NCBI GenBank assembly: GCA_015060905.1
Contig: SUXQ01000005.1
Location: forward strand, 73,670-137,669
Origin: Bacteroidales bacterium
Lineage (GTDB): Bacteria; Bacteroidota; Bacteroidia; Bacteroidales; Bacteroidaceae
DNA: 64,000 nucleotides
Direction of reading: 5' to 3'
A program made the position numbers and the translations under genes. How positions within the stretch are numbered: position 1 is the stretch's first letter; each line of letters starts with the position of its first letter. The notes under the pieces are model-generated. The model made no database searches, had not been told where the DNA came from, and was given only the letters and a program-made list of their open reading frames with translations. Below are positions 1 through 64,000 of this stretch, in pieces.

Positions 1-52
1 AGTAGAAGGGTGTTTCTATATTGGCAAACTTATTTATAGGGAATGTACTCAT
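1..52 (-). CDS. lysA: Diaminopimelate decarboxylase, N-terminal fragment (runs off the window)
   Basis: An ATG at 52-50 opens a frame of 17 codons that runs out of the window. The peptide reads MSTFPINKFANIETPFY, which resembles the usual N-terminus of Bacteroidales LysA (F-P-x-x-x-F-x-x-x-E-T-P-F-Y). LysA makes lysine from meso-diaminopimelate with PLP. It starts 7 bp after the aspartokinase stop on the same strand, so the two are almost certainly co-transcribed, linking the first and last steps of lysine synthesis. Only the start is visible, so the call rests on this short match and the neighbour. Confidence 0.7.
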   Translation of the reverse strand, partial: MSTFPINKFANIETPFY

Positions 53-59
53 CTGTCGG

Positions 60-1376
60 TTAGTTGAAAATATTTTTGCTCAGTGCGCGAAGGGCTTTCT
101 CCTTGTCCTCCATGCGAATGAGGAATGAAATGTTGTAGTTGCTGCCGCCGTATGACACCATGCGTACAGGAATGTCTTTCATTGCTTCCATTGCGCGAGA
201 CTCGAAGCCTGTATTTTCCCACGTAAGGTCGCCTACTACACAGATGATGCACATATCCTTGTCCACAGTTACTGTACCATATTTCTGTAATTCGTTGGTA
301 ATTTCCTCCAGACGATTGGTGTTGTCGATTGACATTGAAACGCCTACCTCCGATGTACAAATCATGTCTATTGATGTTCGGTAACTTTCAAATATTTCAA
401 ATACTTTGCGCAGGAATCCATAGGCAAGCAACATACGTCCCGACTTTATTCCTATTGCTGTGATGTTATCTTTTGCTGCAATGGCTTTTATTGTGCCAGG
501 CTCTGTAAGGTTGTTGTCTATAAGTGTACCCTCGGCTGTGGGGTCCATAGTGTTGAGCAGGCGCACAGGTACGTTTGCCAACTTTGCGGGAAGAATACAT
601 GTGGGGTGCAGAATCTTTGCGCCAAAGTAGGCAAGCTCGGCCGACTCTTCGAAGTGCAGGTGACGTACGGGACGTGTGCCGTCTACTATGCGCGGGTCGT
701 TGTTGTGCATTCCGTCAATATCTGTCCATATTTGTATCTCCTCGGCCTGAAGGGCTGCGCCTATGAGAGTTGCTGTGTAGTCGCTGCCGCCGCGTTGCAG
801 ATTGGCGATGCGACCTTCGTTGTTCATGCAGACGAAGCCTTGTGCGATGTATATTTTGCCATCTGTGCGGCTTTCAATCTGGGGCGTGAGTTTTTCTATA
901 AGATACTCCATGTCCGGCTCTTCGTTGGCTTTCAGACGCATAAATTCGAGTGAGTTCAGCAACTTCACGTTTATGCCTTGCTCCTCCATATACAAAGCTA
1001 CCATATTTGTGGACATCATTTCGCCTTGAGCGATAATCTCTTTTTCGTTGTCTGCGGTTAAGGGTTGCGATGCGAGGCTGCGCAGATGGTTGTAAATTTC
1101 ATTTATCTTTTCGTTAGCGGCCTCGGCGTAGTTCTCTTTTGTGTATAGGTCTTTTATTGTTTGTCTGTACTTACTTTGCAGGTTTGTAATGTGTTCTACT
1201 GCGCCTGTGGGGTTGCCGTTACGCAGATAGTTGGTAAATTCTATAAGTGCGTTTGTGGTTCCGGACATTGCCGAGAGTACAACTACTTTTGTTTCTCCGT
1301 CGTTGATGAGCTTTACGACGCCCTGCATGCGGGTAGCCGAGCCTACGGATGTTCCTCCGAATTTTAATACTTTCAT
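60..1376 (-). CDS. lysC: Aspartate kinase, monofunctional, with C-terminal ACT domains
   Basis: 438 aa. It phosphorylates aspartate, the committed step toward lysine, threonine and methionine. The kinase N-terminal signature KFGGTSVG is at residues 5-12, and the aspartokinase core is followed by a C-terminal regulatory part with ACT-like segments from about residue 305. There is no homoserine dehydrogenase domain, so it is the monofunctional type. The start is the ATG at 1376. It lies between ftsE (20-bp gap) and lysA (7-bp gap), so the three form one transcript. Feedback control by lysine or threonine is expected for the family, but the effector cannot be read from the sequence. The lysC symbol denotes the monofunctional type; the exact isozyme is not determined. 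Confidence 0.93.
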   Translation of the reverse strand: MKVLKFGGTSVGSATRMQGVVKLINDGETKVVVLSAMSGTTNALIEFTNYLRNGNPTGAVEHITNLQSKYRQTIKDLYTKENYAEAANEKINEIYNHLRSLASQPLTADNEKEIIAQGEMMSTNMVALYMEEQGINVKLLNSLEFMRLKANEEPDMEYLIEKLTPQIESRTDGKIYIAQGFVCMNNEGRIANLQRGGSDYTATLIGAALQAEEIQIWTDIDGMHNNDPRIVDGTRPVRHLHFEESAELAYFGAKILHPTCILPAKLANVPVRLLNTMDPTAEGTLIDNNLTEPGTIKAIAAKDNITAIGIKSGRMLLAYGFLRKVFEIFESYRTSIDMICTSEVGVSMSIDNTNRLEEITNELQKYGTVTVDKDMCIICVVGDLTWENTGFESRAMEAMKDIPVRMVSYGGSNYNISFLIRMEDKEKALRALSKNIFN

Positions 1377-1396
1377 TGTGTGTATGTTTTTTATTG

Positions 1397-2116
1397 TTAT
1401 TCTGTTGGTTCTTGTGGCTGATTTTCTGTTTCGGCCGGATATGTTTTTTTATTTTCTATTATTTTTTTGTCTTTGCACAGGAATTCTCGGCCCGGAAAGG
1501 TTGTGAGCCATTGTTCATTGTGAGTTATCATCAGCACTGCTGTCTTTTCTTCTTTGCAGATGTTGTGCAATAGTTGCATGATGTTGTTGCCCGTCTCGTT
1601 GTCGAGGTTGCCTGTCGGTTCGTCGGCGAGTAGCAGTGTGGGGTGATTAAGAATGGCGCGTGCAATCACTATGCGCTGTTGTTCGCCACCCGATAGTTCG
1701 TGGGGCATTTTGTAACCTTTTTGTGGAAGGCCGACAAGGTCGAGTACCTCTTGAATGCGTTTTTCGCGCTCGTTTTTATTGTTCCATCCGGTACATTCGA
1801 GTACAAATTCCAGATTATCGTGCACTGTGCGGTCGGTGAGCAGTTGAAAATCTTGAAATACGATGCCCATGCGTTTGCGCAGTGACGGTAGTTTGCTGCG
1901 GCGCAATTCTTTCAATGAAAATTCGTCGAAAAGAATTGCTTTTCCACTGTTTATGTCTACTTCGCCATAGATGCTTTTCAGAAGTGTCGATTTTCCCGAC
2001 CCTACTGCGCCTGTTATATATGCAAATTCGCCGGCATTGAGGCTGAATGTTACATCTTCGAGTATTATTTTTGAGTCTATATGTATGTCTACATTTTCGT
2101 ATTTGATGATAGGCAT
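1397..2116 (-). CDS. ftsE: FtsE-like cell-division ABC transporter ATPase
   Basis: 239 aa ABC ATPase. Walker A GAVGSGKST is at residues 36-44, the Q-loop glutamine at 88, the signature LSGGEQQR at 141-148, and Walker B LLLADEP at 161-167. Length and sequence fit FtsE, which with FtsX controls peptidoglycan hydrolases at the septum. ftsX is not adjacent here. FtsE is also close in sequence to LolD-type lipoprotein-export ATPases, so that remains an alternative. It heads the ftsE-aspartokinase-lysA transcript, with a -7 promoter box 36 bp upstream of its start. Confidence 0.82.
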   Translation of the reverse strand: MPIIKYENVDIHIDSKIILEDVTFSLNAGEFAYITGAVGSGKSTLLKSIYGEVDINSGKAILFDEFSLKELRRSKLPSLRKRMGIVFQDFQLLTDRTVHDNLEFVLECTGWNNKNEREKRIQEVLDLVGLPQKGYKMPHELSGGEQQRIVIARAILNHPTLLLADEPTGNLDNETGNNIMQLLHNICKEEKTAVLMITHNEQWLTTFPGREFLCKDKKIIENKKTYPAETENQPQEPTE

Positions 2117-2151
2117 GGTACTATGATGTTTGTCTGTTCGTTATATTGTTA

Positions 2152-2159
2152 CAAATATA
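2152..2159 (-). promoter_or_regulatory. Bacteroidetes-type -7 box for ftsE-lysC-lysA
   Basis: The minus strand reads TATATTTG, matching TAnnTTTG, in the short gap between the pseudouridine synthase stop and the ftsE start. It suggests that ftsE has its own promoter rather than only read-through from upstream. No clear -33 TTTG was identified. Confidence 0.5.
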
Positions 2160-2170
2160 CGCGAGTAATT

Positions 2171-2842
2171 TTACAGATTTTCAAAACTTTGCCATAGTGG
2201 CTCCTGTGGTACGGGGGCCGTTACTTTTATATGCTCTTTTGATACGGGGTGGATAAATTCCACACTTCTCGCATGCAGTGATATACTGCCGTCGGGGTTT
2301 GACCTTTTTGCTCCGTATTTAAGGTCGCCTTTTATGGGGCATCCTATTGCTGATAGTTGGCAGCGTATCTGATGGTGACGACCGGTTAGAAGTTCTACTT
2401 CGAGCAGGTTATACATGCGTGACGAGGCTATTGTCTTGTAGCGCAGTGTGGCTTTTTTGGAATCTTTTACCTCTTTGTCGTATGCGAAACTTTTGTTTAG
2501 TTTTTCACGACGTACTATCCAATGTGTAAGCTCTTTTTCGGGCTCTTGAGGTAGTGATTTTACTATTGCCCAATATCTTTTGTCGATGGCTCCGTTGCGG
2601 AACATTTCATTGAGACGCTCGAGGGCTTTGCTTGTTTTTGCAAAAATCACAACCCCGCTTACGGGGCGGTCGAGGCGGTGCGGCAGGCCTATAAAGACAT
2701 TGCCGGGCTTGCAATATTTTTCTTTAATGTATTGCTTCATCGTGTCGCACAAGGACTTGTCACCGGTCTTGTCGCCTTGTACAATTTCGCCTGCTTTTTT
2801 GTTTATTATTATTATGTGGTTGTCCTCGTAAAGTACGTTCAT
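2171..2842 (-). CDS. RluA-family pseudouridine synthase
   Basis: 223 aa. It isomerises uridine to pseudouridine in rRNA or tRNA. The catalytic motif HRLDRPVSG is at residues 55-63, with the catalytic Asp at 58. A GRHHQIR motif typical of the family lies near residue 154. There is no N-terminal S4 domain, so it resembles the short RluA/TruC-like members; the target uridine cannot be assigned. It lies 19 bp downstream of the TetR regulator on the same strand and probably shares its transcript. Confidence 0.88.
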   Translation of the reverse strand: MNVLYEDNHIIIINKKAGEIVQGDKTGDKSLCDTMKQYIKEKYCKPGNVFIGLPHRLDRPVSGVVIFAKTSKALERLNEMFRNGAIDKRYWAIVKSLPQEPEKELTHWIVRREKLNKSFAYDKEVKDSKKATLRYKTIASSRMYNLLEVELLTGRHHQIRCQLSAIGCPIKGDLKYGAKRSNPDGSISLHARSVEFIHPVSKEHIKVTAPVPQEPLWQSFENL

Positions 2843-2861
2843 CGCTTTTTGTTTATGCCTT

Positions 2862-3458
2862 TTATTGTTGTGAGGGTCTTGCGCCTAATGCACTCAGTAT
2901 TATCCTTTCCGAGAAGTTTCTTACAAATTCTTCATCCTTGTGCTTGTTTATCACTCCTTTTATAAAGGGAATTTCGAGGCCGTTGAGGCAGAAGTGCAGG
3001 AATCGCGCGGTAAGGTCGGGGCTTTCTACGTTGAATATTCCCTGCTGCTGTCCGTCGGCGATAATCGAACGGAAAAGTGCAATTTCGTGTACGTTGAACA
3101 CACGACGTATGTGCTCCACTATCCACATGTTACCAAAGTATTCCGAGTGTAGTCCGCTGTTTCGTCTTACGATGCTTCGTGTAATTCTCAGACGGACAAA
3201 GATTAATTTTACAAGTTTTTTATCGGGGGAAATTTTCTCTAAGGCCACTTTTTTCATGGCTGCCGAGATTTTTTTCATTTCACTCTCGATGGATGCTTCG
3301 AGCAGTTCTTCCTTGCTTTTAAAATATGTATAGATGGTGCGACGACTCTTATTCGAAGCTATTGCAACGTCACCGATAGTGGTATTTTCAATACCCTGCT
3401 GAGAAAAAAGACGTCTCGCTACATCTATTATTAATCCTCTTGTGTCGATGGTCGGCAT
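2862..3458 (-). CDS. TetR/AcrR-family transcriptional regulator
   Basis: 198 aa. The N-terminal 60 residues form a TetR-type helix-turn-helix (TTIGDVAIASNKSRRTIYTYF around residues 26-46), followed by an all-helical ligand domain without a recognisable ligand signature. TetR proteins usually repress themselves and a neighbour. Two inverted repeats overlap its promoter (see 3496-3537), so autoregulation is likely. Its partner target may be the pseudouridine synthase downstream or genes elsewhere; no efflux gene is adjacent. Confidence 0.88.
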   Translation of the reverse strand: MPTIDTRGLIIDVARRLFSQQGIENTTIGDVAIASNKSRRTIYTYFKSKEELLEASIESEMKKISAAMKKVALEKISPDKKLVKLIFVRLRITRSIVRRNSGLHSEYFGNMWIVEHIRRVFNVHEIALFRSIIADGQQQGIFNVESPDLTARFLHFCLNGLEIPFIKGVINKHKDEEFVRNFSERIILSALGARPSQQ

Positions 3459-3495
3459 AAGGTTAAAGATATTGTGTTATTTTAAATGTAATAAA

Positions 3496-3537
3496 TTTGC
3501 GCACGCAAAGATATGCTTTTTTTTGCACATGTGTGCA
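3496..3537 (-). promoter_or_regulatory. TetR promoter with two candidate operators
   Basis: A TATCTTTG -7 box lies at 3513-3506 on the minus strand. It is overlapped by the inverted repeat TTTGCG-CA-CGCAAA (3496-3509). A second inverted repeat, TGCACA-TG-TGTGCA (3524-3537), sits where the -33 element should be. Both are plausible binding sites for the TetR protein encoded just downstream; this is inference from position and symmetry. Confidence 0.5.
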
Positions 3538-3648
3538 TATTTTGTGTGGATAAAAAGATGAATAAATGTTAAATGTAAAAAAAGTGCCACTAAAATTTGC
3601 ATAGTTAAAAAAAATGGCGTAATTTTGCAACAGTTTTAAAGACCGCAT

Positions 3649-3720
3649 CGCGGGGTGGAGCAGTGGTAGCTCGTTGGGCTCATAACCCAAAGGCCGGAGG
3701 TTCGATCCCTTCCCCCGCTA
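3649..3720 (+). tRNA. Initiator tRNA-Met (CAT anticodon)
   Basis: Full cloverleaf: 7-bp acceptor, D-stem GAGC/GCTC, anticodon stem TTGGG/CCCAA around loop CTCATAA, T-stem GGAGG/CCTTC with loop TTCGATC. Two initiator hallmarks are present: three consecutive G:C pairs at the base of the anticodon stem, and no Watson-Crick 1:72 pair (C1 opposes U72). The 3' CCA is not encoded. A strong hairpin terminator follows immediately. Confidence 0.93.
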
Positions 3721-3723
3721 CTA

Positions 3724-3760
3724 AAAGCAATCGATTTTCAGGTCGATTGCTTTCTTTTTT
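3724..3760 (+). terminator. Rho-independent terminator of the initiator tRNA
   Basis: The stem AAAGCAATCGA/TCGATTGCTTT (11 bp, 8-nt loop) is followed by a T-rich tract, directly downstream of the tRNA. Confidence 0.85.
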
Positions 3761-3826
3761 ACCAAATTGTAACGTCCGTTATTCGGTTTACAAAGAATAA
3801 ATAAAAAGCATCATCCGACCGGCATC

Positions 3827-4333
3827 ATGAAACAAGATAACAATAAAGAGATTTTTCCAATCGTCGATGAACAAGGGAATGTAACAGGCAGTGCCACACG
3901 TGGCGAATGTCACAATGGCAGCAAAATGCTGCATCCGGTGGTACATCTTCATATATTCGACTCGCAAGGTCGAATATATCTGCAACAGCGACCCTTGTGG
4001 AAAGATATTCAACCGGGCAAATGGGACACTGCCGTTGGCGGACACGTTGATTATGGTGAAACGATAGAGGCTGCTCTTATACGTGAAGTACGCGAGGAGC
4101 TGGGAGTTACAGATGTGCAACCTTGCTTCGTGCTGCGGTACGTGTTTGAAAGTGAGCGAGAAAAGGAACTTGTCCATGTTTTTCGTGCCATTTACGATGG
4201 GGAAATTGTTCCAAGCGACGAGCTTGACGGGGGACGTTTCTGGAGTATGGAAGAGGTACGTGCGACCATCGGCAAAGAGATACTTACGCCCAACTTCGAA
4301 CAGGAATTCATGCGCGTATTCGGCGACAAGTGA
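3827..4333 (+). CDS. Nudix hydrolase (YfcD/isopentenyl-isomerase-like type)
   Basis: 168 aa. The complete Nudix box G-x5-E-x7-R-E-V-x-E-E-x-G-V spans residues 72-94, so it should bind Mg2+ and hydrolyse a nucleoside diphosphate linked to another moiety. The N-terminal stretch (IVDEQGNVTGSATRGECH, then HPVVHLHIF) resembles the YfcD/Idi-like subgroup, whose substrate is mostly unknown. It stands alone between the initiator tRNA and the convergent YbaN gene. No TAnnTTTG box is evident upstream. Start chosen: ATG at 3827. Confidence 0.9.
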   Translation: MKQDNNKEIFPIVDEQGNVTGSATRGECHNGSKMLHPVVHLHIFDSQGRIYLQQRPLWKDIQPGKWDTAVGGHVDYGETIEAALIREVREELGVTDVQPCFVLRYVFESEREKELVHVFRAIYDGEIVPSDELDGGRFWSMEEVRATIGKEILTPNFEQEFMRVFGDK

Positions 4334-4433
4334 ATTTTATTCTAATATTATAGAATCACAAATTGACTATATGTAATTTTTGTGGGAATGATGCGAAAAA
4401 CATCTTTTTAGAAATTGCGCCCTACCCCAAACA

Positions 4434-4796
4434 CTATTTTTTCAAAGTCTTATAGCGAAGAATGTGCACAGTAACGCCCACCGCAAGCGCCACAAAGAAC
4501 AGACGCATATAAATATTATACGCAACAAAAAACGTGCAATAAAGTAAAGTCACCCATAGAAAAGTTACCGAGATAATTTTCACGCGCAAAGGAATTGCCC
4601 TATTCTCCCTGAAATTGCGTATATACTCACCTAAATACGGATGAGAAAGCAGCCAATCGTACAATCGCGGCGAGCTACGAAAATACAAGGCAGCAGCAAG
4701 CAACAGAAAAGGCGTAGTAGGCAACAATGGCAAAAAGACACCCACTACCCCAAGCACCAACGCCACACTACCTAAAATCATCAACAATATTCTCAT
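4434..4796 (-). CDS. YbaN-like DUF454 inner-membrane protein
   Basis: About 120 aa from the ATG at 4796. The sequence begins MRILLMILGSVALVLGVVG, a first membrane helix, and continues FLPLLPTTPFLLLAAALYF, the hallmark of DUF454/YbaN, with two further hydrophobic segments near the C-terminus. An in-frame upstream start at 4898 would overlap the NifX-like gene by 76 bp and add 34 non-conserved residues, so the internal ATG is preferred. Function of the family is unknown. It lies 26 bp downstream of the NifX-like gene and is probably co-transcribed. Confidence 0.85.
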   Translation of the reverse strand: MRILLMILGSVALVLGVVGVFLPLLPTTPFLLLAAALYFRSSPRLYDWLLSHPYLGEYIRNFRENRAIPLRVKIISVTFLWVTLLYCTFFVAYNIYMRLFFVALAVGVTVHILRYKTLKK

Positions 4797-4822
4797 TCCT
4801 ATAAAAATGCAAAAAGACGAAT

Positions 4823-5248
4823 CTACTCTCTTTTCATCTTTCCGGCATAACCGATAATCCCATTTGAAAAAGAATGAGCCTGAGAATGCCCCGCACACTC
4901 ATGACCATCCTCGTGCGCCGAGCACGACACACCCGAATCGTCAATATCACCCGCAAGATAAGCATTAACAAGAGCAACAACATCACCACCGCATCCACGC
5001 ACAACCTTAATATCATGCGCAGCAAGTTTGTTCAGAGCCCCCATGCCCATACTGCCCGCAAGCATCACCTCCACGCCCGCAGCCTGCAGGTCGGCAGCAA
5101 TACCCGACTTACAACCACAACCCTGTGGCGAAGGCATTGTCACACTTTCAACAATCTTATTATCATCTATCGTAAAAATAGTATAATGGTCGCAATGACC
5201 AAAATGGTCATCCACACGTCCATCCTTTGTAGGAACTGCAATCTTCAT
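4823..5248 (-). CDS. NifX/NifB-type dinitrogenase cofactor-biosynthesis family protein
   Basis: 141 aa. The first 105 residues match the NifB/NifX fold: MKIAVPTKDGRVDDHFGHC at the N-terminus, a CGC motif at 44-46, and the GCGGDV turn near 85-90. Family members bind or carry iron-sulfur or iron-molybdenum clusters, but homologues are widespread in anaerobes that do not fix nitrogen, and no nif genes are present here. The C-terminal tail (109-125) adds Cys109, His112, His116, Cys118, His121 and His125, a likely metal-binding extension. A role in Fe-S or metal handling is the safest reading. Confidence 0.85.
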   Translation of the reverse strand: MKIAVPTKDGRVDDHFGHCDHYTIFTIDDNKIVESVTMPSPQGCGCKSGIAADLQAAGVEVMLAGSMGMGALNKLAAHDIKVVRGCGGDVVALVNAYLAGDIDDSGVSCSAHEDGHECAGHSQAHSFSNGIIGYAGKMKRE

Positions 5249-5362
5249 AAAACTCTATTAAATTACAGCGCAAAAGTAAACATAAATAAGGATATTTTCA
5301 AATTAACAAGCCGTTTAAAACAACTTCTACAAGAAAATATTATTCTGAAATTAATACAACAT

Positions 5363-5872
5363 CTAAGGTTTCTTTTCTTCACAAACTTCGGAAACATTCT
5401 TATTAATCGCATCTTTATCAACCTTAGTTTCCCGTTTGCCGGGATTCATTAATTCGCCACGAATGAATATACGCACATAGGAACGAGGGTCATTAGTATA
5501 TACAGTAACAGACTTGCGGAAGTAGCCGAAAGGTTGTCCCTGCCCGCGGTAACCAACAGAAACAAATCCTGTGTCGCCCGGCATTATTGGCGTTACTGTA
5601 TGCGTAGGGCGGGTACATCCGCAACTACTTACGGCACGCAACACCACCAAAGGTTTCTGCCCGGTATTTTTAAAGCAGAAAGTATGCATCTTCAATGTAT
5701 CGTCCTCCACAGGTTCGAAACGGCCAAAATCATATTCCCGCTCGACAAACTCTATTCTCGGAACCTTAACAGATTGTTTTTTTAACGAATCGGGAATGTT
5801 AATTTTCACCCCTTGAGCAGCAGCGAGAAAAGCATATATATTTATCAACAGAAATATATAAAGTTTCTTCAT
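5363..5872 (-). CDS. DUF1573 exported protein
   Basis: 169 aa with an N-terminal signal peptide (hydrophobic to about residue 19, then AQG). The body is a DUF1573 domain, an immunoglobulin-like fold: EREYDFGRFEPVEDDTLKMH..., the SSCGCTRP turn, and a GYFRKSVTVYTND strand. DUF1573 proteins are abundant in Bacteroidota and probably act in the envelope; no activity is established. It starts 15 bp after the lipoprotein stop at 5888, so it is the last gene of the large exported-protein block. Confidence 0.88.
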   Translation of the reverse strand: MKKLYIFLLINIYAFLAAAQGVKINIPDSLKKQSVKVPRIEFVEREYDFGRFEPVEDDTLKMHTFCFKNTGQKPLVVLRAVSSCGCTRPTHTVTPIMPGDTGFVSVGYRGQGQPFGYFRKSVTVYTNDPRSYVRIFIRGELMNPGKRETKVDKDAINKNVSEVCEEKKP

Positions 5873-5887
5873 ACTATCTAAACTTCA

Positions 5888-8245
5888 CTAAAAATCAACA
5901 AACTCTGACTTTCCTACAACATAGGGGCCATCTTTACGCTCATAAGGATAATAGAAATTAATGTATTTTGATGCAGAAAAATATTTTTTATCGCCATCAT
6001 ATTTACAATAAGGTCGTGCTGTAATGCTCAATGCGTCAATTCCGGAATCGGGTTCTTTAGGCCTGTACTCCGAAATAAAGGTAGTGATAATTGTATATTT
6101 TCCGGCAGGACAAAGTCCGTCGAATGGAACCGGAAATTCGCGATTGAGAATAATTTTCCCATCGGGATTCTCCAATTTAAACTTAACACCCCACTCCTGA
6201 ATACGGGTAGAATTCTTAAGTTCCATTACCGTTGTAAAGCCGTATGATGTAAAATCTGTACGCTTTTTACCTTTAAAATACTCTTCGCCATACTCTTCAA
6301 GATAATATTGCCAATCCTCTTCAGAGAGTTCACGTCCGTACCATTGGTAACATTTTGGTTGAGTAATTTGGGGGACTCCCGGAGTAACTATCATCGAATT
6401 ATTACGATACTCGGTAATAAATCCTGAACTTGTGTCATAAATACAAGGAACAACCTCATAAACACCTACCGTCTCATCAATTCCTGCTTTTTTAAGATTG
6501 ACACTGAACTTATAAGTTTCATCAGCCTTCAACACATCATTCTTTATCTCTTGCTTAAATTTACCACTGCCACTCAACAACTCACCTTCATAGATACGCA
6601 GCGCAGGACGTTGGTTGGCAGCTAGAAATTTAGGAAAAAGAAAGAAATCCTCAAGTTTGCTAAAATTCAAAGAAGTATTTATATTCAATTCATTCCTTAT
6701 CCCGACAATTAGCCCGCCGGTAAGAGGGTCTATGATAGGATTACCATTCTCGTCTTCCATAATGTATTCAACTTCTTGAACCTCCAGCTTGGATTTTGTC
6801 TTGCTGTTATTTACCTTAGCCTTCAGATTATACATATTTGAAATTTCAGCCGTACCGAAATTGAAATCTCCCAAGCTGGCAGTCCAAGCACCTACCTTCA
6901 CAATACCCTCACCAAATCCGCTGAATGTAGCATAAGGTCCGGCATTGAAATTCTGACGATCAACAACCGCAAAGTCAGTAAGTGTTTCTGTTTCCAACGA
7001 AGCCTTAAAACCAACCTTACCCTCAATACCCAATACACCACCGACACCTCCGGCACTACCTCCGACCAACACTCCGACACCAACCCTTGCACGAAGCCAA
7101 ACATCGAAACTGCCACCGAAACTAACATTAGTAAACTTAAAAAAAGGCTCTTTTTGGGGATTACTAACAACCCTGTCAATTTCCTTCTTTTCCCCCTTTT
7201 CACAAATATACCCCACTCTACGTGTTTCGGAACGATATTTAGCCTCAAGATTGCCGTATCCCATCAGCGTGTAACCCGTTGAAACGTCAAAACGAAACAT
7301 TACACCAAACGGAAAAGAGGGAATACTAACCACAGGGTTAATAGCCTTCACAGAATGCCTCTCACGCATTGCGTGTTTGGCCTCATTTAAAGCAGCCTTC
7401 ATGCCCTTAATCTCATCCATATTCTTTGGAAAACCGGCCAATCCTTTTGCTGCCCCCTCGGGAGTGCCGCCATACCCAACAAGAATCTTAAAATTACGCT
7501 CGGTATAAGTATCGTTCCACTCCTCTTTATACTCATCGGCAAGATCCTCATACTGATGAACATTTACAACCTCCACCGATTGATAATTAATGTCAAAATA
7601 CAACTGTTTTCCATTTTTAAGATCGACAGCCTTGGCAAATTGGAAATTAGTGGTATCTGTTTTTACTCCATCCGACCTTGTACGGGTATCAGCGTCATAC
7701 AACGACATATCAACAAACACTGAGTCGTTCATCCAATATCCGCTACGTCCGATGGACACAGTTGCTCGCGTCTCAACACTATCAGTTTCAAAATCACTTT
7801 GTCCGGGAAGAATATACTCAAAGTCAAGGCGAATAACCAACGATTTAAAAACATCGCTCTTGTCGGCCGCTTCATGCTCCACGCGAATCATTCCATTCTC
7901 GCGAGTAACCGAGCGTACTTTAGAACAAAGACCAAGAGGGATATTCTGCGAACAGTTGGCCGCCATAAAATCACCTTCTTTAGGAATCCATTTGCGTGGC
8001 ATATTATCCATGAACCAGATAACCGAGTCGTTCATCATGGCAATATAGTTCTGTGGCTCACCATTAAGAGAAGTCACATTGTCATTATATTGATAGGTAA
8101 CGTCGCCATATGAGGTTACTTCGGTATAAGGCTCATCCTTGCCTTTCCTGTCTTCAGTAACGAGATATTCATCCATAGTCAGCGTGCAGGCAGCAACCAG
8201 CATCAACGATAGGATGGAAAGCGTATTTCGGATTATTTTTTTCAT
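5888..8245 (-). CDS. Large lipoprotein of unknown function (surface cluster, fifth gene)
   Basis: About 785 aa from the ATG at 8245. The start gives a lipoprotein signal peptide with lipobox LVAAC (lipidated Cys20) and acidic residues soon after it (MDEY), as in Bacteroidetes surface lipoproteins. A longer frame starting at 8293 overlaps the upstream stop as ATGA but places the signal peptide internally. The middle (about residues 380-480) is Gly-rich and strand-like (GVGVLVGGSAGGVGGVLG), resembling segments of the giant protein from the same block. The C-terminal third looks like beta-sandwich sequence. No family recognised. Confidence 0.8.
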   Translation of the reverse strand: MKKIIRNTLSILSLMLVAACTLTMDEYLVTEDRKGKDEPYTEVTSYGDVTYQYNDNVTSLNGEPQNYIAMMNDSVIWFMDNMPRKWIPKEGDFMAANCSQNIPLGLCSKVRSVTRENGMIRVEHEAADKSDVFKSLVIRLDFEYILPGQSDFETDSVETRATVSIGRSGYWMNDSVFVDMSLYDADTRTRSDGVKTDTTNFQFAKAVDLKNGKQLYFDINYQSVEVVNVHQYEDLADEYKEEWNDTYTERNFKILVGYGGTPEGAAKGLAGFPKNMDEIKGMKAALNEAKHAMRERHSVKAINPVVSIPSFPFGVMFRFDVSTGYTLMGYGNLEAKYRSETRRVGYICEKGEKKEIDRVVSNPQKEPFFKFTNVSFGGSFDVWLRARVGVGVLVGGSAGGVGGVLGIEGKVGFKASLETETLTDFAVVDRQNFNAGPYATFSGFGEGIVKVGAWTASLGDFNFGTAEISNMYNLKAKVNNSKTKSKLEVQEVEYIMEDENGNPIIDPLTGGLIVGIRNELNINTSLNFSKLEDFFLFPKFLAANQRPALRIYEGELLSGSGKFKQEIKNDVLKADETYKFSVNLKKAGIDETVGVYEVVPCIYDTSSGFITEYRNNSMIVTPGVPQITQPKCYQWYGRELSEEDWQYYLEEYGEEYFKGKKRTDFTSYGFTTVMELKNSTRIQEWGVKFKLENPDGKIILNREFPVPFDGLCPAGKYTIITTFISEYRPKEPDSGIDALSITARPYCKYDGDKKYFSASKYINFYYPYERKDGPYVVGKSEFVDF

Positions 8246-8289
8246 ATTGCTTCTAATTTTGGAGTTCTGATATTGCAACTTTCTGTTCG

Positions 8290-8988
8290 TCATTTAGAGC
8301 TTGTCAGTTCCAAAGGAGCCGAAGGACTACCATGAGTTTCACCATCAAAAAGAATATTCAGAGATAAATATTTCAGCATCATTTTCTCCCTATCATAGCA
8401 TACGAAACGTACAAGTTCAGGGCGGGTAGGTTCATCAGTTCCCCATTCAAAGTGTCCATAAATTCTGAATTGCAGAATCTTTTTATCATTCAACTCAATC
8501 AATTGTCCCAAGCCACGTAAATCAGAACCGACAAATGCCCCTATTATCTGATTTTCAAGGTCCAGCGGATTCCCATCAATAGAAGGCGTCACATAAGCCA
8601 CCATGTCATCCGAATAATCATGAATATTTATCACCCAGGGAGCCATCACATAAACCTGACAGAACGCCATCTTTTCATTCATTACAGAAATGGCACTGAC
8701 AACAGTTTCTCCCTCATTAGCCGCAACAATGGTGTTGTTATTGATATAAACCACCTCTTCGTTAGCAGAGCTAAAGAACACTTCGCGATTGGTTACCGAA
8801 TCGGGAGTAAACACTGGATGAAGAACAACAGAATCACCCTCTATCACGTATATTGTATCATAATCCAAACGCATATCATAAGCAATCTGTATATCATCAA
8901 TATCCATATCTATTAATCCACACGAGGTAAAGAGCGATGCCAATACCACAACGCATGAAAATATTGTTAAATGTCTAGGCTTATTCAT
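8290..8988 (-). CDS. Lipoprotein with Ig-like (BIG2-type) domain
   Basis: About 232 aa from the ATG at 8988. Signal peptide with lipobox FTSC (lipidated Cys23), followed by acidic IDMDIDD. Residues 40-110 look like a bacterial Ig-like group 2 domain: a DTIYVIEGDSVVLHPVFTPDS strand pair, then FFSSANEEVVYINNN and TIVAANEGETVVSAIS. The remaining 120 residues are not recognised. Its leader is similar in sequence to that of the next gene (see findings). It sits between the FnIII protein and the 785-aa lipoprotein. It is probably anchored in the outer membrane and may face outward; its partner is unknown. Confidence 0.82.
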   Translation of the reverse strand: MNKPRHLTIFSCVVVLASLFTSCGLIDMDIDDIQIAYDMRLDYDTIYVIEGDSVVLHPVFTPDSVTNREVFFSSANEEVVYINNNTIVAANEGETVVSAISVMNEKMAFCQVYVMAPWVINIHDYSDDMVAYVTPSIDGNPLDLENQIIGAFVGSDLRGLGQLIELNDKKILQFRIYGHFEWGTDEPTRPELVRFVCYDREKMMLKYLSLNILFDGETHGSPSAPLELTSSK

Positions 8989-9038
8989 TATAACTAAATT
9001 ATCTATTTTAGTTTCGCAATGCTCAACTTTGTAGTTCG

Positions 9039-11429
9039 TCACTTGTGGCCGGTACCTTCCTCTTTCTCCTTCGGCGCAGTTACAACTATTATGTTAGAGT
9101 CGGTAGTGGCTCGTCCATCCTTATACCTTATTCTTACAAAATATTCCGCCGATTCCCCGGGCGACAGCAGATAATCCTGAAACATTCGCTCATTAGCCTT
9201 GACAGACATCAAGAATTTATGGCGATTATCCCTTGCACCCTTGCGATAAACACAAAAATACCATTCACCTTTATATGGTAAATTGCCATCTGTTTCCCAA
9301 ACTATTTTAGTTTGTTTGTTTTTCACATCATAATTACCCATCAACTTTATGGGCCATTCAAAAACACGTTCACCCTCAAAACGCGTTGAGTATACAAGGC
9401 TCAACCCACTCGATATTCCGGCATATGAGAATGACTCCATCACATATTCATAACGATTGCGACGCACATACTCGGGTGCATCCATCACATCTACCACATT
9501 TCCGGTTGCGCGTAACGAATCGCCATTATAGACCCCGATGACAGTCCATTTCTTTGCATTGGCAAGTTTACGCATCAATACGTGGTGCGAAATTTGTTGC
9601 TCATTGCTACATATCCAACGCATACGTACACCCTTCACCTGATCGACCCACACAGAGTCAATGTGTGGCACTGCCGGCTGAATCATGCTCGGACGTATCA
9701 CCTGCAATGGAGCAGTATATGCACCCTCATTGGTTGCATAATCTACTGCACGAACCTTATAGTATATGTATTTCTGATTGACGTCTACAGCTAATGTATC
9801 CACGAAAGTTGTGTCGCGCAATAATGAGCCACCCGGTATTTTACGCAACATAAACTCGTGAGTAGTATCATTAGCAAAGGCCAATTCGTAATAATCAACA
9901 TCCATAGAGGGAGCAGTCCACGAAAGCCTTACAGTTCCCACCTTATTATCTATTATCTCGTAACGGAAATTCATAGGAGCATCGGGAGCCTTCAGGTCCG
10001 TTACACGCATGATGTGTGTCATTGAATAACTGACATTTTGCGCCGAGTCGTACGCCGCCACAGTAACCTGACTGCTGCTTATTTTGGAAACATCCACCGT
10101 CCACACTGTATCTTTCGCGGGTATTAACTCGGGGGTCAATTCTATCCATTCGGCCCTACGTTCATCTTGTGTACGACTGTAGTAAAGAATCTTATAACCT
10201 ATAAAGTCCGACTCAATAGTATCTTTATAGAAATGAAAGTCTGCAAAAACCTCTTTCGAAGGATCGTCAGGATTGCGACGGTCGATAACAATGTACTTCA
10301 ATTTGGGTGCGCGTGGAGCTTCAAGGTCGGGCATTGTAGCCACATGATAGTTTTTGGCTGCAATTAAGTCGCCAAAAGCATCGTAACCCGATATACGATA
10401 TTCATAAGTTCCCGGTGGCACATTGTCGTTGATAAAATTGTCCAACCCTTCATCGTTAATGTCGCGCATCATGATGAAAGGATTGTCATTCACCTTTGTC
10501 CATTCCCGCTCACCCATTGCACGGCGGTGTATATCAAACGAAGAGAAACGATTAGTCTGTTCCCACCAAATACGAAGCTGATTGATACCTACAACCGAGT
10601 CGCCCATCACCGCTTCGTAAGCCTCGGGAACATACTTTTTATTCTCTATTTCTTCAATATATCCCACGCGGAATTGCAAGTGTCCGGTAGAATCAAATTC
10701 AGAAGGACGCACAATATAACGGTATTTTTCACCCTTTTTGACATTCTTGTCCACAAAGCGCATGGCTAAATTCTCGGCCACGTCTCGTCGCCACTCACTC
10801 GTCAGCACAGCCATTCCGAAACGGAACTGCTGGTCACCATATACGTCGAGCAAGGCACCTAACTCTCCTGTGCCGTAGCGCGATTGCTCTTGTGAGAATC
10901 CACCCTCGCCATAAAGTGTACCCATAGCAATTACTGCTACCGAATCACTTTCCGGATACATATATCTCCATTGCTCTAATGTAGCAGGCTTCAATCGGTG
11001 TGCAATCGTATCGATACGGAATTGTACATTCTGCTTTTTGCTATCCATTATAGGCATACGATAGATATCAACACCCACAGCATTGAGATATTGCCAGCTC
11101 ACATAATCTTCGGGAGCCCATCGCAAAATAATACTGTCACCATATGTGCGGGCAAGAAGATGAATTTTACTCTGAAAATCACGCTGTACGGCACGTTTCT
11201 GCGAGAATTCTGCCGTATCGCGCACCTCACGAGGCAGATAGTTTCGAGTGCTACTTTTTTGCTTGACAGATACAGTATCTTCTTTTATTACCTCTATATC
11301 TTCGAGGTTAATAGTATCTGTTGCTGCAATCACCTGCTCTTCACCCGGAAACGCATACCTATGCGATGCCGCCGAAGCTCCTAAAAAGCCGGCAATAAAC
11401 AGGAATATTATATATTTACTGTTTTTCAT
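9039..11429 (-). CDS. Exported fibronectin type III-like multidomain protein
   Basis: 796 aa. Signal peptide of about 21 residues ending in GASAAS. The body contains repeated fibronectin III-like modules: YEYRISGYDAFGD near 345, a module with PDAPMNFRYEIIDNKVGTVRLSW and YYKVRAVDYATNEGAYT around 485-580, and another near 595-680 (RYEYVMESFSYAGISSG). It lacks a lipobox, a recognisable sorting domain, and catalytic motifs. Located 18 bp after the giant protein gene and ending inside the leader of the Ig-like lipoprotein gene, so it is part of the same transcript. Likely a structural or binding component at the cell surface. Confidence 0.82.
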   Translation of the reverse strand: MKNSKYIIFLFIAGFLGASAASHRYAFPGEEQVIAATDTINLEDIEVIKEDTVSVKQKSSTRNYLPREVRDTAEFSQKRAVQRDFQSKIHLLARTYGDSIILRWAPEDYVSWQYLNAVGVDIYRMPIMDSKKQNVQFRIDTIAHRLKPATLEQWRYMYPESDSVAVIAMGTLYGEGGFSQEQSRYGTGELGALLDVYGDQQFRFGMAVLTSEWRRDVAENLAMRFVDKNVKKGEKYRYIVRPSEFDSTGHLQFRVGYIEEIENKKYVPEAYEAVMGDSVVGINQLRIWWEQTNRFSSFDIHRRAMGEREWTKVNDNPFIMMRDINDEGLDNFINDNVPPGTYEYRISGYDAFGDLIAAKNYHVATMPDLEAPRAPKLKYIVIDRRNPDDPSKEVFADFHFYKDTIESDFIGYKILYYSRTQDERRAEWIELTPELIPAKDTVWTVDVSKISSSQVTVAAYDSAQNVSYSMTHIMRVTDLKAPDAPMNFRYEIIDNKVGTVRLSWTAPSMDVDYYELAFANDTTHEFMLRKIPGGSLLRDTTFVDTLAVDVNQKYIYYKVRAVDYATNEGAYTAPLQVIRPSMIQPAVPHIDSVWVDQVKGVRMRWICSNEQQISHHVLMRKLANAKKWTVIGVYNGDSLRATGNVVDVMDAPEYVRRNRYEYVMESFSYAGISSGLSLVYSTRFEGERVFEWPIKLMGNYDVKNKQTKIVWETDGNLPYKGEWYFCVYRKGARDNRHKFLMSVKANERMFQDYLLSPGESAEYFVRIRYKDGRATTDSNIIVVTAPKEKEEGTGHK

Positions 11430-11447
11430 ATATTTTCTCTTAATATC

Positions 11448-14400
11448 CTAATTATTCTTATATATGTAATAGTTCAAATTCCTCTTGTTGGTCAGTACAT
11501 CCGATGGATTGTTGATGGTATATGTGTATCTGGAATTACGCGGTCCCATATTCAAATACACACGATCGGAAACCGTATATTCAGCTTTTTTGAAATTATA
11601 GGCATTCACGCGGAACGAGGTAACATTTATTTGCGTAATATTGTCCCATCGTGGAATAAAATCAATATAGCCGCCACGAGTGCCATAAGTATAATTACCT
11701 TTACTATTCGTTCCGGTGATAACCTGATTATATTCAATATCTACAAGACGCGTGGGATAGTTTCCTACAAGTCCCAACAAAATATCTTCGCTTCGTTCCT
11801 CTTGCGGACGGCTCCAGCTTTTGGGCAGATCATCATAGCTCGACCACATGGTAGCTTGCTTGCGAGAACCCTTGTTATTGAATTGCGACCCCCAAAGAAT
11901 AGCTGCCTGATACCACGGCACCTCTATACGAATATTCGGATTTATTGAATGGGTCGCTTTAATATATACTCCCGTATAGTACTCCGACAAGAATTCTACA
12001 ATATCTGCAGCATTAGAACTGTAATCACCACGGCTGTAACTCATAAGGTTCTGCAATTCTTTGCGGAACTTGGAATCGAATTCGTCTACAACGCTATATA
12101 TTGCATATAGATCCTTTATAAGCCATTCTGCACGATACTTATCGTCTTTTCCATTCACCATTAACTCGTATGCACGCTCGCGACCACCGATGGCATAGTT
12201 GTATTTCGAATCGGTCATTACAGGCAGCGGATACAAGCAATCATTCTTCCACTGACCGGCATCATAAATAGATAGCGCTTTTACCTTGTTGTAGTCAGCG
12301 AGACTTCCGTAGTTGGACTTATATGCACCTTCATAAACTCCGCCACGATCGTGGTAGATAAGCGATTGAGCAGTTGTTGCATTAACTGCCAATCGTTTAT
12401 TGGACAGTGTCCAACCACCCACTAATCCGTAGTTACTCATATATGTAATATAGGTGTAAGGATCCTGGTAGCGCAAAGGATTAACTCCATCTTGTGCCAT
12501 ATATTTTCTATAGTAAGAGAGACCGCGAGCATTAACTTTGGGAGCAGTAGTCTTCATCTTTACACTATTCAAGCGTATGCCAACAAAAGGCCTCTCGTAT
12601 GTTGTCGGACGAGGCCCGATAGAGCTTTTGTAGCCCGAATGATAGTATCCGTCTTGTGCATATAGTTTCAAACTTGCAATGTTTGTAGTATCTGTAACAA
12701 TAACATTGGAAACCTTTTTCACATATCTCTTAAGTGTGTTGTCCCACACATAGTTTACACGTGTTTCGGTCCTTGACACCAGATAGTTTAGTTGCAAGCG
12801 ATAGTCAGCTTGATTATACACTTTTTTGTCAAATTGTCCACCTGACACAGTCAGATTACAAGTACTGTCGGATACTACCCAATAGGCATCTTTTTCATCC
12901 ACGAATCTCCAATCTCCGCTCATGTACTCTTCCAATTTCCAACGCAATTTACCCTTTTGGAATACCTGTTTGGAAATGTCAGAGAAGAACGCAATATTTG
13001 GCGCCTTAATGTCATGGGTGTAAGCAGTAACATAGCTGTCACACTTCAACTGATTGTAATTCGACGGATAAGCTATCGCCACATACTTTTGCAAGTCTTC
13101 GGGACAATCCTCAAGTCTCTCTGCCGGTCCTGTGCAGAAGAAATAGTCCTTAGTCTGTATCCATTGCACATTCTCGTATTTTTTCTTATTTTCGTTCCAT
13201 TTCAAAGGATCGACCTCTTGTCCGTTCTCTATCTCCTTGGCCCAACCTACGATACGCATACGGTAATACTTGTTCGGATTCAATTGCATCATATCTATTG
13301 GATGCTGGAAGCGGTTGGTACCTTTAATTTTGAATCCTATACATCTGTCATATTTATTTAGATTTTGGGAAGAGATACTATATTCATAAAGCAGCACTAC
13401 GGTGTTCATGTCAAAAACAAATGTGCGGCTTGCCTGAGCTTTCAGTTGTTCCTTTTCGCCATTAAAATCAGCCGCCAAACGATTAAGTTCTGTCTCGTCA
13501 AGCACACGGAAGTGTTCCTGTATAGGAGCTTCTGTATTTATGTAAGGCGGAATGTAGAACCTAGGATTGATGGCATTATCCTTATTCCAACCTTTCTCCT
13601 TAATAGTATCACCAATAGAGCAGTCACCAAATAGTTTGAAATTATCAAGAGCGTTACCATAGAATATGTCGCAACGGTCGCCACACTCAAACTCAAACTT
13701 ACGGTTAATCTTGACAAGGCCTGCCAACAAATTCAATTTCACGCGGGCTTCACCTGTAAAGTATGTAGGATTAGGAAGTCCCATCCGTAGTACACCACCA
13801 ATTCCGGCATCTATAATGTCAATCCTTTTATCCCAGAATCCAAGATTAATATATATACCAAATTTTGCATAAAGATACGCATACAACTGACCCTCTCCGT
13901 ACCAACCGTTGAAACCCGGGGTGCGTGGAAGGTTCATACATTGAATATTTCCTATATTACGAATGCTGACATCGAATCCGGCCAAAGCACCAAGGTTGCC
14001 ATAGAATAGCCCAAGATCAACATCAATATATCCCCACGCCGAAGCACCCATCATCACACCACCATAAACCTGCGCCTGGAAATCCTTGAGCGCAGAAGTA
14101 CGGGCGTTGTTAGCTTTTGAAATATCGGCACTTTCAACTCCGCTACCTTTGGTCGAGCCATCGAGGAACTGACGAATCTTGGCGGGTATTGGCGGCAATT
14201 CTCCATTATTGGGAAGTTCATTACCTACACATAAATAAGCATTGGCTCCGACGTTCACACTCACCACCTTTGACTTGAAATCAACCAACACAAACTTACA
14301 CCTTAAGTCTTCATCGGGCTGTCCCAAATAAAGGTGCCATTTTGCTTTGTCCAGTTTCTTTCCCTTTTCCTTCATGGTGATGCGGAAGTCGAGTGCAATA

Positions 14401-17400
14401 GAGACCTCGCCCACTTTCGGTTTTTCAGGCACTTTAGCCTCGGAGTTACTATCAGCTTTCGACTTTGACTGGTCATCAAATGCCGCCATTAATCCACCGG
14501 TGGCATTGTTTACCACCTCTTTCATGTCCTTATTAAGAGTCTTTTGCATATCAGACAACTCATCGGACAGAGCTGTCATCTTTTCACTGATACCTCCAAC
14601 ACCATCGGCCTTGGCATCTACCGTAATATTCAACGCAAAATATTTATCAATATTATCTTCTTGATACACGATTGTTGCTTGAGAATTTATCATTCCCGAT
14701 ACTGCCTTCAAATTACCTGTCAGCATAAAGGTTGTCAAGCGTTTATTATCGTCGTCGTAGACAACGGTCATTTCAAAATTACCACCAAGCACATCCTTGC
14801 CGGCCGACGAAGCAATGCCCAATCCTGCCACCACACCAATGATACCCTTTTGTGGCTCGACCTCTGTCGCGGACTTACGGATACAGTTGAAATAGAAACC
14901 TGCAGTGATGTCAGTGATAGCCACAGGTGGAATTTGAATACCCGTCGCACTGCCTAACGATGCAAGGAAATAACCCCAACGGTAATCGTCGAGTTTATAA
15001 TATCCACCGGTAGCACTTGCGGTAAAAAGGTCACCGGGCATTGTAAAGTCAAGAGAGCCTTTATATCCCTTGCCATATTTTGCATCGTCACTTGCAAGCA
15101 ATTCTCCATTCAAGCTCATGCCCGCAAACGAACTTGTGAATGCAGCCTTGTCAAATTGTGTACCTTCGTACTTAAAGGATATTTTTGAAAAATCAAAGTC
15201 CTTCGTTACAGCCGCAATTCCACCTAATCGTGCTTTTATTGTAATACCTGTCGTAGCACTTATATCAAGCCCCTCAAGCAATTTGATAGAACCTTCAACC
15301 GATGTACTCAGCACCTCGTCCTTGAAGTCAAAGTTATATTTGTCGATAGATAGTTCAAATGGTCCCAATTTCTTGGACATCGAAGCTAACGACCATTGTC
15401 CTGTGCTGAAATATAATTGATTTTTGACGTTGAACTCCTTACCTTTGTAAAGTGTAATAAGTGTTTTTGTATTATCCTTAGCCGTCTGTAACTCTTTAAT
15501 ATCATCAAACTGTGACTCCCATACGGGACAGTTGGCCAATCGCATTTTTGAAAAGTGAATGCCGGGAAGGTCAAATTCGAGTGGCAAGTTCTTCATCTTG
15601 TTCTTCATTGCCTCGCCACCGATATTTAAGTCTCCTGTCATGAGCAATTCGACGCGAGTCTTCAATTCGGTCTTTTCAGGAACAGCTTCGACGAGCATAT
15701 AGGTCAATTTCTCGTCAAACTCGGCCTCGGCTAACATAAAGTCAAACTTCAGCTCATTAAGTTGCTGCACCTTAAACACATAAGCATAGTTTCCGGCCAC
15801 ACTGTTTTTAAGGTCATTAACCTTCATTATCTGACAACCATAGCCCAACTTGCCATCAAGCAACGGTACCTCGACCTTACCACTGAATCCACAATTATTG
15901 AAGTCATTTTGAATAAAGCTCGCCTGAACTTTGTCGAGCGAGAAAGCCCAACCGCCGGCTTTACCTGTCTTTGCAGAAAGAATATCCTCGGCTCCTATTT
16001 CAAGTGTAGCACCCGAATCGTCAAAGAACATATTCTTCGACTCTATCTTTAATCGTTTGTCACCCGAAGAGCCGAACTCCAACGATTTTGGCATTTTTAC
16101 ACTTATTTCCTTTATATAAAGTCCCTGCCAGGTATTTATCTGACCAGCAATCAGCGTCCTTGACTTGTCATATTTATCCGGGAATTTTCCCATGTTCGCC
16201 GAATTGCGATAAAGGGAGTGGTCATAAACAATATTTTGCGCCGTAAAAGTCCAGCCGGGAAGGTCCTCTGCCTGAAAAGGATCGATAGATACATTGTCTA
16301 CCAACCAATTATCCCAATCACCGATGCTTGTATTTATATTAAATTTCGGAGCCTCATCTTGCGCAACACCATCCACATCCTTTTTCAGGCCGGGAATCTC
16401 CATGTCTACGTCGATACCCAAAAGCTCAAACTTATCGGCGTGCCACGAAACGTAACAGCCATCAACGGGGTTAATAACATCCTCGGGAGCTTTGAATGTG
16501 CATTCAAAATCCGATTCAGGGTCTATCAATGTTAAATCGGACAATAAAGCCAGCGTTCCGGACTCGGGCAGAATACGGTCGGGAGAAATACAAATGCGTG
16601 GAGCACCAAACACCAATATTTGATCCTGTAACACATCGCAATCGGGTAAAACAAATTCGCCGATAAGATCCATCGTAGCATGAGTAGCTGCAAACTTCAT
16701 TGTGGTAACCTGCACATTTACAGGGCTCTCACTTGTGATAGACTTTGGCAATGCAATAGGCATGTAAAGTTCATCAATATCCTGACTGCCGATTGCATTC
16801 CAAACATTCTGTCCCAGAACTACATATTCGTAATATTTGCTTAAGTCTATTTTCTCGGCCAGACTTTTTACACCGTCAGTGGCAGCCGATTGCAATTCGT
16901 TGGCATACGGAATACCGGTGTCAGCAATAAGGTTGTCTATTCCCCAATCGCTGAATAACCCTTCGACAATGTCGTTGTTACTCTTCGAATCATTGGAATA
17001 TGACTGCGCAACACCGCCAAAAACAACAAGGTCGGTATTTATCTTCAAGTCTTCAAACTTAACGCAGACCATAACCTTTGTACCGAGCGGATTCCACTCT
17101 ACCTTTCCCTTTCCTTCCCAAGTATCGGCCTTCTTGCCACTCTTAATTTCGTCTATAGTCAATTGGTATTCACCTATGGCAATGGTCTTACCCAAAAGTT
17201 CATCGGCATCGGCGGTGGTGGGAGTTTCATTGTCAATATCCACCATGTTCGAGCATTGGAAATATTTTTTGGTAAGTGATTCCACCAATGCAAAATCAAC
17301 AACATTGAGAGTGTCATAATGGTAAACTATTGAATCGAAGTTTGTACAGATAGGCTTGACACGAAGCACCAAATAATCCTTTTCCGCAACCTTGTCCTTA

Positions 17401-18845
17401 ACCTGTTCCCAACGAATGGTGTCTATCAAAGCTTCGGTACCCTTGACCAATTTAGTATAGATGGGCTCTGTTTCAAGTGCAGCTTTTTTGTCAATAGTAT
17501 TCTTGCCGTTGAACAACTGAACTTCATAATCAAACTTTAGCGTATCCGAATTTTGGCCCTGACCGCCCAAATGCCATACCTCGCGCCATGCAATAGCCAT
17601 GTCACTGCGCAAAAATTGCTTACGGGCGGCAATTTCGGCAAAAGTGGGAGTGGTAATCGTTGGATTGCGGAAGTTATACAACGCGCTCAGGTCGAGACTA
17701 TCGGTCATAGAATTCTTTCCCCACAGGGTCAAGAAGTCATCATCTTCTTCTTCATCATCATCGTCATCTTTATCGCCGCCTTTACCGCCACCATCGTCAC
17801 CTTTACCGCCGCCAACGTCGCCTTTATCGCCACCATCGTCACCTTTATCGCCACCATCGTCGCCTTTATCGCCACCATCGTCGCCACCATCGTCGCCTTT
17901 ATCGCCACCAATATCTGTCTTAAATTTGAAGGGGAGATATGTGCTCTTGCCATTATTTTCCAACATCACATATGATAGAGGTCCGCTAGCCTTGGAAGCT
18001 GCTGTTATTTGCGCCAAATAAGTTCTATCGGCGTAAAAGTTACCGGTAATTACCTGAGTCGGTATTACGCACATATTAGCCAAAAGTTCCTGCGCCTGAT
18101 AGATCACAGGATTGCGGTCCATAGCCACATCCGGTTGCTGCCCGGGCAATAGCTCCACCACTTTAAAATCGTAAGTATATCTTGCTGCAGCTCCACAAGC
18201 AATTACAGGCATTGTCCAAGTAAACTGAGCATTCAGCGGATCAACTTGTGCCACTGTTTCATCGCTCATCACATTTATCATAGGAGTAAGAAACTGAGGA
18301 GCTTGCGCTTTGTAGCACACCTGAAATGAACACCATCCGCCCTCGGGATTACTTACCACGACAGGCGTTGGAAGTTGCGGATTATTCCAACGATAAGCTG
18401 TTATTTTGCTTCGATAAGTTCCTTCGGGCAGCAATCCGAAAGAACCATTTTTATAATCATCGAAAAGATTGGCCGGGCATTGAATTTCACTCGCCGGAAT
18501 ATGATCGAAAAGTTTTTTCATCTCTACCGTATTGAGCGTATAAGCCGAACTTGGTTGAATAACAAAAGGAGCTTTCGGCTGTCGCTTAGCCGGAGTAGAG
18601 ATTGCAAGGTCGGACGAAGGGATTGTCTGCTCCAACTGAAGCCCTAAATAAACCTGTTGAACATCGGACGTGGTGTTAGTCAATGTAACAGTAAAATATT
18701 TTCCGGGATCGGACAAATACAACAACACTTGCGGTGGAAGTACCTGTTGAGTCGGAGTTATGGTCACGATTACCTCCTGAGCTAAGGCACAGAAGATACT
18801 GACTAACCACATTGTCAAAAAAGCTATTGACCTATATCTTTTCAT
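11448..18845 (-). CDS. Giant exported protein (about 2465 aa), TANFOR-like N-terminus
   Basis: The preferred start is the ATG at 18845 (signal peptide MKRYRSIAFLTMWLVSIFCALAQ); an ATG at 18857 adds 4 residues. Residues 25-190 resemble the N-terminal region of very large Bacteroidales proteins carrying the TANFOR domain (two-strand pattern, LPEGTYRSKITAYRW); I hold this from memory and it is not certain. A Gly/Asp/Lys repeat linker follows at about 308-375. Residues 400-1450 are strand-rich repeats, followed by a coiled-coil-like stretch near 1430-1470. A Gly-rich segment lies at about 1590-1690, and the last 650 residues are Tyr/Asn-rich. No catalytic motif, no clear C-terminal sorting domain. 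It follows the barrel gene by about 20 bp. Confidence 0.85.
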   Translation of the reverse strand: MKRYRSIAFLTMWLVSIFCALAQEVIVTITPTQQVLPPQVLLYLSDPGKYFTVTLTNTTSDVQQVYLGLQLEQTIPSSDLAISTPAKRQPKAPFVIQPSSAYTLNTVEMKKLFDHIPASEIQCPANLFDDYKNGSFGLLPEGTYRSKITAYRWNNPQLPTPVVVSNPEGGWCSFQVCYKAQAPQFLTPMINVMSDETVAQVDPLNAQFTWTMPVIACGAAARYTYDFKVVELLPGQQPDVAMDRNPVIYQAQELLANMCVIPTQVITGNFYADRTYLAQITAASKASGPLSYVMLENNGKSTYLPFKFKTDIGGDKGDDGGDDGGDKGDDGGDKGDDGGDKGDVGGGKGDDGGGKGGDKDDDDDEEEDDDFLTLWGKNSMTDSLDLSALYNFRNPTITTPTFAEIAARKQFLRSDMAIAWREVWHLGGQGQNSDTLKFDYEVQLFNGKNTIDKKAALETEPIYTKLVKGTEALIDTIRWEQVKDKVAEKDYLVLRVKPICTNFDSIVYHYDTLNVVDFALVESLTKKYFQCSNMVDIDNETPTTADADELLGKTIAIGEYQLTIDEIKSGKKADTWEGKGKVEWNPLGTKVMVCVKFEDLKINTDLVVFGGVAQSYSNDSKSNNDIVEGLFSDWGIDNLIADTGIPYANELQSAATDGVKSLAEKIDLSKYYEYVVLGQNVWNAIGSQDIDELYMPIALPKSITSESPVNVQVTTMKFAATHATMDLIGEFVLPDCDVLQDQILVFGAPRICISPDRILPESGTLALLSDLTLIDPESDFECTFKAPEDVINPVDGCYVSWHADKFELLGIDVDMEIPGLKKDVDGVAQDEAPKFNINTSIGDWDNWLVDNVSIDPFQAEDLPGWTFTAQNIVYDHSLYRNSANMGKFPDKYDKSRTLIAGQINTWQGLYIKEISVKMPKSLEFGSSGDKRLKIESKNMFFDDSGATLEIGAEDILSAKTGKAGGWAFSLDKVQASFIQNDFNNCGFSGKVEVPLLDGKLGYGCQIMKVNDLKNSVAGNYAYVFKVQQLNELKFDFMLAEAEFDEKLTYMLVEAVPEKTELKTRVELLMTGDLNIGGEAMKNKMKNLPLEFDLPGIHFSKMRLANCPVWESQFDDIKELQTAKDNTKTLITLYKGKEFNVKNQLYFSTGQWSLASMSKKLGPFELSIDKYNFDFKDEVLSTSVEGSIKLLEGLDISATTGITIKARLGGIAAVTKDFDFSKISFKYEGTQFDKAAFTSSFAGMSLNGELLASDDAKYGKGYKGSLDFTMPGDLFTASATGGYYKLDDYRWGYFLASLGSATGIQIPPVAITDITAGFYFNCIRKSATEVEPQKGIIGVVAGLGIASSAGKDVLGGNFEMTVVYDDDNKRLTTFMLTGNLKAVSGMINSQATIVYQEDNIDKYFALNITVDAKADGVGGISEKMTALSDELSDMQKTLNKDMKEVVNNATGGLMAAFDDQSKSKADSNSEAKVPEKPKVGEVSIALDFRITMKEKGKKLDKAKWHLYLGQPDEDLRCKFVLVDFKSKVVSVNVGANAYLCVGNELPNNGELPPIPAKIRQFLDGSTKGSGVESADISKANNARTSALKDFQAQVYGGVMMGASAWGYIDVDLGLFYGNLGALAGFDVSIRNIGNIQCMNLPRTPGFNGWYGEGQLYAYLYAKFGIYINLGFWDKRIDIIDAGIGGVLRMGLPNPTYFTGEARVKLNLLAGLVKINRKFEFECGDRCDIFYGNALDNFKLFGDCSIGDTIKEKGWNKDNAINPRFYIPPYINTEAPIQEHFRVLDETELNRLAADFNGEKEQLKAQASRTFVFDMNTVVLLYEYSISSQNLNKYDRCIGFKIKGTNRFQHPIDMMQLNPNKYYRMRIVGWAKEIENGQEVDPLKWNENKKKYENVQWIQTKDYFFCTGPAERLEDCPEDLQKYVAIAYPSNYNQLKCDSYVTAYTHDIKAPNIAFFSDISKQVFQKGKLRWKLEEYMSGDWRFVDEKDAYWVVSDSTCNLTVSGGQFDKKVYNQADYRLQLNYLVSRTETRVNYVWDNTLKRYVKKVSNVIVTDTTNIASLKLYAQDGYYHSGYKSSIGPRPTTYERPFVGIRLNSVKMKTTAPKVNARGLSYYRKYMAQDGVNPLRYQDPYTYITYMSNYGLVGGWTLSNKRLAVNATTAQSLIYHDRGGVYEGAYKSNYGSLADYNKVKALSIYDAGQWKNDCLYPLPVMTDSKYNYAIGGRERAYELMVNGKDDKYRAEWLIKDLYAIYSVVDEFDSKFRKELQNLMSYSRGDYSSNAADIVEFLSEYYTGVYIKATHSINPNIRIEVPWYQAAILWGSQFNNKGSRKQATMWSSYDDLPKSWSRPQEERSEDILLGLVGNYPTRLVDIEYNQVITGTNSKGNYTYGTRGGYIDFIPRWDNITQINVTSFRVNAYNFKKAEYTVSDRVYLNMGPRNSRYTYTINNPSDVLTNKRNLNYYIYKNN
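17738..17925 (-). repeat. In-frame tandem repeat coding the Gly/Asp/Lys linker of the giant protein
   Basis: A 21-bp unit (plus strand roughly TCGCCACCATCGTCGCCTTTA) recurs with slips and partial 9-bp copies. It codes for the heptad GGDKGDD and variants, and runs into an acidic run of Asp and Glu. All copies stay in frame. Such repeats are prone to length change by slippage; the acidic linker could bind Ca2+ or act as a flexible spacer. Confidence 0.85.
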
Positions 18846-18865
18846 ATCTGACTGCATTATTATTT

Positions 18866-20575
18866 TTACTCTTCACTTTTAACTTTGCGTTTGATGGCAA
18901 ACAAGTTGAATGTATAAATATAGTTGAGACTGGCCGTAATATCGGTACAGTCAAGTCCACTGCGAGTTTGAGTCATGTTTACATCCCCATATTTATTGAA
19001 TGCGGCACTTGCTGAAAACAGATGTGCCTTCTTAAGATTGAAACTTGCCGAAAAATCGGCTCCTATGGAGAGGCTTTTCGATTGTCGTTCCACCTCGTTG
19101 TAACAAAGCGAAACGGAGGCTGAAAGAGTTAAGTTTCTTTCTTTCAAAAAAGAGCGGCTTGTGCCAAGAGAGCCCACATCGCTTATATATTTGCTATTGA
19201 ATCCTTTGGATTCTTGGTGACTGTATGTTAGGGTAAAATCTGTTTCAATAGGCTTTACATCCATATTATAGGAAAGACCTAATGCCGTAGTTTTTATATC
19301 GCTCTCCCCGGTAGAGAATTTGTTGAGGTCTTTGTTGTTGGTAAGGTTAGCCGAAAGACTTATATTGTGCCCCAGAAGGTCTGTCTCGTGGAAGAAAGAG
19401 GGAGTGAGACTGTAACTTGACATCTGGCGATGAATACGTGTAGTATCATTAACCACACATGTACCGTCTCTTTGAGTCTGCAGATAGCCATTGTATCCTG
19501 CGGTAATACTGAAATTCTTGCTTATACGGGCTGTAGCATTGGCTGCATAGACGTAACCACAGGTTGTATAAAGTTGTTCTTTTGATAGATTATCAGCCTG
19601 CCCCGAAAAAGTTCCCGAAAATGATACCTTATTAAAGAGAGTGGTACCGAGAGTGATTCCCAGGCTGTGGTAGTTGTTTGACATGTAATATGTTCCGAGT
19701 GATGTATAGTCGGGCTGCACCATACGATAGCTGATAGAGGCATTCACACCCTTGATATTAATATTAGTGCTGAGGTCGCCGGCAAAGCGCATGAGAGAGC
19801 TGTATTTTACATCAAAGACTTTATCAAAGTCAGTCTTGACAGGAACATTGGGAGTGCGTATATCTGTATTGAAGATTGAAGTGGCGGCATTGGCGGTAAA
19901 CGACAACCAATTGAAGGGTGTTACACAACCTTTCACTCCCACCACAATATTCTCTTGTGGGGAAACTTGTTGTCGCCACAATTCATCAATAGAGTTTTCA
20001 CAATCGTAAGCACGAAGCAGATAAACATCAATATAATGCCTGCTTGAACCGTAACCGGCCTTGAATCCCCACCCCATACGCTTATATTGGGGAGTACGGG
20101 CAAAGGGATTTTCAGGATCGCTGTTTATGGCATTGCGCAAGCGTCCGTAAAAGATTCCTGCACGAAACTTGTCGTTTGTATATTCAAGGCCCACTCCATT
20201 GAATGACATATTCATCACATAGGAGCTCATAGCCATAGACGACTGTCCAAAATGACCTACCCAATTCTTGTAACTGGGATTAAGGTTGAAAGAAATTTGC
20301 GGATAATTAAAATCGAGATTATCGTTGCTGTAATACAATGTAAACGGCATATTGAACCCATACAAACTGATATTCAAGTTGGCGTACACCGTGTTGCTCA
20401 TGGGCGATCCATAGCCGTTACCGACCGATGAATAACGATAAGTATTCTGAGTCCCGATGGCTCCTGATATAATCAGAGGGTCACTTTTTGCTATTTCTGA
20501 AATGTTTTGCGCAAACATTGCATTGGATAGCAAAATAGAAACAATTAATGCTGTCAGCCTTATTTTAGGACTCAT
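18866..20575 (-). CDS. Outer-membrane beta-barrel protein of the surface cluster
   Basis: About 569 aa from the ATG at 20575; the frame also has an ATG at 20581. Signal peptide MSPKIRLTALIVSILLSNAMFAQ. The rest is dense amphipathic beta-strand sequence with aromatic girdles (FNMPFTLYYSNDNLDFNY, KISFSGTFSG-like, LSFTANAAT, FSITAGYNGYLQTQ) and ends in FNLFAIKRKVKSEE, so an outer-membrane barrel of many strands is very likely. No TonB plug or POTRA domain is visible. It directly precedes the giant protein gene. An anchor or transport channel for the giant protein is an attractive inference. Confidence 0.82.
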   Translation of the reverse strand: MSPKIRLTALIVSILLSNAMFAQNISEIAKSDPLIISGAIGTQNTYRYSSVGNGYGSPMSNTVYANLNISLYGFNMPFTLYYSNDNLDFNYPQISFNLNPSYKNWVGHFGQSSMAMSSYVMNMSFNGVGLEYTNDKFRAGIFYGRLRNAINSDPENPFARTPQYKRMGWGFKAGYGSSRHYIDVYLLRAYDCENSIDELWRQQVSPQENIVVGVKGCVTPFNWLSFTANAATSIFNTDIRTPNVPVKTDFDKVFDVKYSSLMRFAGDLSTNINIKGVNASISYRMVQPDYTSLGTYYMSNNYHSLGITLGTTLFNKVSFSGTFSGQADNLSKEQLYTTCGYVYAANATARISKNFSITAGYNGYLQTQRDGTCVVNDTTRIHRQMSSYSLTPSFFHETDLLGHNISLSANLTNNKDLNKFSTGESDIKTTALGLSYNMDVKPIETDFTLTYSHQESKGFNSKYISDVGSLGTSRSFLKERNLTLSASVSLCYNEVERQSKSLSIGADFSASFNLKKAHLFSASAAFNKYGDVNMTQTRSGLDCTDITASLNYIYTFNLFAIKRKVKSEE

Positions 20576-20596
20576 AAACATATTGCTTTAATGTTT

Positions 20597-20639
20597 AATT
20601 ATGTGTTGTGCAACCCATAAAGTTGCACAACACATAATT
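20597..20639 (-). other. Strong intercistronic hairpin ahead of the barrel gene
   Basis: An 18-bp perfect inverted repeat (left arm 20597-20614, right arm 20622-20639, loop of 7) lies between the sorting-domain protein gene and the barrel gene. No T-tract follows in the direction of transcription, so it is not a standard terminator. It may be an mRNA stabiliser or processing site that sets different levels of the flanking genes. Confidence 0.7.
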
Positions 20640-20651
20640 TAATCTAAAAGA

Positions 20652-23519
20652 CTATTTTTTGACAACTTTTCTTACTACGACCTTACCATTCTTAACGGTT
20701 TTTACAATGTAAACACCGCTGGGAATTTCACCTTCGACGATGCGACCGCTTAAGTCGTAATAAGTAGTTTCGTCGCTCTCTTCAATTTCTACGGTTGAAA
20801 TTGATGTCAGGCCGCCACCTTCGAATACAGCAGGAGCCTTCAATGAGCCGAGCTTTTGAGCATAATTTACTTTTGAATCAATATCAACATATTCGCCTGT
20901 ATACTCATTGTGCAGACGGAATGTAACTGTTTCTCCGGCTTTTCCGGCAACATTAATCATCATCTTGCCATCTTTAACCACTTTACCCATTCCGCGACAC
21001 TCATCATCAACAAATGCTCCGATTGTATAATCTTCGGGATTTTCAAGGCCGGCAATTTGCGCCACAATAGCCATATTGTCGGCAAATTGAGAAGCATCGT
21101 ATTTCCATACACTGTTTTTTGTTGATTTTGCTTTCTTCCTTGACAGGCTATATGCTTGATTGCTAAAGTCGGGAGTATAGTCAAATGAGAATGTAGTTTC
21201 GTAATCGGCTGTATTGTAGTAAAGATAACCTTTGCCTGCTTCAAGTATAAAATCAACACCGACCCATGCTCCGTCACTATATTCGGCAAAGCCTGTCTTT
21301 CCAATTATCTGGTCACCTTCACTTGGACCATTCATCACTGTATTAAGCTCTTCGAGAGTCATATCCCATTCGTTTGTATATCCTATCCATGTGTAGCCCG
21401 GTTGCAGCATCTTACTTTGATTACGTTCCCAAGATGGCTTTGCTGATGTAAATATGCAATTAGAGGCATCTTCGTAGGTTGCTTTAATCTTATACATGCC
21501 TTCGCCGGGATTAAGTAATTCAATGCCACCGAAAATTCCAAATGTGGGGTCGTTGTACAGAAGGGCTGTCTGTGAGCGTATCTCTATCACACGGTTATTT
21601 TCGTCAATATTCATTTGCTCGATATAATTGCCTTCATTATTCTTCAAATTAATGGTGGTAGGTGCATAAATCCAGTCCCAACCATTGTTGTTGAAGGAGA
21701 TTTCCGCAGGAGTTTCAATATAGCAAACTGCTTCGCCCTCGCGTGGCATATAAGCTCCATTGTAAAGTACTCGTAATTCGGCCGAGCCGGTGCCTGTTCC
21801 GCGAATATTCCAAATTTTTCCCTGTCCATCATCGGCAGATGTATAGGTTGGAACGCCGAAGCCTTCAGGCATATTGTTGCTCTTAAATTCAAGCTCAACA
21901 AGTGAGGGGTCGAAATTATCACCTGTCACTGTCAATTGAAACTCTGTATCTTTATATTTAGAGATGGTAAGTTCACCGGGGAATGTGATATTTACAGGTG
22001 TACTTACAATTACTGTTACTTCGACTGAAACATTGGGGTTTAGTACAGATGTAACCAATAATTTATATGTTCCGTTCTTAGTTGCATATTCATTAACGAT
22101 GGCGTCTGCTGTTGCGTCGTCGGCAGGAGTTATTGTATAGCTTTCGCCCTCGTCATTTTCGGGTCTGATTATTATTTGTGGACGAAGAACATCATAAGCA
22201 TTTGTGTTAATTTCTACTTCTATAGATTCGGGAGCGATAAGTTCGGTAATAACAACTGTCACTTCGCTTTTAATTTCGGGATTGTCGTCCGAGACAACAT
22301 AAATTGTATATTTACCGGCTATACATGCTACATTCTCAACAATGGCGTCAGATGCCTCGTTTGGTATTTCAAGGTGGAAGCCCTTGTCGGTAGCATCATC
22401 GGGACCAACTACTACGTAGGGAGTTATAATGTCCAGAATATTGTCTTCAATTGCAGCATGGAATGTTTGTTGGGATACTCTTAAATATTCAACCGGTGCA
22501 TTAACCTCTACCGTAATTGTAGTGTAAATTTCAGGATCATACTCCGATACAATTTTCACATCATAGACGCCACCTTTTAATGCAACACCTCCTTTAAAAG
22601 CATCTGTATCTTCGGGATTAGCCGGTTCGAAAGTGTAATTTTTATTTGAAGCATCGGCAGGCTCAATTGTTATTGCATTATTGAGTTCTTCAATGTCATA
22701 AAGGCTTTCATTTTTATTTATTTTCACAGTACTCATTGAGCATTTGATACCTGTTACAGGGGTCACCTCTTCGTCAATAATAATTACTGTGTTTCCCGAA
22801 CATAATGAGGCATAATCGGTAACGCCGATTGTCAGCATAGCCTCTTCACCTGTATTCTCGACCGAGCCGGGTAGCAAAGTTGTTTGTGTCGCCGTCAGGA
22901 TGTTGTTATTATCAATGGTAAATGCATTAAATGCACCGTTTGGGGTCACCGCTGTCCATGTATAGTTCAACGTTGTTTCTATCGTAGACTCACCTAATGG
23001 TTCATATTCAATGGGAGCACCGGTATCGTCCATTCCTTCATAAGTAAATTCAATTTCGTCGCTCAAATCTTTCTCACAGGGAAATTTGGCGACGATATTA
23101 ATTGGATTTGTGATTTCAACCCCTGTAGGTTTGTCTATGTTCAACACAAAAGGAACTTCGCTTACAGTTTCACCTGTAAATGTAGTTTGTTTCGTGCAAG
23201 CAAAGACAATGCCGGAGTTACGATCAAACACCTTAAATGAAATTTGTTTTTTATTCACTTCATCGGTATTACCCCACACACGCAACGTATACAAATTGCC
23301 CGCGTTTGTGTTAATGGTAGCTTCAGTTGCAGCTCCGCGGCATACACCATCAATAAACGCAGCAACTTCAACGGCAGTCGATGCTGACCCATTGATTTTG
23401 ACCTGTACATACACCGGAGTCGATGTTTGATATTCACTCTCCGATGGCGCAGTCCAATGTTGCGCTTGCATTGTCAATGACGACAATAAGACAAGCATTA
23501 AAAATAAAATTTTTCTCAT
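20652..23519 (-). CDS. Secreted Ig-like repeat protein with C-terminal sorting-domain-like end
   Basis: 955 aa. Signal peptide of about 19 residues (…SSLTMQAQ). From about residue 130 there are repeated Ig-like/cadherin-like units with the recurring pattern 'I-D-I-I-x-P-x-V/I-x-P-x-D-A-x-x-K-x-Y/F-x-I/F-E-P' (around 260-345, 345-430 and 430-500). The last 70 residues (YYDLSGRIVEGEIPSGVYIVKTVKNGKVVVRKVV region) match the type A C-terminal signal of type IX secretion cargo: LSGR, GVYIV, then basic strand to the end. So it is likely secreted by type IX or an equivalent route. The T9SS machinery is not in the window. Confidence 0.85.
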   Translation of the reverse strand: MRKILFLMLVLLSSLTMQAQHWTAPSESEYQTSTPVYVQVKINGSASTAVEVAAFIDGVCRGAATEATINTNAGNLYTLRVWGNTDEVNKKQISFKVFDRNSGIVFACTKQTTFTGETVSEVPFVLNIDKPTGVEITNPINIVAKFPCEKDLSDEIEFTYEGMDDTGAPIEYEPLGESTIETTLNYTWTAVTPNGAFNAFTIDNNNILTATQTTLLPGSVENTGEEAMLTIGVTDYASLCSGNTVIIIDEEVTPVTGIKCSMSTVKINKNESLYDIEELNNAITIEPADASNKNYTFEPANPEDTDAFKGGVALKGGVYDVKIVSEYDPEIYTTITVEVNAPVEYLRVSQQTFHAAIEDNILDIITPYVVVGPDDATDKGFHLEIPNEASDAIVENVACIAGKYTIYVVSDDNPEIKSEVTVVITELIAPESIEVEINTNAYDVLRPQIIIRPENDEGESYTITPADDATADAIVNEYATKNGTYKLLVTSVLNPNVSVEVTVIVSTPVNITFPGELTISKYKDTEFQLTVTGDNFDPSLVELEFKSNNMPEGFGVPTYTSADDGQGKIWNIRGTGTGSAELRVLYNGAYMPREGEAVCYIETPAEISFNNNGWDWIYAPTTINLKNNEGNYIEQMNIDENNRVIEIRSQTALLYNDPTFGIFGGIELLNPGEGMYKIKATYEDASNCIFTSAKPSWERNQSKMLQPGYTWIGYTNEWDMTLEELNTVMNGPSEGDQIIGKTGFAEYSDGAWVGVDFILEAGKGYLYYNTADYETTFSFDYTPDFSNQAYSLSRKKAKSTKNSVWKYDASQFADNMAIVAQIAGLENPEDYTIGAFVDDECRGMGKVVKDGKMMINVAGKAGETVTFRLHNEYTGEYVDIDSKVNYAQKLGSLKAPAVFEGGGLTSISTVEIEESDETTYYDLSGRIVEGEIPSGVYIVKTVKNGKVVVRKVVKK

Positions 23520-23528
23520 AACCTTGGG

Positions 23529-23574
23529 GAGGTTCTACATGTTTGCTTTATCATCGGTCAGTAGTCAGAACCTC
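23529..23574 (-). other. Leader hairpin before the sorting-domain protein
   Basis: GAGGTTCT (23529-23536) pairs exactly with AGAACCTC (23567-23574) across a 30-nt loop. The hairpin begins about 9 nt upstream of the start codon, in the presumed 5' leader. Possible translational control element; no known riboswitch was recognised. Confidence 0.45.
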
Positions 23575-23610
23575 TTATTTTTAGCTACTGCTGACGAGTT
23601 TTTATTTTCA

Positions 23611-23618
23611 CAAATGTA
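23611..23618 (-). promoter_or_regulatory. -7 box for the sorting-domain protein / surface cluster
   Basis: TACATTTG on the minus strand, about 90 bp upstream of the start at 23519, in an AT-rich region. A TTG lies about 22 bp further upstream and could be the -33 element. The 23520-23952 intergenic region holds only this promoter, the leader hairpin, AT-rich sequence and the divergent promoter of the DUF2147 gene. Confidence 0.6.
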
Positions 23619-23880
23619 TTATAAATTTTTAAATATTTAACAATAAATTATATAATTTTTTCTCAAAAATAAATAAAGGGGGAGGTATTTCATTGTCTAT
23701 CAACCACTTACAAAGTAAAAAATCTTGACACATATGAATGTTTCAACAAGTTTTTATTTTATACGTAATATAATTAATATGCACACGCCTATTAACACCT
23801 AAATTAAAAAAAAGAATAACCATGTTTTTCGCAAAAAGACAATTTTACAGTAAAATGCGACCAAGCAAAAGTGATATTTT

Positions 23881-23923
23881 TGCACAAATACGTCAAACGT
23901 GTGCAGAAATACATTTACCTTTG
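23881..23923 (+). promoter_or_regulatory. Promoter of the DUF2147 gene with inverted repeat
   Basis: TACCTTTG at 23916-23923 fits the Bacteroidetes -7 box. Just upstream, TGCACA (23881-23886) and TGTGCA (23900-23905) form an inverted repeat with a 13-bp spacer. The same half-site TGCACA occurs in the TetR promoter, possibly by chance. Confidence 0.5.
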
Positions 23924-23952
23924 TACAGAATTACCAAAAAAACATACAAAAA

Positions 23953-24411
23953 ATGAAAAAATTAATCGTAACACTGCTTTGCGCAATAACAATGGCACTT
24001 CCCACATTTGCGCAGAACACATTCAACAGCAAGGCCGACAACATCATCGGCGAGTACCTCACCGACCGTGGCGGAAGCAAAAGCAAAGTGCGCGTAACAA
24101 AAGCTGCCGACGGCACATACACCGCACAACTTTTCTGGGTAGAAAACCCTAACGACGCAAACGGCAAAAAACGCAAAGATGTTAAAAACCCCGACAAAAA
24201 TCTGCGCAACACAGACATTGATAAAGTGGTGATAATAAAGGGGCTGAAATATATAAAAGAAGACAAACAATGGGGCGACACAAAAATATACGACCCCTCA
24301 AGAGGCTTCCGTGTAAACGTAACGGCTGAATTTGTCAGCGCCGACAAACTGAAACTGCGCGGCACAGTTTTCGGCGTTGGCACAACCATCTATTGGCAGA
24401 AAATAAAATAA
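23953..24411 (+). CDS. DUF2147 periplasmic protein
   Basis: 152 aa from the ATG at 23953; an upstream in-frame start at 23899 would lie before the promoter box. Signal peptide MKKLIVTLLCAITMALPTFA-Q. The body reads NIIGEYLTDRGGSKSKVRVTKAADGTYTAQLFWVEN..., then KNLRNTDIDKVVIIKGLKY and YDPSRGFRVNVTAEFVSADKLKLRGTV, which is the DUF2147 pattern (a lipocalin-like barrel with the conserved 'DP..G..Y' segment). Function unknown; likely binds something in the periplasm. It stands alone with its own terminator. Confidence 0.85.
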   Translation: MKKLIVTLLCAITMALPTFAQNTFNSKADNIIGEYLTDRGGSKSKVRVTKAADGTYTAQLFWVENPNDANGKKRKDVKNPDKNLRNTDIDKVVIIKGLKYIKEDKQWGDTKIYDPSRGFRVNVTAEFVSADKLKLRGTVFGVGTTIYWQKIK

Positions 24412-24430
24412 AGAACATTTAAACACACAA

Positions 24431-24477
24431 GTAAAAAACAGACTGCAGTATTTTTAATACCGCAGTCTGTTTTTTAC
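24431..24477. terminator. Bidirectional terminator between DUF2147 and the small lipoprotein
   Basis: AAAAAACAGACTGC/GCAGTCTGTTTTTT arms around a short loop, with A- and T-tracts on each side so that it can work in both directions. The small lipoprotein frame on the minus strand ends inside the hairpin. Confidence 0.85.
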
Positions 24478-24705
24478 TTTATCTTCTTTTTTAGTACCAA
24501 CATCACCACCACTCTCGCGCCAAGAATGTGGAACAACTACGGGTGGGTGTGTCGGAACAAAGACATCCACACTATCTACCTGTGGCTGTTTGTTACTCTC
24601 CTTTTTCATCTTTCTGCTTGTTGCACACGAACAAAAATATGCCAGCGATAGCAGTATTACTGCTATCGCCAACATATCGCGTGCTATTTGTCGTTTATTT
24701 TGCAT
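24454..24705 (-). CDS. Small lipoprotein with PTHPPV-SWR tail
   Basis: 83 aa. Hydrophobic N-terminus ending in YFCSC, where Cys27 (or Cys25) could be lipidated, followed by a Lys-rich stretch. Residues 51-64 read PTHPPVVVPHSWRE, nearly the same as the C-terminus of the adjacent M64 protein (PTHPPVIVNKSWRD). Its ATG overlaps the last 11 bp of that gene, so translation is probably coupled. The frame ends within the terminator hairpin. No family recognised. The shared tail is the best sign that it is a real gene and not a chance frame. Confidence 0.6.
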   Translation of the reverse strand: MQNKRQIARDMLAIAVILLSLAYFCSCATSRKMKKESNKQPQVDSVDVFVPTHPPVVVPHSWRESGGDVGTKKEDKVKNRLRY

Positions 24706-27700
24706 CTCTCCACGATTTGTTTACGATTACAGGCGGATGCGTAGGCTTGTAGTTAGCAGGCTTATGCGCTTTCTTGCGAAGCGCCGATGCCGATTGACTG
24801 CGATTGACAGCGTCCCACTCCACAAACTTCTCATAATCATACTCCCAACTGTCACCATAAGCCAATTTATGAATACGATAATATATTGCTTCGCGCGAAG
24901 GAGCATTAAAACCACCGGTATTGTAACGCATTATAGAATTCTCTGTAGGACGCCATACACCACTCCAATAAGTCAAGCCACCCTCATATGCACCCAACCC
25001 CTCGTTTGCATAACGAGTATCATTTACGAAGTGGCTCCAACGAGTCGCGGTTGGGTCGCTTGTGAAATCAACATTCTTCCACCAACCCCAGCTGTTCTGC
25101 TGAGCCTGAATTTGAGAAACATAGTCGCTTGGCGCTGCTCCCATATACTCATAGGCATACTCATCGGCAAGTTTTGCGAAACCGTGACCACACGCCTCGT
25201 GGTGAAGAAGCTGAGCAAATGTCTCGGCGTCGCCACCTTTGGGGAAGTATGATACTGATGGACCACTACCGTATGTACCGCTTACAGATTCCGGATAATA
25301 CATATAACAAGTGCCGGCGTAGTTGTCGGAGTTCATCGCTACGATTAGCATCGCTTCATCCATCTTCTCCTCCGAAATAGCTTTAAGTGCATAATCAAAT
25401 ACTGCATTATCATTTCCTCCAGCCAATGTACCACTACCAAAATATCCACCTAAGGCAGCTCCACTGTATTCATATCCTTCTATTGCAGAAACTACATTTA
25501 CATAATACACATTAAAATGGTCTTTGAACGATTTGTAAGGCTCCTCGGTAAAGAGATTATTGTAGAGGTTCTCCATATCCGCCTTATACGAGCCATCGGC
25601 AATCTGACGGTCACTGTATGCATCACCCATCAATACTATATCAATACCGTTGCCCTTCGTAGCAGTTTGCAAGGTTACAACCTTGCCATCCTGTGAATAG
25701 TCGGTAGAAAAATATGTGTCATTATCAGGAAGGTCTGTATAATTATACCCCTTAAAGTAACCCCTATACGGAGCCCAATCGGGTGAACTCATATAGGCTT
25801 CCAACGATGCTTCCGGAACATAAATTGTCAGATTTGGGAATAATGTAGGTATTTTATCTGAAAAATTATGTCCAATTACGGGCGGAATAGGGGCACGTAA
25901 ATAAACTGTTTCTATATTTTTTGAATCATGAAGGCCACCAATTTCTCCTGAACCAAATGGATCCATACCGAGAATTCGCATATTCGCAGAAATCGTAACG
26001 GTTTTGAGATTCGGATTATCCCATAAAATATATCCCAAAGGAATTTCATATGGACGACAACTTATTGCATCTCCAACAGTGAGTACGTCATCAGAAAGAA
26101 TAATACTTTCCAATTCCGGCTTTTGTGATAACACACCATAAGATAGATTTGTGACCCCTGATGGTGTTGTGTACTCTTTTAGGCCTTTTGGGGCAACATA
26201 TTTTAGAGTTCCATCAATCACTAAACTTCGATTATCACCCAAAACATTGGCACCATATATTCTCTCTATGTTATTTGAACCAGCAAAAGATTCCTCACTT
26301 GCTACATCCCTTAGTGTACTAGGGAAAGTAATCTCGGTAAGTTCTTCTACATAATGGAAACAATAACTCTCAACACCCTCTACACCCTCAGGTATTGAAT
26401 AAGATTGATTTCCACTACCAGCGGCATAATGAATAATCCATTTTCCTAAATTATGGTAGTTATCTACAATAAGACTATATCCATCGTTAGAAATTAATTT
26501 ACAATCACCATAAAAAGCCTTAATATTTTCAGATGCAAACAAAAAAGTATAACCCTCTAGTCTTTCTAATGTACTTGGCAAGTATACATATTCAAGATTA
26601 TCTTCTTCCTCTGGTTTTCCCATAAATGCTTGAAAACCGATATATTCAACACCTTCACTAATAACTATTGTATGTAGATTATTATATGCAAAAGCGTTAC
26701 CCATAATTTGTGTTACATCTTTAGGTGTAGTATATTCAGTTATATTGTAAGGTGCAAAACTATGAATAGCGTTGTTTACAATCAAACATCTTCCGTCGTC
26801 ACTTGATAATGGACCGATAAACCTTGATAATTTTGAGCAGCCAACAAAAGGGTTGTTTTCACTCCTTATATCCGATTCTTCTTCAATCAATAAGCTTTCA
26901 CTATTTATAGACACTGTTTCAAGGTTGTCGCATTCTATAAATGCGTGCAACCCTATTCTATTAATTGTTTTAGGTAAATATATTGACGTGATATTATATT
27001 TTTGAGCAAACACTAATCTGCCTATTTGAGTAACAGGAGCATCAAATTCAATAACACCCTTGCCATTTCTATATCCATTATAAATAATACTAGTGTTAAA
27101 TTCAGCATTTGGCCAACCTCCAACTTCAGACTTCAGTGAAATAGGCCTCCCATCAGTTGTTGTGTACCAAATCTCATTATCGGGAATAGCCGTTGGGTCA
27201 ATCTCTACACCCAAGTCGCCATCTTGCTCAACATTATACTCCAATTTCAGTGAGCCGTCCAATGATTGAACGGTAACGGTTGCACTACGATAGTAACCCT
27301 CATTAGCCTCCAATTTCAGAGTAATTGTCTGCTTCTCCAAAGCACGAGTTGCGGGAACAACCGAAATCCACGATTGCGCATCTTCGGGAATAACAGCCTC
27401 GCACGCCACATTCGACAAGAATTCAAGTGTCAACTCTCCTCCCTCAGCAGTAGCGTTCTTTACGGCATTCTCCCCAACCTCCAATCCTGCCTCTTCAAAG
27501 GTGATACTTCGCATAATGACCTTGTCGCCATTGGACACAAAGACTATCACCTTGCTGTATTCATCAATCATTGCACCAGTCCTGATTTCGATTTTACCCG
27601 TCAAGCCATTTTCATTATGTGCAACGACTTTTGCCTGAATGTCGGCAGACGATGTAACCTCCACCATTACACTCTCGGTTGCGCTTGTTACTGTGTAAGC

Positions 27701-28486
27701 TATACTACGTGTAGAATTGAGCGACATCACCACCAAATCGGCTTCATCAAAGGCTATGCTCAGTGCCAACCCTTTAGGAAGGGTAATGACAGTACCGTCA
27801 GCAAGAGTGAAATACACATTGTTCTCGTCCTGCGTCACGCTTTGGAAGAACGAGTCACCATCTTTACCGTCTTTTCCATCAGTACCGTCCTTTCCGTACT
27901 CGCCTGTTGCCTTTCCGAGTTGTGTCCATGTCGCACCATTATCATACGATACATACCAATAATCATTTTCGATTTTGAGTTGTGGAGTAATGCCATCTTT
28001 GCCGTCGGCTCCATCTTTACCATCAGAGCCATTAGCTCCGTTTTGATCGTCTTTTCCATCAACACCAACTGCCTTCACCTTATTTCCTCCGTCATCAAGC
28101 AACCACTCACCATCAAGCGTCCAATAATAGATGCCATCCGAATCTTGTTTTACACCTATAATAGGAGTGTATCCGTCTTTGTCATCCTTACCATGATAAA
28201 TAGTAATAGGTTCTGCTTTTGCAAAACTGATAGTATAGCCTACGACGTTTCCATTCTCTGAAACAGGCGTAACACCTGTAACATAATCATTATTATGTAA
28301 TGCTGTTACAATAGTCTGCAACGATGAAATATTGGTATTCATCTGCAAACACAGCTGCTCGAGTTTTAACACTCTATTCTCCAAGTCATCAACGCGACCG
28401 GATAATACTGCATCATCATACTCTTTGCTACAACCTACCGTAAAAAGCAATGTAGCGACAACAAAAAAACTAAATAGTTGTTTCAT
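24695..28486 (-). CDS. Modular surface lipoprotein with M64 (IgA-type) metallopeptidase domain
   Basis: 1263 aa. Lipobox TVGC with lipidated Cys19. Then a coiled coil (about 28-65), a DUF4988-like N-terminal region with collagen-like GKDG repeats (145-170 and 200-215), a BACON-like domain (about 340-425; the WISVVPATRALEK and ANEGYYRSATVTV pattern), BspA-type leucine-rich repeats (about 450-900), and an M64 peptidase domain (about 930-1235). The zinc motif HEACGHGFAKLADEY is near 1094-1108. M64 enzymes cleave IgA and other host glycoproteins in some species; the substrate here is unknown. The tail ends PTHPPVIVNKSWRD, shared with the next gene. Confidence 0.9.
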   Translation of the reverse strand: MKQLFSFFVVATLLFTVGCSKEYDDAVLSGRVDDLENRVLKLEQLCLQMNTNISSLQTIVTALHNNDYVTGVTPVSENGNVVGYTISFAKAEPITIYHGKDDKDGYTPIIGVKQDSDGIYYWTLDGEWLLDDGGNKVKAVGVDGKDDQNGANGSDGKDGADGKDGITPQLKIENDYWYVSYDNGATWTQLGKATGEYGKDGTDGKDGKDGDSFFQSVTQDENNVYFTLADGTVITLPKGLALSIAFDEADLVVMSLNSTRSIAYTVTSATESVMVEVTSSADIQAKVVAHNENGLTGKIEIRTGAMIDEYSKVIVFVSNGDKVIMRSITFEEAGLEVGENAVKNATAEGGELTLEFLSNVACEAVIPEDAQSWISVVPATRALEKQTITLKLEANEGYYRSATVTVQSLDGSLKLEYNVEQDGDLGVEIDPTAIPDNEIWYTTTDGRPISLKSEVGGWPNAEFNTSIIYNGYRNGKGVIEFDAPVTQIGRLVFAQKYNITSIYLPKTINRIGLHAFIECDNLETVSINSESLLIEEESDIRSENNPFVGCSKLSRFIGPLSSDDGRCLIVNNAIHSFAPYNITEYTTPKDVTQIMGNAFAYNNLHTIVISEGVEYIGFQAFMGKPEEEDNLEYVYLPSTLERLEGYTFLFASENIKAFYGDCKLISNDGYSLIVDNYHNLGKWIIHYAAGSGNQSYSIPEGVEGVESYCFHYVEELTEITFPSTLRDVASEESFAGSNNIERIYGANVLGDNRSLVIDGTLKYVAPKGLKEYTTPSGVTNLSYGVLSQKPELESIILSDDVLTVGDAISCRPYEIPLGYILWDNPNLKTVTISANMRILGMDPFGSGEIGGLHDSKNIETVYLRAPIPPVIGHNFSDKIPTLFPNLTIYVPEASLEAYMSSPDWAPYRGYFKGYNYTDLPDNDTYFSTDYSQDGKVVTLQTATKGNGIDIVLMGDAYSDRQIADGSYKADMENLYNNLFTEEPYKSFKDHFNVYYVNVVSAIEGYEYSGAALGGYFGSGTLAGGNDNAVFDYALKAISEEKMDEAMLIVAMNSDNYAGTCYMYYPESVSGTYGSGPSVSYFPKGGDAETFAQLLHHEACGHGFAKLADEYAYEYMGAAPSDYVSQIQAQQNSWGWWKNVDFTSDPTATRWSHFVNDTRYANEGLGAYEGGLTYWSGVWRPTENSIMRYNTGGFNAPSREAIYYRIHKLAYGDSWEYDYEKFVEWDAVNRSQSASALRKKAHKPANYKPTHPPVIVNKSWRDAK

Positions 28487-28552
28487 AATAATATGTATTT
28501 AATTGTTTGTTCCGAAACAAAAACCATTCAGCTCCTATATGGCAATTAAATA

Positions 28553-28808
28553 CAAAAAAAGAAAAGTGTGGAGCTGACTTTCGAATATCTAACGGAAGGT
28601 TGTAGCAGGACCTTAGAATCAAATAAACGACGCGATACCCCACACTTGAATAGTATGGGATACGCGCCATTGCGCCATTCACATAGCTATACAAAGAGTG
28701 AGTGCTGTTCGTCAGTCCTTGATTCATTGAAAACTGCTACATTTTCCGTTAAGGACAGTGCGAAAAACACTTTAACAATTATGTCTGCTTTGGGCATAAA
28801 AACCCTAA
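28553..28808 (-). ncRNA. Candidate 6S-like rod-shaped RNA
   Basis: The minus strand holds a long, nested hairpin with four collinear stems: closing stem 28767-28773 with 28563-28569; stem A 28744-28752 with 28589-28597; stem B 28734-28741 with 28601-28608; stem C 28719-28725 with 28616-28622. An apical CGCG/TATCCC-type helix (28631-28642 with 28656-28666) caps it. A T-tract follows (28554-28562) and a TAACTTTG -7 box precedes it (28816-28823), giving about 250 nt. A rod with internal bubbles fits 6S RNA, but I cannot confirm the identity. The other option is a structured leader of the M64 gene. Confidence 0.5.
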
Positions 28809-28815
28809 GCGACTA

Positions 28816-28823
28816 CAAAGTTA
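28816..28823 (-). promoter_or_regulatory. -7 box for the candidate structured RNA
   Basis: TAACTTTG on the minus strand, placed so that transcription would begin near 28808, just upstream of the nested stems. Confidence 0.5.
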
Positions 28824-28902
28824 ACAAATTTTTCGCAAAACGAAGAAACACTCACAGTGGAATATCGCAACAAAATTTAAAAATTAATTAAGATTACTTC
28901 AC

Positions 28903-28943
28903 AAAAATGGTGCTTGACGAAATTTTCGTCAAGCACCATTTTT
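28903..28943 (-). terminator. Terminator of the DUF3784-like gene
   Basis: A nearly perfect palindrome of about 20 bp per arm (AAAAATGGTGCTTGACGA and its complement) with a T-tract on both strands, downstream of the gene at 28976. Confidence 0.85.
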
Positions 28944-28975
28944 ATATATACCTCTTATATAATATATACAGAGCA

Positions 28976-29281
28976 CTACCCTCTTTTAGCCCAAGTGTTT
29001 GCCAAGATAATGGTAACAAATGCAGCAACAAGTGTCACAGGCAATGTAATAAGAAAAGCTCCATTTCTGGTTGCACCAACAATAAGCGGCAACCAAGAGG
29101 CTATCATCACCACAATCATCGATGCAACAACAAGCCCCCTTAAGCGTTTCATATTGTAACGCGCACGTTCCTCTGCACTTGCCGTATTATATCCGGCAAT
29201 AAGATTATCACCCTTTCCGGCGACTATCAAAAGTAGTACGGGAAGCAAAAAAATCGTTGTAATTATAGCAGAAATTATCAT
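28976..29281 (-). CDS. DUF3784-like small membrane protein
   Basis: 101 aa. Three hydrophobic segments (about 1-22, 50-70, 76-95). The cytoplasmic loop GKGDNLIAGYNTASAEERARYN is characteristic of DUF3784. Function unknown. It has its own -7 box (29329-29336) and terminator. Confidence 0.75.
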   Translation of the reverse strand: MIISAIITTIFLLPVLLLIVAGKGDNLIAGYNTASAEERARYNMKRLRGLVVASMIVVMIASWLPLIVGATRNGAFLITLPVTLVAAFVTIILANTWAKRG

Positions 29282-29328
29282 CGTGAACAGTTTTAATCGT
29301 TAAACACAGAATTAATTACACTCTGACG

Positions 29329-29336
29329 CAAATGTA
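29329..29336 (-). promoter_or_regulatory. -7 box for the DUF3784-like gene
   Basis: TACATTTG on the minus strand, about 48 bp upstream of the start codon. Confidence 0.5.
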
Positions 29337-29464
29337 AAAAAAAAAAAACATAAGCAAATAAATAATGGTTTTTCTTTTGCAAAAAAAATAAAATAAAAAA
29401 CCATCCCCCACTATTCAACCAAACTTTTACAGAGCAGCCGAGAATAACATATAAAAAAAATCGT

Positions 29465-29472
29465 TACCTTTG
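29465..29472 (+). promoter_or_regulatory. -7 box for the alpha/beta hydrolase
   Basis: TACCTTTG, 23 bp upstream of the ATG at 29496. It overlaps a GTG that would otherwise extend the frame, ruling out that start. The region 29340-29460 is AT-rich with no gene. Confidence 0.6.
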
Positions 29473-29495
29473 TGAAAGATTCTAAAAAAGCAGCA

Positions 29496-30290
29496 ATGAA
29501 GCGATTTTTGTTATTTGCCACAGTGCTTATATTGGGCGTAGTACTATACGCACAAGAATATAAATTCAGTCGCGATATTGTCTATCGCTCGGATGATGAC
29601 TACGCCTATGAAATGTGCCGTTTGGACATTGCCGCTCCCGACAGTGCAAAGAATGCCCCTGTCATAGTGTGGTTCCACGGTGGCGGCTTAACGGGTGGTC
29701 ACAGAGAAATTCCACAAGCTATTATGCGCGACGGTTGCGTTGTTGTGGGAGTGGGCTATCGTTTCTCGCCCAACGTAAAGGTTACCGAAATTGTCGATGA
29801 TGCGGCAGCGGCCGTTGCATGGGTATTCAACAATATAGAAATATATGGTGGCAGTGCCGAGAGTATATATATTGCAGGGCATTCGGCCGGTGGATATCTG
29901 GTTGCGATGGTTGGCCTTGAGAAGGCTCGTTTGGGGTACTACAACATAAATGCTAATAAATTGAAAGGTATTATTCCCTTTAGCGGTCAAGCAATTACTC
30001 ATTTCGAGGAGCGTCGTTCACGTGGCATTGCCTCGACGCGACCTATTGTGGACGAACTTTCCCCGCTTTATCATGTGCGTGGCGACGCGGCACCAATTTT
30101 AATTCTGTCGGGCGACCGAAAGATGGAAATGCTGGGACGCTACGAGGAGAATGCTTATATGTGGCGGGTATTGCAGCTTGTGGGGCACCCCGACGCTACA
30201 ATATATGAGCTGCAAGGCTATGGTCACAATATGTGCGAGCCGGCGTTCCCTTTGTTGATGCGGTTCGTAAGGGAGCATGAGAAGAGGTAA
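29496..30290 (+). CDS. Exported alpha/beta-hydrolase (esterase/lipase type)
   Basis: 264 aa. Signal peptide MKRFLLFATVLILGVVLYAQ. The oxyanion-hole motif HGGG is at 61-64 and the nucleophile elbow GHSAG at 128-132 (Ser130). An Asp in LILSGDRKME and a His in GYGHNMCEP near the C-terminus complete a triad. This is the carboxylesterase/BD-FAE-like branch, probably acting on small esters or acetylated sugars in the periplasm. The start was chosen from promoter position and signal peptide. It is followed 42 bp later by the DUF819 gene, in the same direction. Confidence 0.88.
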   Translation: MKRFLLFATVLILGVVLYAQEYKFSRDIVYRSDDDYAYEMCRLDIAAPDSAKNAPVIVWFHGGGLTGGHREIPQAIMRDGCVVVGVGYRFSPNVKVTEIVDDAAAAVAWVFNNIEIYGGSAESIYIAGHSAGGYLVAMVGLEKARLGYYNINANKLKGIIPFSGQAITHFEERRSRGIASTRPIVDELSPLYHVRGDAAPILILSGDRKMEMLGRYEENAYMWRVLQLVGHPDATIYELQGYGHNMCEPAFPLLMRFVREHEKR

Positions 30291-30332
30291 TTATATACAG
30301 ATGCTACAATTTCGCAGAACTTACATTGAATT

Positions 30333-31532
30333 ATGATTGCAAAAATATTAATCATCATACTCTATCTGATTGCGCCGGCAGTGGTGCTGCGAGCGTGCCG
30401 CAAAATAAAGGCACTCAACAAAATAGACCCTATATTGATACTGTATATTTTGGGAGTCATCGTGGCGAATACCCACATTGTCCCTGCCGATTGTCGAGGC
30501 ATACAAAAAACTATTCAAGATGTGATGATTCCTCTGGCAATACCGATGATGCTATTCGGCTGCAATTTTAAGAATTTCAAGGCAAGCGTAACAGCGCGCG
30601 CCTTTGTCATAGGCGTCCTTGGCGTTGCACTGATGGTTGTTGCCGGATATATGCTTATTGGCAAGCATCTTGGCGCGGACGGCCCCACCGTAGGCGCAAC
30701 TCTCTCGGGGCAATATACGGGTGGCGCGGGTAATTTTGCCGCCGTAAATATGATGCTCGACAAGCAAGGGCTTTCGGAAGAGAAATTTGCACTTGTGGCC
30801 ACCTGTAATTTAGTTGTGTCATTCTTTTATCTGATGTTCCTTATGGGTGGCGGTGTGAGCATTGCACGGCGCATTGTTCACGGCAAAAATCTTAAGTCTT
30901 ACAACGACACTATCAACGCCGAGGAGTATACAAACGATAATCCATACAAAGATTTTGGCACAAAGAAGAGCTTCGTGCAACTTGTAAAAATTTTTATTGC
31001 AGCAACCATTGTGGCTGCCGTATCACTCGTCGCAAGCAACTTTTTCAAGGCAGGCACCCCTCTCTTCGATATTCTCGGCGGCGACTACTCAATGGTGGCA
31101 CTCATTCTGGTACTGACTACCGTCAGCCTTCTGCTGACGAACTTCAAGCAGGTGCGCTCGTGGGATAAAAGTTTCGATGCGGGAATGTATCTTATCTATA
31201 TTTTCTGCTTCGCAATGGCAATGTTGGCCGACCTTTCGCAGCTCGATTGGAAGATGGGACTTTGGGTACTCATCTACCAAACAATCATAGTCTTTGGCTC
31301 GCTTATGCTGACGGTAGTATTGGCCCGCCCTTTAAGAGTGGACGCCGATAGTGCGGTTATAACCTCGGACACGCTGGTAAATTCACCTATCTGCGTACCG
31401 ATGATTGCAGCCACAATGAAAAACAAAAATGCCATAATGGTTGGAATTACCAACGGCCTTGCAGGATACGCAGTAGGTAATTATTTAGGATTCCTCGTAT
31501 TCAAACTGCTGGGCGGAGTAATTGCGCTCTAA
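30333..31532 (+). CDS. DUF819 family membrane protein
   Basis: 399 aa with about 10 membrane helices. Features of DUF819 (YjcL-like) include DPILILYILGVIVANT, the Gly-rich GATLSGQYTGGAGNFAAVN segment, and NSPICVPMIAAT plus GITNGLAGYAVGNYLG near the C-terminus. The family is predicted to be secondary transporters of unknown substrate, distantly similar to keto-acid or anion exporters. It sits in a run with the hydrolase and the outer-membrane barrel. Confidence 0.88.
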   Translation: MIAKILIIILYLIAPAVVLRACRKIKALNKIDPILILYILGVIVANTHIVPADCRGIQKTIQDVMIPLAIPMMLFGCNFKNFKASVTARAFVIGVLGVALMVVAGYMLIGKHLGADGPTVGATLSGQYTGGAGNFAAVNMMLDKQGLSEEKFALVATCNLVVSFFYLMFLMGGGVSIARRIVHGKNLKSYNDTINAEEYTNDNPYKDFGTKKSFVQLVKIFIAATIVAAVSLVASNFFKAGTPLFDILGGDYSMVALILVLTTVSLLLTNFKQVRSWDKSFDAGMYLIYIFCFAMAMLADLSQLDWKMGLWVLIYQTIIVFGSLMLTVVLARPLRVDADSAVITSDTLVNSPICVPMIAATMKNKNAIMVGITNGLAGYAVGNYLGFLVFKLLGGVIAL

Positions 31533-31573
31533 CATTAACGTAATAAACGACAAACACTTACATATTAATTATT

Positions 31574-32833
31574 ATGAAAAAACTATTTGCTGTAATATTT
31601 ATCTTTATCGCTACACTGAGCGTACATGGTCAGAATAAAGAGAAAATAAAGACCGGCTGGAACTTCGGTCCTCTGCCTGCAGTAAGCTACAACTCCGACC
31701 TTGGGTTCCAATATGGTGCCTTGTGCGACATTTTCTACTTTGGCGACGGAAGTACCTACCCTACTTATCTTCACAAATTCAATGTGGAACTTTCGCACTA
31801 CACTAAGGGCGAGACTATTGCGCATATGTTCTACGACTCGAAGTTTCTGCTTCCCGGCCTGCGTGTGACTGCTGCACTCTCGTATCTTGAATCGGCAATG
31901 TCACCGTTTTACGGATTCAACGGCTACGCTTCGCCACTCAATACGGACCTGACAAAGAATAGTTCGTACTATTATATGGACCGCTCCATGCTGCGTGGTA
32001 TTGCCGACCTACAGGGTAACATTTTCAACAACCTCGCGTGGATGGCGGGCCTTACATTCTGGAATGTTTCCACAGGCGACGTACAGCTTGAGAAATACAA
32101 GAACGAGCTTTCACTATACGAGCAATATGTAGCAAGCGGCCTTATTAAAGAGAATGAGATTTCAGGCACCCACATTGAGTTTAAAGGCGGACTTGTTTAT
32201 GACACTCGAGACATGGAAGCTGCCCCCACAAAAGGTTACTGCGCCGAGGTTGTGGCAAGCTTGTCGCCCGCCCTCTTTGGCGACGCAGAAGCATACGGTC
32301 GCATCATGGCCTCGTGGCGTCAGTTTTTCCCCATCTTGAAGGATAATCCGGTGCTGGGCTACCGTCTGAACTACCAGCAGACTTTTGGCAATGCCCCTTT
32401 CTACCTGCAACAGACAATAACACCTCTTTATCTGCGCCAGATTAAGAATGAGGGCTTAGGTGGCAAAAACTCTGTGAGGGGCATCTTGCAGAATCGCATC
32501 CTGGGCGATGGATACGCGTGGGCTAACATAGAGGCGAGAATTAAGATTGCGCGTTTCAGCTTAATCAACCAAAATTGGTACGTGGCTCTTAATCCTTTTG
32601 TAGACATGGGCATTATTACCGACGACCGCAAATTCGAGGAGCAAAGTAACAAAGAAAATGAACTTTTGGGGCTATACTCGGGCGAGGACTATAATGATAT
32701 TCACGTTAGCGCAGGCATGGGCCTGAAGTTGGTTATGAACCACAATTTTATAATCTCGGTTGAGTATGGCAAACCCTTTGACAAACGCGATGGTAAGGGC
32801 AGTCTGAACATTGGCACAAACTACATTTTTTAA
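31574..32833 (+). CDS. Outer-membrane protein of the Omp85/BamA-TamA type
   Basis: 419 aa. Signal peptide MKKLFAVIFIFIATLSVHGQ. The body is a beta-barrel resembling the C-terminal Omp85 barrel: GWNFGPLPAVSYNSDLGFQYG, LKGGLVYDTRDMEAAPTKG (a surface-antigen D15-type strand), LGGKNSVRGI (the RGF/RG loop that lines the barrel) and a C-terminal strand ending SLNIGTNYIF. There are no POTRA domains before the barrel, as in many short Bacteroidota members. It follows DUF819 by 41 bp. Function unknown. Confidence 0.85.
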   Translation: MKKLFAVIFIFIATLSVHGQNKEKIKTGWNFGPLPAVSYNSDLGFQYGALCDIFYFGDGSTYPTYLHKFNVELSHYTKGETIAHMFYDSKFLLPGLRVTAALSYLESAMSPFYGFNGYASPLNTDLTKNSSYYYMDRSMLRGIADLQGNIFNNLAWMAGLTFWNVSTGDVQLEKYKNELSLYEQYVASGLIKENEISGTHIEFKGGLVYDTRDMEAAPTKGYCAEVVASLSPALFGDAEAYGRIMASWRQFFPILKDNPVLGYRLNYQQTFGNAPFYLQQTITPLYLRQIKNEGLGGKNSVRGILQNRILGDGYAWANIEARIKIARFSLINQNWYVALNPFVDMGIITDDRKFEEQSNKENELLGLYSGEDYNDIHVSAGMGLKLVMNHNFIISVEYGKPFDKRDGKGSLNIGTNYIF

Positions 32834-32846
32834 TCGAAAGATGAAA

Positions 32847-32889
32847 GTATAAAAAATAGTTTGACGCGATGCCAAACTATTTTTTATAC
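32847..32889 (+). terminator. Terminator of the Omp85-type gene
   Basis: A 17-bp perfect inverted repeat (GTATAAAAAATAGTTTG and its complement) with T-tracts, starting 14 bp after the stop codon. Confidence 0.85.
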
Positions 32890-32907
32890 CGACACGACAA
32901 ATGTATA

Positions 32908-32940
32908 CAAAAAAGAGATACTCAAAAGTATCTCTTTTTG
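32908..32940 (-). terminator. Terminator of tRNA-Glu
   Basis: AAAAGAGATACT pairs with AGTATCTCTTTT over a 4-nt loop. The T-rich side follows the tRNA on the minus strand. Confidence 0.75.
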
Positions 32941-33012
32941 TAGCGCCTACGGGAATCGAACCCGTGTTCCATGCGTGAGAGGCATGTGTCCTAGCCGCTA
33001 GACGAAAGCGCC
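32941..33012 (-). tRNA. tRNA-Glu (CTC anticodon)
   Basis: The minus strand reads GGCGCTTTCGTCTAGCGGCT... with anticodon stem CATGC/GCATG, loop CTCTCAC (anticodon CTC), T-stem ACGGG/CCCGT and loop TTCGATT. The acceptor pairs with G1 opposite U72. CCA is not encoded. A terminator hairpin lies directly downstream. Confidence 0.92.
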
Positions 33013-33170
33013 ATTTCATTTTTGCTTTGCAAAGGTACAAGAACTTTTTTACATACGCAACAAAAATAGAAATATTTTTCCATTGGGTACAAAAAAATTG
33101 CGACTATGCGTCACGCACAATCGCAATCCGAGAAAAAATTACTTTAAGCAACTATTTGTTGAAAATAGTT

Positions 33171-34163
33171 TTAGGATTTTATCTTTGCGGAAATTTCCAA
33201 CATTCTTTCTATTGGGCGCAAGGCATCCTCGCGCATGGTCGCATCAAGTTCAACCTGTGGCCATTCGTATTTTATGCAATTATATAGTTTCTCCATTGTA
33301 TTCATTCTCATATAATCACATTCGTTGCATGCACAGCCTGCCGAAGCAACCGGAGGAACAGGAATAAATTTCTTGCCGGGGATACTCTTCTGCATTTCGT
33401 GCAAAATGCCACTCTCGGTAACAACAAGATAGGTGTCACATTCATCTGTCTGAGCAAATTTAAGAATCGCAGCCGTAGAGCCTATATAGTCGGCAAGAGC
33501 AAGGACCCCACTCTTGCACTCGGGATGAGCAAGCACTTTTGCCGATGGATACTGCGCCTTGAGCTCGACGATTTTTTCTATCGAGAAACGTTCGTGAACA
33601 TGGCAGCCACCGTTCCACAAAAGCATATTGCGACCCGTAATTGCATTAAGATAACCGCCGAGATTCTTGTCGGGAGCGAAAAGTATTTTTTCGTCTTTCG
33701 GGAAACTCTCGACCACCTGACGGGCATTAGAAGATGTAACAACAACATCTGTTAATGCTTTTACCGCAGCCGAAGTGTTCACATAGGCAACAACCTTGTA
33801 CTCGGGGTGCTCGCGCTTGTAACGCGCAAGGTCCTCGGCCTTACAAGTATCGGCAAGAGAGCAACCGGCGTTAAGGTCGGGCAAAAGTACCATCTTGTCG
33901 GGGCAAAGGACTTTATTCGTCTCGGCCATGAAATGAACGCCGCACATAACAATAATATCTGCGGTTGTTTTTGCCGCCTGCTGAGCAAGCGCAAGACTGT
34001 CACCCACAAAATCGGCAACATCTTGAATGTCGCCCGACGTATAATAGTGTGCAAGAATAACAGCGTTCTTCTCTTCACACATACGCCTTATCTCATTTTT
34101 AATATCAATTCCGGCAGGTACAGGCTCGTCTACAAAGCCTCTGTCTTTCCACGATTCCTTCAT
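33171..34163 (-). CDS. nadA: Quinolinate synthase A
   Basis: 330 aa. It condenses iminoaspartate with dihydroxyacetone phosphate to quinolinate in de novo NAD synthesis, with a [4Fe-4S] cluster. Family signatures are AVILAHYYTSGDIQDVADFVGDS (34-56), PDLNAGCSLAD (Cys101), WNGGCHVHER (Cys187) and CACNECDYM (Cys277, 279, 282), which supply cluster ligands. nadB and nadC are not adjacent. An 18-bp inverted repeat lies upstream (34197-34214) and may be an operator. Confidence 0.95.
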   Translation of the reverse strand: MKESWKDRGFVDEPVPAGIDIKNEIRRMCEEKNAVILAHYYTSGDIQDVADFVGDSLALAQQAAKTTADIIVMCGVHFMAETNKVLCPDKMVLLPDLNAGCSLADTCKAEDLARYKREHPEYKVVAYVNTSAAVKALTDVVVTSSNARQVVESFPKDEKILFAPDKNLGGYLNAITGRNMLLWNGGCHVHERFSIEKIVELKAQYPSAKVLAHPECKSGVLALADYIGSTAAILKFAQTDECDTYLVVTESGILHEMQKSIPGKKFIPVPPVASAGCACNECDYMRMNTMEKLYNCIKYEWPQVELDATMREDALRPIERMLEISAKIKS

Positions 34164-34196
34164 CTTCTATAAAAATTAAGGTAATTATTATACTTC

Positions 34197-34214
34197 GTCA
34201 CATAAATTTGTGAC
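34197..34214. promoter_or_regulatory. Inverted repeat upstream of nadA (candidate operator)
   Basis: GTCACA (34197-34202) and TGTGAC (34209-34214) form a perfect inverted repeat with a 6-bp spacer, 34-51 bp upstream of the nadA start. Its orientation is opposite to the CRP consensus. Possible site for an NAD-responsive regulator; none is encoded here. Confidence 0.4.
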
Positions 34215-34327
34215 ACAAGAGGTTAAAAGCAAGCAGCAAAAGATAAATGCAGTCTTACACCCTTTCAATTTGCTAAGATAGTTCTTTACCCGAAGAAAAG
34301 CAACAAGACTATAATATTTTTATAAAA

Positions 34328-34526
34328 TTTTAGAAGCTGTTTAAATTTATGTCCTTGAAATTTTATAGGTCTTTTTTAGGATGTTTTTTCATTTTTTTAA
34401 AGGCGCATAGCGGGCTATGTAACTGTAAAAAAGGGAAAAACAGGCAAAAAAGAACATAAAAAGGCAAGCACAATTTGCATATAATGTAATAAACTTTTTA
34501 GAAAGAAATTTAAACAGCTTCTAAAA
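34328..34526. mobile_element. MITE-like element with 21-bp terminal inverted repeats
   Basis: TTTTAGAAGCTGTTTAAATTT at 34328-34348 is perfectly inverted at 34506-34526. The interior is also an imperfect palindrome, centred on CATAGC-GGG-CTATG, so the whole 199 bp can fold into one hairpin. No coding frame or transposase is inside. This is the form of a non-autonomous miniature element. It lies between nadA and the PAP2 gene; no clear target duplication was seen. Confidence 0.75.
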
Positions 34527-34538
34527 CTGTCGCATATA

Positions 34539-35084
34539 TTAAAAAGTCGCAGACAGATGCACACCTGCACCGCCATGCTGCGTCGCATAAGGAACAACAG
34601 AAATATTGTATTTCCGGACAAACGGAGTAGTCAATAATGCCGCGCACCCTGTTCCAAGCGCAGCACCGGCAAGCACATCCCACGCATCGTGTCGGCGGGC
34701 ATACACCCTGCCCCACGCCACGTATCCTGCAACCGCATAGGCCGGCACCGCATATTTCCACCCGTAGCGTCGCAACAGAAAAGTAGCACCCGCAAAAGCC
34801 ACCCCCGCATGATTCGAGGGGAAAGAGTGAAGGTCGCTGCCGTCGGGACGCTCTTTTTTTACCGTATACTTTAACGCATAAGCCGTTGCCACACTCGTTG
34901 CCCCGCTCCCCACAAGCTGCCAGAAGCCCTTATAATCCTTTTCGACAACAGCAACGGCAGCTCCGGCAACCGACGGCACAAACATCGCAACGTCGGTAGA
35001 TGCCTCTACGACCTTGCGCGATTGGGCAAAAAGAGTACCACAGCAACAGAGCAACATAAAGAATGTTAAACGAGCACCCATCAT
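34539..35084 (-). CDS. Exported PAP2-family phosphatase
   Basis: 181 aa with a signal peptide or anchor of about 20 residues. All three PAP2 motifs are present: K72-x6-R79P80, SFPSNH at 87-92, and R126-x5-H132-x3-D136. So it should be an active lipid or undecaprenyl-phosphate type phosphatase. It is shorter than multi-pass PAP2 enzymes, with about four hydrophobic segments. The MITE-like element begins 13 bp beyond its 3' end. Confidence 0.9.
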   Translation of the reverse strand: MMGARLTFFMLLCCCGTLFAQSRKVVEASTDVAMFVPSVAGAAVAVVEKDYKGFWQLVGSGATSVATAYALKYTVKKERPDGSDLHSFPSNHAGVAFAGATFLLRRYGWKYAVPAYAVAGYVAWGRVYARRHDAWDVLAGAALGTGCAALLTTPFVRKYNISVVPYATQHGGAGVHLSATF

Positions 35085-35165
35085 CTATAAATTAATATTT
35101 GCAAATATCACAACACAACATTGTAACATTTGCAAATATATAAATAAGCTAAAAAATAATCTTTT

Positions 35166-36629
35166 CTAACGTTTAAAATCTATCTTAGGATTCTCATTTT
35201 TATATTGCTCCATACACATTCCCGTGACGGCACCTATATAAGTAGGGTCAGAGACATAAAACTTTTTATTATCATACAGATAACCACAACCATTTATATC
35301 CACTCCAAGATTAACATACACACACTCATGCCCGGGAAAATTCACCAAATGATTCTCGAGCCCAAGAACCTGCTTCAAAAGATAAGAATAAAAAATAGAC
35401 CTATCTTCACAATCACATTTCGGATAAAAAAGCATTTCGTCAAAGAAATAAGGCTTCTCAAAGCCATGCTGTTCATCATCAGTTGCATACTCAAAAGCCC
35501 TCTGAACAAAATGCAACAATTTATCCACCGCCACACGCACAGGCAACGTATCTAATTGACTTTTAAGCTGTGAAGCAACACTCTGCTGCGAAGCTGTTAC
35601 CGCAGACATAGCATAATCGGCAATATCCATTTGCGGATAACGATACAACATTTGCATCACATTTGCATTAACCTCACCCTTTATACAAAGCCCTCCATAC
35701 TCGAATTTATAATTATGAGGATTACCGGGCACAACAGGCACACTCACCAACTGCAAATTCAAATATTTTCCACAATCTGCATTTTTAGGAACGTCGTAAG
35801 TCGAAAAGCTAATGGAACCTTTAGCATCGGTTGTCGATTCATTGTCAAAAAACAGATAATACTTTTTCCCATCTTGATTGACATACGCACGACTATAAAC
35901 CTGTTGTTTAATATATATAAGCAAAAATGGTTCTTTTTTCGATGTAAGTCCCAATTTTACATCATAACCACTATGCAGAAGCAAATAATGAGCCAATGTA
36001 ATACGACGACCACAATCAGAAAATTCACTGTCACAATAAGCACGTATCAGTTCACACAGGAACCAATCATTCAATTTATGTTCAGTGGAAAATTGCGATA
36101 ATACAGGAAGAATTTTTTTCTCTACCCCATGCTTTTTATAAGCCTCCCACAGCAATGGAAAATGCTCTTTCGAGTCTCCCACCGGCAAACTCTCACTCCA
36201 ATCAGATTGTGGTACCGTTACATTTGACGCATAAAAAGCAAAAGTACGCGAGTGCGGTTGTCCAACATTGGGGGTAACAGGCTTATGCGGTTCCTTGTCC
36301 TTAACATGAGGGGGTACAGGCTTTTGCGGCTCTTTATCCTTTACCGGAGGAGCAACAATAGGCTTTTGCGGCTCTTTATTATCCTTTACCACCGGCACAC
36401 TTTTAGGCTTTGGCTTTTTGTTTCTTTCCTTTCCTGCAAACGAATTATAATCTTTCCAAACACCGGCAAGAAATTTAGAATAATCATCAAGAACACTTTT
36501 GCGAAAAGAAAAAAAATCTTTTCTTATACTTTTGCGAAACTCATCAAAAGACTCATTATTTGTTTGAGCAGTGGCAGGATAAATACCCGCCACAAACAAC
36601 AAACAAACTATAAAGATTTTTTTAATCAT
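35166..36629 (-). CDS. Exported transglutaminase-like protein with Pro-rich repeats
   Basis: 487 aa. Signal peptide of about 22 residues (…YPATAQ). Residues 76-122 hold three copies of a VKDKEPQKPV-P-P unit, a rigid spacer, with a basic flank. The C-terminal domain has the transglutaminase-like arrangement of Cys405/Cys407 (PKCDCEDRS), His434 (PGHECVYV) and Asp461 (YVSDPTY), separated as in that fold. This could be a cysteine protease, transglutaminase or peptidoglycan-acting enzyme; the assignment is by motif only. It is the last gene of a four-gene operon. Confidence 0.78.
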   Translation of the reverse strand: MIKKIFIVCLLFVAGIYPATAQTNNESFDEFRKSIRKDFFSFRKSVLDDYSKFLAGVWKDYNSFAGKERNKKPKPKSVPVVKDNKEPQKPIVAPPVKDKEPQKPVPPHVKDKEPHKPVTPNVGQPHSRTFAFYASNVTVPQSDWSESLPVGDSKEHFPLLWEAYKKHGVEKKILPVLSQFSTEHKLNDWFLCELIRAYCDSEFSDCGRRITLAHYLLLHSGYDVKLGLTSKKEPFLLIYIKQQVYSRAYVNQDGKKYYLFFDNESTTDAKGSISFSTYDVPKNADCGKYLNLQLVSVPVVPGNPHNYKFEYGGLCIKGEVNANVMQMLYRYPQMDIADYAMSAVTASQQSVASQLKSQLDTLPVRVAVDKLLHFVQRAFEYATDDEQHGFEKPYFFDEMLFYPKCDCEDRSIFYSYLLKQVLGLENHLVNFPGHECVYVNLGVDINGCGYLYDNKKFYVSDPTYIGAVTGMCMEQYKNENPKIDFKR

Positions 36630-36647
36630 CCAATCCTTATTAAAAGA

Positions 36648-37271
36648 TTACTCTTTCTCTATTCCCTTTTTTATAAATTCAGAAACCTTTTGTGCGTGAC
36701 GTTGAGCAGCCTCGCTCTCTTTCAACGCATTTTCAAAAGCCCTGATACGAGCCTTTGTTGCCGCGCTCTCGCTAATAACATAATGCGTAATAATCTCGTA
36801 CAATCCTTGTCTCTCTTCGCGAACAACGCTAAATGACGGAACCATTTCTCCACGAATCTCTTTATCAACAATTCTTTCATAAGCAGAATAAAAATGCTCA
36901 AAATCCTCTTCGGAAATTGCAGCATCAGCAATTATGCGCCCCTTCACTGTACTTCCGGCCAATGTTGCATATCTGTTAGCCGCATCATTCTCGGCTGCTT
37001 GAAGAGCCAATCCTTTTCTTTTAGTCAATGGAGAAACACCTACAATCTCATAAGCATCCTCACCCATGGTATTAAGTTTTTCATAATGACTCAAAAGAGC
37101 AACCTCCAATGAACGCGAGCTTCCATAGAGACTCCATTTACCTTTTTTATACTCCTTCATTTTAGTTTTATACTCTTTTTTCAGTGCCTTATTAAACGCT
37201 TTACTGTTCTGCGCTTCTACAGCAGGTGCAAGCAGACACACTGCCAACAATAAAAACAAAATCTTTTTCAT
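36648..37271 (-). CDS. Small exported protein of unknown function (PEGA operon)
   Basis: 207 aa. Signal peptide MKKILFLLLAVCLLAPAVEAQ. The remainder is highly charged and mostly helical, with a basic N-terminal segment (KALKKEYKTKMKEYKKGKW) and a long C-terminal helix rich in Glu, Ala and Lys. The central segment ALQAAENDAANRYATLAG resembles the LPP20-type repeat in the preceding gene. No catalytic motif. It lies 18 bp upstream of the transglutaminase-like gene and is likely co-expressed. Confidence 0.8.
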   Translation of the reverse strand: MKKILFLLLAVCLLAPAVEAQNSKAFNKALKKEYKTKMKEYKKGKWSLYGSSRSLEVALLSHYEKLNTMGEDAYEIVGVSPLTKRKGLALQAAENDAANRYATLAGSTVKGRIIADAAISEEDFEHFYSAYERIVDKEIRGEMVPSFSVVREERQGLYEIITHYVISESAATKARIRAFENALKESEAAQRHAQKVSEFIKKGIEKE

Positions 37272-37301
37272 AGTTTTAAATATTAAATAGTTTATAACAA
37301 A

Positions 37302-39173
37302 TTAAAAATTATAGAAATGTCCGGGGCCATAAAGTCCGAATTCCGGGTCTTTTTCTGGTTGCCAAGTGCGTATCTTTATCTGTGGAGCATTATGGTCGGT
37401 CATATCAACAAGCAAGAACAAATACCCCTTGTCTGCATAGTTAGACGAACAATAATCCTGAGCTATTTGTATCGAAAATATTTCACCATCGGCATTTTCC
37501 TGCCATTGAATATCATTCTCGGTAAATCTGATGTTTACAAATTCCTTTGCACGAAACGCCCGTCTGAGTTTTTCTATATACTCATTTTTCGTATAACGGT
37601 TATATTTTATAATTTTCTGCCCCACATCCGTAACACGCCCCTCGTTCATTGGTGCAACGGTTGTGACCTTTGCTTCGTTACCAACTATAATGGTAGCATT
37701 GTCGTGAAAGATACTCTCTATATAATCTATACGTTTCAAGCAAAATGCAGTCTTATAGTTCTCCATAAACTCAAGTATCATTTCACGCGTCTCTTCTTTC
37801 CACCCGGTGGGCTTAACCAAGATATTGTGCATAGCCTCTGTGCCGAGTCCGAATGAGATATTATCGCATTTTGCCTCTTTATTAAAAGTAAAAGCAACAT
37901 CCTCGACAAAAGTTTTTTTACGTTTACCAATATCAAAAGAGAAAGACATTTGCAAGCCTCGCACAACGACACAGTCGTTGCAACCTTTAAAAAACACAGG
38001 CTTCCCTTCACCCACTATTCGCCCCGCGCCATAAGAAATAAGTTTATTATACACATCTAATCCGTTCAACGTAAAGTAGTCAGGAGCTGCCACAGATGTA
38101 TATTTTCGAGTTTTTATAGCATCGAGAATTTTATTATAAACGTCCTTATAAACAGCATTATCCTCGACAAGTTGCGTAGGAGCAATCTTCTTTTCCGCCT
38201 CTAACTTAACAACAGATGCATTCGCAGTGGAAACACTATCTTCACGTTTGGCAACAATATTATTTTCGGGCTGCTGAGCCGGAGCATTTTTTTTCTTTGC
38301 CTGCACCGTTACTTCAGCCTTAGGAAAAGATCGTTTACTCACAACATCAAGCACACTTTTCATCTCTGCATCGCCACGCGCAAGACCTTTATACTCATAC
38401 TCTACACTAACATGATAAGTATTTTTTTCGACTCCGGGAGCCATTTCCAACATACCCCACCCATCCTTTGCCGAGCCGCTACATTCACTGCGACCGTCAC
38501 TGTAAGTAAAGTCGAGGTTGGCAACAGGCTCGTCCTTATAAGTGAATCGAAGGTCAATGTTATTTTCCTCGCAACGTTCAAAAACTATATTAATACGGCT
38601 CAATACTGCATCTATCTGCAAAGGCACCCAATTAACTATTTTATGACCGTTAAACGCTACACTGTCGGGACGTTGCGTAGAGCGCACAAGCGAATATGCC
38701 CAATAGTAATATTGCAGAGCAATATCCACACGTTTCTCTTCCTCGGCCTGCACAGCAATCGCCAACATATCTTTGGCTTTTGCTATACGATCGGCATAAA
38801 TTTTGTCAAGCTCGCTGCGTTTAATCCATCGGCGCACCGTAACATCCGGCTCCTTGCCAAGCACCCACTTTTCGGTGTTTGTAAGCGAACTTTGCGAATA
38901 TGTATTTATGCAGTTTCTTACAAAAGCTTTTGAATCGATACTATCATTGTCGGTTTTTTCCTCTTCGACAAGAACAAAGTCATTCGACACATGCATTGCT
39001 ATTCTCGAAACAAGGTCGGCAAGAGCCTGCCTGTCAGCCTCGGCCTCAGTCTCGCCACGGCCGACACCATAAATATAATCGCCACTACCGGTGATTACAT
39101 CCCAATTCTGAGCATAAATTGCCGATAACGAGAAAAACAAAAAAGAAAATAATATTGATATTTTTTTAATCAT
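37302..39173 (-). CDS. Exported LPP20-like protein
   Basis: About 623 aa from the ATG at 39173; the frame extends to a TTG at 39185, which is less likely. Signal peptide MIKKISILFSFLFFSLSAIYAQ. Near the N-terminus, YGVGRGETEAEADRQALADLVSRI is the LPP20/DUF4384-like pattern. The rest is a beta-rich middle (HVSVEYEYKGLARG...) and a C-terminal part of unknown fold. No lipobox. It is the second gene of the four-gene operon starting with the PEGA protein. Confidence 0.8.
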   Translation of the reverse strand: MIKKISILFSFLFFSLSAIYAQNWDVITGSGDYIYGVGRGETEAEADRQALADLVSRIAMHVSNDFVLVEEEKTDNDSIDSKAFVRNCINTYSQSSLTNTEKWVLGKEPDVTVRRWIKRSELDKIYADRIAKAKDMLAIAVQAEEEKRVDIALQYYYWAYSLVRSTQRPDSVAFNGHKIVNWVPLQIDAVLSRINIVFERCEENNIDLRFTYKDEPVANLDFTYSDGRSECSGSAKDGWGMLEMAPGVEKNTYHVSVEYEYKGLARGDAEMKSVLDVVSKRSFPKAEVTVQAKKKNAPAQQPENNIVAKREDSVSTANASVVKLEAEKKIAPTQLVEDNAVYKDVYNKILDAIKTRKYTSVAAPDYFTLNGLDVYNKLISYGAGRIVGEGKPVFFKGCNDCVVVRGLQMSFSFDIGKRKKTFVEDVAFTFNKEAKCDNISFGLGTEAMHNILVKPTGWKEETREMILEFMENYKTAFCLKRIDYIESIFHDNATIIVGNEAKVTTVAPMNEGRVTDVGQKIIKYNRYTKNEYIEKLRRAFRAKEFVNIRFTENDIQWQENADGEIFSIQIAQDYCSSNYADKGYLFLLVDMTDHNAPQIKIRTWQPEKDPEFGLYGPGHFYNF

Positions 39174-39214
39174 GACATCTATCAATCTCTTTTTTTATAG
39201 ATTTTATCAAATGC

Positions 39215-40966
39215 TTAAAAATTTATATGCATACCTGCATTAATCTTAAATCCTTCATAATATTGCGCGCCCCTCCATAATTTTATTTCTGTATCATACT
39301 CCGGTGTAACATTTATTCCTAACCATGAAAATAAATGCAATTCCATACGCATAGCAAATTTAGCTACTTGATTACCATCAATGCCATCACCACACATCCA
39401 ACCAATTTGAGGAGTTAATCTGAAGCGTTTTCCAATAGGGATTCCATAACCTAATCTAAAGCCATAGCCAATTTCATCACAACTTTCGTCATAATAATCA
39501 TAATAATAATCAGCACTTATTTTATATAAATCAATTTGTATATTAAAATTAGAAATATATGCACCAAAACTTGCGCCAATAGCGTTTCCATCACCATTTA
39601 CAGCATAAGTATAATTACCTTGCAAATAACAGCATGTCTTTCTATTAAATCTATGTTTCTTAGTAAGCTGCGCATAATGAATAGGATTGTTGGAGTTAAA
39701 AATGACATTTTTTGTATAATCCTCGTAACCCGAACATTTTAATTCTACCTGATAACTGCCGGGAACAATACTTCCCGAGTATGGAGTTACACCCCTATAT
39801 TCGCCATTCATATAAAGTTGGGCACCTGTGGGTGTAGATTCTACGCCGGCCATCAACACATCGTCCATCGTCAGCTTAATATTAGACACTTTACCCTCTT
39901 CTATATATACATTTGTAGAAGAAGGGTTATAGTTCTGCATTTTCAAAGTAATTTTACGCGAACCAATAAGTACATCTTTTATATTACAAGGAGTTTTTCC
40001 ACGCACTACACCATCAATCTCAACAGTTGCCCCCGAAGGCACGGACGTTACAGAAACATAGCCGGTCAAGGGAGTGGGAGCATCAAGTTCAATACTCTGA
40101 CTAACATTAGCCTCGACTTTTATTTTTTTGCTCGAAGTGCGGTGACTCTCTTGTCTGCACTCTACTATGTGTTCACCGCCCTTAAGCACTCCTTTCCAAC
40201 TGCCCTTTGCCTTAAATTCATTATCTACATAAATATCGGCGGCATCGGTTGTCGTAAGTGTTATTTCAGAAAAATTACCTTTCAGTGTTACACGCTCTAC
40301 ATGTATTGCCGAATCATTGTTAAGCACAACACGTCCCTCGGATGTAAAATAGTTATCGGATATAATTTGATAATCATAAGTACCGTAATTGAGGTTTTTA
40401 GCAACATTGCCATCACTGTCTACTTCACCGAAAAGTTCGTAATTTGCCGCTCCATTTTTCTTATACATGACAATGGCACCTTCAACAGCAGGTGTAATAT
40501 TAAATTGCAACATCTGCATGTGTAGCTCTTTTTTCACAACCTTCTCGACACGGTCATAAGTTATCTCCATATTATATGTCTTTCCGGCTTGCAGTGTCTG
40601 TCCAAGGTCGAAATTTCTAAGCGTATTGTAACCGTCACGACTAATGGTAACAATCTTTGCATTTTTCTGTACATACACCCATAATTCGTCGCCGTTAGGT
40701 TTGAGTATACTTTTAAGACTGTTAAAATCGAATAAAAAGCCATTAAGATCTTCTTCACCATCAGTGGCACGTACTTTTATTAATGCATAGAGATTTCCGC
40801 TACCATCTACTTTTTGATACTGTGGATTAGATGCAGTACCATCCAATTGATTCAATTGAAATTTTACAACGTCGAATCGTAACTTTTGTTGTGCTAATAT
40901 GTTATGCGGAAATAAGAAGGACAACAAAAGTGTTAAAATAAACAAAATGCGTTTTTGGGGTTGCAT
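39215..40966 (-). CDS. PEGA-domain protein with C-terminal outer-membrane barrel
   Basis: 583 aa. Signal peptide of about 25 residues (…HNILAQ). Two PEGA modules, VTSVPSGATVEIDGVVRGKTP (near 302-345) and VESTPTGAQLYMNGEYRGVTP (near 372-415), each with the G-x-x-x-x-T-P turn. From about 430 the sequence is strand-rich and aromatic (YYYDYYDESCDEIGYGFRLGYGIPIG, AGMHINF end), like a small outer-membrane barrel. PEGA domains bind surface polymers or anchor to the envelope. First gene of the operon. Confidence 0.82.
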   Translation of the reverse strand: MQPQKRILFILTLLLSFLFPHNILAQQKLRFDVVKFQLNQLDGTASNPQYQKVDGSGNLYALIKVRATDGEEDLNGFLFDFNSLKSILKPNGDELWVYVQKNAKIVTISRDGYNTLRNFDLGQTLQAGKTYNMEITYDRVEKVVKKELHMQMLQFNITPAVEGAIVMYKKNGAANYELFGEVDSDGNVAKNLNYGTYDYQIISDNYFTSEGRVVLNNDSAIHVERVTLKGNFSEITLTTTDAADIYVDNEFKAKGSWKGVLKGGEHIVECRQESHRTSSKKIKVEANVSQSIELDAPTPLTGYVSVTSVPSGATVEIDGVVRGKTPCNIKDVLIGSRKITLKMQNYNPSSTNVYIEEGKVSNIKLTMDDVLMAGVESTPTGAQLYMNGEYRGVTPYSGSIVPGSYQVELKCSGYEDYTKNVIFNSNNPIHYAQLTKKHRFNRKTCCYLQGNYTYAVNGDGNAIGASFGAYISNFNIQIDLYKISADYYYDYYDESCDEIGYGFRLGYGIPIGKRFRLTPQIGWMCGDGIDGNQVAKFAMRMELHLFSWLGINVTPEYDTEIKLWRGAQYYEGFKINAGMHINF

Positions 40967-41035
40967 AAATTTTTATTTTACAGCCGATGTTCCCCTACCG
41001 ACACATTATATAACATTCAATTCCTTTAAATACCA

Positions 41036-41382
41036 AAATAAAAAAAGCGCGGGAACTGTACCTGTTACTCGTCCCACGTCCAGAGGCTCTCGCATTGCCC
41101 GATATAGTTGAACGAGCAACGCAGACCCACGCCGATACGATATAATAGCCACAACCATACGCCCCCTTAAAAAAGGAGACATTGGCTGCAGATATTTACA
41201 TCACACCCATGGCATCTACCGCTGCTATGCTCAAGACTATACCTAAAATTTGCGAGATTTCCGGACGTCAAGAACAAAGCGCATTGTAAACGCTTTCCAT
41301 ATATTGGCCTCCCACACCCATATAGTATAAACTATATTCCGGCTGAAAAGTTTAAAACCGTTAACAGCCATCGGCGTTAGGA
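41036..41382 (-). ncRNA. Candidate structured RNA upstream of the PEGA operon
   Basis: In a 570-bp gap with no gene, the minus strand has a TAAATTTG -7 box (41395-41388). Next comes a three-way junction: CACAC/GTGTG closing stem (41313-41317 with 41383-41387), with hairpins GGCTG/CAGCC (41341-41369) and ATATAG/CTATAT (41320-41337). A hairpin AAAGCG/CGCTTT (41276-41296) follows, then a GGGAC/GTTCCC stem and a T-tract near 41040. The length is about 340 nt. It matches no RNA family that I recognise and could instead be a long leader. Confidence is modest. Confidence 0.35.
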
Positions 41383-41493
41383 GTGTGCAAATTTAATACT
41401 TATTTTATTAATAAAAAATTATTTAAAAATTTATTTAAAATTCAACAGTTACAAATTTCTTTATTATATAAACTAAATTCATTTTGTTTTTCC

Positions 41494-41501
41494 TATATTT
41501 G
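41494..41501 (+). promoter_or_regulatory. -7 box for the phenylacetate-CoA ligase operon
   Basis: TATATTTG, 35 bp upstream of the ATG at 41537. A TTG in the same frame at 41507 lies at the expected transcription start and is unlikely to be the start codon. Confidence 0.6.
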
Positions 41502-41536
41502 CAAAATTGAATAAAAAACAAAATAAATACACAACT

Positions 41537-42835
41537 ATGTATCTGCACAAAGAATTGGAGACGATGACCCGTCCCGAAATTGAAAAATTACAGTTGGAAA
41601 GATTGCAAAAAACAGTACTCCACTGTATGAATTCTCCTTTTTACAAAAAAAGATTCGAAGAGAATAATCTTAAGCCCGAAGATATAAAGTCGCTCGACGA
41701 CCTGCGCAAAATACCATTCACCACCAAACAGGACCTGCGCGACACTTACCCGTTCGGCATTGCATCCGTTCCTTTGGAAAAGGCCACACGTCTGCACTCG
41801 TCGAGCGGAACAACCGGTAACCCCACAGTTATTCTTCACACACAGAAGGACCTTGACGAATGGGCAAATGCCGTTGCACGCTGTCTGCACATGGTGGGAC
41901 TGCGCCCCAGCGACGTATTTCAGAATTCATCGGGCTACGGAATGTTCACCGGAGGATTGGGCTTTCAATATGGAGCCGAGCGTCTGGGCATGCTCACTGT
42001 ACCCGCTGCTGCCGGAAACACCAAACGACAAATAAAGTTCATGACCGACTTTGGGACCACTGCCGTACACGCAATTCCCAGCTACGCTGCACGCATATAC
42101 GAAGTGATGGAAGAAATGGGCATCGACCCTCGTCGCGACACTAAGCTAAAGACCCTTATCATCGGTGCCGAGCCACACTCCGAGGAACAGCGTCGCCGCA
42201 TAGAGGAAATGCTGGGCGTAAAAGCATATAACTCATTCGGAATGTCAGAAATGTGCGGTCCGGGCGTTGCATTCGAATGCACCGAGCAGAATGGCCTGCA
42301 CATTTGGGAGGATTATTATATTGTGGAGATTGTAGACCCCGAAACATTGGAGCCTGTTGCCGAGGGCGAGGTTGGCGAGCTTGTACTTACCACCATCAAC
42401 CGCGAAGCAATGCCCCTGCTGAGGTACCGCACACGCGACCTTACACGTGTACTCCCCGGAGAGTGCCCCTGCGGACGTCACCATAAACGTCTCGACCGCA
42501 TGAAAGGACGCAGCGACGACATGATTATACTGAAGGGCGTAAACATTTTCCCCATACAGATAGAGACTATATTGTTGCAATTCAAGGAATTGAGCACTGA
42601 TTACCTTATTACATTGGAGACAAAAGACACCAACGACGAAATGACAATAGAGGTAGAATTGAACGAGATGTTTACCGACGACTATGCACGTCTGCAATCG
42701 CTCACACGCGAGATTACCCGTCAGTTGAAAGACGAGATTCTTGTAACGCCCCGCATAAAATTGATGCCCAAAGGCTCCCTTCCCAAGAGCGAGGGCAAGG
42801 CCGTGAGAGTAAAAGACCTGCGTAAGACTTTTTAA
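41537..42835 (+). CDS. Phenylacetate-CoA ligase family AMP-forming ligase
   Basis: 432 aa from the ATG at 41537, the usual length of the family. It activates an aryl acid such as phenylacetate to its CoA thioester through an adenylate. The motif SSSGTTGNPTV binds ATP; YNSFGMSEMCGPG and the GRSDDMIILKGVNIFP segment are the usual later motifs. In anaerobes this enzyme often works with indolepyruvate or phenylpyruvate oxidoreductase in aromatic amino-acid fermentation; that enzyme is not in the window. It is in an operon with an ACT-domain protein. Confidence 0.92.
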   Translation: MYLHKELETMTRPEIEKLQLERLQKTVLHCMNSPFYKKRFEENNLKPEDIKSLDDLRKIPFTTKQDLRDTYPFGIASVPLEKATRLHSSSGTTGNPTVILHTQKDLDEWANAVARCLHMVGLRPSDVFQNSSGYGMFTGGLGFQYGAERLGMLTVPAAAGNTKRQIKFMTDFGTTAVHAIPSYAARIYEVMEEMGIDPRRDTKLKTLIIGAEPHSEEQRRRIEEMLGVKAYNSFGMSEMCGPGVAFECTEQNGLHIWEDYYIVEIVDPETLEPVAEGEVGELVLTTINREAMPLLRYRTRDLTRVLPGECPCGRHHKRLDRMKGRSDDMIILKGVNIFPIQIETILLQFKELSTDYLITLETKDTNDEMTIEVELNEMFTDDYARLQSLTREITRQLKDEILVTPRIKLMPKGSLPKSEGKAVRVKDLRKTF

Positions 42836-42860
42836 TTGAATAACTTAAAGAACAAGCAAT

Positions 42861-43289
42861 ATGACAGTACATCAGTTATCAGTATTCATAGAGAACAGAC
42901 AGGGAACATTGCAAAAAGTGCTTGACCTGCTGAAAGAGGGTAACATTCAGTTAATTGCAACCACAATTGCCGACACCACCGAATATGGAATTTACCGCAT
43001 CATCTGCTCGGAGCCTACACGTGCATACGAGACATTGAAAAATGCAGGAATCTCGGTGAACCTGTCGGACGTATTTGCCATTAAGCTCGAAAATGAGGTT
43101 GGACGTGCCGCAGACACTATTAAACTCTTCAGCGAGGCAGGAATAGGAATATCTTACTTCTACTCTTTCATGCTGGGGAATAATGGAATAATGGTGTTCC
43201 GCGCCGATAACGCCGAACGCGCACGCGAAATTATAATCCTTAACAAACTCGATTTTATCGCCGAAAAGGATTTATCGAAATTATTGTAA
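42861..43289 (+). CDS. ACT-domain protein paired with the CoA ligase
   Basis: 142 aa, made of two tandem ACT-like modules (about 1-68 and 70-142), with TVHQLSVFIENRQGTLQKVLDLLKEGNI at the start. ACT domains bind amino acids and regulate their metabolism. It starts 25 bp after the ligase. The pairing of this ACT protein with PaaK-type ligases is common in Bacteroidota and other anaerobes, and suggests aromatic amino-acid sensing. A terminator follows. Confidence 0.88.
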   Translation: MTVHQLSVFIENRQGTLQKVLDLLKEGNIQLIATTIADTTEYGIYRIICSEPTRAYETLKNAGISVNLSDVFAIKLENEVGRAADTIKLFSEAGIGISYFYSFMLGNNGIMVFRADNAERAREIIILNKLDFIAEKDLSKLL

Positions 43290-43302
43290 ATAAAAAAGCA
43301 CT

Positions 43303-43350
43303 AAATAGAAAAGCACTCTTGCGATTTTTTGCAAGAGTGCTTTTCTATTT
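43303..43350 (+). terminator. Terminator after the ACT-domain gene
   Basis: AAATAGAAAAGCACTCTTGC pairs with GCAAGAGTGCTTTTCTATTT (20 bp, 8-nt loop). The T-tract is partly inside the stem. The rest of the gap to 43541 is AT-rich with no recognised element. Confidence 0.85.
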
Positions 43351-43540
43351 TAAATCTTATAGCTACATTTGTCGTAAACATTACCTTTAAAGGTTTAAAT
43401 TAACAACAATTAAAAGAACAGGCTCGAATATATAAAAAACATTTAATGAATTAATCTTTTTAAACAAATAAAAGTCAAAATAAAAATAAGTAACCTCTAT
43501 AAATAAACATTGTACGATAAAAAAATAAAACTATACACAA

Positions 43541-44617
43541 ATGAACAAATTCATCAAATGGGGAATCGTTGCGATTATCGTTGCCGCACTTGCAGTGATG
43601 GGCATACGCGCATTCACCCCTAAAGTAAACGAGGAAATTAAAGAGACGCCGGCAGCAAAAGGCAAACAGAGTCGCGACCTAAATGTCAAAGCAGTGGTAT
43701 TGCAACAAACAACAATCTCTGATGAGTTTTTTGTGAGTGGCAGTATCCTCCCCGACGAAGAGGTAGACCTATCATTCGAAACATCCGGAAAAATAACAGA
43801 TATATTTTTCAAAGAAGGTACACGCGTATCGAAAGGTGACCTTCTTGCAAAAATAAACGACGCCCCCCTGCAAGCGGAGCTTAACAAACTAAAAGCACAA
43901 TTGAAACTATACACCGACCGAATGTATCGCCAGAATGCACTGCTCGAGAAAGAGGCCGTCAGTCAAGAGGCTTTTCAAGAGGCAGAAACAAACCTCGCCA
44001 CCCTGCAAGCAGAGATTGACAAGGTAACAGCCAACATTGAGCAGACAGAGTTACGCGCACCATTCGATGGAATTATCGGACTGCGCCAAGTGAGCCAGGG
44101 AACATACGCCTCGCCCACAACAACCATTGCCCGACTGACAAAGACCAACCCCCTGAAAATAGATTTTGCCGTACCCGAGAGATACGCCGGAACATTGAAG
44201 GCCGGCACTGCACTCACATTCACAGTAGAGGGCGACCTTGATGAAAGAAAAGCAAAAATCTATGCCCTCGACTCGCACGTAAACAGCGACACACGCACTT
44301 TCAGCGTGCGTGCACTATACGACAACAGCAACGGCAAACTTTACCCCGGACGCTACGTGAGCATAGCCCTTACCACACAAACATTCGAAAATACACTCGC
44401 CGTTCCCAGCCAAGCAATAATCTCGGAAATGGGCATCGACAAAGTATTCCTTTATAAAAGCGGAAAAGCACTACCCGTAGAAATAAAGAAAGGCGTGCGC
44501 ACAGAATCGCTTGTGCAAGTAATCGAAGGCATTAACCCCGGCGACACTGTAATTACAACCGGAACAATGCAATTACGCACAGGACAAAAAGTCATTCTCG
44601 ACAGTGTAAACAAATAG
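43541..44617 (+). CDS. RND efflux periplasmic adaptor (membrane-fusion protein)
   Basis: 358 aa. N-terminal membrane anchor (about 1-24), then a biotinyl-lipoyl-like half (FFVSGSILPDEEVDLSFETSGKITDIFFKEGTRVSKGDLLAKIN), a helical hairpin, the second lipoyl half (RAPFDGIIGLRQVSQGTYASPTTTIARL), and beta-barrel and membrane-proximal domains. Links the inner-membrane pump to the outer-membrane channel. No Cys lipobox is present, so it is anchored by the N-terminal helix. First gene of the RND operon. Confidence 0.93.
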   Translation: MNKFIKWGIVAIIVAALAVMGIRAFTPKVNEEIKETPAAKGKQSRDLNVKAVVLQQTTISDEFFVSGSILPDEEVDLSFETSGKITDIFFKEGTRVSKGDLLAKINDAPLQAELNKLKAQLKLYTDRMYRQNALLEKEAVSQEAFQEAETNLATLQAEIDKVTANIEQTELRAPFDGIIGLRQVSQGTYASPTTTIARLTKTNPLKIDFAVPERYAGTLKAGTALTFTVEGDLDERKAKIYALDSHVNSDTRTFSVRALYDNSNGKLYPGRYVSIALTTQTFENTLAVPSQAIISEMGIDKVFLYKSGKALPVEIKKGVRTESLVQVIEGINPGDTVITTGTMQLRTGQKVILDSVNK

Positions 44618-44633
44618 CAGGAGGAACAAAATA

Positions 44634-47600
44634 ATGAATATTTCCGAACTAAGCATACGCCGTCCGGTACTCGCCACAGTGCTCACGCTTATAATAGTGC
44701 TGTTCGGCCTTATAGGCTACATAAGCCTGGGAGTGCGCGAATATCCATCGGTGGATAACCCCATAATTTCCGTATCATGCTCCTACCCCGGAGCAAACGC
44801 CGACGTAATAGAGAATCAGATAACCGAGCCGTTGGAGCAAAATATCAACGGAATTCCGGGAATACGCTCGCTCACAAGTGTCAGCCAGCAGGGACAGAGC
44901 CGCATCACCGTCGAGTTTGAACTATCCGTAGACCTTGAGACAGCCGCAAACGACGTACGCGACAAAGTATCGCGTGCCCAACGATGGCTGCCGCGCGACT
45001 GCGACCCCCCGACAGTATCAAAAGCCGACGCCGACGCAACCCCCATTCTGATGGTCGCCATACAAAGTGAGAAACGGTCGCTGCTCGAAATAAGCGAAAT
45101 TGCCGACCTTACCGTAAAAGAGCAGTTACAGACAATCCCCGAAGTGAGCAGCGTATCAATCTGGGGCGAGAAACGATACTGCATGCGTCTGTGGCTCGAC
45201 CCCATAAAAATGTCGGGCTACGGAATAACCCCGATGGACGTAAAAAACGCCCTCGACAAAGAGAATGTAGAGCTTCCTTCGGGCAGCATCGAGGGTAACA
45301 ACACCGAACTTACCATACGTACATTGGGACTGATGCACACAACCGACGAATTTAACAACCTTGTCATCAGAGAGGATGAAGGGCGCATCATACGCTTCAG
45401 CGACATTGGCCGCGCCGAGCTTAGTGCACGCGACCTTAAAAGCTACATGAAGATGAACGGCGTGCCCATGGTGGGCGTTGTTGTAATTCCGCAGCCGGGA
45501 GCCAACCACATTAACATCGCCGAGGCTGTATACGACCGTATGGAGAAGATGAAAAAAGACCTTCCCGAAGATGTAACATACAACTACGGCTTTGACAATA
45601 CTCGTTTCATACGCGCATCTATCGACGAGGTAAAAAGCACCGTTTACGAGGCTTTTATTCTTGTGATTATCATCATCTTCCTATTCTTGCGCGACTGGCG
45701 CGTGACACTTGTACCCTGTATCGTAATTCCCGTGTCGTTGGTGGGAGCATTCTTTATAATGTACATTGCAGGATTCTCGATAAACGTACTTTCGATGCTT
45801 GCGATAGTGCTATCTGTGGGCCTTGTGGTGGACGACGCTATTGTAATGACGGAAAATATCTATATACGAATAGAGCGAGGCATGCAACCAAAAGCCGCAG
45901 GAATAGAGGGTGCAAAAGAGATTTTCTTTGCCGTAATTTCGACAACAATCACCCTGCTGGCAGTATTCTTCCCCATAGTGTTTATGGAGGGAACAACCGG
46001 CCGTCTGTTCCGCGAATTTAGCTTTGTGGTTGCAGGCTCTGTGATAATATCATCCTTTGCCGCACTAACCTTCACGCCTATGCTTGCCACTAAGTTGTTG
46101 GTACGCCGCGAGAATCAAAGTTGGTTCTACCGAAAGACCGAGCCATTCTTCGAAGGAATTAACAGATACTATGCAAAAAGCCTTAATTGGTTCTTGCGCC
46201 GTCGCTATATATCAATAGCAATAATGATATTATCGTTCATTGGCATTGGATGGATGTGGACAAGTATCCCCGCAGAAATGGCACCACTCGAGGACCGCTC
46301 GAGTATAACCATACGCACAATGGGCGCCGAGGGTGTGACATACGAATATATGCGCGACTACACAGAGGACATCAGCCGTATGGCCGACTCGTTGATGCCT
46401 GACGCAGCCTTTATTACCGCCCGCGTGTCCGAGGGTAACGGTAACATACAGATTACCCTTAAAGACCTTAAAGAACGCGACTATACTCAGATGGAGGTTG
46501 CCGAAAAACTGTCGCGTGCCGTACGCACAAAGACCGACGCACGTTCATTCGTGCAACAACGCTCGACCTTCGGCGGACGACGCGGCGCAATGCCCGTGCA
46601 ATATGTGTTACAGGCCACTAACATAGAAAAATTACAGGAGGTGCTGCCCAAATTCATGGCAAAAGTTTACGACAGTCCCATATTCCAAATGGCCGACGTA
46701 GACCTTAAATTCAGTAAGCCCGAACTAAGAATAGAGATTAACCGCGAGAAGGCCAACCTGATGGGTGTAAACACAAAAGATATTGCACAGACACTGCAAT
46801 ATGGCCTTAGCGGACAGCGTTTGGGCTACCTTTACCTCAACGGCAAGCAGTATGAGATTGTGGGTGAAATTAACCGTCAGCAACGTAACAGCCCCGCCAA
46901 TCTGAAGTCTATCTATATGCGCAGCAGCGATGGAGAGATGATACAGATGGAGAATCTTGTGGAGCTTATCGAGGGAATTGCGCCACCCAAATTGTACCGT
47001 TACAACCGATTCGTGTCGGCAACAATATCTGCCGGCCTTGCCGAGGGAAAGACCATTGGTGACGGACTCGACGAAATGGATAAAATTGCAGCAAGCACAC
47101 TTGATGACACATTCCGTACGGCACTTGCCGGCGACTCGAAGGAGTTCCGCGAAAGTTCATCGAGCTTGATGTTCGCCTTTGCGCTTGCACTTGTGCTCAT
47201 CTATTTGATTCTTGCGGCGCAGTTCGAGAGTTTCAAAGACCCGTTCATCATAATGCTTACAGTGCCCCTCGCCATCTGCGGCGCACTGATATTCATGACC
47301 GTAGGCGACCAGACGATGAACATCTTTAGTCAGATTGGTATTATCATGCTCATAGGCCTTGTGGCAAAGAATGGTATTCTCATTGTGGAGTTTGCCAACC
47401 AGAAGCAGAAAGCCGGCGTTGATAAGATGATGGCCATACGCGACGCAGCGGTGCTTCGCTTGCGACCCATTCTGATGACAAGCGCATCGACCATTCTGGG
47501 ACTTTTGCCGTTGATGTTCGCTACCGGAGAAGGATGCAACGGACGAATAGCAATGGGAACAGCCGTCGTTGGAGGAATGTTAATATCCACCCTGCTTACA

Positions 47601-47663
47601 ATGTACATAGTACCCACAATATACTCATTTGTATCAACCAACCTTGCAAACAAAAAACAATGA
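44634..47663 (+). CDS. RND-family multidrug/solute efflux pump (AcrB/MexB-type)
   Basis: 1009 aa. Twelve membrane helices with two large periplasmic loops, as in HAE1-type pumps. The motif VGLVVDDAIVMTENI in TM4 holds the two Asp residues of the proton relay, and the SATS-like repeat GLVAKNGILIVEFANQ marks the second half. Drives export of drugs, bile salts or other amphiphiles by proton antiport. It starts 16 bp after the adaptor and overlaps the channel gene by ATGA. Substrate not inferable. Confidence 0.95.
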   Translation: MNISELSIRRPVLATVLTLIIVLFGLIGYISLGVREYPSVDNPIISVSCSYPGANADVIENQITEPLEQNINGIPGIRSLTSVSQQGQSRITVEFELSVDLETAANDVRDKVSRAQRWLPRDCDPPTVSKADADATPILMVAIQSEKRSLLEISEIADLTVKEQLQTIPEVSSVSIWGEKRYCMRLWLDPIKMSGYGITPMDVKNALDKENVELPSGSIEGNNTELTIRTLGLMHTTDEFNNLVIREDEGRIIRFSDIGRAELSARDLKSYMKMNGVPMVGVVVIPQPGANHINIAEAVYDRMEKMKKDLPEDVTYNYGFDNTRFIRASIDEVKSTVYEAFILVIIIIFLFLRDWRVTLVPCIVIPVSLVGAFFIMYIAGFSINVLSMLAIVLSVGLVVDDAIVMTENIYIRIERGMQPKAAGIEGAKEIFFAVISTTITLLAVFFPIVFMEGTTGRLFREFSFVVAGSVIISSFAALTFTPMLATKLLVRRENQSWFYRKTEPFFEGINRYYAKSLNWFLRRRYISIAIMILSFIGIGWMWTSIPAEMAPLEDRSSITIRTMGAEGVTYEYMRDYTEDISRMADSLMPDAAFITARVSEGNGNIQITLKDLKERDYTQMEVAEKLSRAVRTKTDARSFVQQRSTFGGRRGAMPVQYVLQATNIEKLQEVLPKFMAKVYDSPIFQMADVDLKFSKPELRIEINREKANLMGVNTKDIAQTLQYGLSGQRLGYLYLNGKQYEIVGEINRQQRNSPANLKSIYMRSSDGEMIQMENLVELIEGIAPPKLYRYNRFVSATISAGLAEGKTIGDGLDEMDKIAASTLDDTFRTALAGDSKEFRESSSSLMFAFALALVLIYLILAAQFESFKDPFIIMLTVPLAICGALIFMTVGDQTMNIFSQIGIIMLIGLVAKNGILIVEFANQKQKAGVDKMMAIRDAAVLRLRPILMTSASTILGLLPLMFATGEGCNGRIAMGTAVVGGMLISTLLTMYIVPTIYSFVSTNLANKKQ

Positions 47664-48985
47664 AATTGAAAAATATAATATACACAGCTACACTTTTGTT
47701 GGCAACCTTGAATAGTCAGGCACAAGAAAATATCACCACGTTAAAATCGTGCATCGAACGAGGATTGGAGAATAACTATTCGCTACGCATTGTACGCAAT
47801 AACGAGGAGATTGCCAACAACAATTTCTCGTTGGCAAATGCGGGAATGCTGCCCACAGCCAATCTTTCGGGCGGATACAGCGGCACACTCGACAACAGCG
47901 ACGTAACCGACCGCGCAAGCGGAACAACATCCAAGCAGCGTAACATCACCGACCACACGCTGCGTGCGGGAGTAGACCTGCAATGGATGATATTCGACGG
48001 ATTCAAAATGCAGGCCGATTACAACCGTCTGCGCGAACTGAAATTGCAGAGCGAGACACAGACACGCCTCGCAGTAGAGGACTTTGTGGCAAACCTCACT
48101 GCCGAATATTACAATTTCGTGCAGCAGAGTGCACGTCTGCGCAACCTTAACTACGCTGTACAACTGTCGCGCGAGCGTCTGCGCATAGTACACGAACGCT
48201 ACGTCATTGGCGACAATTCGCGTCTGGACCTTTTGCAAGCACGCGTGGACTTCAACGCCGACAGCGCCGAGAGTGTCAAGCAGCATGAACTTCTTGCAAC
48301 CTCGCGCATACGCCTGCACGAACTTATGGCTGACGAAAATATCGAAGAGACATTCAACGTTTCGGACACGACAGTAAGCGTCGTGCGCATAATGAACTTC
48401 GAGAAACTGTGGGAATCGACACTGCAAAATAACGCATCGCTGCTGCTTGCCGCACAAGACAAAAAACTCGCCGAAATTGACCTTAAGAGCATACGTTCGC
48501 GCGACTACCCCTACCTGAGCCTTAACGCCGGATACGGCTACACACACAACAAATACGAGGTTGGCACCACCGACGTGCGTAAACAGTGGGGAGCAGACTT
48601 TGGAGTAACAGTAGGATTCAAGCTTTTCGACGGCAAAAGAAACAAAGACCGTCGCAACGCCAAGCTCGCCGTAAAAAATGCCGAGCTTGAACAGCAGGAC
48701 CTTCAGCTTGCACTATACGCAGACCTTGCCGACCTATGGCAGGCATACGAAAATAACACCCGTCTGCTCGCCCTCGAACGTCAGAATGTGTTTGCTGCAC
48801 GCGAAAATTACGAAATTGCCCACGAAAGATACCTGTTGGGCGACCTTTCGGGAATAGAGATGCGCGAGGCACAGCAAAGCCTGCTCGATGCAGAGGAGCG
48901 CATCCTTGTGGCAGAATACAACACCAAACTGTGCGAAATTTCTCTTTTGCAGTTAAGCGGAAACATAATGGTCTATTTGAAGTAA
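47660..48985 (+). CDS. TolC-family outer-membrane efflux channel
   Basis: 441 aa from the ATG at 47660, which overlaps the pump stop as ATGA; the longer frame from 47534 lies inside the pump gene. Signal peptide MKLKNIIYTATLLLATLNSQAQ. Two outer-membrane-efflux domains (about 30-220 and 240-430) with long coiled-coil helices (AVEDFVANLTAEYYNFVQQSARLRNLNYAVQLSRERL, ENNTRLLALERQNVFAARENYEIAHERYLLGDLSGIE). Forms the trimeric exit duct. Last gene of the operon, with a strong terminator behind it. Confidence 0.93.
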   Translation: MKLKNIIYTATLLLATLNSQAQENITTLKSCIERGLENNYSLRIVRNNEEIANNNFSLANAGMLPTANLSGGYSGTLDNSDVTDRASGTTSKQRNITDHTLRAGVDLQWMIFDGFKMQADYNRLRELKLQSETQTRLAVEDFVANLTAEYYNFVQQSARLRNLNYAVQLSRERLRIVHERYVIGDNSRLDLLQARVDFNADSAESVKQHELLATSRIRLHELMADENIEETFNVSDTTVSVVRIMNFEKLWESTLQNNASLLLAAQDKKLAEIDLKSIRSRDYPYLSLNAGYGYTHNKYEVGTTDVRKQWGADFGVTVGFKLFDGKRNKDRRNAKLAVKNAELEQQDLQLALYADLADLWQAYENNTRLLALERQNVFAARENYEIAHERYLLGDLSGIEMREAQQSLLDAEERILVAEYNTKLCEISLLQLSGNIMVYLK

Positions 48986-48990
48986 AATAA

Positions 48991-49028
48991 ATGCAAAAAT
49001 CCAGCCTTGCGGCTGGATTTTTGCATTG
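48991..49028. terminator. Bidirectional terminator between TolC-type gene and ketopantoate reductase
   Basis: AATGCAAAAATCCAGCC/GGCTGGATTTTTGCATT, a 17-bp stem with a 4-nt loop between two convergent genes. A-tracts and T-tracts are present on both sides. Confidence 0.9.
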
Positions 49029-49044
49029 CTACATATTAATCTTC

Positions 49045-50049
49045 TTATTCGAAATATTTAAGATTATCGAAGCAAGGCTTTAAGCGTCCCTGCTCAATTC
49101 CATGAACAATTTCCACCACACGGTCGTTCATGGGAGTAGGACAGTCTACCCTTCTGCCATACTCCGAAACAGCACCATTAATAGCATCAACCTCAGTCAG
49201 TTTACCCTTCTCAAGGTCCTGTAACATGCTCGCCTTAAGTTTCGCATGCTTGCGGATGGCTATCGGAATAATGAAAAAAGAGAAAGCGCGTTTCAAAGAG
49301 TTATTATAATCGAGCAATTTAACAATATCCTTGCCCTGCACAGGCTCGATGCGTATGCCGCCTGCCTTGCAAACATCTATACACTCTTTTATCAGAGCCT
49401 GCACCACACGACGCGAGGCACGCGGACCGGCAGCCTCGCCAAAAGTGCAGCCAAGCACCGCACTCATGCCCGAAAAAGCTGCATTTATAAGCAATTTGCT
49501 CCAACGGGTACCGATGAAATTCTCCTCAACATCAACCTTGCCCATAAGTTCGAGCACAGCCTTGATATTATCGAAATTCTTATTACGTTTCCCGCAGAGA
49601 GCACCCAACGAGAAAGAAAGAGCATCAGGCTCGCTTGTAAGTTCACAGACACCCGCCTCTTTCAGTGTCGCGCCCCACGCAACCGTACATCCAAGCACAC
49701 GTTCCGCGCCCAGAATATCGGCAATCTGCATTTCGGGAAGGCCATTCTGGAAAGTAACCAGCGCACCATCCGACGCAAGATAATCATCAAGCATCTGCAC
49801 AACCTCTTTATTATGCTGTTGTTTGGTCATAAGGAAAATAACATCATATTTCCCGCTCATTTCCTCGGGAGTATATGCCACCACCTGCTGAGTAAACTGC
49901 ACCGTTCCCACAACCTGTGCTCCCTTTTCTTTAAGAGCCTCAACGTGAGCCTTATTGCGGTTGATAAGTTCAATAGGTACACCACCCTTGCTTATGTATG
50001 CTCCAAGAATTGTGCCCAACGAGCCTGCACCATATATTGCTATACGCAT
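49045..50049 (-). CDS. panE: Ketopantoate reductase (2-dehydropantoate 2-reductase)
   Basis: 334 aa. Reduces ketopantoate to pantoate with NADPH, for CoA synthesis. The N-terminal Rossmann motif GAGSLGTILGAY begins at residue 7. The C-terminal helical domain carries the motif GTRWSKLLINAAFSG, with the catalytic Lys in WSKLL, and ENFIGTRW. Some family members act on other 2-keto acids. No other pan genes are nearby. It is convergent with the TolC-type gene and separated from the aldolase by a hairpin. Confidence 0.9.
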   Translation of the reverse strand: MRIAIYGAGSLGTILGAYISKGGVPIELINRNKAHVEALKEKGAQVVGTVQFTQQVVAYTPEEMSGKYDVIFLMTKQQHNKEVVQMLDDYLASDGALVTFQNGLPEMQIADILGAERVLGCTVAWGATLKEAGVCELTSEPDALSFSLGALCGKRNKNFDNIKAVLELMGKVDVEENFIGTRWSKLLINAAFSGMSAVLGCTFGEAAGPRASRRVVQALIKECIDVCKAGGIRIEPVQGKDIVKLLDYNNSLKRAFSFFIIPIAIRKHAKLKASMLQDLEKGKLTEVDAINGAVSEYGRRVDCPTPMNDRVVEIVHGIEQGRLKPCFDNLKYFE

Positions 50050-50083
50050 ATTTTACAAAAATTATAATTAAATATAAGATTAA

Positions 50084-50123
50084 TCAAAGGGCGACACACT
50101 TTTTGAAGTGCATCGCCCTTTGA
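50084..50123 (-). terminator. Hairpin between aldolase and ketopantoate reductase
   Basis: TCAAAGGGCGA pairs with TCGCCCTTTGA (11 bp) with a further CAC/GTG in the loop. It lies 21 bp after the aldolase stop. The following T content is weak, so it could be a partial terminator. Confidence 0.6.
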
Positions 50124-50143
50124 ATCATTATTTCATGCAAAAA

Positions 50144-51145
50144 TTACTCAGCAAGTTTGTTGTCAGAACCAAGTACGTTCACAATCTTGTGGATGTACTG
50201 TTTTTTCATATTCTCGCGAGCGGGACCAAGATACTTTCTGGGGTCGAACTCTGCGGGCTGTGTAGCAAACACCTCGCGAACAGCAGCAGTCATAGCAAGA
50301 CGGCTGTCACTGTCGATGTTGATTTTGCAAACTGCCAAAGAAGCAGCCTTGCGCAACTCCTCTTCGGGAATACCGATAGCATCTTTCAATGCACCACCAT
50401 ATTTGTTGATTGTCTCAACCTCTTCCTGGGGAACTGAAGAAGAACCGTGAAGAACGATGGGGAAGCCGGGAAGCTCTTTCATACAACCCTCGAGTACGTC
50501 GAATGCCAAGGGGGGAGGTACAAGTACACCCTTCTCGTTGCGTGTGCACTGCTCGGGTTTGAATTTGTTTGCACCGTGTGATGTACCGATAGAGATAGCC
50601 AAGCTGTCGCAACCTGTCTTTGTAACAAAGTCCACAACCTCTTCGGGACGTGTGTATGTGTGGTGCTCGGCAACAACGTCATCCTCGACACCGGCAAGAA
50701 TACCAAGCTCACCCTCTACTGTTACATCATATTTGTGAGCATACTCAACAACTTTCTTTGTAAGAGCAACATTCTCGTCATAGGGAAGATGCGAACCGTC
50801 AATCATTACAGAAGAGAAGCCCATGTCGATGCAAGATTTGCAAAGTTCGAAAGAGTTTCCGTGGTCGAGGTGGAGAACTATCTCGGGACGCTCGCAACCA
50901 AGCTCTTTTGCATACTCAACAGCACCCTCGGCCATGTAGCGGAGAAGAGTCTGGTTAGCATATTTACGAGCACCGCTTGATACCTGAAGGATAACGGGAG
51001 ATTTTGTCTCTACTGCAGCCATAACGATAGCCTGCAACTGCTCCATGTTGTTGAAGTTGAAAGCGGGGATAGCGTAGCCGCCTTTCATTGCTCTTGCAAA
51101 CATATCACGAGTGTTCACAAGGCCTAATTCTTTGTAACTTACCAT
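50144..51145 (-). CDS. fbaA: Class II fructose-bisphosphate aldolase
   Basis: 333 aa. Cleaves fructose-1,6-bisphosphate in glycolysis with a zinc ion. Zinc ligands lie in HLDHGNSFE (near 92-100), EGELGILAGVEDD, and GTSHGANKFKP (near 190). Typical length for the class IIA type. A TATCTTTG -7 box lies 41 bp upstream (51186-51193). Essential housekeeping gene. Confidence 0.95.
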   Translation of the reverse strand: MVSYKELGLVNTRDMFARAMKGGYAIPAFNFNNMEQLQAIVMAAVETKSPVILQVSSGARKYANQTLLRYMAEGAVEYAKELGCERPEIVLHLDHGNSFELCKSCIDMGFSSVMIDGSHLPYDENVALTKKVVEYAHKYDVTVEGELGILAGVEDDVVAEHHTYTRPEEVVDFVTKTGCDSLAISIGTSHGANKFKPEQCTRNEKGVLVPPPLAFDVLEGCMKELPGFPIVLHGSSSVPQEEVETINKYGGALKDAIGIPEEELRKAASLAVCKINIDSDSRLAMTAAVREVFATQPAEFDPRKYLGPARENMKKQYIHKIVNVLGSDNKLAE

Positions 51146-51185
51146 GTTTATTTAATTTAAAAGAATAAAATTCATAAATGCTCTG

Positions 51186-51193
51186 CAAAGATA
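51186..51193 (-). promoter_or_regulatory. -7 box for the aldolase gene
   Basis: TATCTTTG on the minus strand, 41 bp upstream of the start codon. Confidence 0.55.
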
Positions 51194-51330
51194 GTAATTT
51201 ATTTCATTCAAATTATAAAGTTTCTTAAAAAGTTTATTAAGAATATATTTAAAATAACACAAAATACTCGACTTAAGAGCAGAAGCAACAAAATAACATA
51301 CACATTTTTTTCTTTTCCCTTTTTTTGAGC

Positions 51331-51338
51331 TATCTTTG
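51331..51338 (+). promoter_or_regulatory. -7 box for the transglycosylase-helicase operon
   Basis: TATCTTTG, 30 bp upstream of the ATG at 51368. Confidence 0.6.
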
Positions 51339-51367
51339 TACTGTATCTATTACACTCGCTGTACATT

Positions 51368-52117
51368 ATGAAAAAGATGCCCAAACGAATATTATACCCA
51401 CTGTTGCTTGTCATTGCATTTTTCGTTGGCGAAATGATTTTCGTTGTTGAGGACAACGACATTGTAGAACATCTGAGCGAGAGGATAGAAGCACCTCCGC
51501 CGTCACCTTATGTAAAAATTTCGGGGCTCGACCACCATTTTCGTGAAGCGGCTGACAGTATCGATTGGGACTGGAAACTTATTGCCGCAATATGTTACAC
51601 TGAATCGAAATTCGATTCTACTGCAGTGTCGCATGTTGGTGCTTACGGAGTAATGCAGATGCTGCCAAACACTTTACGTTCTTTAGGGGTACCCGACTCA
51701 TTGCACACCGACACACGCACGAATATTAACGCAGGAGCAAGATATTTGAAAAAATTGGAGAGAATTTTCCGACGCATAAAGAACTTTGACGAACGACTGA
51801 ATTTTGTATTAGCATCGTACAACGCAGGCATCGGGCAGGTGAACGACGCAATGGCCTTGGCACAAAAATATGGAAAAAGCCGCTACGTTTGGCACGGAGT
51901 AGATACTTTTCTTATTTTGAAAAAATACCCCGAATATTATAATGACAGTGTCTGTAAGACCGGAAGTTTCAACAGTTCGGACGAGACGCTGCAATTTGTC
52001 GAAAAGGTGACAAAAAGATGGAAACGTTACCAACGTTTGCAAGCAGCATACGAGGATTCTCTCAGGGCCGCACTAAAATCGAACGATTCAATATTTAACA
52101 AGCAACCCCTTGACTGA
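51368..52117 (+). CDS. Lytic transglycosylase, SLT (MltF-like) domain
   Basis: 249 aa. N-terminal membrane anchor (about 8-25), then a Slt domain: the catalytic Glu is in CYTESKFDSTAVS, followed by GAYGVMQMLPNT and NINAGARYLKKL. Cleaves glycan strands of peptidoglycan. Lacks the solute-binding domain of E. coli MltF. It overlaps the helicase gene by 8 bp, so the two are translated together; the functional link is unclear. Confidence 0.9.
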   Translation: MKKMPKRILYPLLLVIAFFVGEMIFVVEDNDIVEHLSERIEAPPPSPYVKISGLDHHFREAADSIDWDWKLIAAICYTESKFDSTAVSHVGAYGVMQMLPNTLRSLGVPDSLHTDTRTNINAGARYLKKLERIFRRIKNFDERLNFVLASYNAGIGQVNDAMALAQKYGKSRYVWHGVDTFLILKKYPEYYNDSVCKTGSFNSSDETLQFVEKVTKRWKRYQRLQAAYEDSLRAALKSNDSIFNKQPLD

Positions 52118-55079
52118 AAAACCCGAAAAACCAACAAGCATCGACAAGCCTGATGAAAGAAAAGGCTTGTGCAAGCGCGTACATCTGAAAAGATGGGACG
52201 ACGAGGGCTTTTTATATGTAGCCGACAAAGAGCAGAGAGAATTTATTGTCGCACGTCCCGCTGCGCAATGTTACGACAAACTGCATAAAATATTAAAGGT
52301 AGGCTCGCAACTTAATCTGCTCGAATGGAGCATAGACGAAAGAGAGGTTGTACACACAGAAAATATTATCTTCGACCCCGATTTTTTGGTAGAAATAACC
52401 TCGCTGTGCAGTTGCGTGCAAGAGCATGGAGCCTCGCCGTTGAACTACGTGCTTAATCTTTTCAAAGAGAGTAAAGCCACAAGGCATACTCTTTTGGGAG
52501 AGGCTGCAAATATGTTCCTCGACGATTGTGTGAACGAGCGTTCCGAGAAAGTTGTGTCATACAACGATTCAATGAAAAAGTTCTTTCGCGAGTATCCGCT
52601 GCAACTGACTGCCGCCGAAGGCATCGACGCAAAATTCTTCGACGAAACAAAAAGACAATTTGCAAACATTCGACAAACTGTCGGCCGTCTGCTTGCGCCC
52701 ATAAACAACGACGCACCCGACAATATTTATATAGAGCCATCGTTCTTTTGTTCGGCATTAGGACTGCAGGGACGTTTCGACCTTCTGGAGGGTGGGACAA
52801 ACAACATTATAGAGCTAAAATCGGGAAAGGCCGACGAATATAAAAAGGGCGCGAAAGAGGAGCATATTCTTCAAATGTCACTCTACAAGGAGATTCTGAA
52901 ATACAATCTTGCCCTACCCGACGACAGTGTACACGCCCATCTATTCTACTCGCGCTACCCAAGCATCATACACCGCGAATGTAACAGAGAGGAAATTGCA
53001 CGCGCCTTGATGCTGCGCAACGAAATTGTCGCAACAATGCACAGTCTGGCCGATGGCACCCTACGGCCGACAATAGAAAGCATCACCCCCGACGACCTTA
53101 ACACACGCCACACAAGGTCGCAACTGTGGAACATATACAAACGTCCCGAACTTGAGCGATTATTATACCCCATACAGCAAGCCTCGGCAACCGAAAAGGA
53201 CTATTTTTTCGGCAACGTTTCGTTCATCGCTCGCGAAATGCGCATAGGAAAGACCGGCGGAGGAGCCGATGATACAAAAGGAGGCTTCGCCGACACATGG
53301 AACCTTTCGCAAAAAGAGAAACAAGATAATGGCAATATACTCTCGGGGCTGAAAATAAAAGAACTTATAGAGGAGGATGGAGTCTCGGCAATAATTTTTA
53401 CCCGCCCCGAGTGTGACGAAGATTTTTTCCCAAACTTCAGAGCAGGCGACACTATTTTCATATACACAAGCGACACAGACGACGCCTGCGCAACCAACCG
53501 TCACGTGACTCGCGGAACGCTGACGTCGATAAGCGCGAAAGAGATATCTTTCAAACTGCGTCACCGGCAGCGTAACCCATACATATTTCCACTCGACAGC
53601 AGTTACGCCGCCGAGCACGACCATCTTGACAGCACGTCACGCACAAGCTTCAGAGAAATGAACGCCCTGTTGCTCGCTCCCAAAGGTCGCAAAGAGCTTA
53701 TACTCGCCGAACGCCGTCCCACATTCGACACAAGCCGTACACTCTGCGGCAACTACCACAATGAACATATAAACAACATTGTGCTAAAAGCCAAACAGGC
53801 CGATGAACTATTTCTGCTCGTAGGCCCCCCTGGAACAGGAAAAACCTCAAAGGCACTGAGCAGCATGGTGCAAGAATTCTACACAGACGGTAACAGCAAC
53901 ATATTGCTCGCATCGTTCACCAACCGCGCAGTAGACGAAATATGCGAAGCCCTCGAAAAATTGCCGCAAAAGCCCGAGTATATACGCATAGGCAACGAAC
54001 ATGCCTGTGCACCGCAATATACTCACCGGCTGCTTAAAAATGTAATAAGCGACTGTCAACGACGCGAAGATATCAGCAAAAAGCTACTATCCACACGCGT
54101 CACAGTGGGTACAATATCATCACTCTCGGGACGACAGGAACTTTTCGAACTTAAGAAATTCGACGTTGCGATAATAGACGAAGCCTCGCAAATATTAGAG
54201 TCACAGATAGTGGGACTTTTGGCCGCAACAACACCCGACAAAGAGTCGGCAATAAAAAAATTCATTCTCATAGGCGACCCTAAGCAGTTGCCGGCAGTTG
54301 TTGCACAATCGTCCGAAGAGGCAGAAATAACAAGCCCACTGCTACGCGAACGAGGCTTTACGAGCCACGCAATATCTTTCTTCGAAAGAGTGTATAACCA
54401 TTATATAAAAAATCCTTTACCGCAACTGACAGCATCGCTCTATTCTCAAGGACGCATGCACCCAGAAGTTGGAAATTTTGCCAACAAATACTTCTACGAG
54501 AGTATACTGCAACCCATTCCCCTGCCCCACCAATCGGAGCAACTGCCATACACCGTATACGAACAAAATGATGCAATAGAAAAAACACTCGCCACACGAC
54601 GCACAAAATTCATAGAAACAACAGCCTCGCCGAGCAACGAAAATCCCAAAATAAACCGCAGCGAAGCACAAGCAATCGCCACATTTGTTGCAACATACTA
54701 CAAGCTGTGCCAAAAGAACAAACTCGAGTGTAACCCCAACCAAGATATTGGCATAATAGTACCGTTCCGCAACCAGATAGCAATGGTAACCAACGAAATT
54801 GCACGTTTGGAAATTCCCGACAGCGAAAATATAATCATCGACACAGTAGAGAGATTCCAAGGCTCGCAACGCGACATTATATTATACGGAACAACAATCT
54901 CCACCCCCTCGATGATGGAAATTCTATCGGTAACCACGACCGATGCAAAAGGCACACTCATCGACCGCAAGCTGAATGTGGCAATAACACGCGCCCGGCG
55001 ACAAATGTTTATCTTCGGAGTACCCGAAGCACTGCAAGCATCGCCACTCTACTCGGCACTGATGAAAGAAATGGAATAA
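52110..55079 (+). CDS. Dna2-like nuclease-helicase (PD-(D/E)XK nuclease fused to SF1 helicase)
   Basis: 989 aa. Residues 130-300 form a PD-(D/E)XK nuclease of the Dna2/Cas4 type: GRFDLLE (Asp224), IIELKSGK (Glu235, Lys237) and QMSLY (Gln255). The C-terminal half is an SF1B helicase with GPPGTGKT (about 571), IIDEASQ, LIGDPKQLP, ERFQGSQRDI and VAITRARRQ. The cysteines that hold the Fe-S cluster in Dna2 and Cas4 are not present as a CxxC cluster. The only plausible start is a TTG at 52110 that overlaps the transglycosylase stop; there is no nearby ATG. Probably acts in replication or repair. Confidence 0.88.
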   Translation: MTEKPEKPTSIDKPDERKGLCKRVHLKRWDDEGFLYVADKEQREFIVARPAAQCYDKLHKILKVGSQLNLLEWSIDEREVVHTENIIFDPDFLVEITSLCSCVQEHGASPLNYVLNLFKESKATRHTLLGEAANMFLDDCVNERSEKVVSYNDSMKKFFREYPLQLTAAEGIDAKFFDETKRQFANIRQTVGRLLAPINNDAPDNIYIEPSFFCSALGLQGRFDLLEGGTNNIIELKSGKADEYKKGAKEEHILQMSLYKEILKYNLALPDDSVHAHLFYSRYPSIIHRECNREEIARALMLRNEIVATMHSLADGTLRPTIESITPDDLNTRHTRSQLWNIYKRPELERLLYPIQQASATEKDYFFGNVSFIAREMRIGKTGGGADDTKGGFADTWNLSQKEKQDNGNILSGLKIKELIEEDGVSAIIFTRPECDEDFFPNFRAGDTIFIYTSDTDDACATNRHVTRGTLTSISAKEISFKLRHRQRNPYIFPLDSSYAAEHDHLDSTSRTSFREMNALLLAPKGRKELILAERRPTFDTSRTLCGNYHNEHINNIVLKAKQADELFLLVGPPGTGKTSKALSSMVQEFYTDGNSNILLASFTNRAVDEICEALEKLPQKPEYIRIGNEHACAPQYTHRLLKNVISDCQRREDISKKLLSTRVTVGTISSLSGRQELFELKKFDVAIIDEASQILESQIVGLLAATTPDKESAIKKFILIGDPKQLPAVVAQSSEEAEITSPLLRERGFTSHAISFFERVYNHYIKNPLPQLTASLYSQGRMHPEVGNFANKYFYESILQPIPLPHQSEQLPYTVYEQNDAIEKTLATRRTKFIETTASPSNENPKINRSEAQAIATFVATYYKLCQKNKLECNPNQDIGIIVPFRNQIAMVTNEIARLEIPDSENIIIDTVERFQGSQRDIILYGTTISTPSMMEILSVTTTDAKGTLIDRKLNVAITRARRQMFIFGVPEALQASPLYSALMKEME

Positions 55080-55098
55080 GCCTATTATTACAACACCG

Positions 55099-55815
55099 TC
55101 AGTCACTATCTTTCCCTGTAAAAAACAGCCTGTAAGCAAAAGGAAACATTAGCACAAAAAATTCAAAATAAGAAGAATACCCGCCAAACAGCATAGCCAT
55201 TATCCCCTCATACTCCATAGAAGAGAACAGCAACGCCGCAGGCACAAGAGCCACAAGCGAGCAAGCATGAAACTTTATACGCGAAGATGCAGCCTCTAAA
55301 ATATCATCCACCCCTTTAAAAGCACCGCCGACAATACCAAACACCGCCGACAGTAAAAACAGCACAGCAAAAAGCAGCAACGGCCATCCTCCGGCCATTG
55401 GCGACGACACAAAAGAGCCCGACACACTTCTAAAAACATTCAACGGATAGAGCGTTGCAAACATCAGGGATACAACCATAATTACAGCAACCACCAATGC
55501 CGACCACAATGCGCGACGCGTGCGCAAAGATGTTTCGCCACGCAACAACCGTGCAACAGCCGAGAAAAACCCGCACGAAAGTAACACTCCGCTGCACATT
55601 AACAAAATAACAATCATTGCCCATGGCAAATGCCCCACACTATCGACAGAAGAGCGCAAAAACCAACGTACCCCGTCGGACGAAGCAAGCAACACCTCGG
55701 TAACCTCGCCACCAAGCAACGCCGCCACCGACCTTATCCACGAATAGAGCCACACAGCAAGCAGCATGCAGCAATACACGATTGTCGGAAGATTATTTAC
55801 TCGCCCCTTACTCAT
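55099..55815 (-). CDS. Membrane protein linked to the two-component system
   Basis: About 238 aa from the ATG at 55815, which overlaps the response-regulator stop (GATGAGTAA); the longer frame starts at 55839. Six hydrophobic segments with a short basic loop (LLRGETSLRTRRALW) after the second. No family recognised. The overlap suggests translational coupling to the two-component system, so it may be its target or a sensor partner. Confidence 0.75.
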   Translation of the reverse strand: MSKGRVNNLPTIVYCCMLLAVWLYSWIRSVAALLGGEVTEVLLASSDGVRWFLRSSVDSVGHLPWAMIVILLMCSGVLLSCGFFSAVARLLRGETSLRTRRALWSALVVAVIMVVSLMFATLYPLNVFRSVSGSFVSSPMAGGWPLLLFAVLFLLSAVFGIVGGAFKGVDDILEAASSRIKFHACSLVALVPAALLFSSMEYEGIMAMLFGGYSSYFEFFVLMFPFAYRLFFTGKDSD

Positions 55816-56530
55816 CGGCCTCAAGATTTTCAACATCAATAAGATGCAGTTCTATGGCACGCACCACCAGACGCGTAACATTTATTCCACGCTGTTCACT
55901 CTCGGGAAAAAGACGGGCTATAAGGTCAGCCTGACGTTTTTCGAGCGATTTTACCCCGAAAGGCATACTTTTAAGGTTGGCAATCATCTCTTTTGTGTAG
56001 CCAAGAGCAAGATGTTTAAGGAAACACTCGTCGTAACGGTCAATATCATACTCTATCACCGAACGACGATAAGAATGTTCGCGCATAACCTCTTCGCGGA
56101 AACGATGCACAATTTTCTCCAAAATAGGCTGATTAAATACAAAGCGTTTACCCGACATTACGTTGCGAATCTCGTATTTCGTAAGCAGTTCCCCGGTCTT
56201 CAGCACAATGCCATCGGCACCCGCGTCGAGCACATCCACCCACAATTTCTCGTTAAGAAGTTCACCCGTAAATATCAGCACTTTAACATCTTTGTAAAGA
56301 CGTTTCATCTTTGCACAAATCTCCACGCCCACGGTCGTTGAGCCGCCCAACCCCAGGTCGAGCAACAACAGATGGGGAAGCTGTTTCTCCATAAGCGGCC
56401 ACAGTTCAGCCTCGTTCATGGCCGTACCTATGATGCACGCCTCGGGAATCTCACTGCGAAAAATTTCCTCGGTACCTTTAAGTTCGAGCTTAGCATCCTC
56501 GACAATTATTACATTGAATTTATTCTCCAT
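55808..56530 (-). CDS. Response regulator, REC plus helix-turn-helix
   Basis: 240 aa. REC domain: acidic pair Glu11-Asp12, phospho-acceptor Asp58 in LLLLDLGLGG, Thr88 and Lys111. The C-terminus (about 165-235) includes ECFLKHLALGYTKEMIANLKSMPFGVKSLEKRQADLIARL, a LuxR-like helix-turn-helix with a family-specific insert. It starts 8 bp after the kinase stop, so it is surely the kinase partner. Confidence 0.88.
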   Translation of the reverse strand: MENKFNVIIVEDAKLELKGTEEIFRSEIPEACIIGTAMNEAELWPLMEKQLPHLLLLDLGLGGSTTVGVEICAKMKRLYKDVKVLIFTGELLNEKLWVDVLDAGADGIVLKTGELLTKYEIRNVMSGKRFVFNQPILEKIVHRFREEVMREHSYRRSVIEYDIDRYDECFLKHLALGYTKEMIANLKSMPFGVKSLEKRQADLIARLFPESEQRGINVTRLVVRAIELHLIDVENLEADE

Positions 56531-56538
56531 AATGCATT

Positions 56539-59500
56539 CTATTTTGGTAATGTGAAACGTATCAAAGTGCCCTCTTCGTGAGCAACAGCCTCCATACGTC
56601 CACCATAAAGTCCCATATAATCTTCGTGTATTCTTACAATCTCCTTTGCCACAAGAAAGCCCGTGCCTGTAACACCGTCACCATCGTTCCCAAGATTAAG
56701 AGCAGAGGGCACAAACATTGCAGCCATTGTTTCACTATCAATATGACGACGAGCATCGAGCAGTTCCACCAAAAGAGTATCTTTATTGTCAATGGCGCGT
56801 ATAGTAAGTTTGCCATCGAGCCTGACAGCTATAAGCTCATCGAACAGCGACTCGAGCAAGAAACATACAAGCTCTTTATCGCCATAAAAATACTCCCTGC
56901 CATCGGCACACTCTATTGTCAAGTTTAGGCCGCTACGACGGACGCGACGCATTGCAGCAGCCGCACATTCGGCAGCAACCTCGGCAAAAGAAATGCGTTG
57001 CGGCGTAAAAGCTGTGTCGTCCAATTGGTTAGTGGCACATGTTGTCAATATTCCATAAATGGTGCTATAATAGTCCATAAGTTCGCGCATGGCAAGAATC
57101 TTTTCGGTGCTTACAGGCGCATCATTCTCGCCATTATTCATCCGCTCCACAAGTTCGCGTATGCGGTTGGGATAATATATAGTCTCGTGCTTTATCATAG
57201 AGAGGCAATTATCCATCACCTGATTCTGCACGTGCAGCATATTTTCCTCGTACCTTATACGTTCACTCTCCTCGACAAGCTCGTCAAAGTTGCGATACTC
57301 GCGTGCCATGTCCACCGTAGCATGATAGCCCACAGTCGCCACGTATCCGGCAATAATTTCGAGCGTAATTCTTTCGTTCGCCGAAAAACGAGCCTCACTC
57401 TCGAGCACCATTGCACCTACGCATCTGTTTCCATCGCTAGCGGAGACAAGCAGTGGCAGTGCCATTGCCTTTCCATCGGCCGAAACAACCGACGCTGTTT
57501 TTTTATATGCCTTGTCGAGCAGAAACTCCATCTTCTCACTGTTTGCCGAACTTCCTGCAAAAGCAGTTGCGACTCCACCATGCGCAGCATCATAAAAATC
57601 CACACGCACGGCCGACACACGAAAAGGCTCACCGGTAGCATCAAGAAGTTCCCGGGCAAAGAGAGCAAGCAACTGCGCAGAATCTACCGACTTTCCGTTC
57701 ATTCTCTTTAGGAGCCGACGATTAACCTCGAGTGCCATATAAAGGTTCATTCTGTTTATTACACAATTCTTAAAATAGTAAAGCAAGGATGCAACAATCA
57801 GTATCAACAATACAGCCACACACAGCACCACCGCCACCTGTCGCACGTTGGCAATATGTCTAAGATTAACATAATAATTTTCGAGTTCTTTATCCTCGTG
57901 CACCAGACGATAGAGCGACGTATAAGCATTATTATTGTAGCGGTAGCCGTCCCACTGCTGCAGTACGAGCATCGCCACAGCCGCCTCGTTTCTAACATCA
58001 AGCATATTGTAAAAAATCTCTTCGACAAGAGAATCGCCCGAAAAGCCCTCGCGCCACCATTGAGCCTCGGCTGCCTCGCCGCGGCCATAAAGTGCGAGCG
58101 TGTCGCCACTGCCGCCATTCTTACGATAAAAAGCATTAAGTTCGTCCATCACCCGACGAGCATAGTGCAAGGTGCGATTATAATCCCCATCGACATTTGA
58201 AAGATAGACAGAGTCGGCAAGAGAGGTTACATTCTGTAAATCTTCGGCAGCAAAAAGCGGTGCGGGGAAAGAGATTAAAAGCAGCATTATCATGCGCATC
58301 ACCCCCTTAGGCAGACGGAAAGAGAAACGACTGCCCGAGCCTTTACGACTCTCTACATTCATGCGACAAACGGAAAATAAAGCATCGGTCTTTTTATATT
58401 TTTCTATAATACCTTTGCAGTTCATAAGTCCAAAGCCGCTGCCTTTGTTTTTAAGCGCATCGTCCCCGCCGTCGCGTCCTATTGAAGATGCGTCATACAC
58501 CTTTTCATCGAGAATCATGCGAACATCCTCGGCGGAAAGCCCAACGCCACTATCCTTGACGGCAACCTCGACACAATCATCCCTCTCCACAGCCGAAAGT
58601 TCCACAACCCCACCGGCCGGGGTAAATTTTGCCGCATTATCGGCAAGAGTGTTTATCATGAAAAGCGTAAGAGCCTTGTCGGCCTTGACAACAGCATCTG
58701 TGGGAACAACGTTCAATGTAAGGCCTTTCATTGCAAACGCCTGCTCGCCCTTAGCTATAATATCGAAAAGCCCTTGCAGAGCAAAATTTTCTATTGTAAG
58801 ATTCAGTTCGCCGCGACGCAACTTTATCCAGCGTTCAAGAATTATATTATACTCCTCTATTTTGTCTGTAAGTTCTGCAATATATGAAAGGCGTTCGCCG
58901 GACGTCACCCCTTTATTTTCATTCAACGCCAACATTCTTAATTCATTCGCAAGCCTGTCCATATAAGGCTTTATTCCTTTTGCGACAGAGAGAGAGGCTC
59001 TCTTAAGCACATTCCCTCTTTTGTGCCGGGCAAGATTGAGTGCGTATGACAAATTAAGTTCTTCCAGTCGTGTACGTTCGTCGCCCATATTCACCAAACG
59101 TTCCGCGTCACTCTTAGCCACCCTTATGTAAGGCAGCAAAAGTTCGACAAAGGTACGCTGCTCGCTGCCGAGCCTCGCAGATGACACTACACGCAGAAAC
59201 TCTTTCCTGCCACCGGAAGTTGTGCGCAACAGAAAATCAGTAGCATCATCCATAGGCTCATCCGATAAAATAGCTACACTGCGAACGCCACAAATAATAT
59301 TGGCAAAGGAATTATGCAGCAACAACGTAAGAGCCTCATTAACATCATTTTCGTCGGCAAATTCGTGATTAACGGGAAACGTTGCCAATTCTCGACAAAG
59401 TTTCAACACCCCCATAAGCATCGTTGCGTAACGTCTGTTACGGGCACGCCAACGACGCACCAGCACCACCGATACAACTATTGTAAAAACAAGAAGGATG

Positions 59501-60789
59501 GACAGAATTACAGCCCAACGGGAAATTTGTCCAACGCTGCGCACTGTCGTTTGCAGGCGACTCTCAATCTCCCTATTCTGACGGGTGACGCGCAACAGGT
59601 CGAGACAACTGTTTCTGTTCGCATCCGACGCCTCTTTATCGCCAAGAGCAGCATAAGCACACGAAATTTCGTTCCTGATAAGAAGCATACATTCGGGAAT
59701 ATTTACAACACCCGAAAGAGCCATGCGCTTAAGTTCGAGAGAATCCTCGGGCTGAAAAAGCGCATAAGCAGGCAATGTATCCGTACAACCATAATATTCT
59801 CGATAATAGGCGTTTACGCCATCAAGAGCATCACTGCAAGCATCAAGAGCATCATCATATTCGCCATTATACACGTGACACGATGCAAGCACCGCCAAAC
59901 TCTTTATTACCATGTACCGGTCGCCATAATCCTGAAAATCGTCAATAGCTCTTTCCACCAACCATCGTGGCAATTCCTCTGTCGGCAAAGTATCACTGTT
60001 CAAACGAGCCAGACGTCCGGGAGAGAGTTTTTGTATAGAATCTGAGACATATTTCTCGCGCAACATTGTTGCAAGCATCAGTTTATAATGCCCGGCGAGC
60101 CACTTATACTCCCCACTGCGAGTCGCCCCACGATAGAGCGTCGAAAATCGTTCGCTCAGGGTGTTGCTGCGTGACGCACTTGTCACAAGACCAGCATAGA
60201 ACATTGTTGCAGTGTCTGTTACCTGTGTGAGCCGGCCGGCAACAGCATCGGCACTTTTCTTATACTCGTCGTACAGCCCCAATGCCGCAAAATAATTTGC
60301 AGAAACTATATGATAATCAAGCTCCAGCATATTCAAACGCTCTTTCTGAGAAGGCAAAAGTGACTCTTCCTCGGAATTTATGCGACGCATCGAACGACGA
60401 GCATTTGCACGATAATCATAAAATTCTCTATTAGCCGACACTCTGTTACACAGACGCATCATTCCTATGTTTGCTTCCAAGCGGTCAAATTCATCATCGG
60501 CAACGGCAATTACACTGTCATACAGCACACATGCCCTTTTATAGTCCATTGCCATTGTTGCAGCATAAGCCTCGGCATTTGACAAAAAAGCCTCGTTGCC
60601 GACCGCCGCACGCGAGTGTGCCACAAGTTCGTCCAAACGGCTCTTGCTTATAAATTTCGACTCGTTGATACAATGGTACAAAGAATCGTTTCGTTGCCCC
60701 GACTGCATATTGTCTGCCGGCCTGTTGCAGGAGGTCTGCACAAGCAACAGCAACAACAAGAATAGTATGTGACGGCAACAGACGAGCAT
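56539..60789 (-). CDS. Tandem-duplicated hybrid-type sensor histidine kinase lipoprotein
   Basis: 1416 aa. Lipobox QTSC (Cys21), a TPR-like helical sensor (30-415), a membrane helix (about 420-445), a kinase core with NTLADNAAKF (N box), DSGVGLS (G1) and GSGFGL (G2). At about residue 832 a second signal-like helix (MIMLLLISFPAPLFA) opens a second sensor, with a membrane helix (983-1005), a GAF-like domain (1040-1170), an H-box-like IKHETIYYPNRI (near 1196) and a second ATPase domain that has diverged G boxes. This is the duplicated DUF5112/DUF5113-type architecture of Bacteroidetes, here in one continuous frame. The first H-box is unclear. Confidence 0.82.
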   Translation of the reverse strand: MLVCCRHILFLLLLLLVQTSCNRPADNMQSGQRNDSLYHCINESKFISKSRLDELVAHSRAAVGNEAFLSNAEAYAATMAMDYKRACVLYDSVIAVADDEFDRLEANIGMMRLCNRVSANREFYDYRANARRSMRRINSEEESLLPSQKERLNMLELDYHIVSANYFAALGLYDEYKKSADAVAGRLTQVTDTATMFYAGLVTSASRSNTLSERFSTLYRGATRSGEYKWLAGHYKLMLATMLREKYVSDSIQKLSPGRLARLNSDTLPTEELPRWLVERAIDDFQDYGDRYMVIKSLAVLASCHVYNGEYDDALDACSDALDGVNAYYREYYGCTDTLPAYALFQPEDSLELKRMALSGVVNIPECMLLIRNEISCAYAALGDKEASDANRNSCLDLLRVTRQNREIESRLQTTVRSVGQISRWAVILSILLVFTIVVSVVLVRRWRARNRRYATMLMGVLKLCRELATFPVNHEFADENDVNEALTLLLHNSFANIICGVRSVAILSDEPMDDATDFLLRTTSGGRKEFLRVVSSARLGSEQRTFVELLLPYIRVAKSDAERLVNMGDERTRLEELNLSYALNLARHKRGNVLKRASLSVAKGIKPYMDRLANELRMLALNENKGVTSGERLSYIAELTDKIEEYNIILERWIKLRRGELNLTIENFALQGLFDIIAKGEQAFAMKGLTLNVVPTDAVVKADKALTLFMINTLADNAAKFTPAGGVVELSAVERDDCVEVAVKDSGVGLSAEDVRMILDEKVYDASSIGRDGGDDALKNKGSGFGLMNCKGIIEKYKKTDALFSVCRMNVESRKGSGSRFSFRLPKGVMRMIMLLLISFPAPLFAAEDLQNVTSLADSVYLSNVDGDYNRTLHYARRVMDELNAFYRKNGGSGDTLALYGRGEAAEAQWWREGFSGDSLVEEIFYNMLDVRNEAAVAMLVLQQWDGYRYNNNAYTSLYRLVHEDKELENYYVNLRHIANVRQVAVVLCVAVLLILIVASLLYYFKNCVINRMNLYMALEVNRRLLKRMNGKSVDSAQLLALFARELLDATGEPFRVSAVRVDFYDAAHGGVATAFAGSSANSEKMEFLLDKAYKKTASVVSADGKAMALPLLVSASDGNRCVGAMVLESEARFSANERITLEIIAGYVATVGYHATVDMAREYRNFDELVEESERIRYEENMLHVQNQVMDNCLSMIKHETIYYPNRIRELVERMNNGENDAPVSTEKILAMRELMDYYSTIYGILTTCATNQLDDTAFTPQRISFAEVAAECAAAAMRRVRRSGLNLTIECADGREYFYGDKELVCFLLESLFDELIAVRLDGKLTIRAIDNKDTLLVELLDARRHIDSETMAAMFVPSALNLGNDGDGVTGTGFLVAKEIVRIHEDYMGLYGGRMEAVAHEEGTLIRFTLPK

Positions 60790-60942
60790 ATTCTTTTGTG
60801 TTTATTATGTGCTAAGATAATACAAGTTGGGCAATTAAAAAATTCTTTGTTCGTAATTTTCATATAACATTACAGGGGGCGGCCCCAAAAACAAAGTGGG
60901 ATGCCCATGTAATTTAATATCTGCTCGATATAAAAAATCAAG

Positions 60943-61007
60943 AATAACCATTTGGAAATTAGGAGTATAGCGATAATTATTGTAATATACTTATGATAGT
61001 GGTTATT
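60943..61007. other. Inverted repeat in the intergenic region ahead of the metal permease
   Basis: AATAACCA (60943-60950) and TGGTTATT (61000-61007) are inverted around a 49-bp AT-rich interior. The rest of 60790-61097 shows no gene. It lies upstream of the promoter box of the permease and could be a distant operator, or chance in AT-rich sequence. Confidence 0.3.
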
Positions 61008-61073
61008 TCATTTTTAAATTATTAAATCAAAATCTTTGCAAATAGGTTGCATTGGATTTTTTGTATATTTGCA

Positions 61074-61081
61074 ACTCAAAA
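61074..61081 (+). promoter_or_regulatory. -7 box for the metal permease gene
   Basis: TATATTTG, 16 bp upstream of the ATG at 61098. The leader is therefore very short. Confidence 0.6.
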
Positions 61082-61097
61082 TGATAAACGAACTACT

Positions 61098-62390
61098 ATG
61101 AAAGAAATTTTTCATCTTATTAACAGCATGGCTCCATACTTGCTTTTAGGATTTATGTTGGCCGGTATTATGCATGCATTTATCCCAAATAGATTGTATT
61201 GCAGATACTTGGGAGGAAAATCATTTCGCTCAGTATTTAATGCTGCATTGTTAGGAATCCCTCTTCCTTTGTGTTCTTGTGGAGTAATACCAACAGCAAT
61301 GTCTCTTCGTAAAGAAGGTGCTTCTAAAGGTGCAACGCTGTCCTTTTTGATTGCCACTCCACAGACAGGAGTTGATTCCATTATAGCTACATATTCTCTG
61401 ATGGGACTGCCATTTGCATTAATACGTCCATTTGCTGCTTTTGTAACAGCTCTATTGGGAGGAACTTTAATGAATAAATTGGATGAGGGACAGGAGGAGT
61501 TGAACAAGGTTTCAACCAGAACAACAGCTAAGATGGTACAAACATTTAGTCAAAAGGTGCGTTCTGCCATCTATTATGCTTTTGTTGAAATGATGCAGGA
61601 TATAGGCAAATGGCTTCTAATAGGTTTGATAGTTGCAGGTCTTATTACAGTTTTTGTTCCGGACTCTTTTTTTGCAATATTCTCGGATAAGCCTCTACTA
61701 AGTATGTTGCTTGTTTTGATCTTTGCAATTCCAATGTATCTATGTGCGACAGGGTCAATACCTATAGCAGTTGCACTCATGCTGAAAGGCCTATCTCCAG
61801 GAACAGCTCTCGTTCTATTAATGGCAGGACCTGCTGTCAACTTTGCTTCAATATTAGTTATAAGTAAAGTTATGGGTAAAAAGGCTTTAATATTGTATTT
61901 GATTTCGATAATACTTGGTGCTATAACATTTGGCCTTGGAATTGATTATCTTTTGCCGCGTGAATGGTTTACAACTCAATTAGAACAGATGCATTCTTGT
62001 CATGGAGAAGTTTTTTCATATTTTAATTTCTGCTGCTTCATTCTGCTTATGGTAATACTTACTAATGCATTTGTAAGAAAATATTTGGCTAAAGATAGAT
62101 TATGTTCCAACAATTGTACTTGTTCTACTCATTCAGATTCGCAAGAGAATGTAAAATTGTATCTCAAAATTAAAGGAATGCATTGTAATCATTGCAAGAA
62201 CAATGCTGAAAAAGCGATTCTTTCTGTTAGTGGAGTAAGGGATGTTCATATTGACCTAAATAGCGAAGTTACAATAATCTACGGCAATCCTAACAAAAAT
62301 AATATTACAAGTTCTTTGAAAAGTTTGGGGTTCGATGTTGTTTGGGAGTCTAATATAAACGATAAGGTTAATTGTAAATGTGGCGAGTAA
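61098..62390 (+). CDS. SO_0444-type metal efflux permease with C-terminal HMA domain
   Basis: 430 aa from the ATG at 61098; an upstream in-frame start at 61047 would precede the promoter box. Eight to ten membrane helices with the motif PLPLCSCGVIPTAMSLRKEG (near 50-70) typical of ArsP/SO_0444 permeases, plus a repeat MYLCATGSIPIAVALMLKG in the second half. A Cys-rich linker (CSNNCTCSTH) leads to a heavy-metal-associated domain with GMHCNHCKNNAEKAI (near 360), and it ends CKCGE. Probably exports Cu, Zn or another soft metal. No regulator such as ArsR is adjacent. Confidence 0.9.
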   Translation: MKEIFHLINSMAPYLLLGFMLAGIMHAFIPNRLYCRYLGGKSFRSVFNAALLGIPLPLCSCGVIPTAMSLRKEGASKGATLSFLIATPQTGVDSIIATYSLMGLPFALIRPFAAFVTALLGGTLMNKLDEGQEELNKVSTRTTAKMVQTFSQKVRSAIYYAFVEMMQDIGKWLLIGLIVAGLITVFVPDSFFAIFSDKPLLSMLLVLIFAIPMYLCATGSIPIAVALMLKGLSPGTALVLLMAGPAVNFASILVISKVMGKKALILYLISIILGAITFGLGIDYLLPREWFTTQLEQMHSCHGEVFSYFNFCCFILLMVILTNAFVRKYLAKDRLCSNNCTCSTHSDSQENVKLYLKIKGMHCNHCKNNAEKAILSVSGVRDVHIDLNSEVTIIYGNPNKNNITSSLKSLGFDVVWESNINDKVNCKCGE

Positions 62391-62524
62391 TAACGATGCC
62401 AACCTTTTAATCTCCAAAATACTTAATATGAAAAGAAATTGAGCATTCGCACCATCGTGCAGTCATAGGCTTTATTTCCAACACTTTAAACGCAATTACT
62501 GCGTATTGTTTCTTTGATAAAAAA

Positions 62525-62555
62525 CCGCCATTGACGTGGAATGAGTCAATGGCGG
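62525..62555 (-). terminator. Terminator of the GH51-like gene
   Basis: CCGCCATTGAC/GTCAATGGCGG, an 11-bp stem, with a run of T on the minus strand. It is 163 bp beyond the stop of the GH51-like gene. The intervening and following sequence (62391-62717) has no gene. Confidence 0.8.
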
Positions 62556-62717
62556 GCTGTTGTCTTTATTTTAAAGTATGCTTTTTTATTTATTGGAGTC
62601 GCAGATGGACTGCTTTCTCACGGTTGTAGTCCAATTTTAACATTCTTTAATCATTAACCTTGATACGCATTTATACAAAATAATATCGGACGTTAATTTA
62701 ATTCGCTAACAATCGTA

Positions 62718-64000
62718 CTAACGTCTGAGTTTGATTATTGTGTACGAGTAACGTGGGAAAGTATATCTTGCATTCTTTCTCGTGAGAGTGGCTTTTGATA
62801 CTTTGGGAGCGACATTCTGTTTATTATCTACACCATTAGTTTCTGTAAGGTCGCAACCACCAATACTCCACACCTGCGCACGAGACTTATAGTTGAAATT
62901 ATCAATATCGATTGCGCATGTTTGGTCATGTTCCGAAAGATTGACAACATAAACAAACAGCGAATCACCTTTATCGTTGATTTTTGCTGTTACATCTATG
63001 AGTTTTTCGTCACTGCTCGATGTTTCAACAACCTTCGTAAACCAATGTTTAGAAAGTTCTTCGTCAATATAAGCCGAAGGCATAAACCATATTTCATGAG
63101 AATTATAGTGGATGCGTCCCTGGTCCCACATATAATGCAAGCCATGAGGTTGGAAAGTATTTGCAGTTCCCATCATTTTGAAGTTATCACCGTAACGCTG
63201 TATCTTGTTGTAGTTGTGAGCATGCGCAAGACCGCGGAACCAATCGCAACGCCATCCATTCTCTTCCATAGGATGCAGATTGAGTTTAAAGCCGGGTATG
63301 TCAGCCTCTACATCGCGCTTAAGGTTCAGTCCCAACTGACGGAAGAATTTATCAGTAGATGCGAAGCCTAAGTCACCTCCATCGAAATGAGGGTCCCAAG
63401 CAAGCTTGTCGGCCTTACCCTGAGCCACGAACCAACGTATCAACTGAAGCACAAGTTCGTATTCGGGATTACCCTTTTCATATCTCTTGCTATGAAGGTT
63501 CAACGAGGTCATAATATTCATTTCCGGGTCTACCTTCCACGCTGCAAGAGCAAACTTCTTCATCTGCTCAATATATCCGCGAGTAATAAAGCGTTCATTG
63601 TCTACTTGTATATATTTAAGATTATACGGTTCGGGATGTCCATCGGCCACACGACGTGCGCCCCACTTAGTATCGGCCGAGCCATTTACATACTCTACAA
63701 AGTCGCTTATATCCTGCGATGTTTCGTCCAGACTCATTCCTATGATACAATCTGCACCAAGAACCTCGGCAAATTGCAACATCTCTATGAAAGCAAAGCT
63801 GTGGGTTGCGTAGGGAGAGAATCCGCTACGATAGGTTATACGACGCTCGTCTATGGGACCTAGCATCTTTTTCCAACGATAGTTGTAAGGGTCTGTGCCA
63901 CAATCTACCATAGAGCCATTGTAACGAATAACCTTTATACCTTGTCTTTTAACAGCATTGACAAAATCTTTTCGCAGAGGATAGCCGTTTACTCTGCCCC
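62718..64000 (-). CDS. GH51-like alpha-L-arabinofuranosidase, C-terminal part (5' end outside window)
   Basis: 427 residues are visible; the frame is open to the end of the window, so the N-terminus is missing. The pattern QFAEVLGADCIIGMSLDET... DFVEYVNGSADTKWGARRVADGHPEPYNLKYIQVDNERF matches the GH51 core, where the NE (in VDNER) supplies the acid/base Glu. The C-terminus (about 320-427) is a beta-sandwich. Releases arabinose from plant arabinan or arabinoxylan, although diverged members act otherwise. No Sus or other polysaccharide-utilisation gene is visible on this side. Confidence 0.82.
   Translation of the reverse strand, partial: GRVNGYPLRKDFVNAVKRQGIKVIRYNGSMVDCGTDPYNYRWKKMLGPIDERRITYRSGFSPYATHSFAFIEMLQFAEVLGADCIIGMSLDETSQDISDFVEYVNGSADTKWGARRVADGHPEPYNLKYIQVDNERFITRGYIEQMKKFALAAWKVDPEMNIMTSLNLHSKRYEKGNPEYELVLQLIRWFVAQGKADKLAWDPHFDGGDLGFASTDKFFRQLGLNLKRDVEADIPGFKLNLHPMEENGWRCDWFRGLAHAHNYNKIQRYGDNFKMMGTANTFQPHGLHYMWDQGRIHYNSHEIWFMPSAYIDEELSKHWFTKVVETSSSDEKLIDVTAKINDKGDSLFVYVVNLSEHDQTCAIDIDNFNYKSRAQVWSIGGCDLTETNGVDNKQNVAPKVSKATLTRKNARYTFPRYSYTIIKLRR

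What the first reader, a model, noticed from the sequence alone, without database searches (positions are those of the whole stretch)
5363..23519. A seven-gene exported-protein block with no known function
Seven consecutive same-strand genes encode a sorting-domain protein, an outer-membrane barrel, a giant protein of about 2465 aa, an FnIII protein, an Ig-like lipoprotein, a large lipoprotein and a DUF1573 protein, all exported. Gaps are short or overlapping. This looks like one surface apparatus: a barrel that anchors or exports a very large protein, with lipoprotein partners. No regulator, glycosidase or SusC/D gene is present, so it is not a standard polysaccharide locus.
Basis: partly seen in the sequence, partly recalled or inferred. 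Interest (0 to 1): 0.8.

Follow-up and report, generated by a model that had tools for sequence, protein, structure and literature searches.

The report
Giant surface protein with partner barrel
Seven neighbouring genes of a Bacteroidota bacterium encode a giant exported protein, an outer-membrane barrel and helper proteins; relatives of the barrel and giant sit side by side across the phylum, sometimes with antibacterial toxins, which points to an undescribed way of displaying or releasing giant proteins.

Summary
In detail: seven same-strand genes from 23519 down to 5363, with gaps of +70, +8, +18, -4, -4 and +15 nt. The same order recurs in dozens of related genomes. 'No known function' needs correcting. 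The giant's first ~320 residues are a remote TANFOR domain, the N-terminal domain of a published class of Bacteroidetes polymorphic toxins (PMC7073777). The curated TANFOR model misses it; a profile of the window and 43 near giants links them. The new part is the barrel, which no domain model names. Of 40 barrel loci fetched across the phylum, 32 carry a TANFOR and/or giant-core gene and 22 the Fn3 gene; the nearest of each kind is always on the barrel's strand. One protein fuses TANFOR to the barrel. Some relatives end in nuclease toxins beside immunity genes; the window's giant shows no toxin domain. Best reading: the barrel is the giant's own outer-membrane partner, docking through TANFOR and working with type IX secretion. 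Anchoring versus export is not shown; two near-complete genomes have the barrel without detected SprA.

The parts
20652..23519 (-). 955-aa exported protein with a weak type A sorting-like tail
   Evidence: TIGR04183 under cut-off; homologue upstream of the barrel in 47 of 47 near loci
18866..20581 (-). 571-aa outer-membrane barrel, about 24 strands in the model; no named family
   Evidence: in 42 of 296 phylum genomes
11448..18857 (-). 2469-aa giant
   Evidence: relatives
17898..18857 (-). giant residues 1-320: signal sequence and remote TANFOR domain
   Evidence: profile of window plus 43 near giants matches all 11 TIGR02542 loci at E 2.6e-19 to 3.2e-5; alignment A3
13593..17174 (-). giant residues 562-1755: conserved 'core', long beta strands in the model
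   Evidence: alignment A2, model mean pLDDT 74.5, pTM 0.43; in 34 of 296 phylum genomes
11451..12860 (-). giant residues 2000-2469: C-terminal region, less conserved, no match to a solved structure by sequence
9039..11429 (-). 796-aa Fn3-like exported protein
   Evidence: homologue in 22 of 40 distant barrel loci
8290..9042 (-). Ig-like lipoprotein (250-aa ORF, likely start at codon 19)
   Evidence: Big_2 22.3 bits, cut-off 22.8; 19 of 20 downstream regions
5888..8293 (-). large lipoprotein (801-aa ORF, likely start at codon 17)
   Evidence: homologue in 37 of 44 near genomes
5363..5872 (-). DUF1573 exported protein
   Evidence: PF07610; 12 of 20 downstream regions
23611..23618 (-). TACATTTG, candidate -7 element of the operon promoter, read by eye against a recalled Bacteroides consensus
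   Evidence: the full two-box pattern does not match here

Best explanation
The block is one operon for a TANFOR-class surface system. Its products cross the inner membrane by Sec (inferred from signal sequences). The barrel inserts in the outer membrane. The giant's N-terminal TANFOR domain docks on this barrel, its dedicated outer-membrane partner. Most likely the barrel works with the type IX translocon present in the cell, collecting and holding the giant at the surface much as PorP/SprF-type barrels do for their own cargo. The giant's core forms a long beta structure outside, to which the Fn3 protein and the two lipoproteins attach. In other lineages the same barrel, TANFOR, core and Fn3 set goes with nuclease toxins and immunity genes; here neither is recognised, so the giant more likely carries a binding or structural domain. 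Shown: gene conservation, co-inheritance, one barrel-TANFOR fusion, toxin and immunity genes in some relatives. Inferred: docking, anchoring, surface location and every step of export.
For: Conserved order among close relatives. TANFOR and/or core in 32, Fn3 in 22, any of the three in 35 of 40 distant barrel loci, the nearest partner of each kind always on the barrel's strand; a TANFOR or core gene starts within 400 nt downstream of the barrel in 24 of 40 (the script's 26 also counts the fusion L118 and the upstream neighbour L121). Starting from TANFOR, 7 of 8 genomes have the barrel against 42 of 296 overall. Barrel and core share 25 genomes, 4.8 expected. Fused TANFOR-barrel protein in L118. 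Barrel and TANFOR distances correlate at r 0.849 over 44 near loci. SprA in the own genome and in 41 of 41 other barrel genomes of the phylum sample. Precedent: PorP/SprF barrels with cognate type B cargo (PMC9143113 abstract; PMC12618676 passages).
Against: No binding, localisation or expression data. 5 of 40 distant barrels have none of the partners within the fetched stretch (L089, L092, L109, L123, L127), nor has L162 in the own family. In L094 and L119 the giant beside the barrel has core but no TANFOR match, so TANFOR cannot be the only contact. SprA is in 229 of 296 genomes and 136 of 140 genera, so its presence says little; in the own family 26 of 29 barrel genomes have it against 207 of 272 others, p 0.11, and G346 and G348 (99 and 100% complete) lack a match. 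The giant has no type A or B CTD match. Nearest relatives of barrel and TANFOR agree in only 25 of 44 loci.
Confidence: 0.5

Rival explanations
1. The barrel itself is the exporter: a two-partner-secretion-like pair in which an usher-sized barrel passes the giant, recognised by its N-terminal TANFOR domain, without the type IX translocon.
For: Gene order barrel, TANFOR toxin, immunity gene in Emticicia recalls cdiB-cdiA-cdiI (recalled). Large barrel, ushers among Foldseek hits. N-terminal shared domain with variable C-termini. No SprA match in G346, G348 and G593.
Against: No POTRA or TPS-type domain match. SprA present in all 42 barrel genomes of the phylum sample. Absence of SprA in metagenome assemblies may be an assembly or binning gap.
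Confidence: 0.25
2. The window's giant is itself an antibacterial toxin with an unrecognised C-terminal toxin domain.
For: TANFOR class (PMC7073777); WHH and AHH nuclease ends in two relatives.
Against: No toxin match in the giant; no immunity-like gene next to it; the C-terminal region aligns past residue 2370 in 22 of 43 near giants, at low identity, rather than being swapped; no toxin match in C-terminal parts of 10 near giants.
Confidence: 0.12
3. A glycan or nutrient capture locus of an unusual kind.
For: Lipoproteins with Ig-like and Fn3-like parts are common in such loci (general knowledge).
Against: No TonB-dependent receptor, SusD, enzyme or regulator match among the seven; the partner set goes with TANFOR toxins elsewhere.
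Confidence: 0.05
4. The seven genes are neighbours without a common function.
For: DUF1573 follows in only 12 of 20 regions; the sorting protein was not found beside distant barrels by this profile search set (one search did not test it; one search did, none listed).
Against: Conserved order and strand in near loci.
Confidence: 0.03

Closest known systems
TANFOR polymorphic toxins (TIGR02542; Jana, Salomon and Bosis 2020, PMC7073777)
   Same: N-terminal TANFOR domain on a very large exported protein, neighbours with Fn3 and type IX sorting domains
   Different: Too remote for the curated model; no toxin or immunity recognised here; large core domain and a dedicated barrel, which that paper does not mention (the word 'barrel' does not occur in its text)
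PorP/SprF barrels with type B CTD cargo (PMC9143113, PMC12618676)
   Same: Outer-membrane barrel encoded beside a giant cargo in Bacteroidota
   Different: No PorP/SprF family match; the window barrel is 571 aa with about 24 modelled strands; gene upstream of the giant, not downstream; the giant lacks a CTD match
Two-partner secretion / CDI (CdiB-CdiA-CdiI; recalled)
   Same: Barrel gene directly before a giant with a conserved N-terminal domain; toxin end plus immunity gene in some relatives
   Different: No POTRA, TPS or haemagglutinin-repeat match
Chaperone-usher barrels
   Same: Similar modelled size; among the Foldseek hits; 1 of 25 members has a weak usher match, E 1.2e-4
   Different: No chaperone or pilin match among the seven proteins; structural similarity may only reflect barrel size

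Membership tests
TANFOR proteins | TIGR02542 match | tested here: not met
   none in own genome at E up to 10; none for the window domain, 5 of 22 members of A3 match
TANFOR proteins | N-terminal domain homologous to TANFOR by profile | tested here: met
   11 of 11 TIGR02542 loci matched by a profile of near giants
TANFOR proteins | C-terminal toxin domain | tested here: not met
   no toxin match in the giant
TANFOR proteins | adjacent immunity gene | tested here: not met
   next genes are Fn3-like, Ig-like lipoprotein, large lipoprotein, DUF1573; no immunity match
PorP/SprF barrels | family model match | tested here: not met
   no such match for the barrel or any of 25 members
Type IX secretion substrates | C-terminal sorting domain on the giant | tested here: not met
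   no NCBIfam match in the giant at E up to 1
Type IX secretion substrates | C-terminal sorting domain on the 955-aa protein | tested here: inconclusive
   16.6 and 18.0 bits, cut-off 23
Type IX secretion substrates | translocon SprA in the genome | tested here: met
   2679 bits
Two-partner secretion | POTRA domains on the barrel and TPS domain on the cargo | tested here: not met
   no Pfam match in either
SusC/D polysaccharide utilisation locus | SusC/D pair | tested here: not met
   no match among the seven proteins
any surface display system | surface location of the giant | not testable with these tools
   needs an experiment

The most novel reading that the evidence does not exclude
The barrel and the TANFOR domain form an undescribed outer-membrane export route of Bacteroidota, a two-partner-like pathway that releases or displays giant proteins and, in some lineages, antibacterial nucleases, independently of the type IX translocon.
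Probability: 0.25. Interest if true: 0.88.

Novelty: new variant of a known kind. Interest (0 to 1): 0.62.

Why it matters
TANFOR toxins were proposed in 2020 to leave by type IX secretion, with the route left open (PMC7073777). A barrel gene beside them across the phylum, fused to TANFOR in one genome, is a concrete candidate partner that a single gene deletion can test. It also gives a homology-based reading to a giant-gene block, found in many ruminant-gut Bacteroidales assemblies, whose proteins match almost no family model.

Tried and rejected
Pfam and NCBIfam on the seven proteins gave almost nothing. Sequence searches of the PDB with core, barrel, giant C-terminus, TANFOR alignment and large lipoprotein gave no usable match (TANFOR reached only E 0.08 with animal Fn3/Ig-type chains). 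Foldseek with the core model gave LptD, SlpA and ApoB-type long-strand matches with TM about 0.1, so I draw no fold conclusion. I considered that the large lipoprotein shares a module with the core; profile comparison did not support it (probability 0.4). A shared repeat in the sorting protein and the Ig-like lipoprotein is only weakly supported pairwise (E 4e-4); the strong profile result aligns mostly signal-peptide regions of a mixed set and is not used. Pfam on C-terminal parts of 10 near giants found no toxin. The C-terminal extensions of three distant barrels have no Pfam match. SprA presence is a weak test of type IX dependence because nearly all genera have it. Sigma-70 and terminator scans were at or below chance. 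The pattern scan used a promoter consensus from recall.

Full report
What is there. Seven minus-strand genes run from 23519 to 5363: a 955-aa protein with a sorting-like tail, a 571-aa barrel, a 2469-aa giant, a 796-aa Fn3-like protein, a 250-aa Ig-like lipoprotein, an 801-aa lipoprotein and a 169-aa DUF1573 protein. Gaps are +70, +8, +18, -4, -4 and +15 nt. A TACATTTG element, read by eye, lies upstream of the first gene, without a full two-box match. A TTTG-N20-TANNTTTG match (consensus recalled) lies below the last gene at 5302-5271, and one inside the giant at 15359-15329; the window has 9 such matches, 2.4 expected. The next gene down has a Nitro_FeMo-Co domain, a different class. This suggests one operon but does not prove it.

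Conservation among close relatives. A genome-collection scan with the barrel alone returned 47 loci, most titled as ruminant-gut Bacteroidaceae, Bacteroidales or Prevotella assemblies. The sorting protein lies upstream on the same strand in 47 of 47; a giant follows in 45, the other two contigs ending in the barrel. Three loci (L030, L040, L041) have short giants (500, 494 and 990 aa) and no separate Fn3 gene in the fetched stretch. The large lipoprotein has a homologue in 37 of 44 of these genomes; the seven without include those of the three short-giant loci. In 20 downstream regions, chosen by that lipoprotein match, giant, Fn3 and large lipoprotein follow in 20 of 20, the Ig-like lipoprotein between them in 19, and DUF1573 next in 12. 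In the own family 29 of 301 genomes carry the barrel. Twelve of 15 have the sorting protein upstream; L162 shows no TANFOR, core or Fn3 partner. Five same-genus regions have giants of 4667-4901 aa (L158-L161, L167). So the block is conserved but patchy.

The giant is of the TANFOR class. TIGR02542 finds nothing in the own genome or for the window domain. In 296 Bacteroidota genomes it gave 11 places in 8 genomes, none over cut-off. A profile of the N-termini of the window and 43 near giants matched all 11 at E from 2.6e-19 to 3.2e-5, computed on that small set. With 20 distant stretches added, the profile finds the domain in 27 of 40 distant barrel loci and in the Emticicia, Runella and Persicobacter records. 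Alignment A3 shows the shared pattern; distant members are 18-24% identical to the window domain. The class was described by Jana, Salomon and Bosis (PMC7073777; I saw the outline, part 1 of 6 of the text, section 9 and search passages): N-terminal TANFOR, variable C-terminal toxins, neighbourhoods rich in SprB, Fn3, PKD and type IX sorting domains, and a hypothesis of type IX export.

The barrel is the new partner. The window protein has no Pfam or NCBIfam match; among 25 members only scattered weak matches appear. The model has mean pLDDT 72.3, pTM 0.60 and 25 listed strands, about 24 in the barrel. Foldseek finds MtrB, S-layer barrel, usher, SprA and LptD chains, that is, large barrels in general. 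27 of 44 barrel ORFs end in F, W or Y, and several others end the barrel domain in such a strand before an extension. In the phylum sample 42 of 296 genomes carry it. Around 40 such barrels iterated profiles found TANFOR in 27, core in 15, either in 32, Fn3 in 22 and any of the three in 35; the nearest partner of each kind is never on the other strand. Five loci show none (L089, L092, L109, L123, L127); L109 has an unmatched 3034-aa giant beside the barrel. Starting from TANFOR instead, 7 of 8 genomes have the barrel (p 5e-6), and in five of the eight a barrel lies within about 11 kb on the same strand (G198, G202, G249, G285, G289; places). Barrel and core share 25 genomes against 4.8 expected. 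Genomes are related, so these p-values overstate independence.

Fusions and splits. In L118 one 947-aa frame carries TANFOR (19-250) and the barrel (361-924), with two further TANFOR proteins beside it. TANFOR and core are one protein in the window lineage and in L091, L095, L096, L108, L110 and L128, and separate genes of one cluster in L099, L100, L103, L120 and L150. L094 and L119 have barrel and core without a TANFOR match. Across 44 near loci barrel and TANFOR distances correlate at 0.849; barrel against sorting-protein tail gives 0.662 (45 loci) and against Fn3 0.754 (30 loci); the nearest relative agrees in 25 of 44, 26 of 45 and 11 of 30. Two pairs of paralogous loci keep overlapping sets of nearest relatives. 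Linked inheritance alone would give such correlations; the fusion is the stronger hint of contact.

Toxins in relatives, none seen here. Emticicia oligotrophica plasmid pEMTOL03 reads SprB-repeat protein, barrel, 2719-aa TANFOR protein with a WHH nuclease end, SUKH protein. L120 carries a 2198-aa TANFOR protein with an AHH nuclease end and an Imm11-like neighbour, the latter under cut-off. L102 has a TNT match under cut-off; the other eight distant ends scanned gave no toxin match. The window giant has no toxin match, and residues 2000-2469 match no PDB sequence. That region aligns past residue 2370 in 22 of 43 near giants, at low identity, unlike a swapped toxin tip.

How it may work. Sec export, barrel insertion and docking of TANFOR on the barrel are inferred. 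Anchor or shuttle for type IX secretion, or independent exporter, is open. SprA is present in the own genome and in 41 of 41 other barrel genomes of the phylum sample, but overall in 229 of 296 genomes and 136 of 140 genera. In the own family 26 of 29 barrel genomes have it against 207 of 272 others (p 0.11); G346, G348 and G593 (99, 100 and 77% complete) do not appear among the matches. The precedent for cognate barrel-cargo pairs is PorP/SprF with type B CTD proteins (PMC9143113, abstract and outline; PMC12618676, passages), but membership fails here.

Print record. In the held library the whole word TANFOR occurs in three papers, one irrelevant; the main one has no occurrence of 'barrel'; PMC11796102 lists TANFOR as a trafficking marker (passages). 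A search for papers with three of the terms two-partner secretion, Bacteroidota, polymorphic toxin, outer membrane barrel found none. Most subscription papers and all bioRxiv preprints are outside that library, so an earlier report of the barrel cannot be excluded.

Noticed in passing
window 24695-28486 (-): 1263-aa lipoprotein with DUF4988, BACON, BspA-type leucine-rich repeats and an M64 (IgA peptidase) domain, same strand, about 1.2 kb upstream of the block.
   Followed up: partly
window 3649-3721 (+): tRNA-Met gene about 1.6 kb beyond the 3' end of the block; whether it marks an insertion site was not tested.
   Followed up: no
L030, L040, L041: Short giants (500, 494, 990 aa) that keep the TANFOR end and are followed by the Ig-like lipoprotein, without a separate Fn3 gene; no large lipoprotein in those genomes.
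   Followed up: partly
L092, L097-L099, L101-L103, L105: Distant barrels with a C-terminal extension of about 160-260 residues after the barrel domain; the three scanned have no Pfam match.
   Followed up: partly
L151 (Bergeyella porcorum plasmid pQD2021): Barrel, Fn3, SprB, PKD and deaminase-annotated pieces of a similar locus, spread over many short frames.
   Followed up: no
G346, G348: Genomes listed as 99 and 100% complete with barrel loci (three in G348) but no SprA match.
   Followed up: partly
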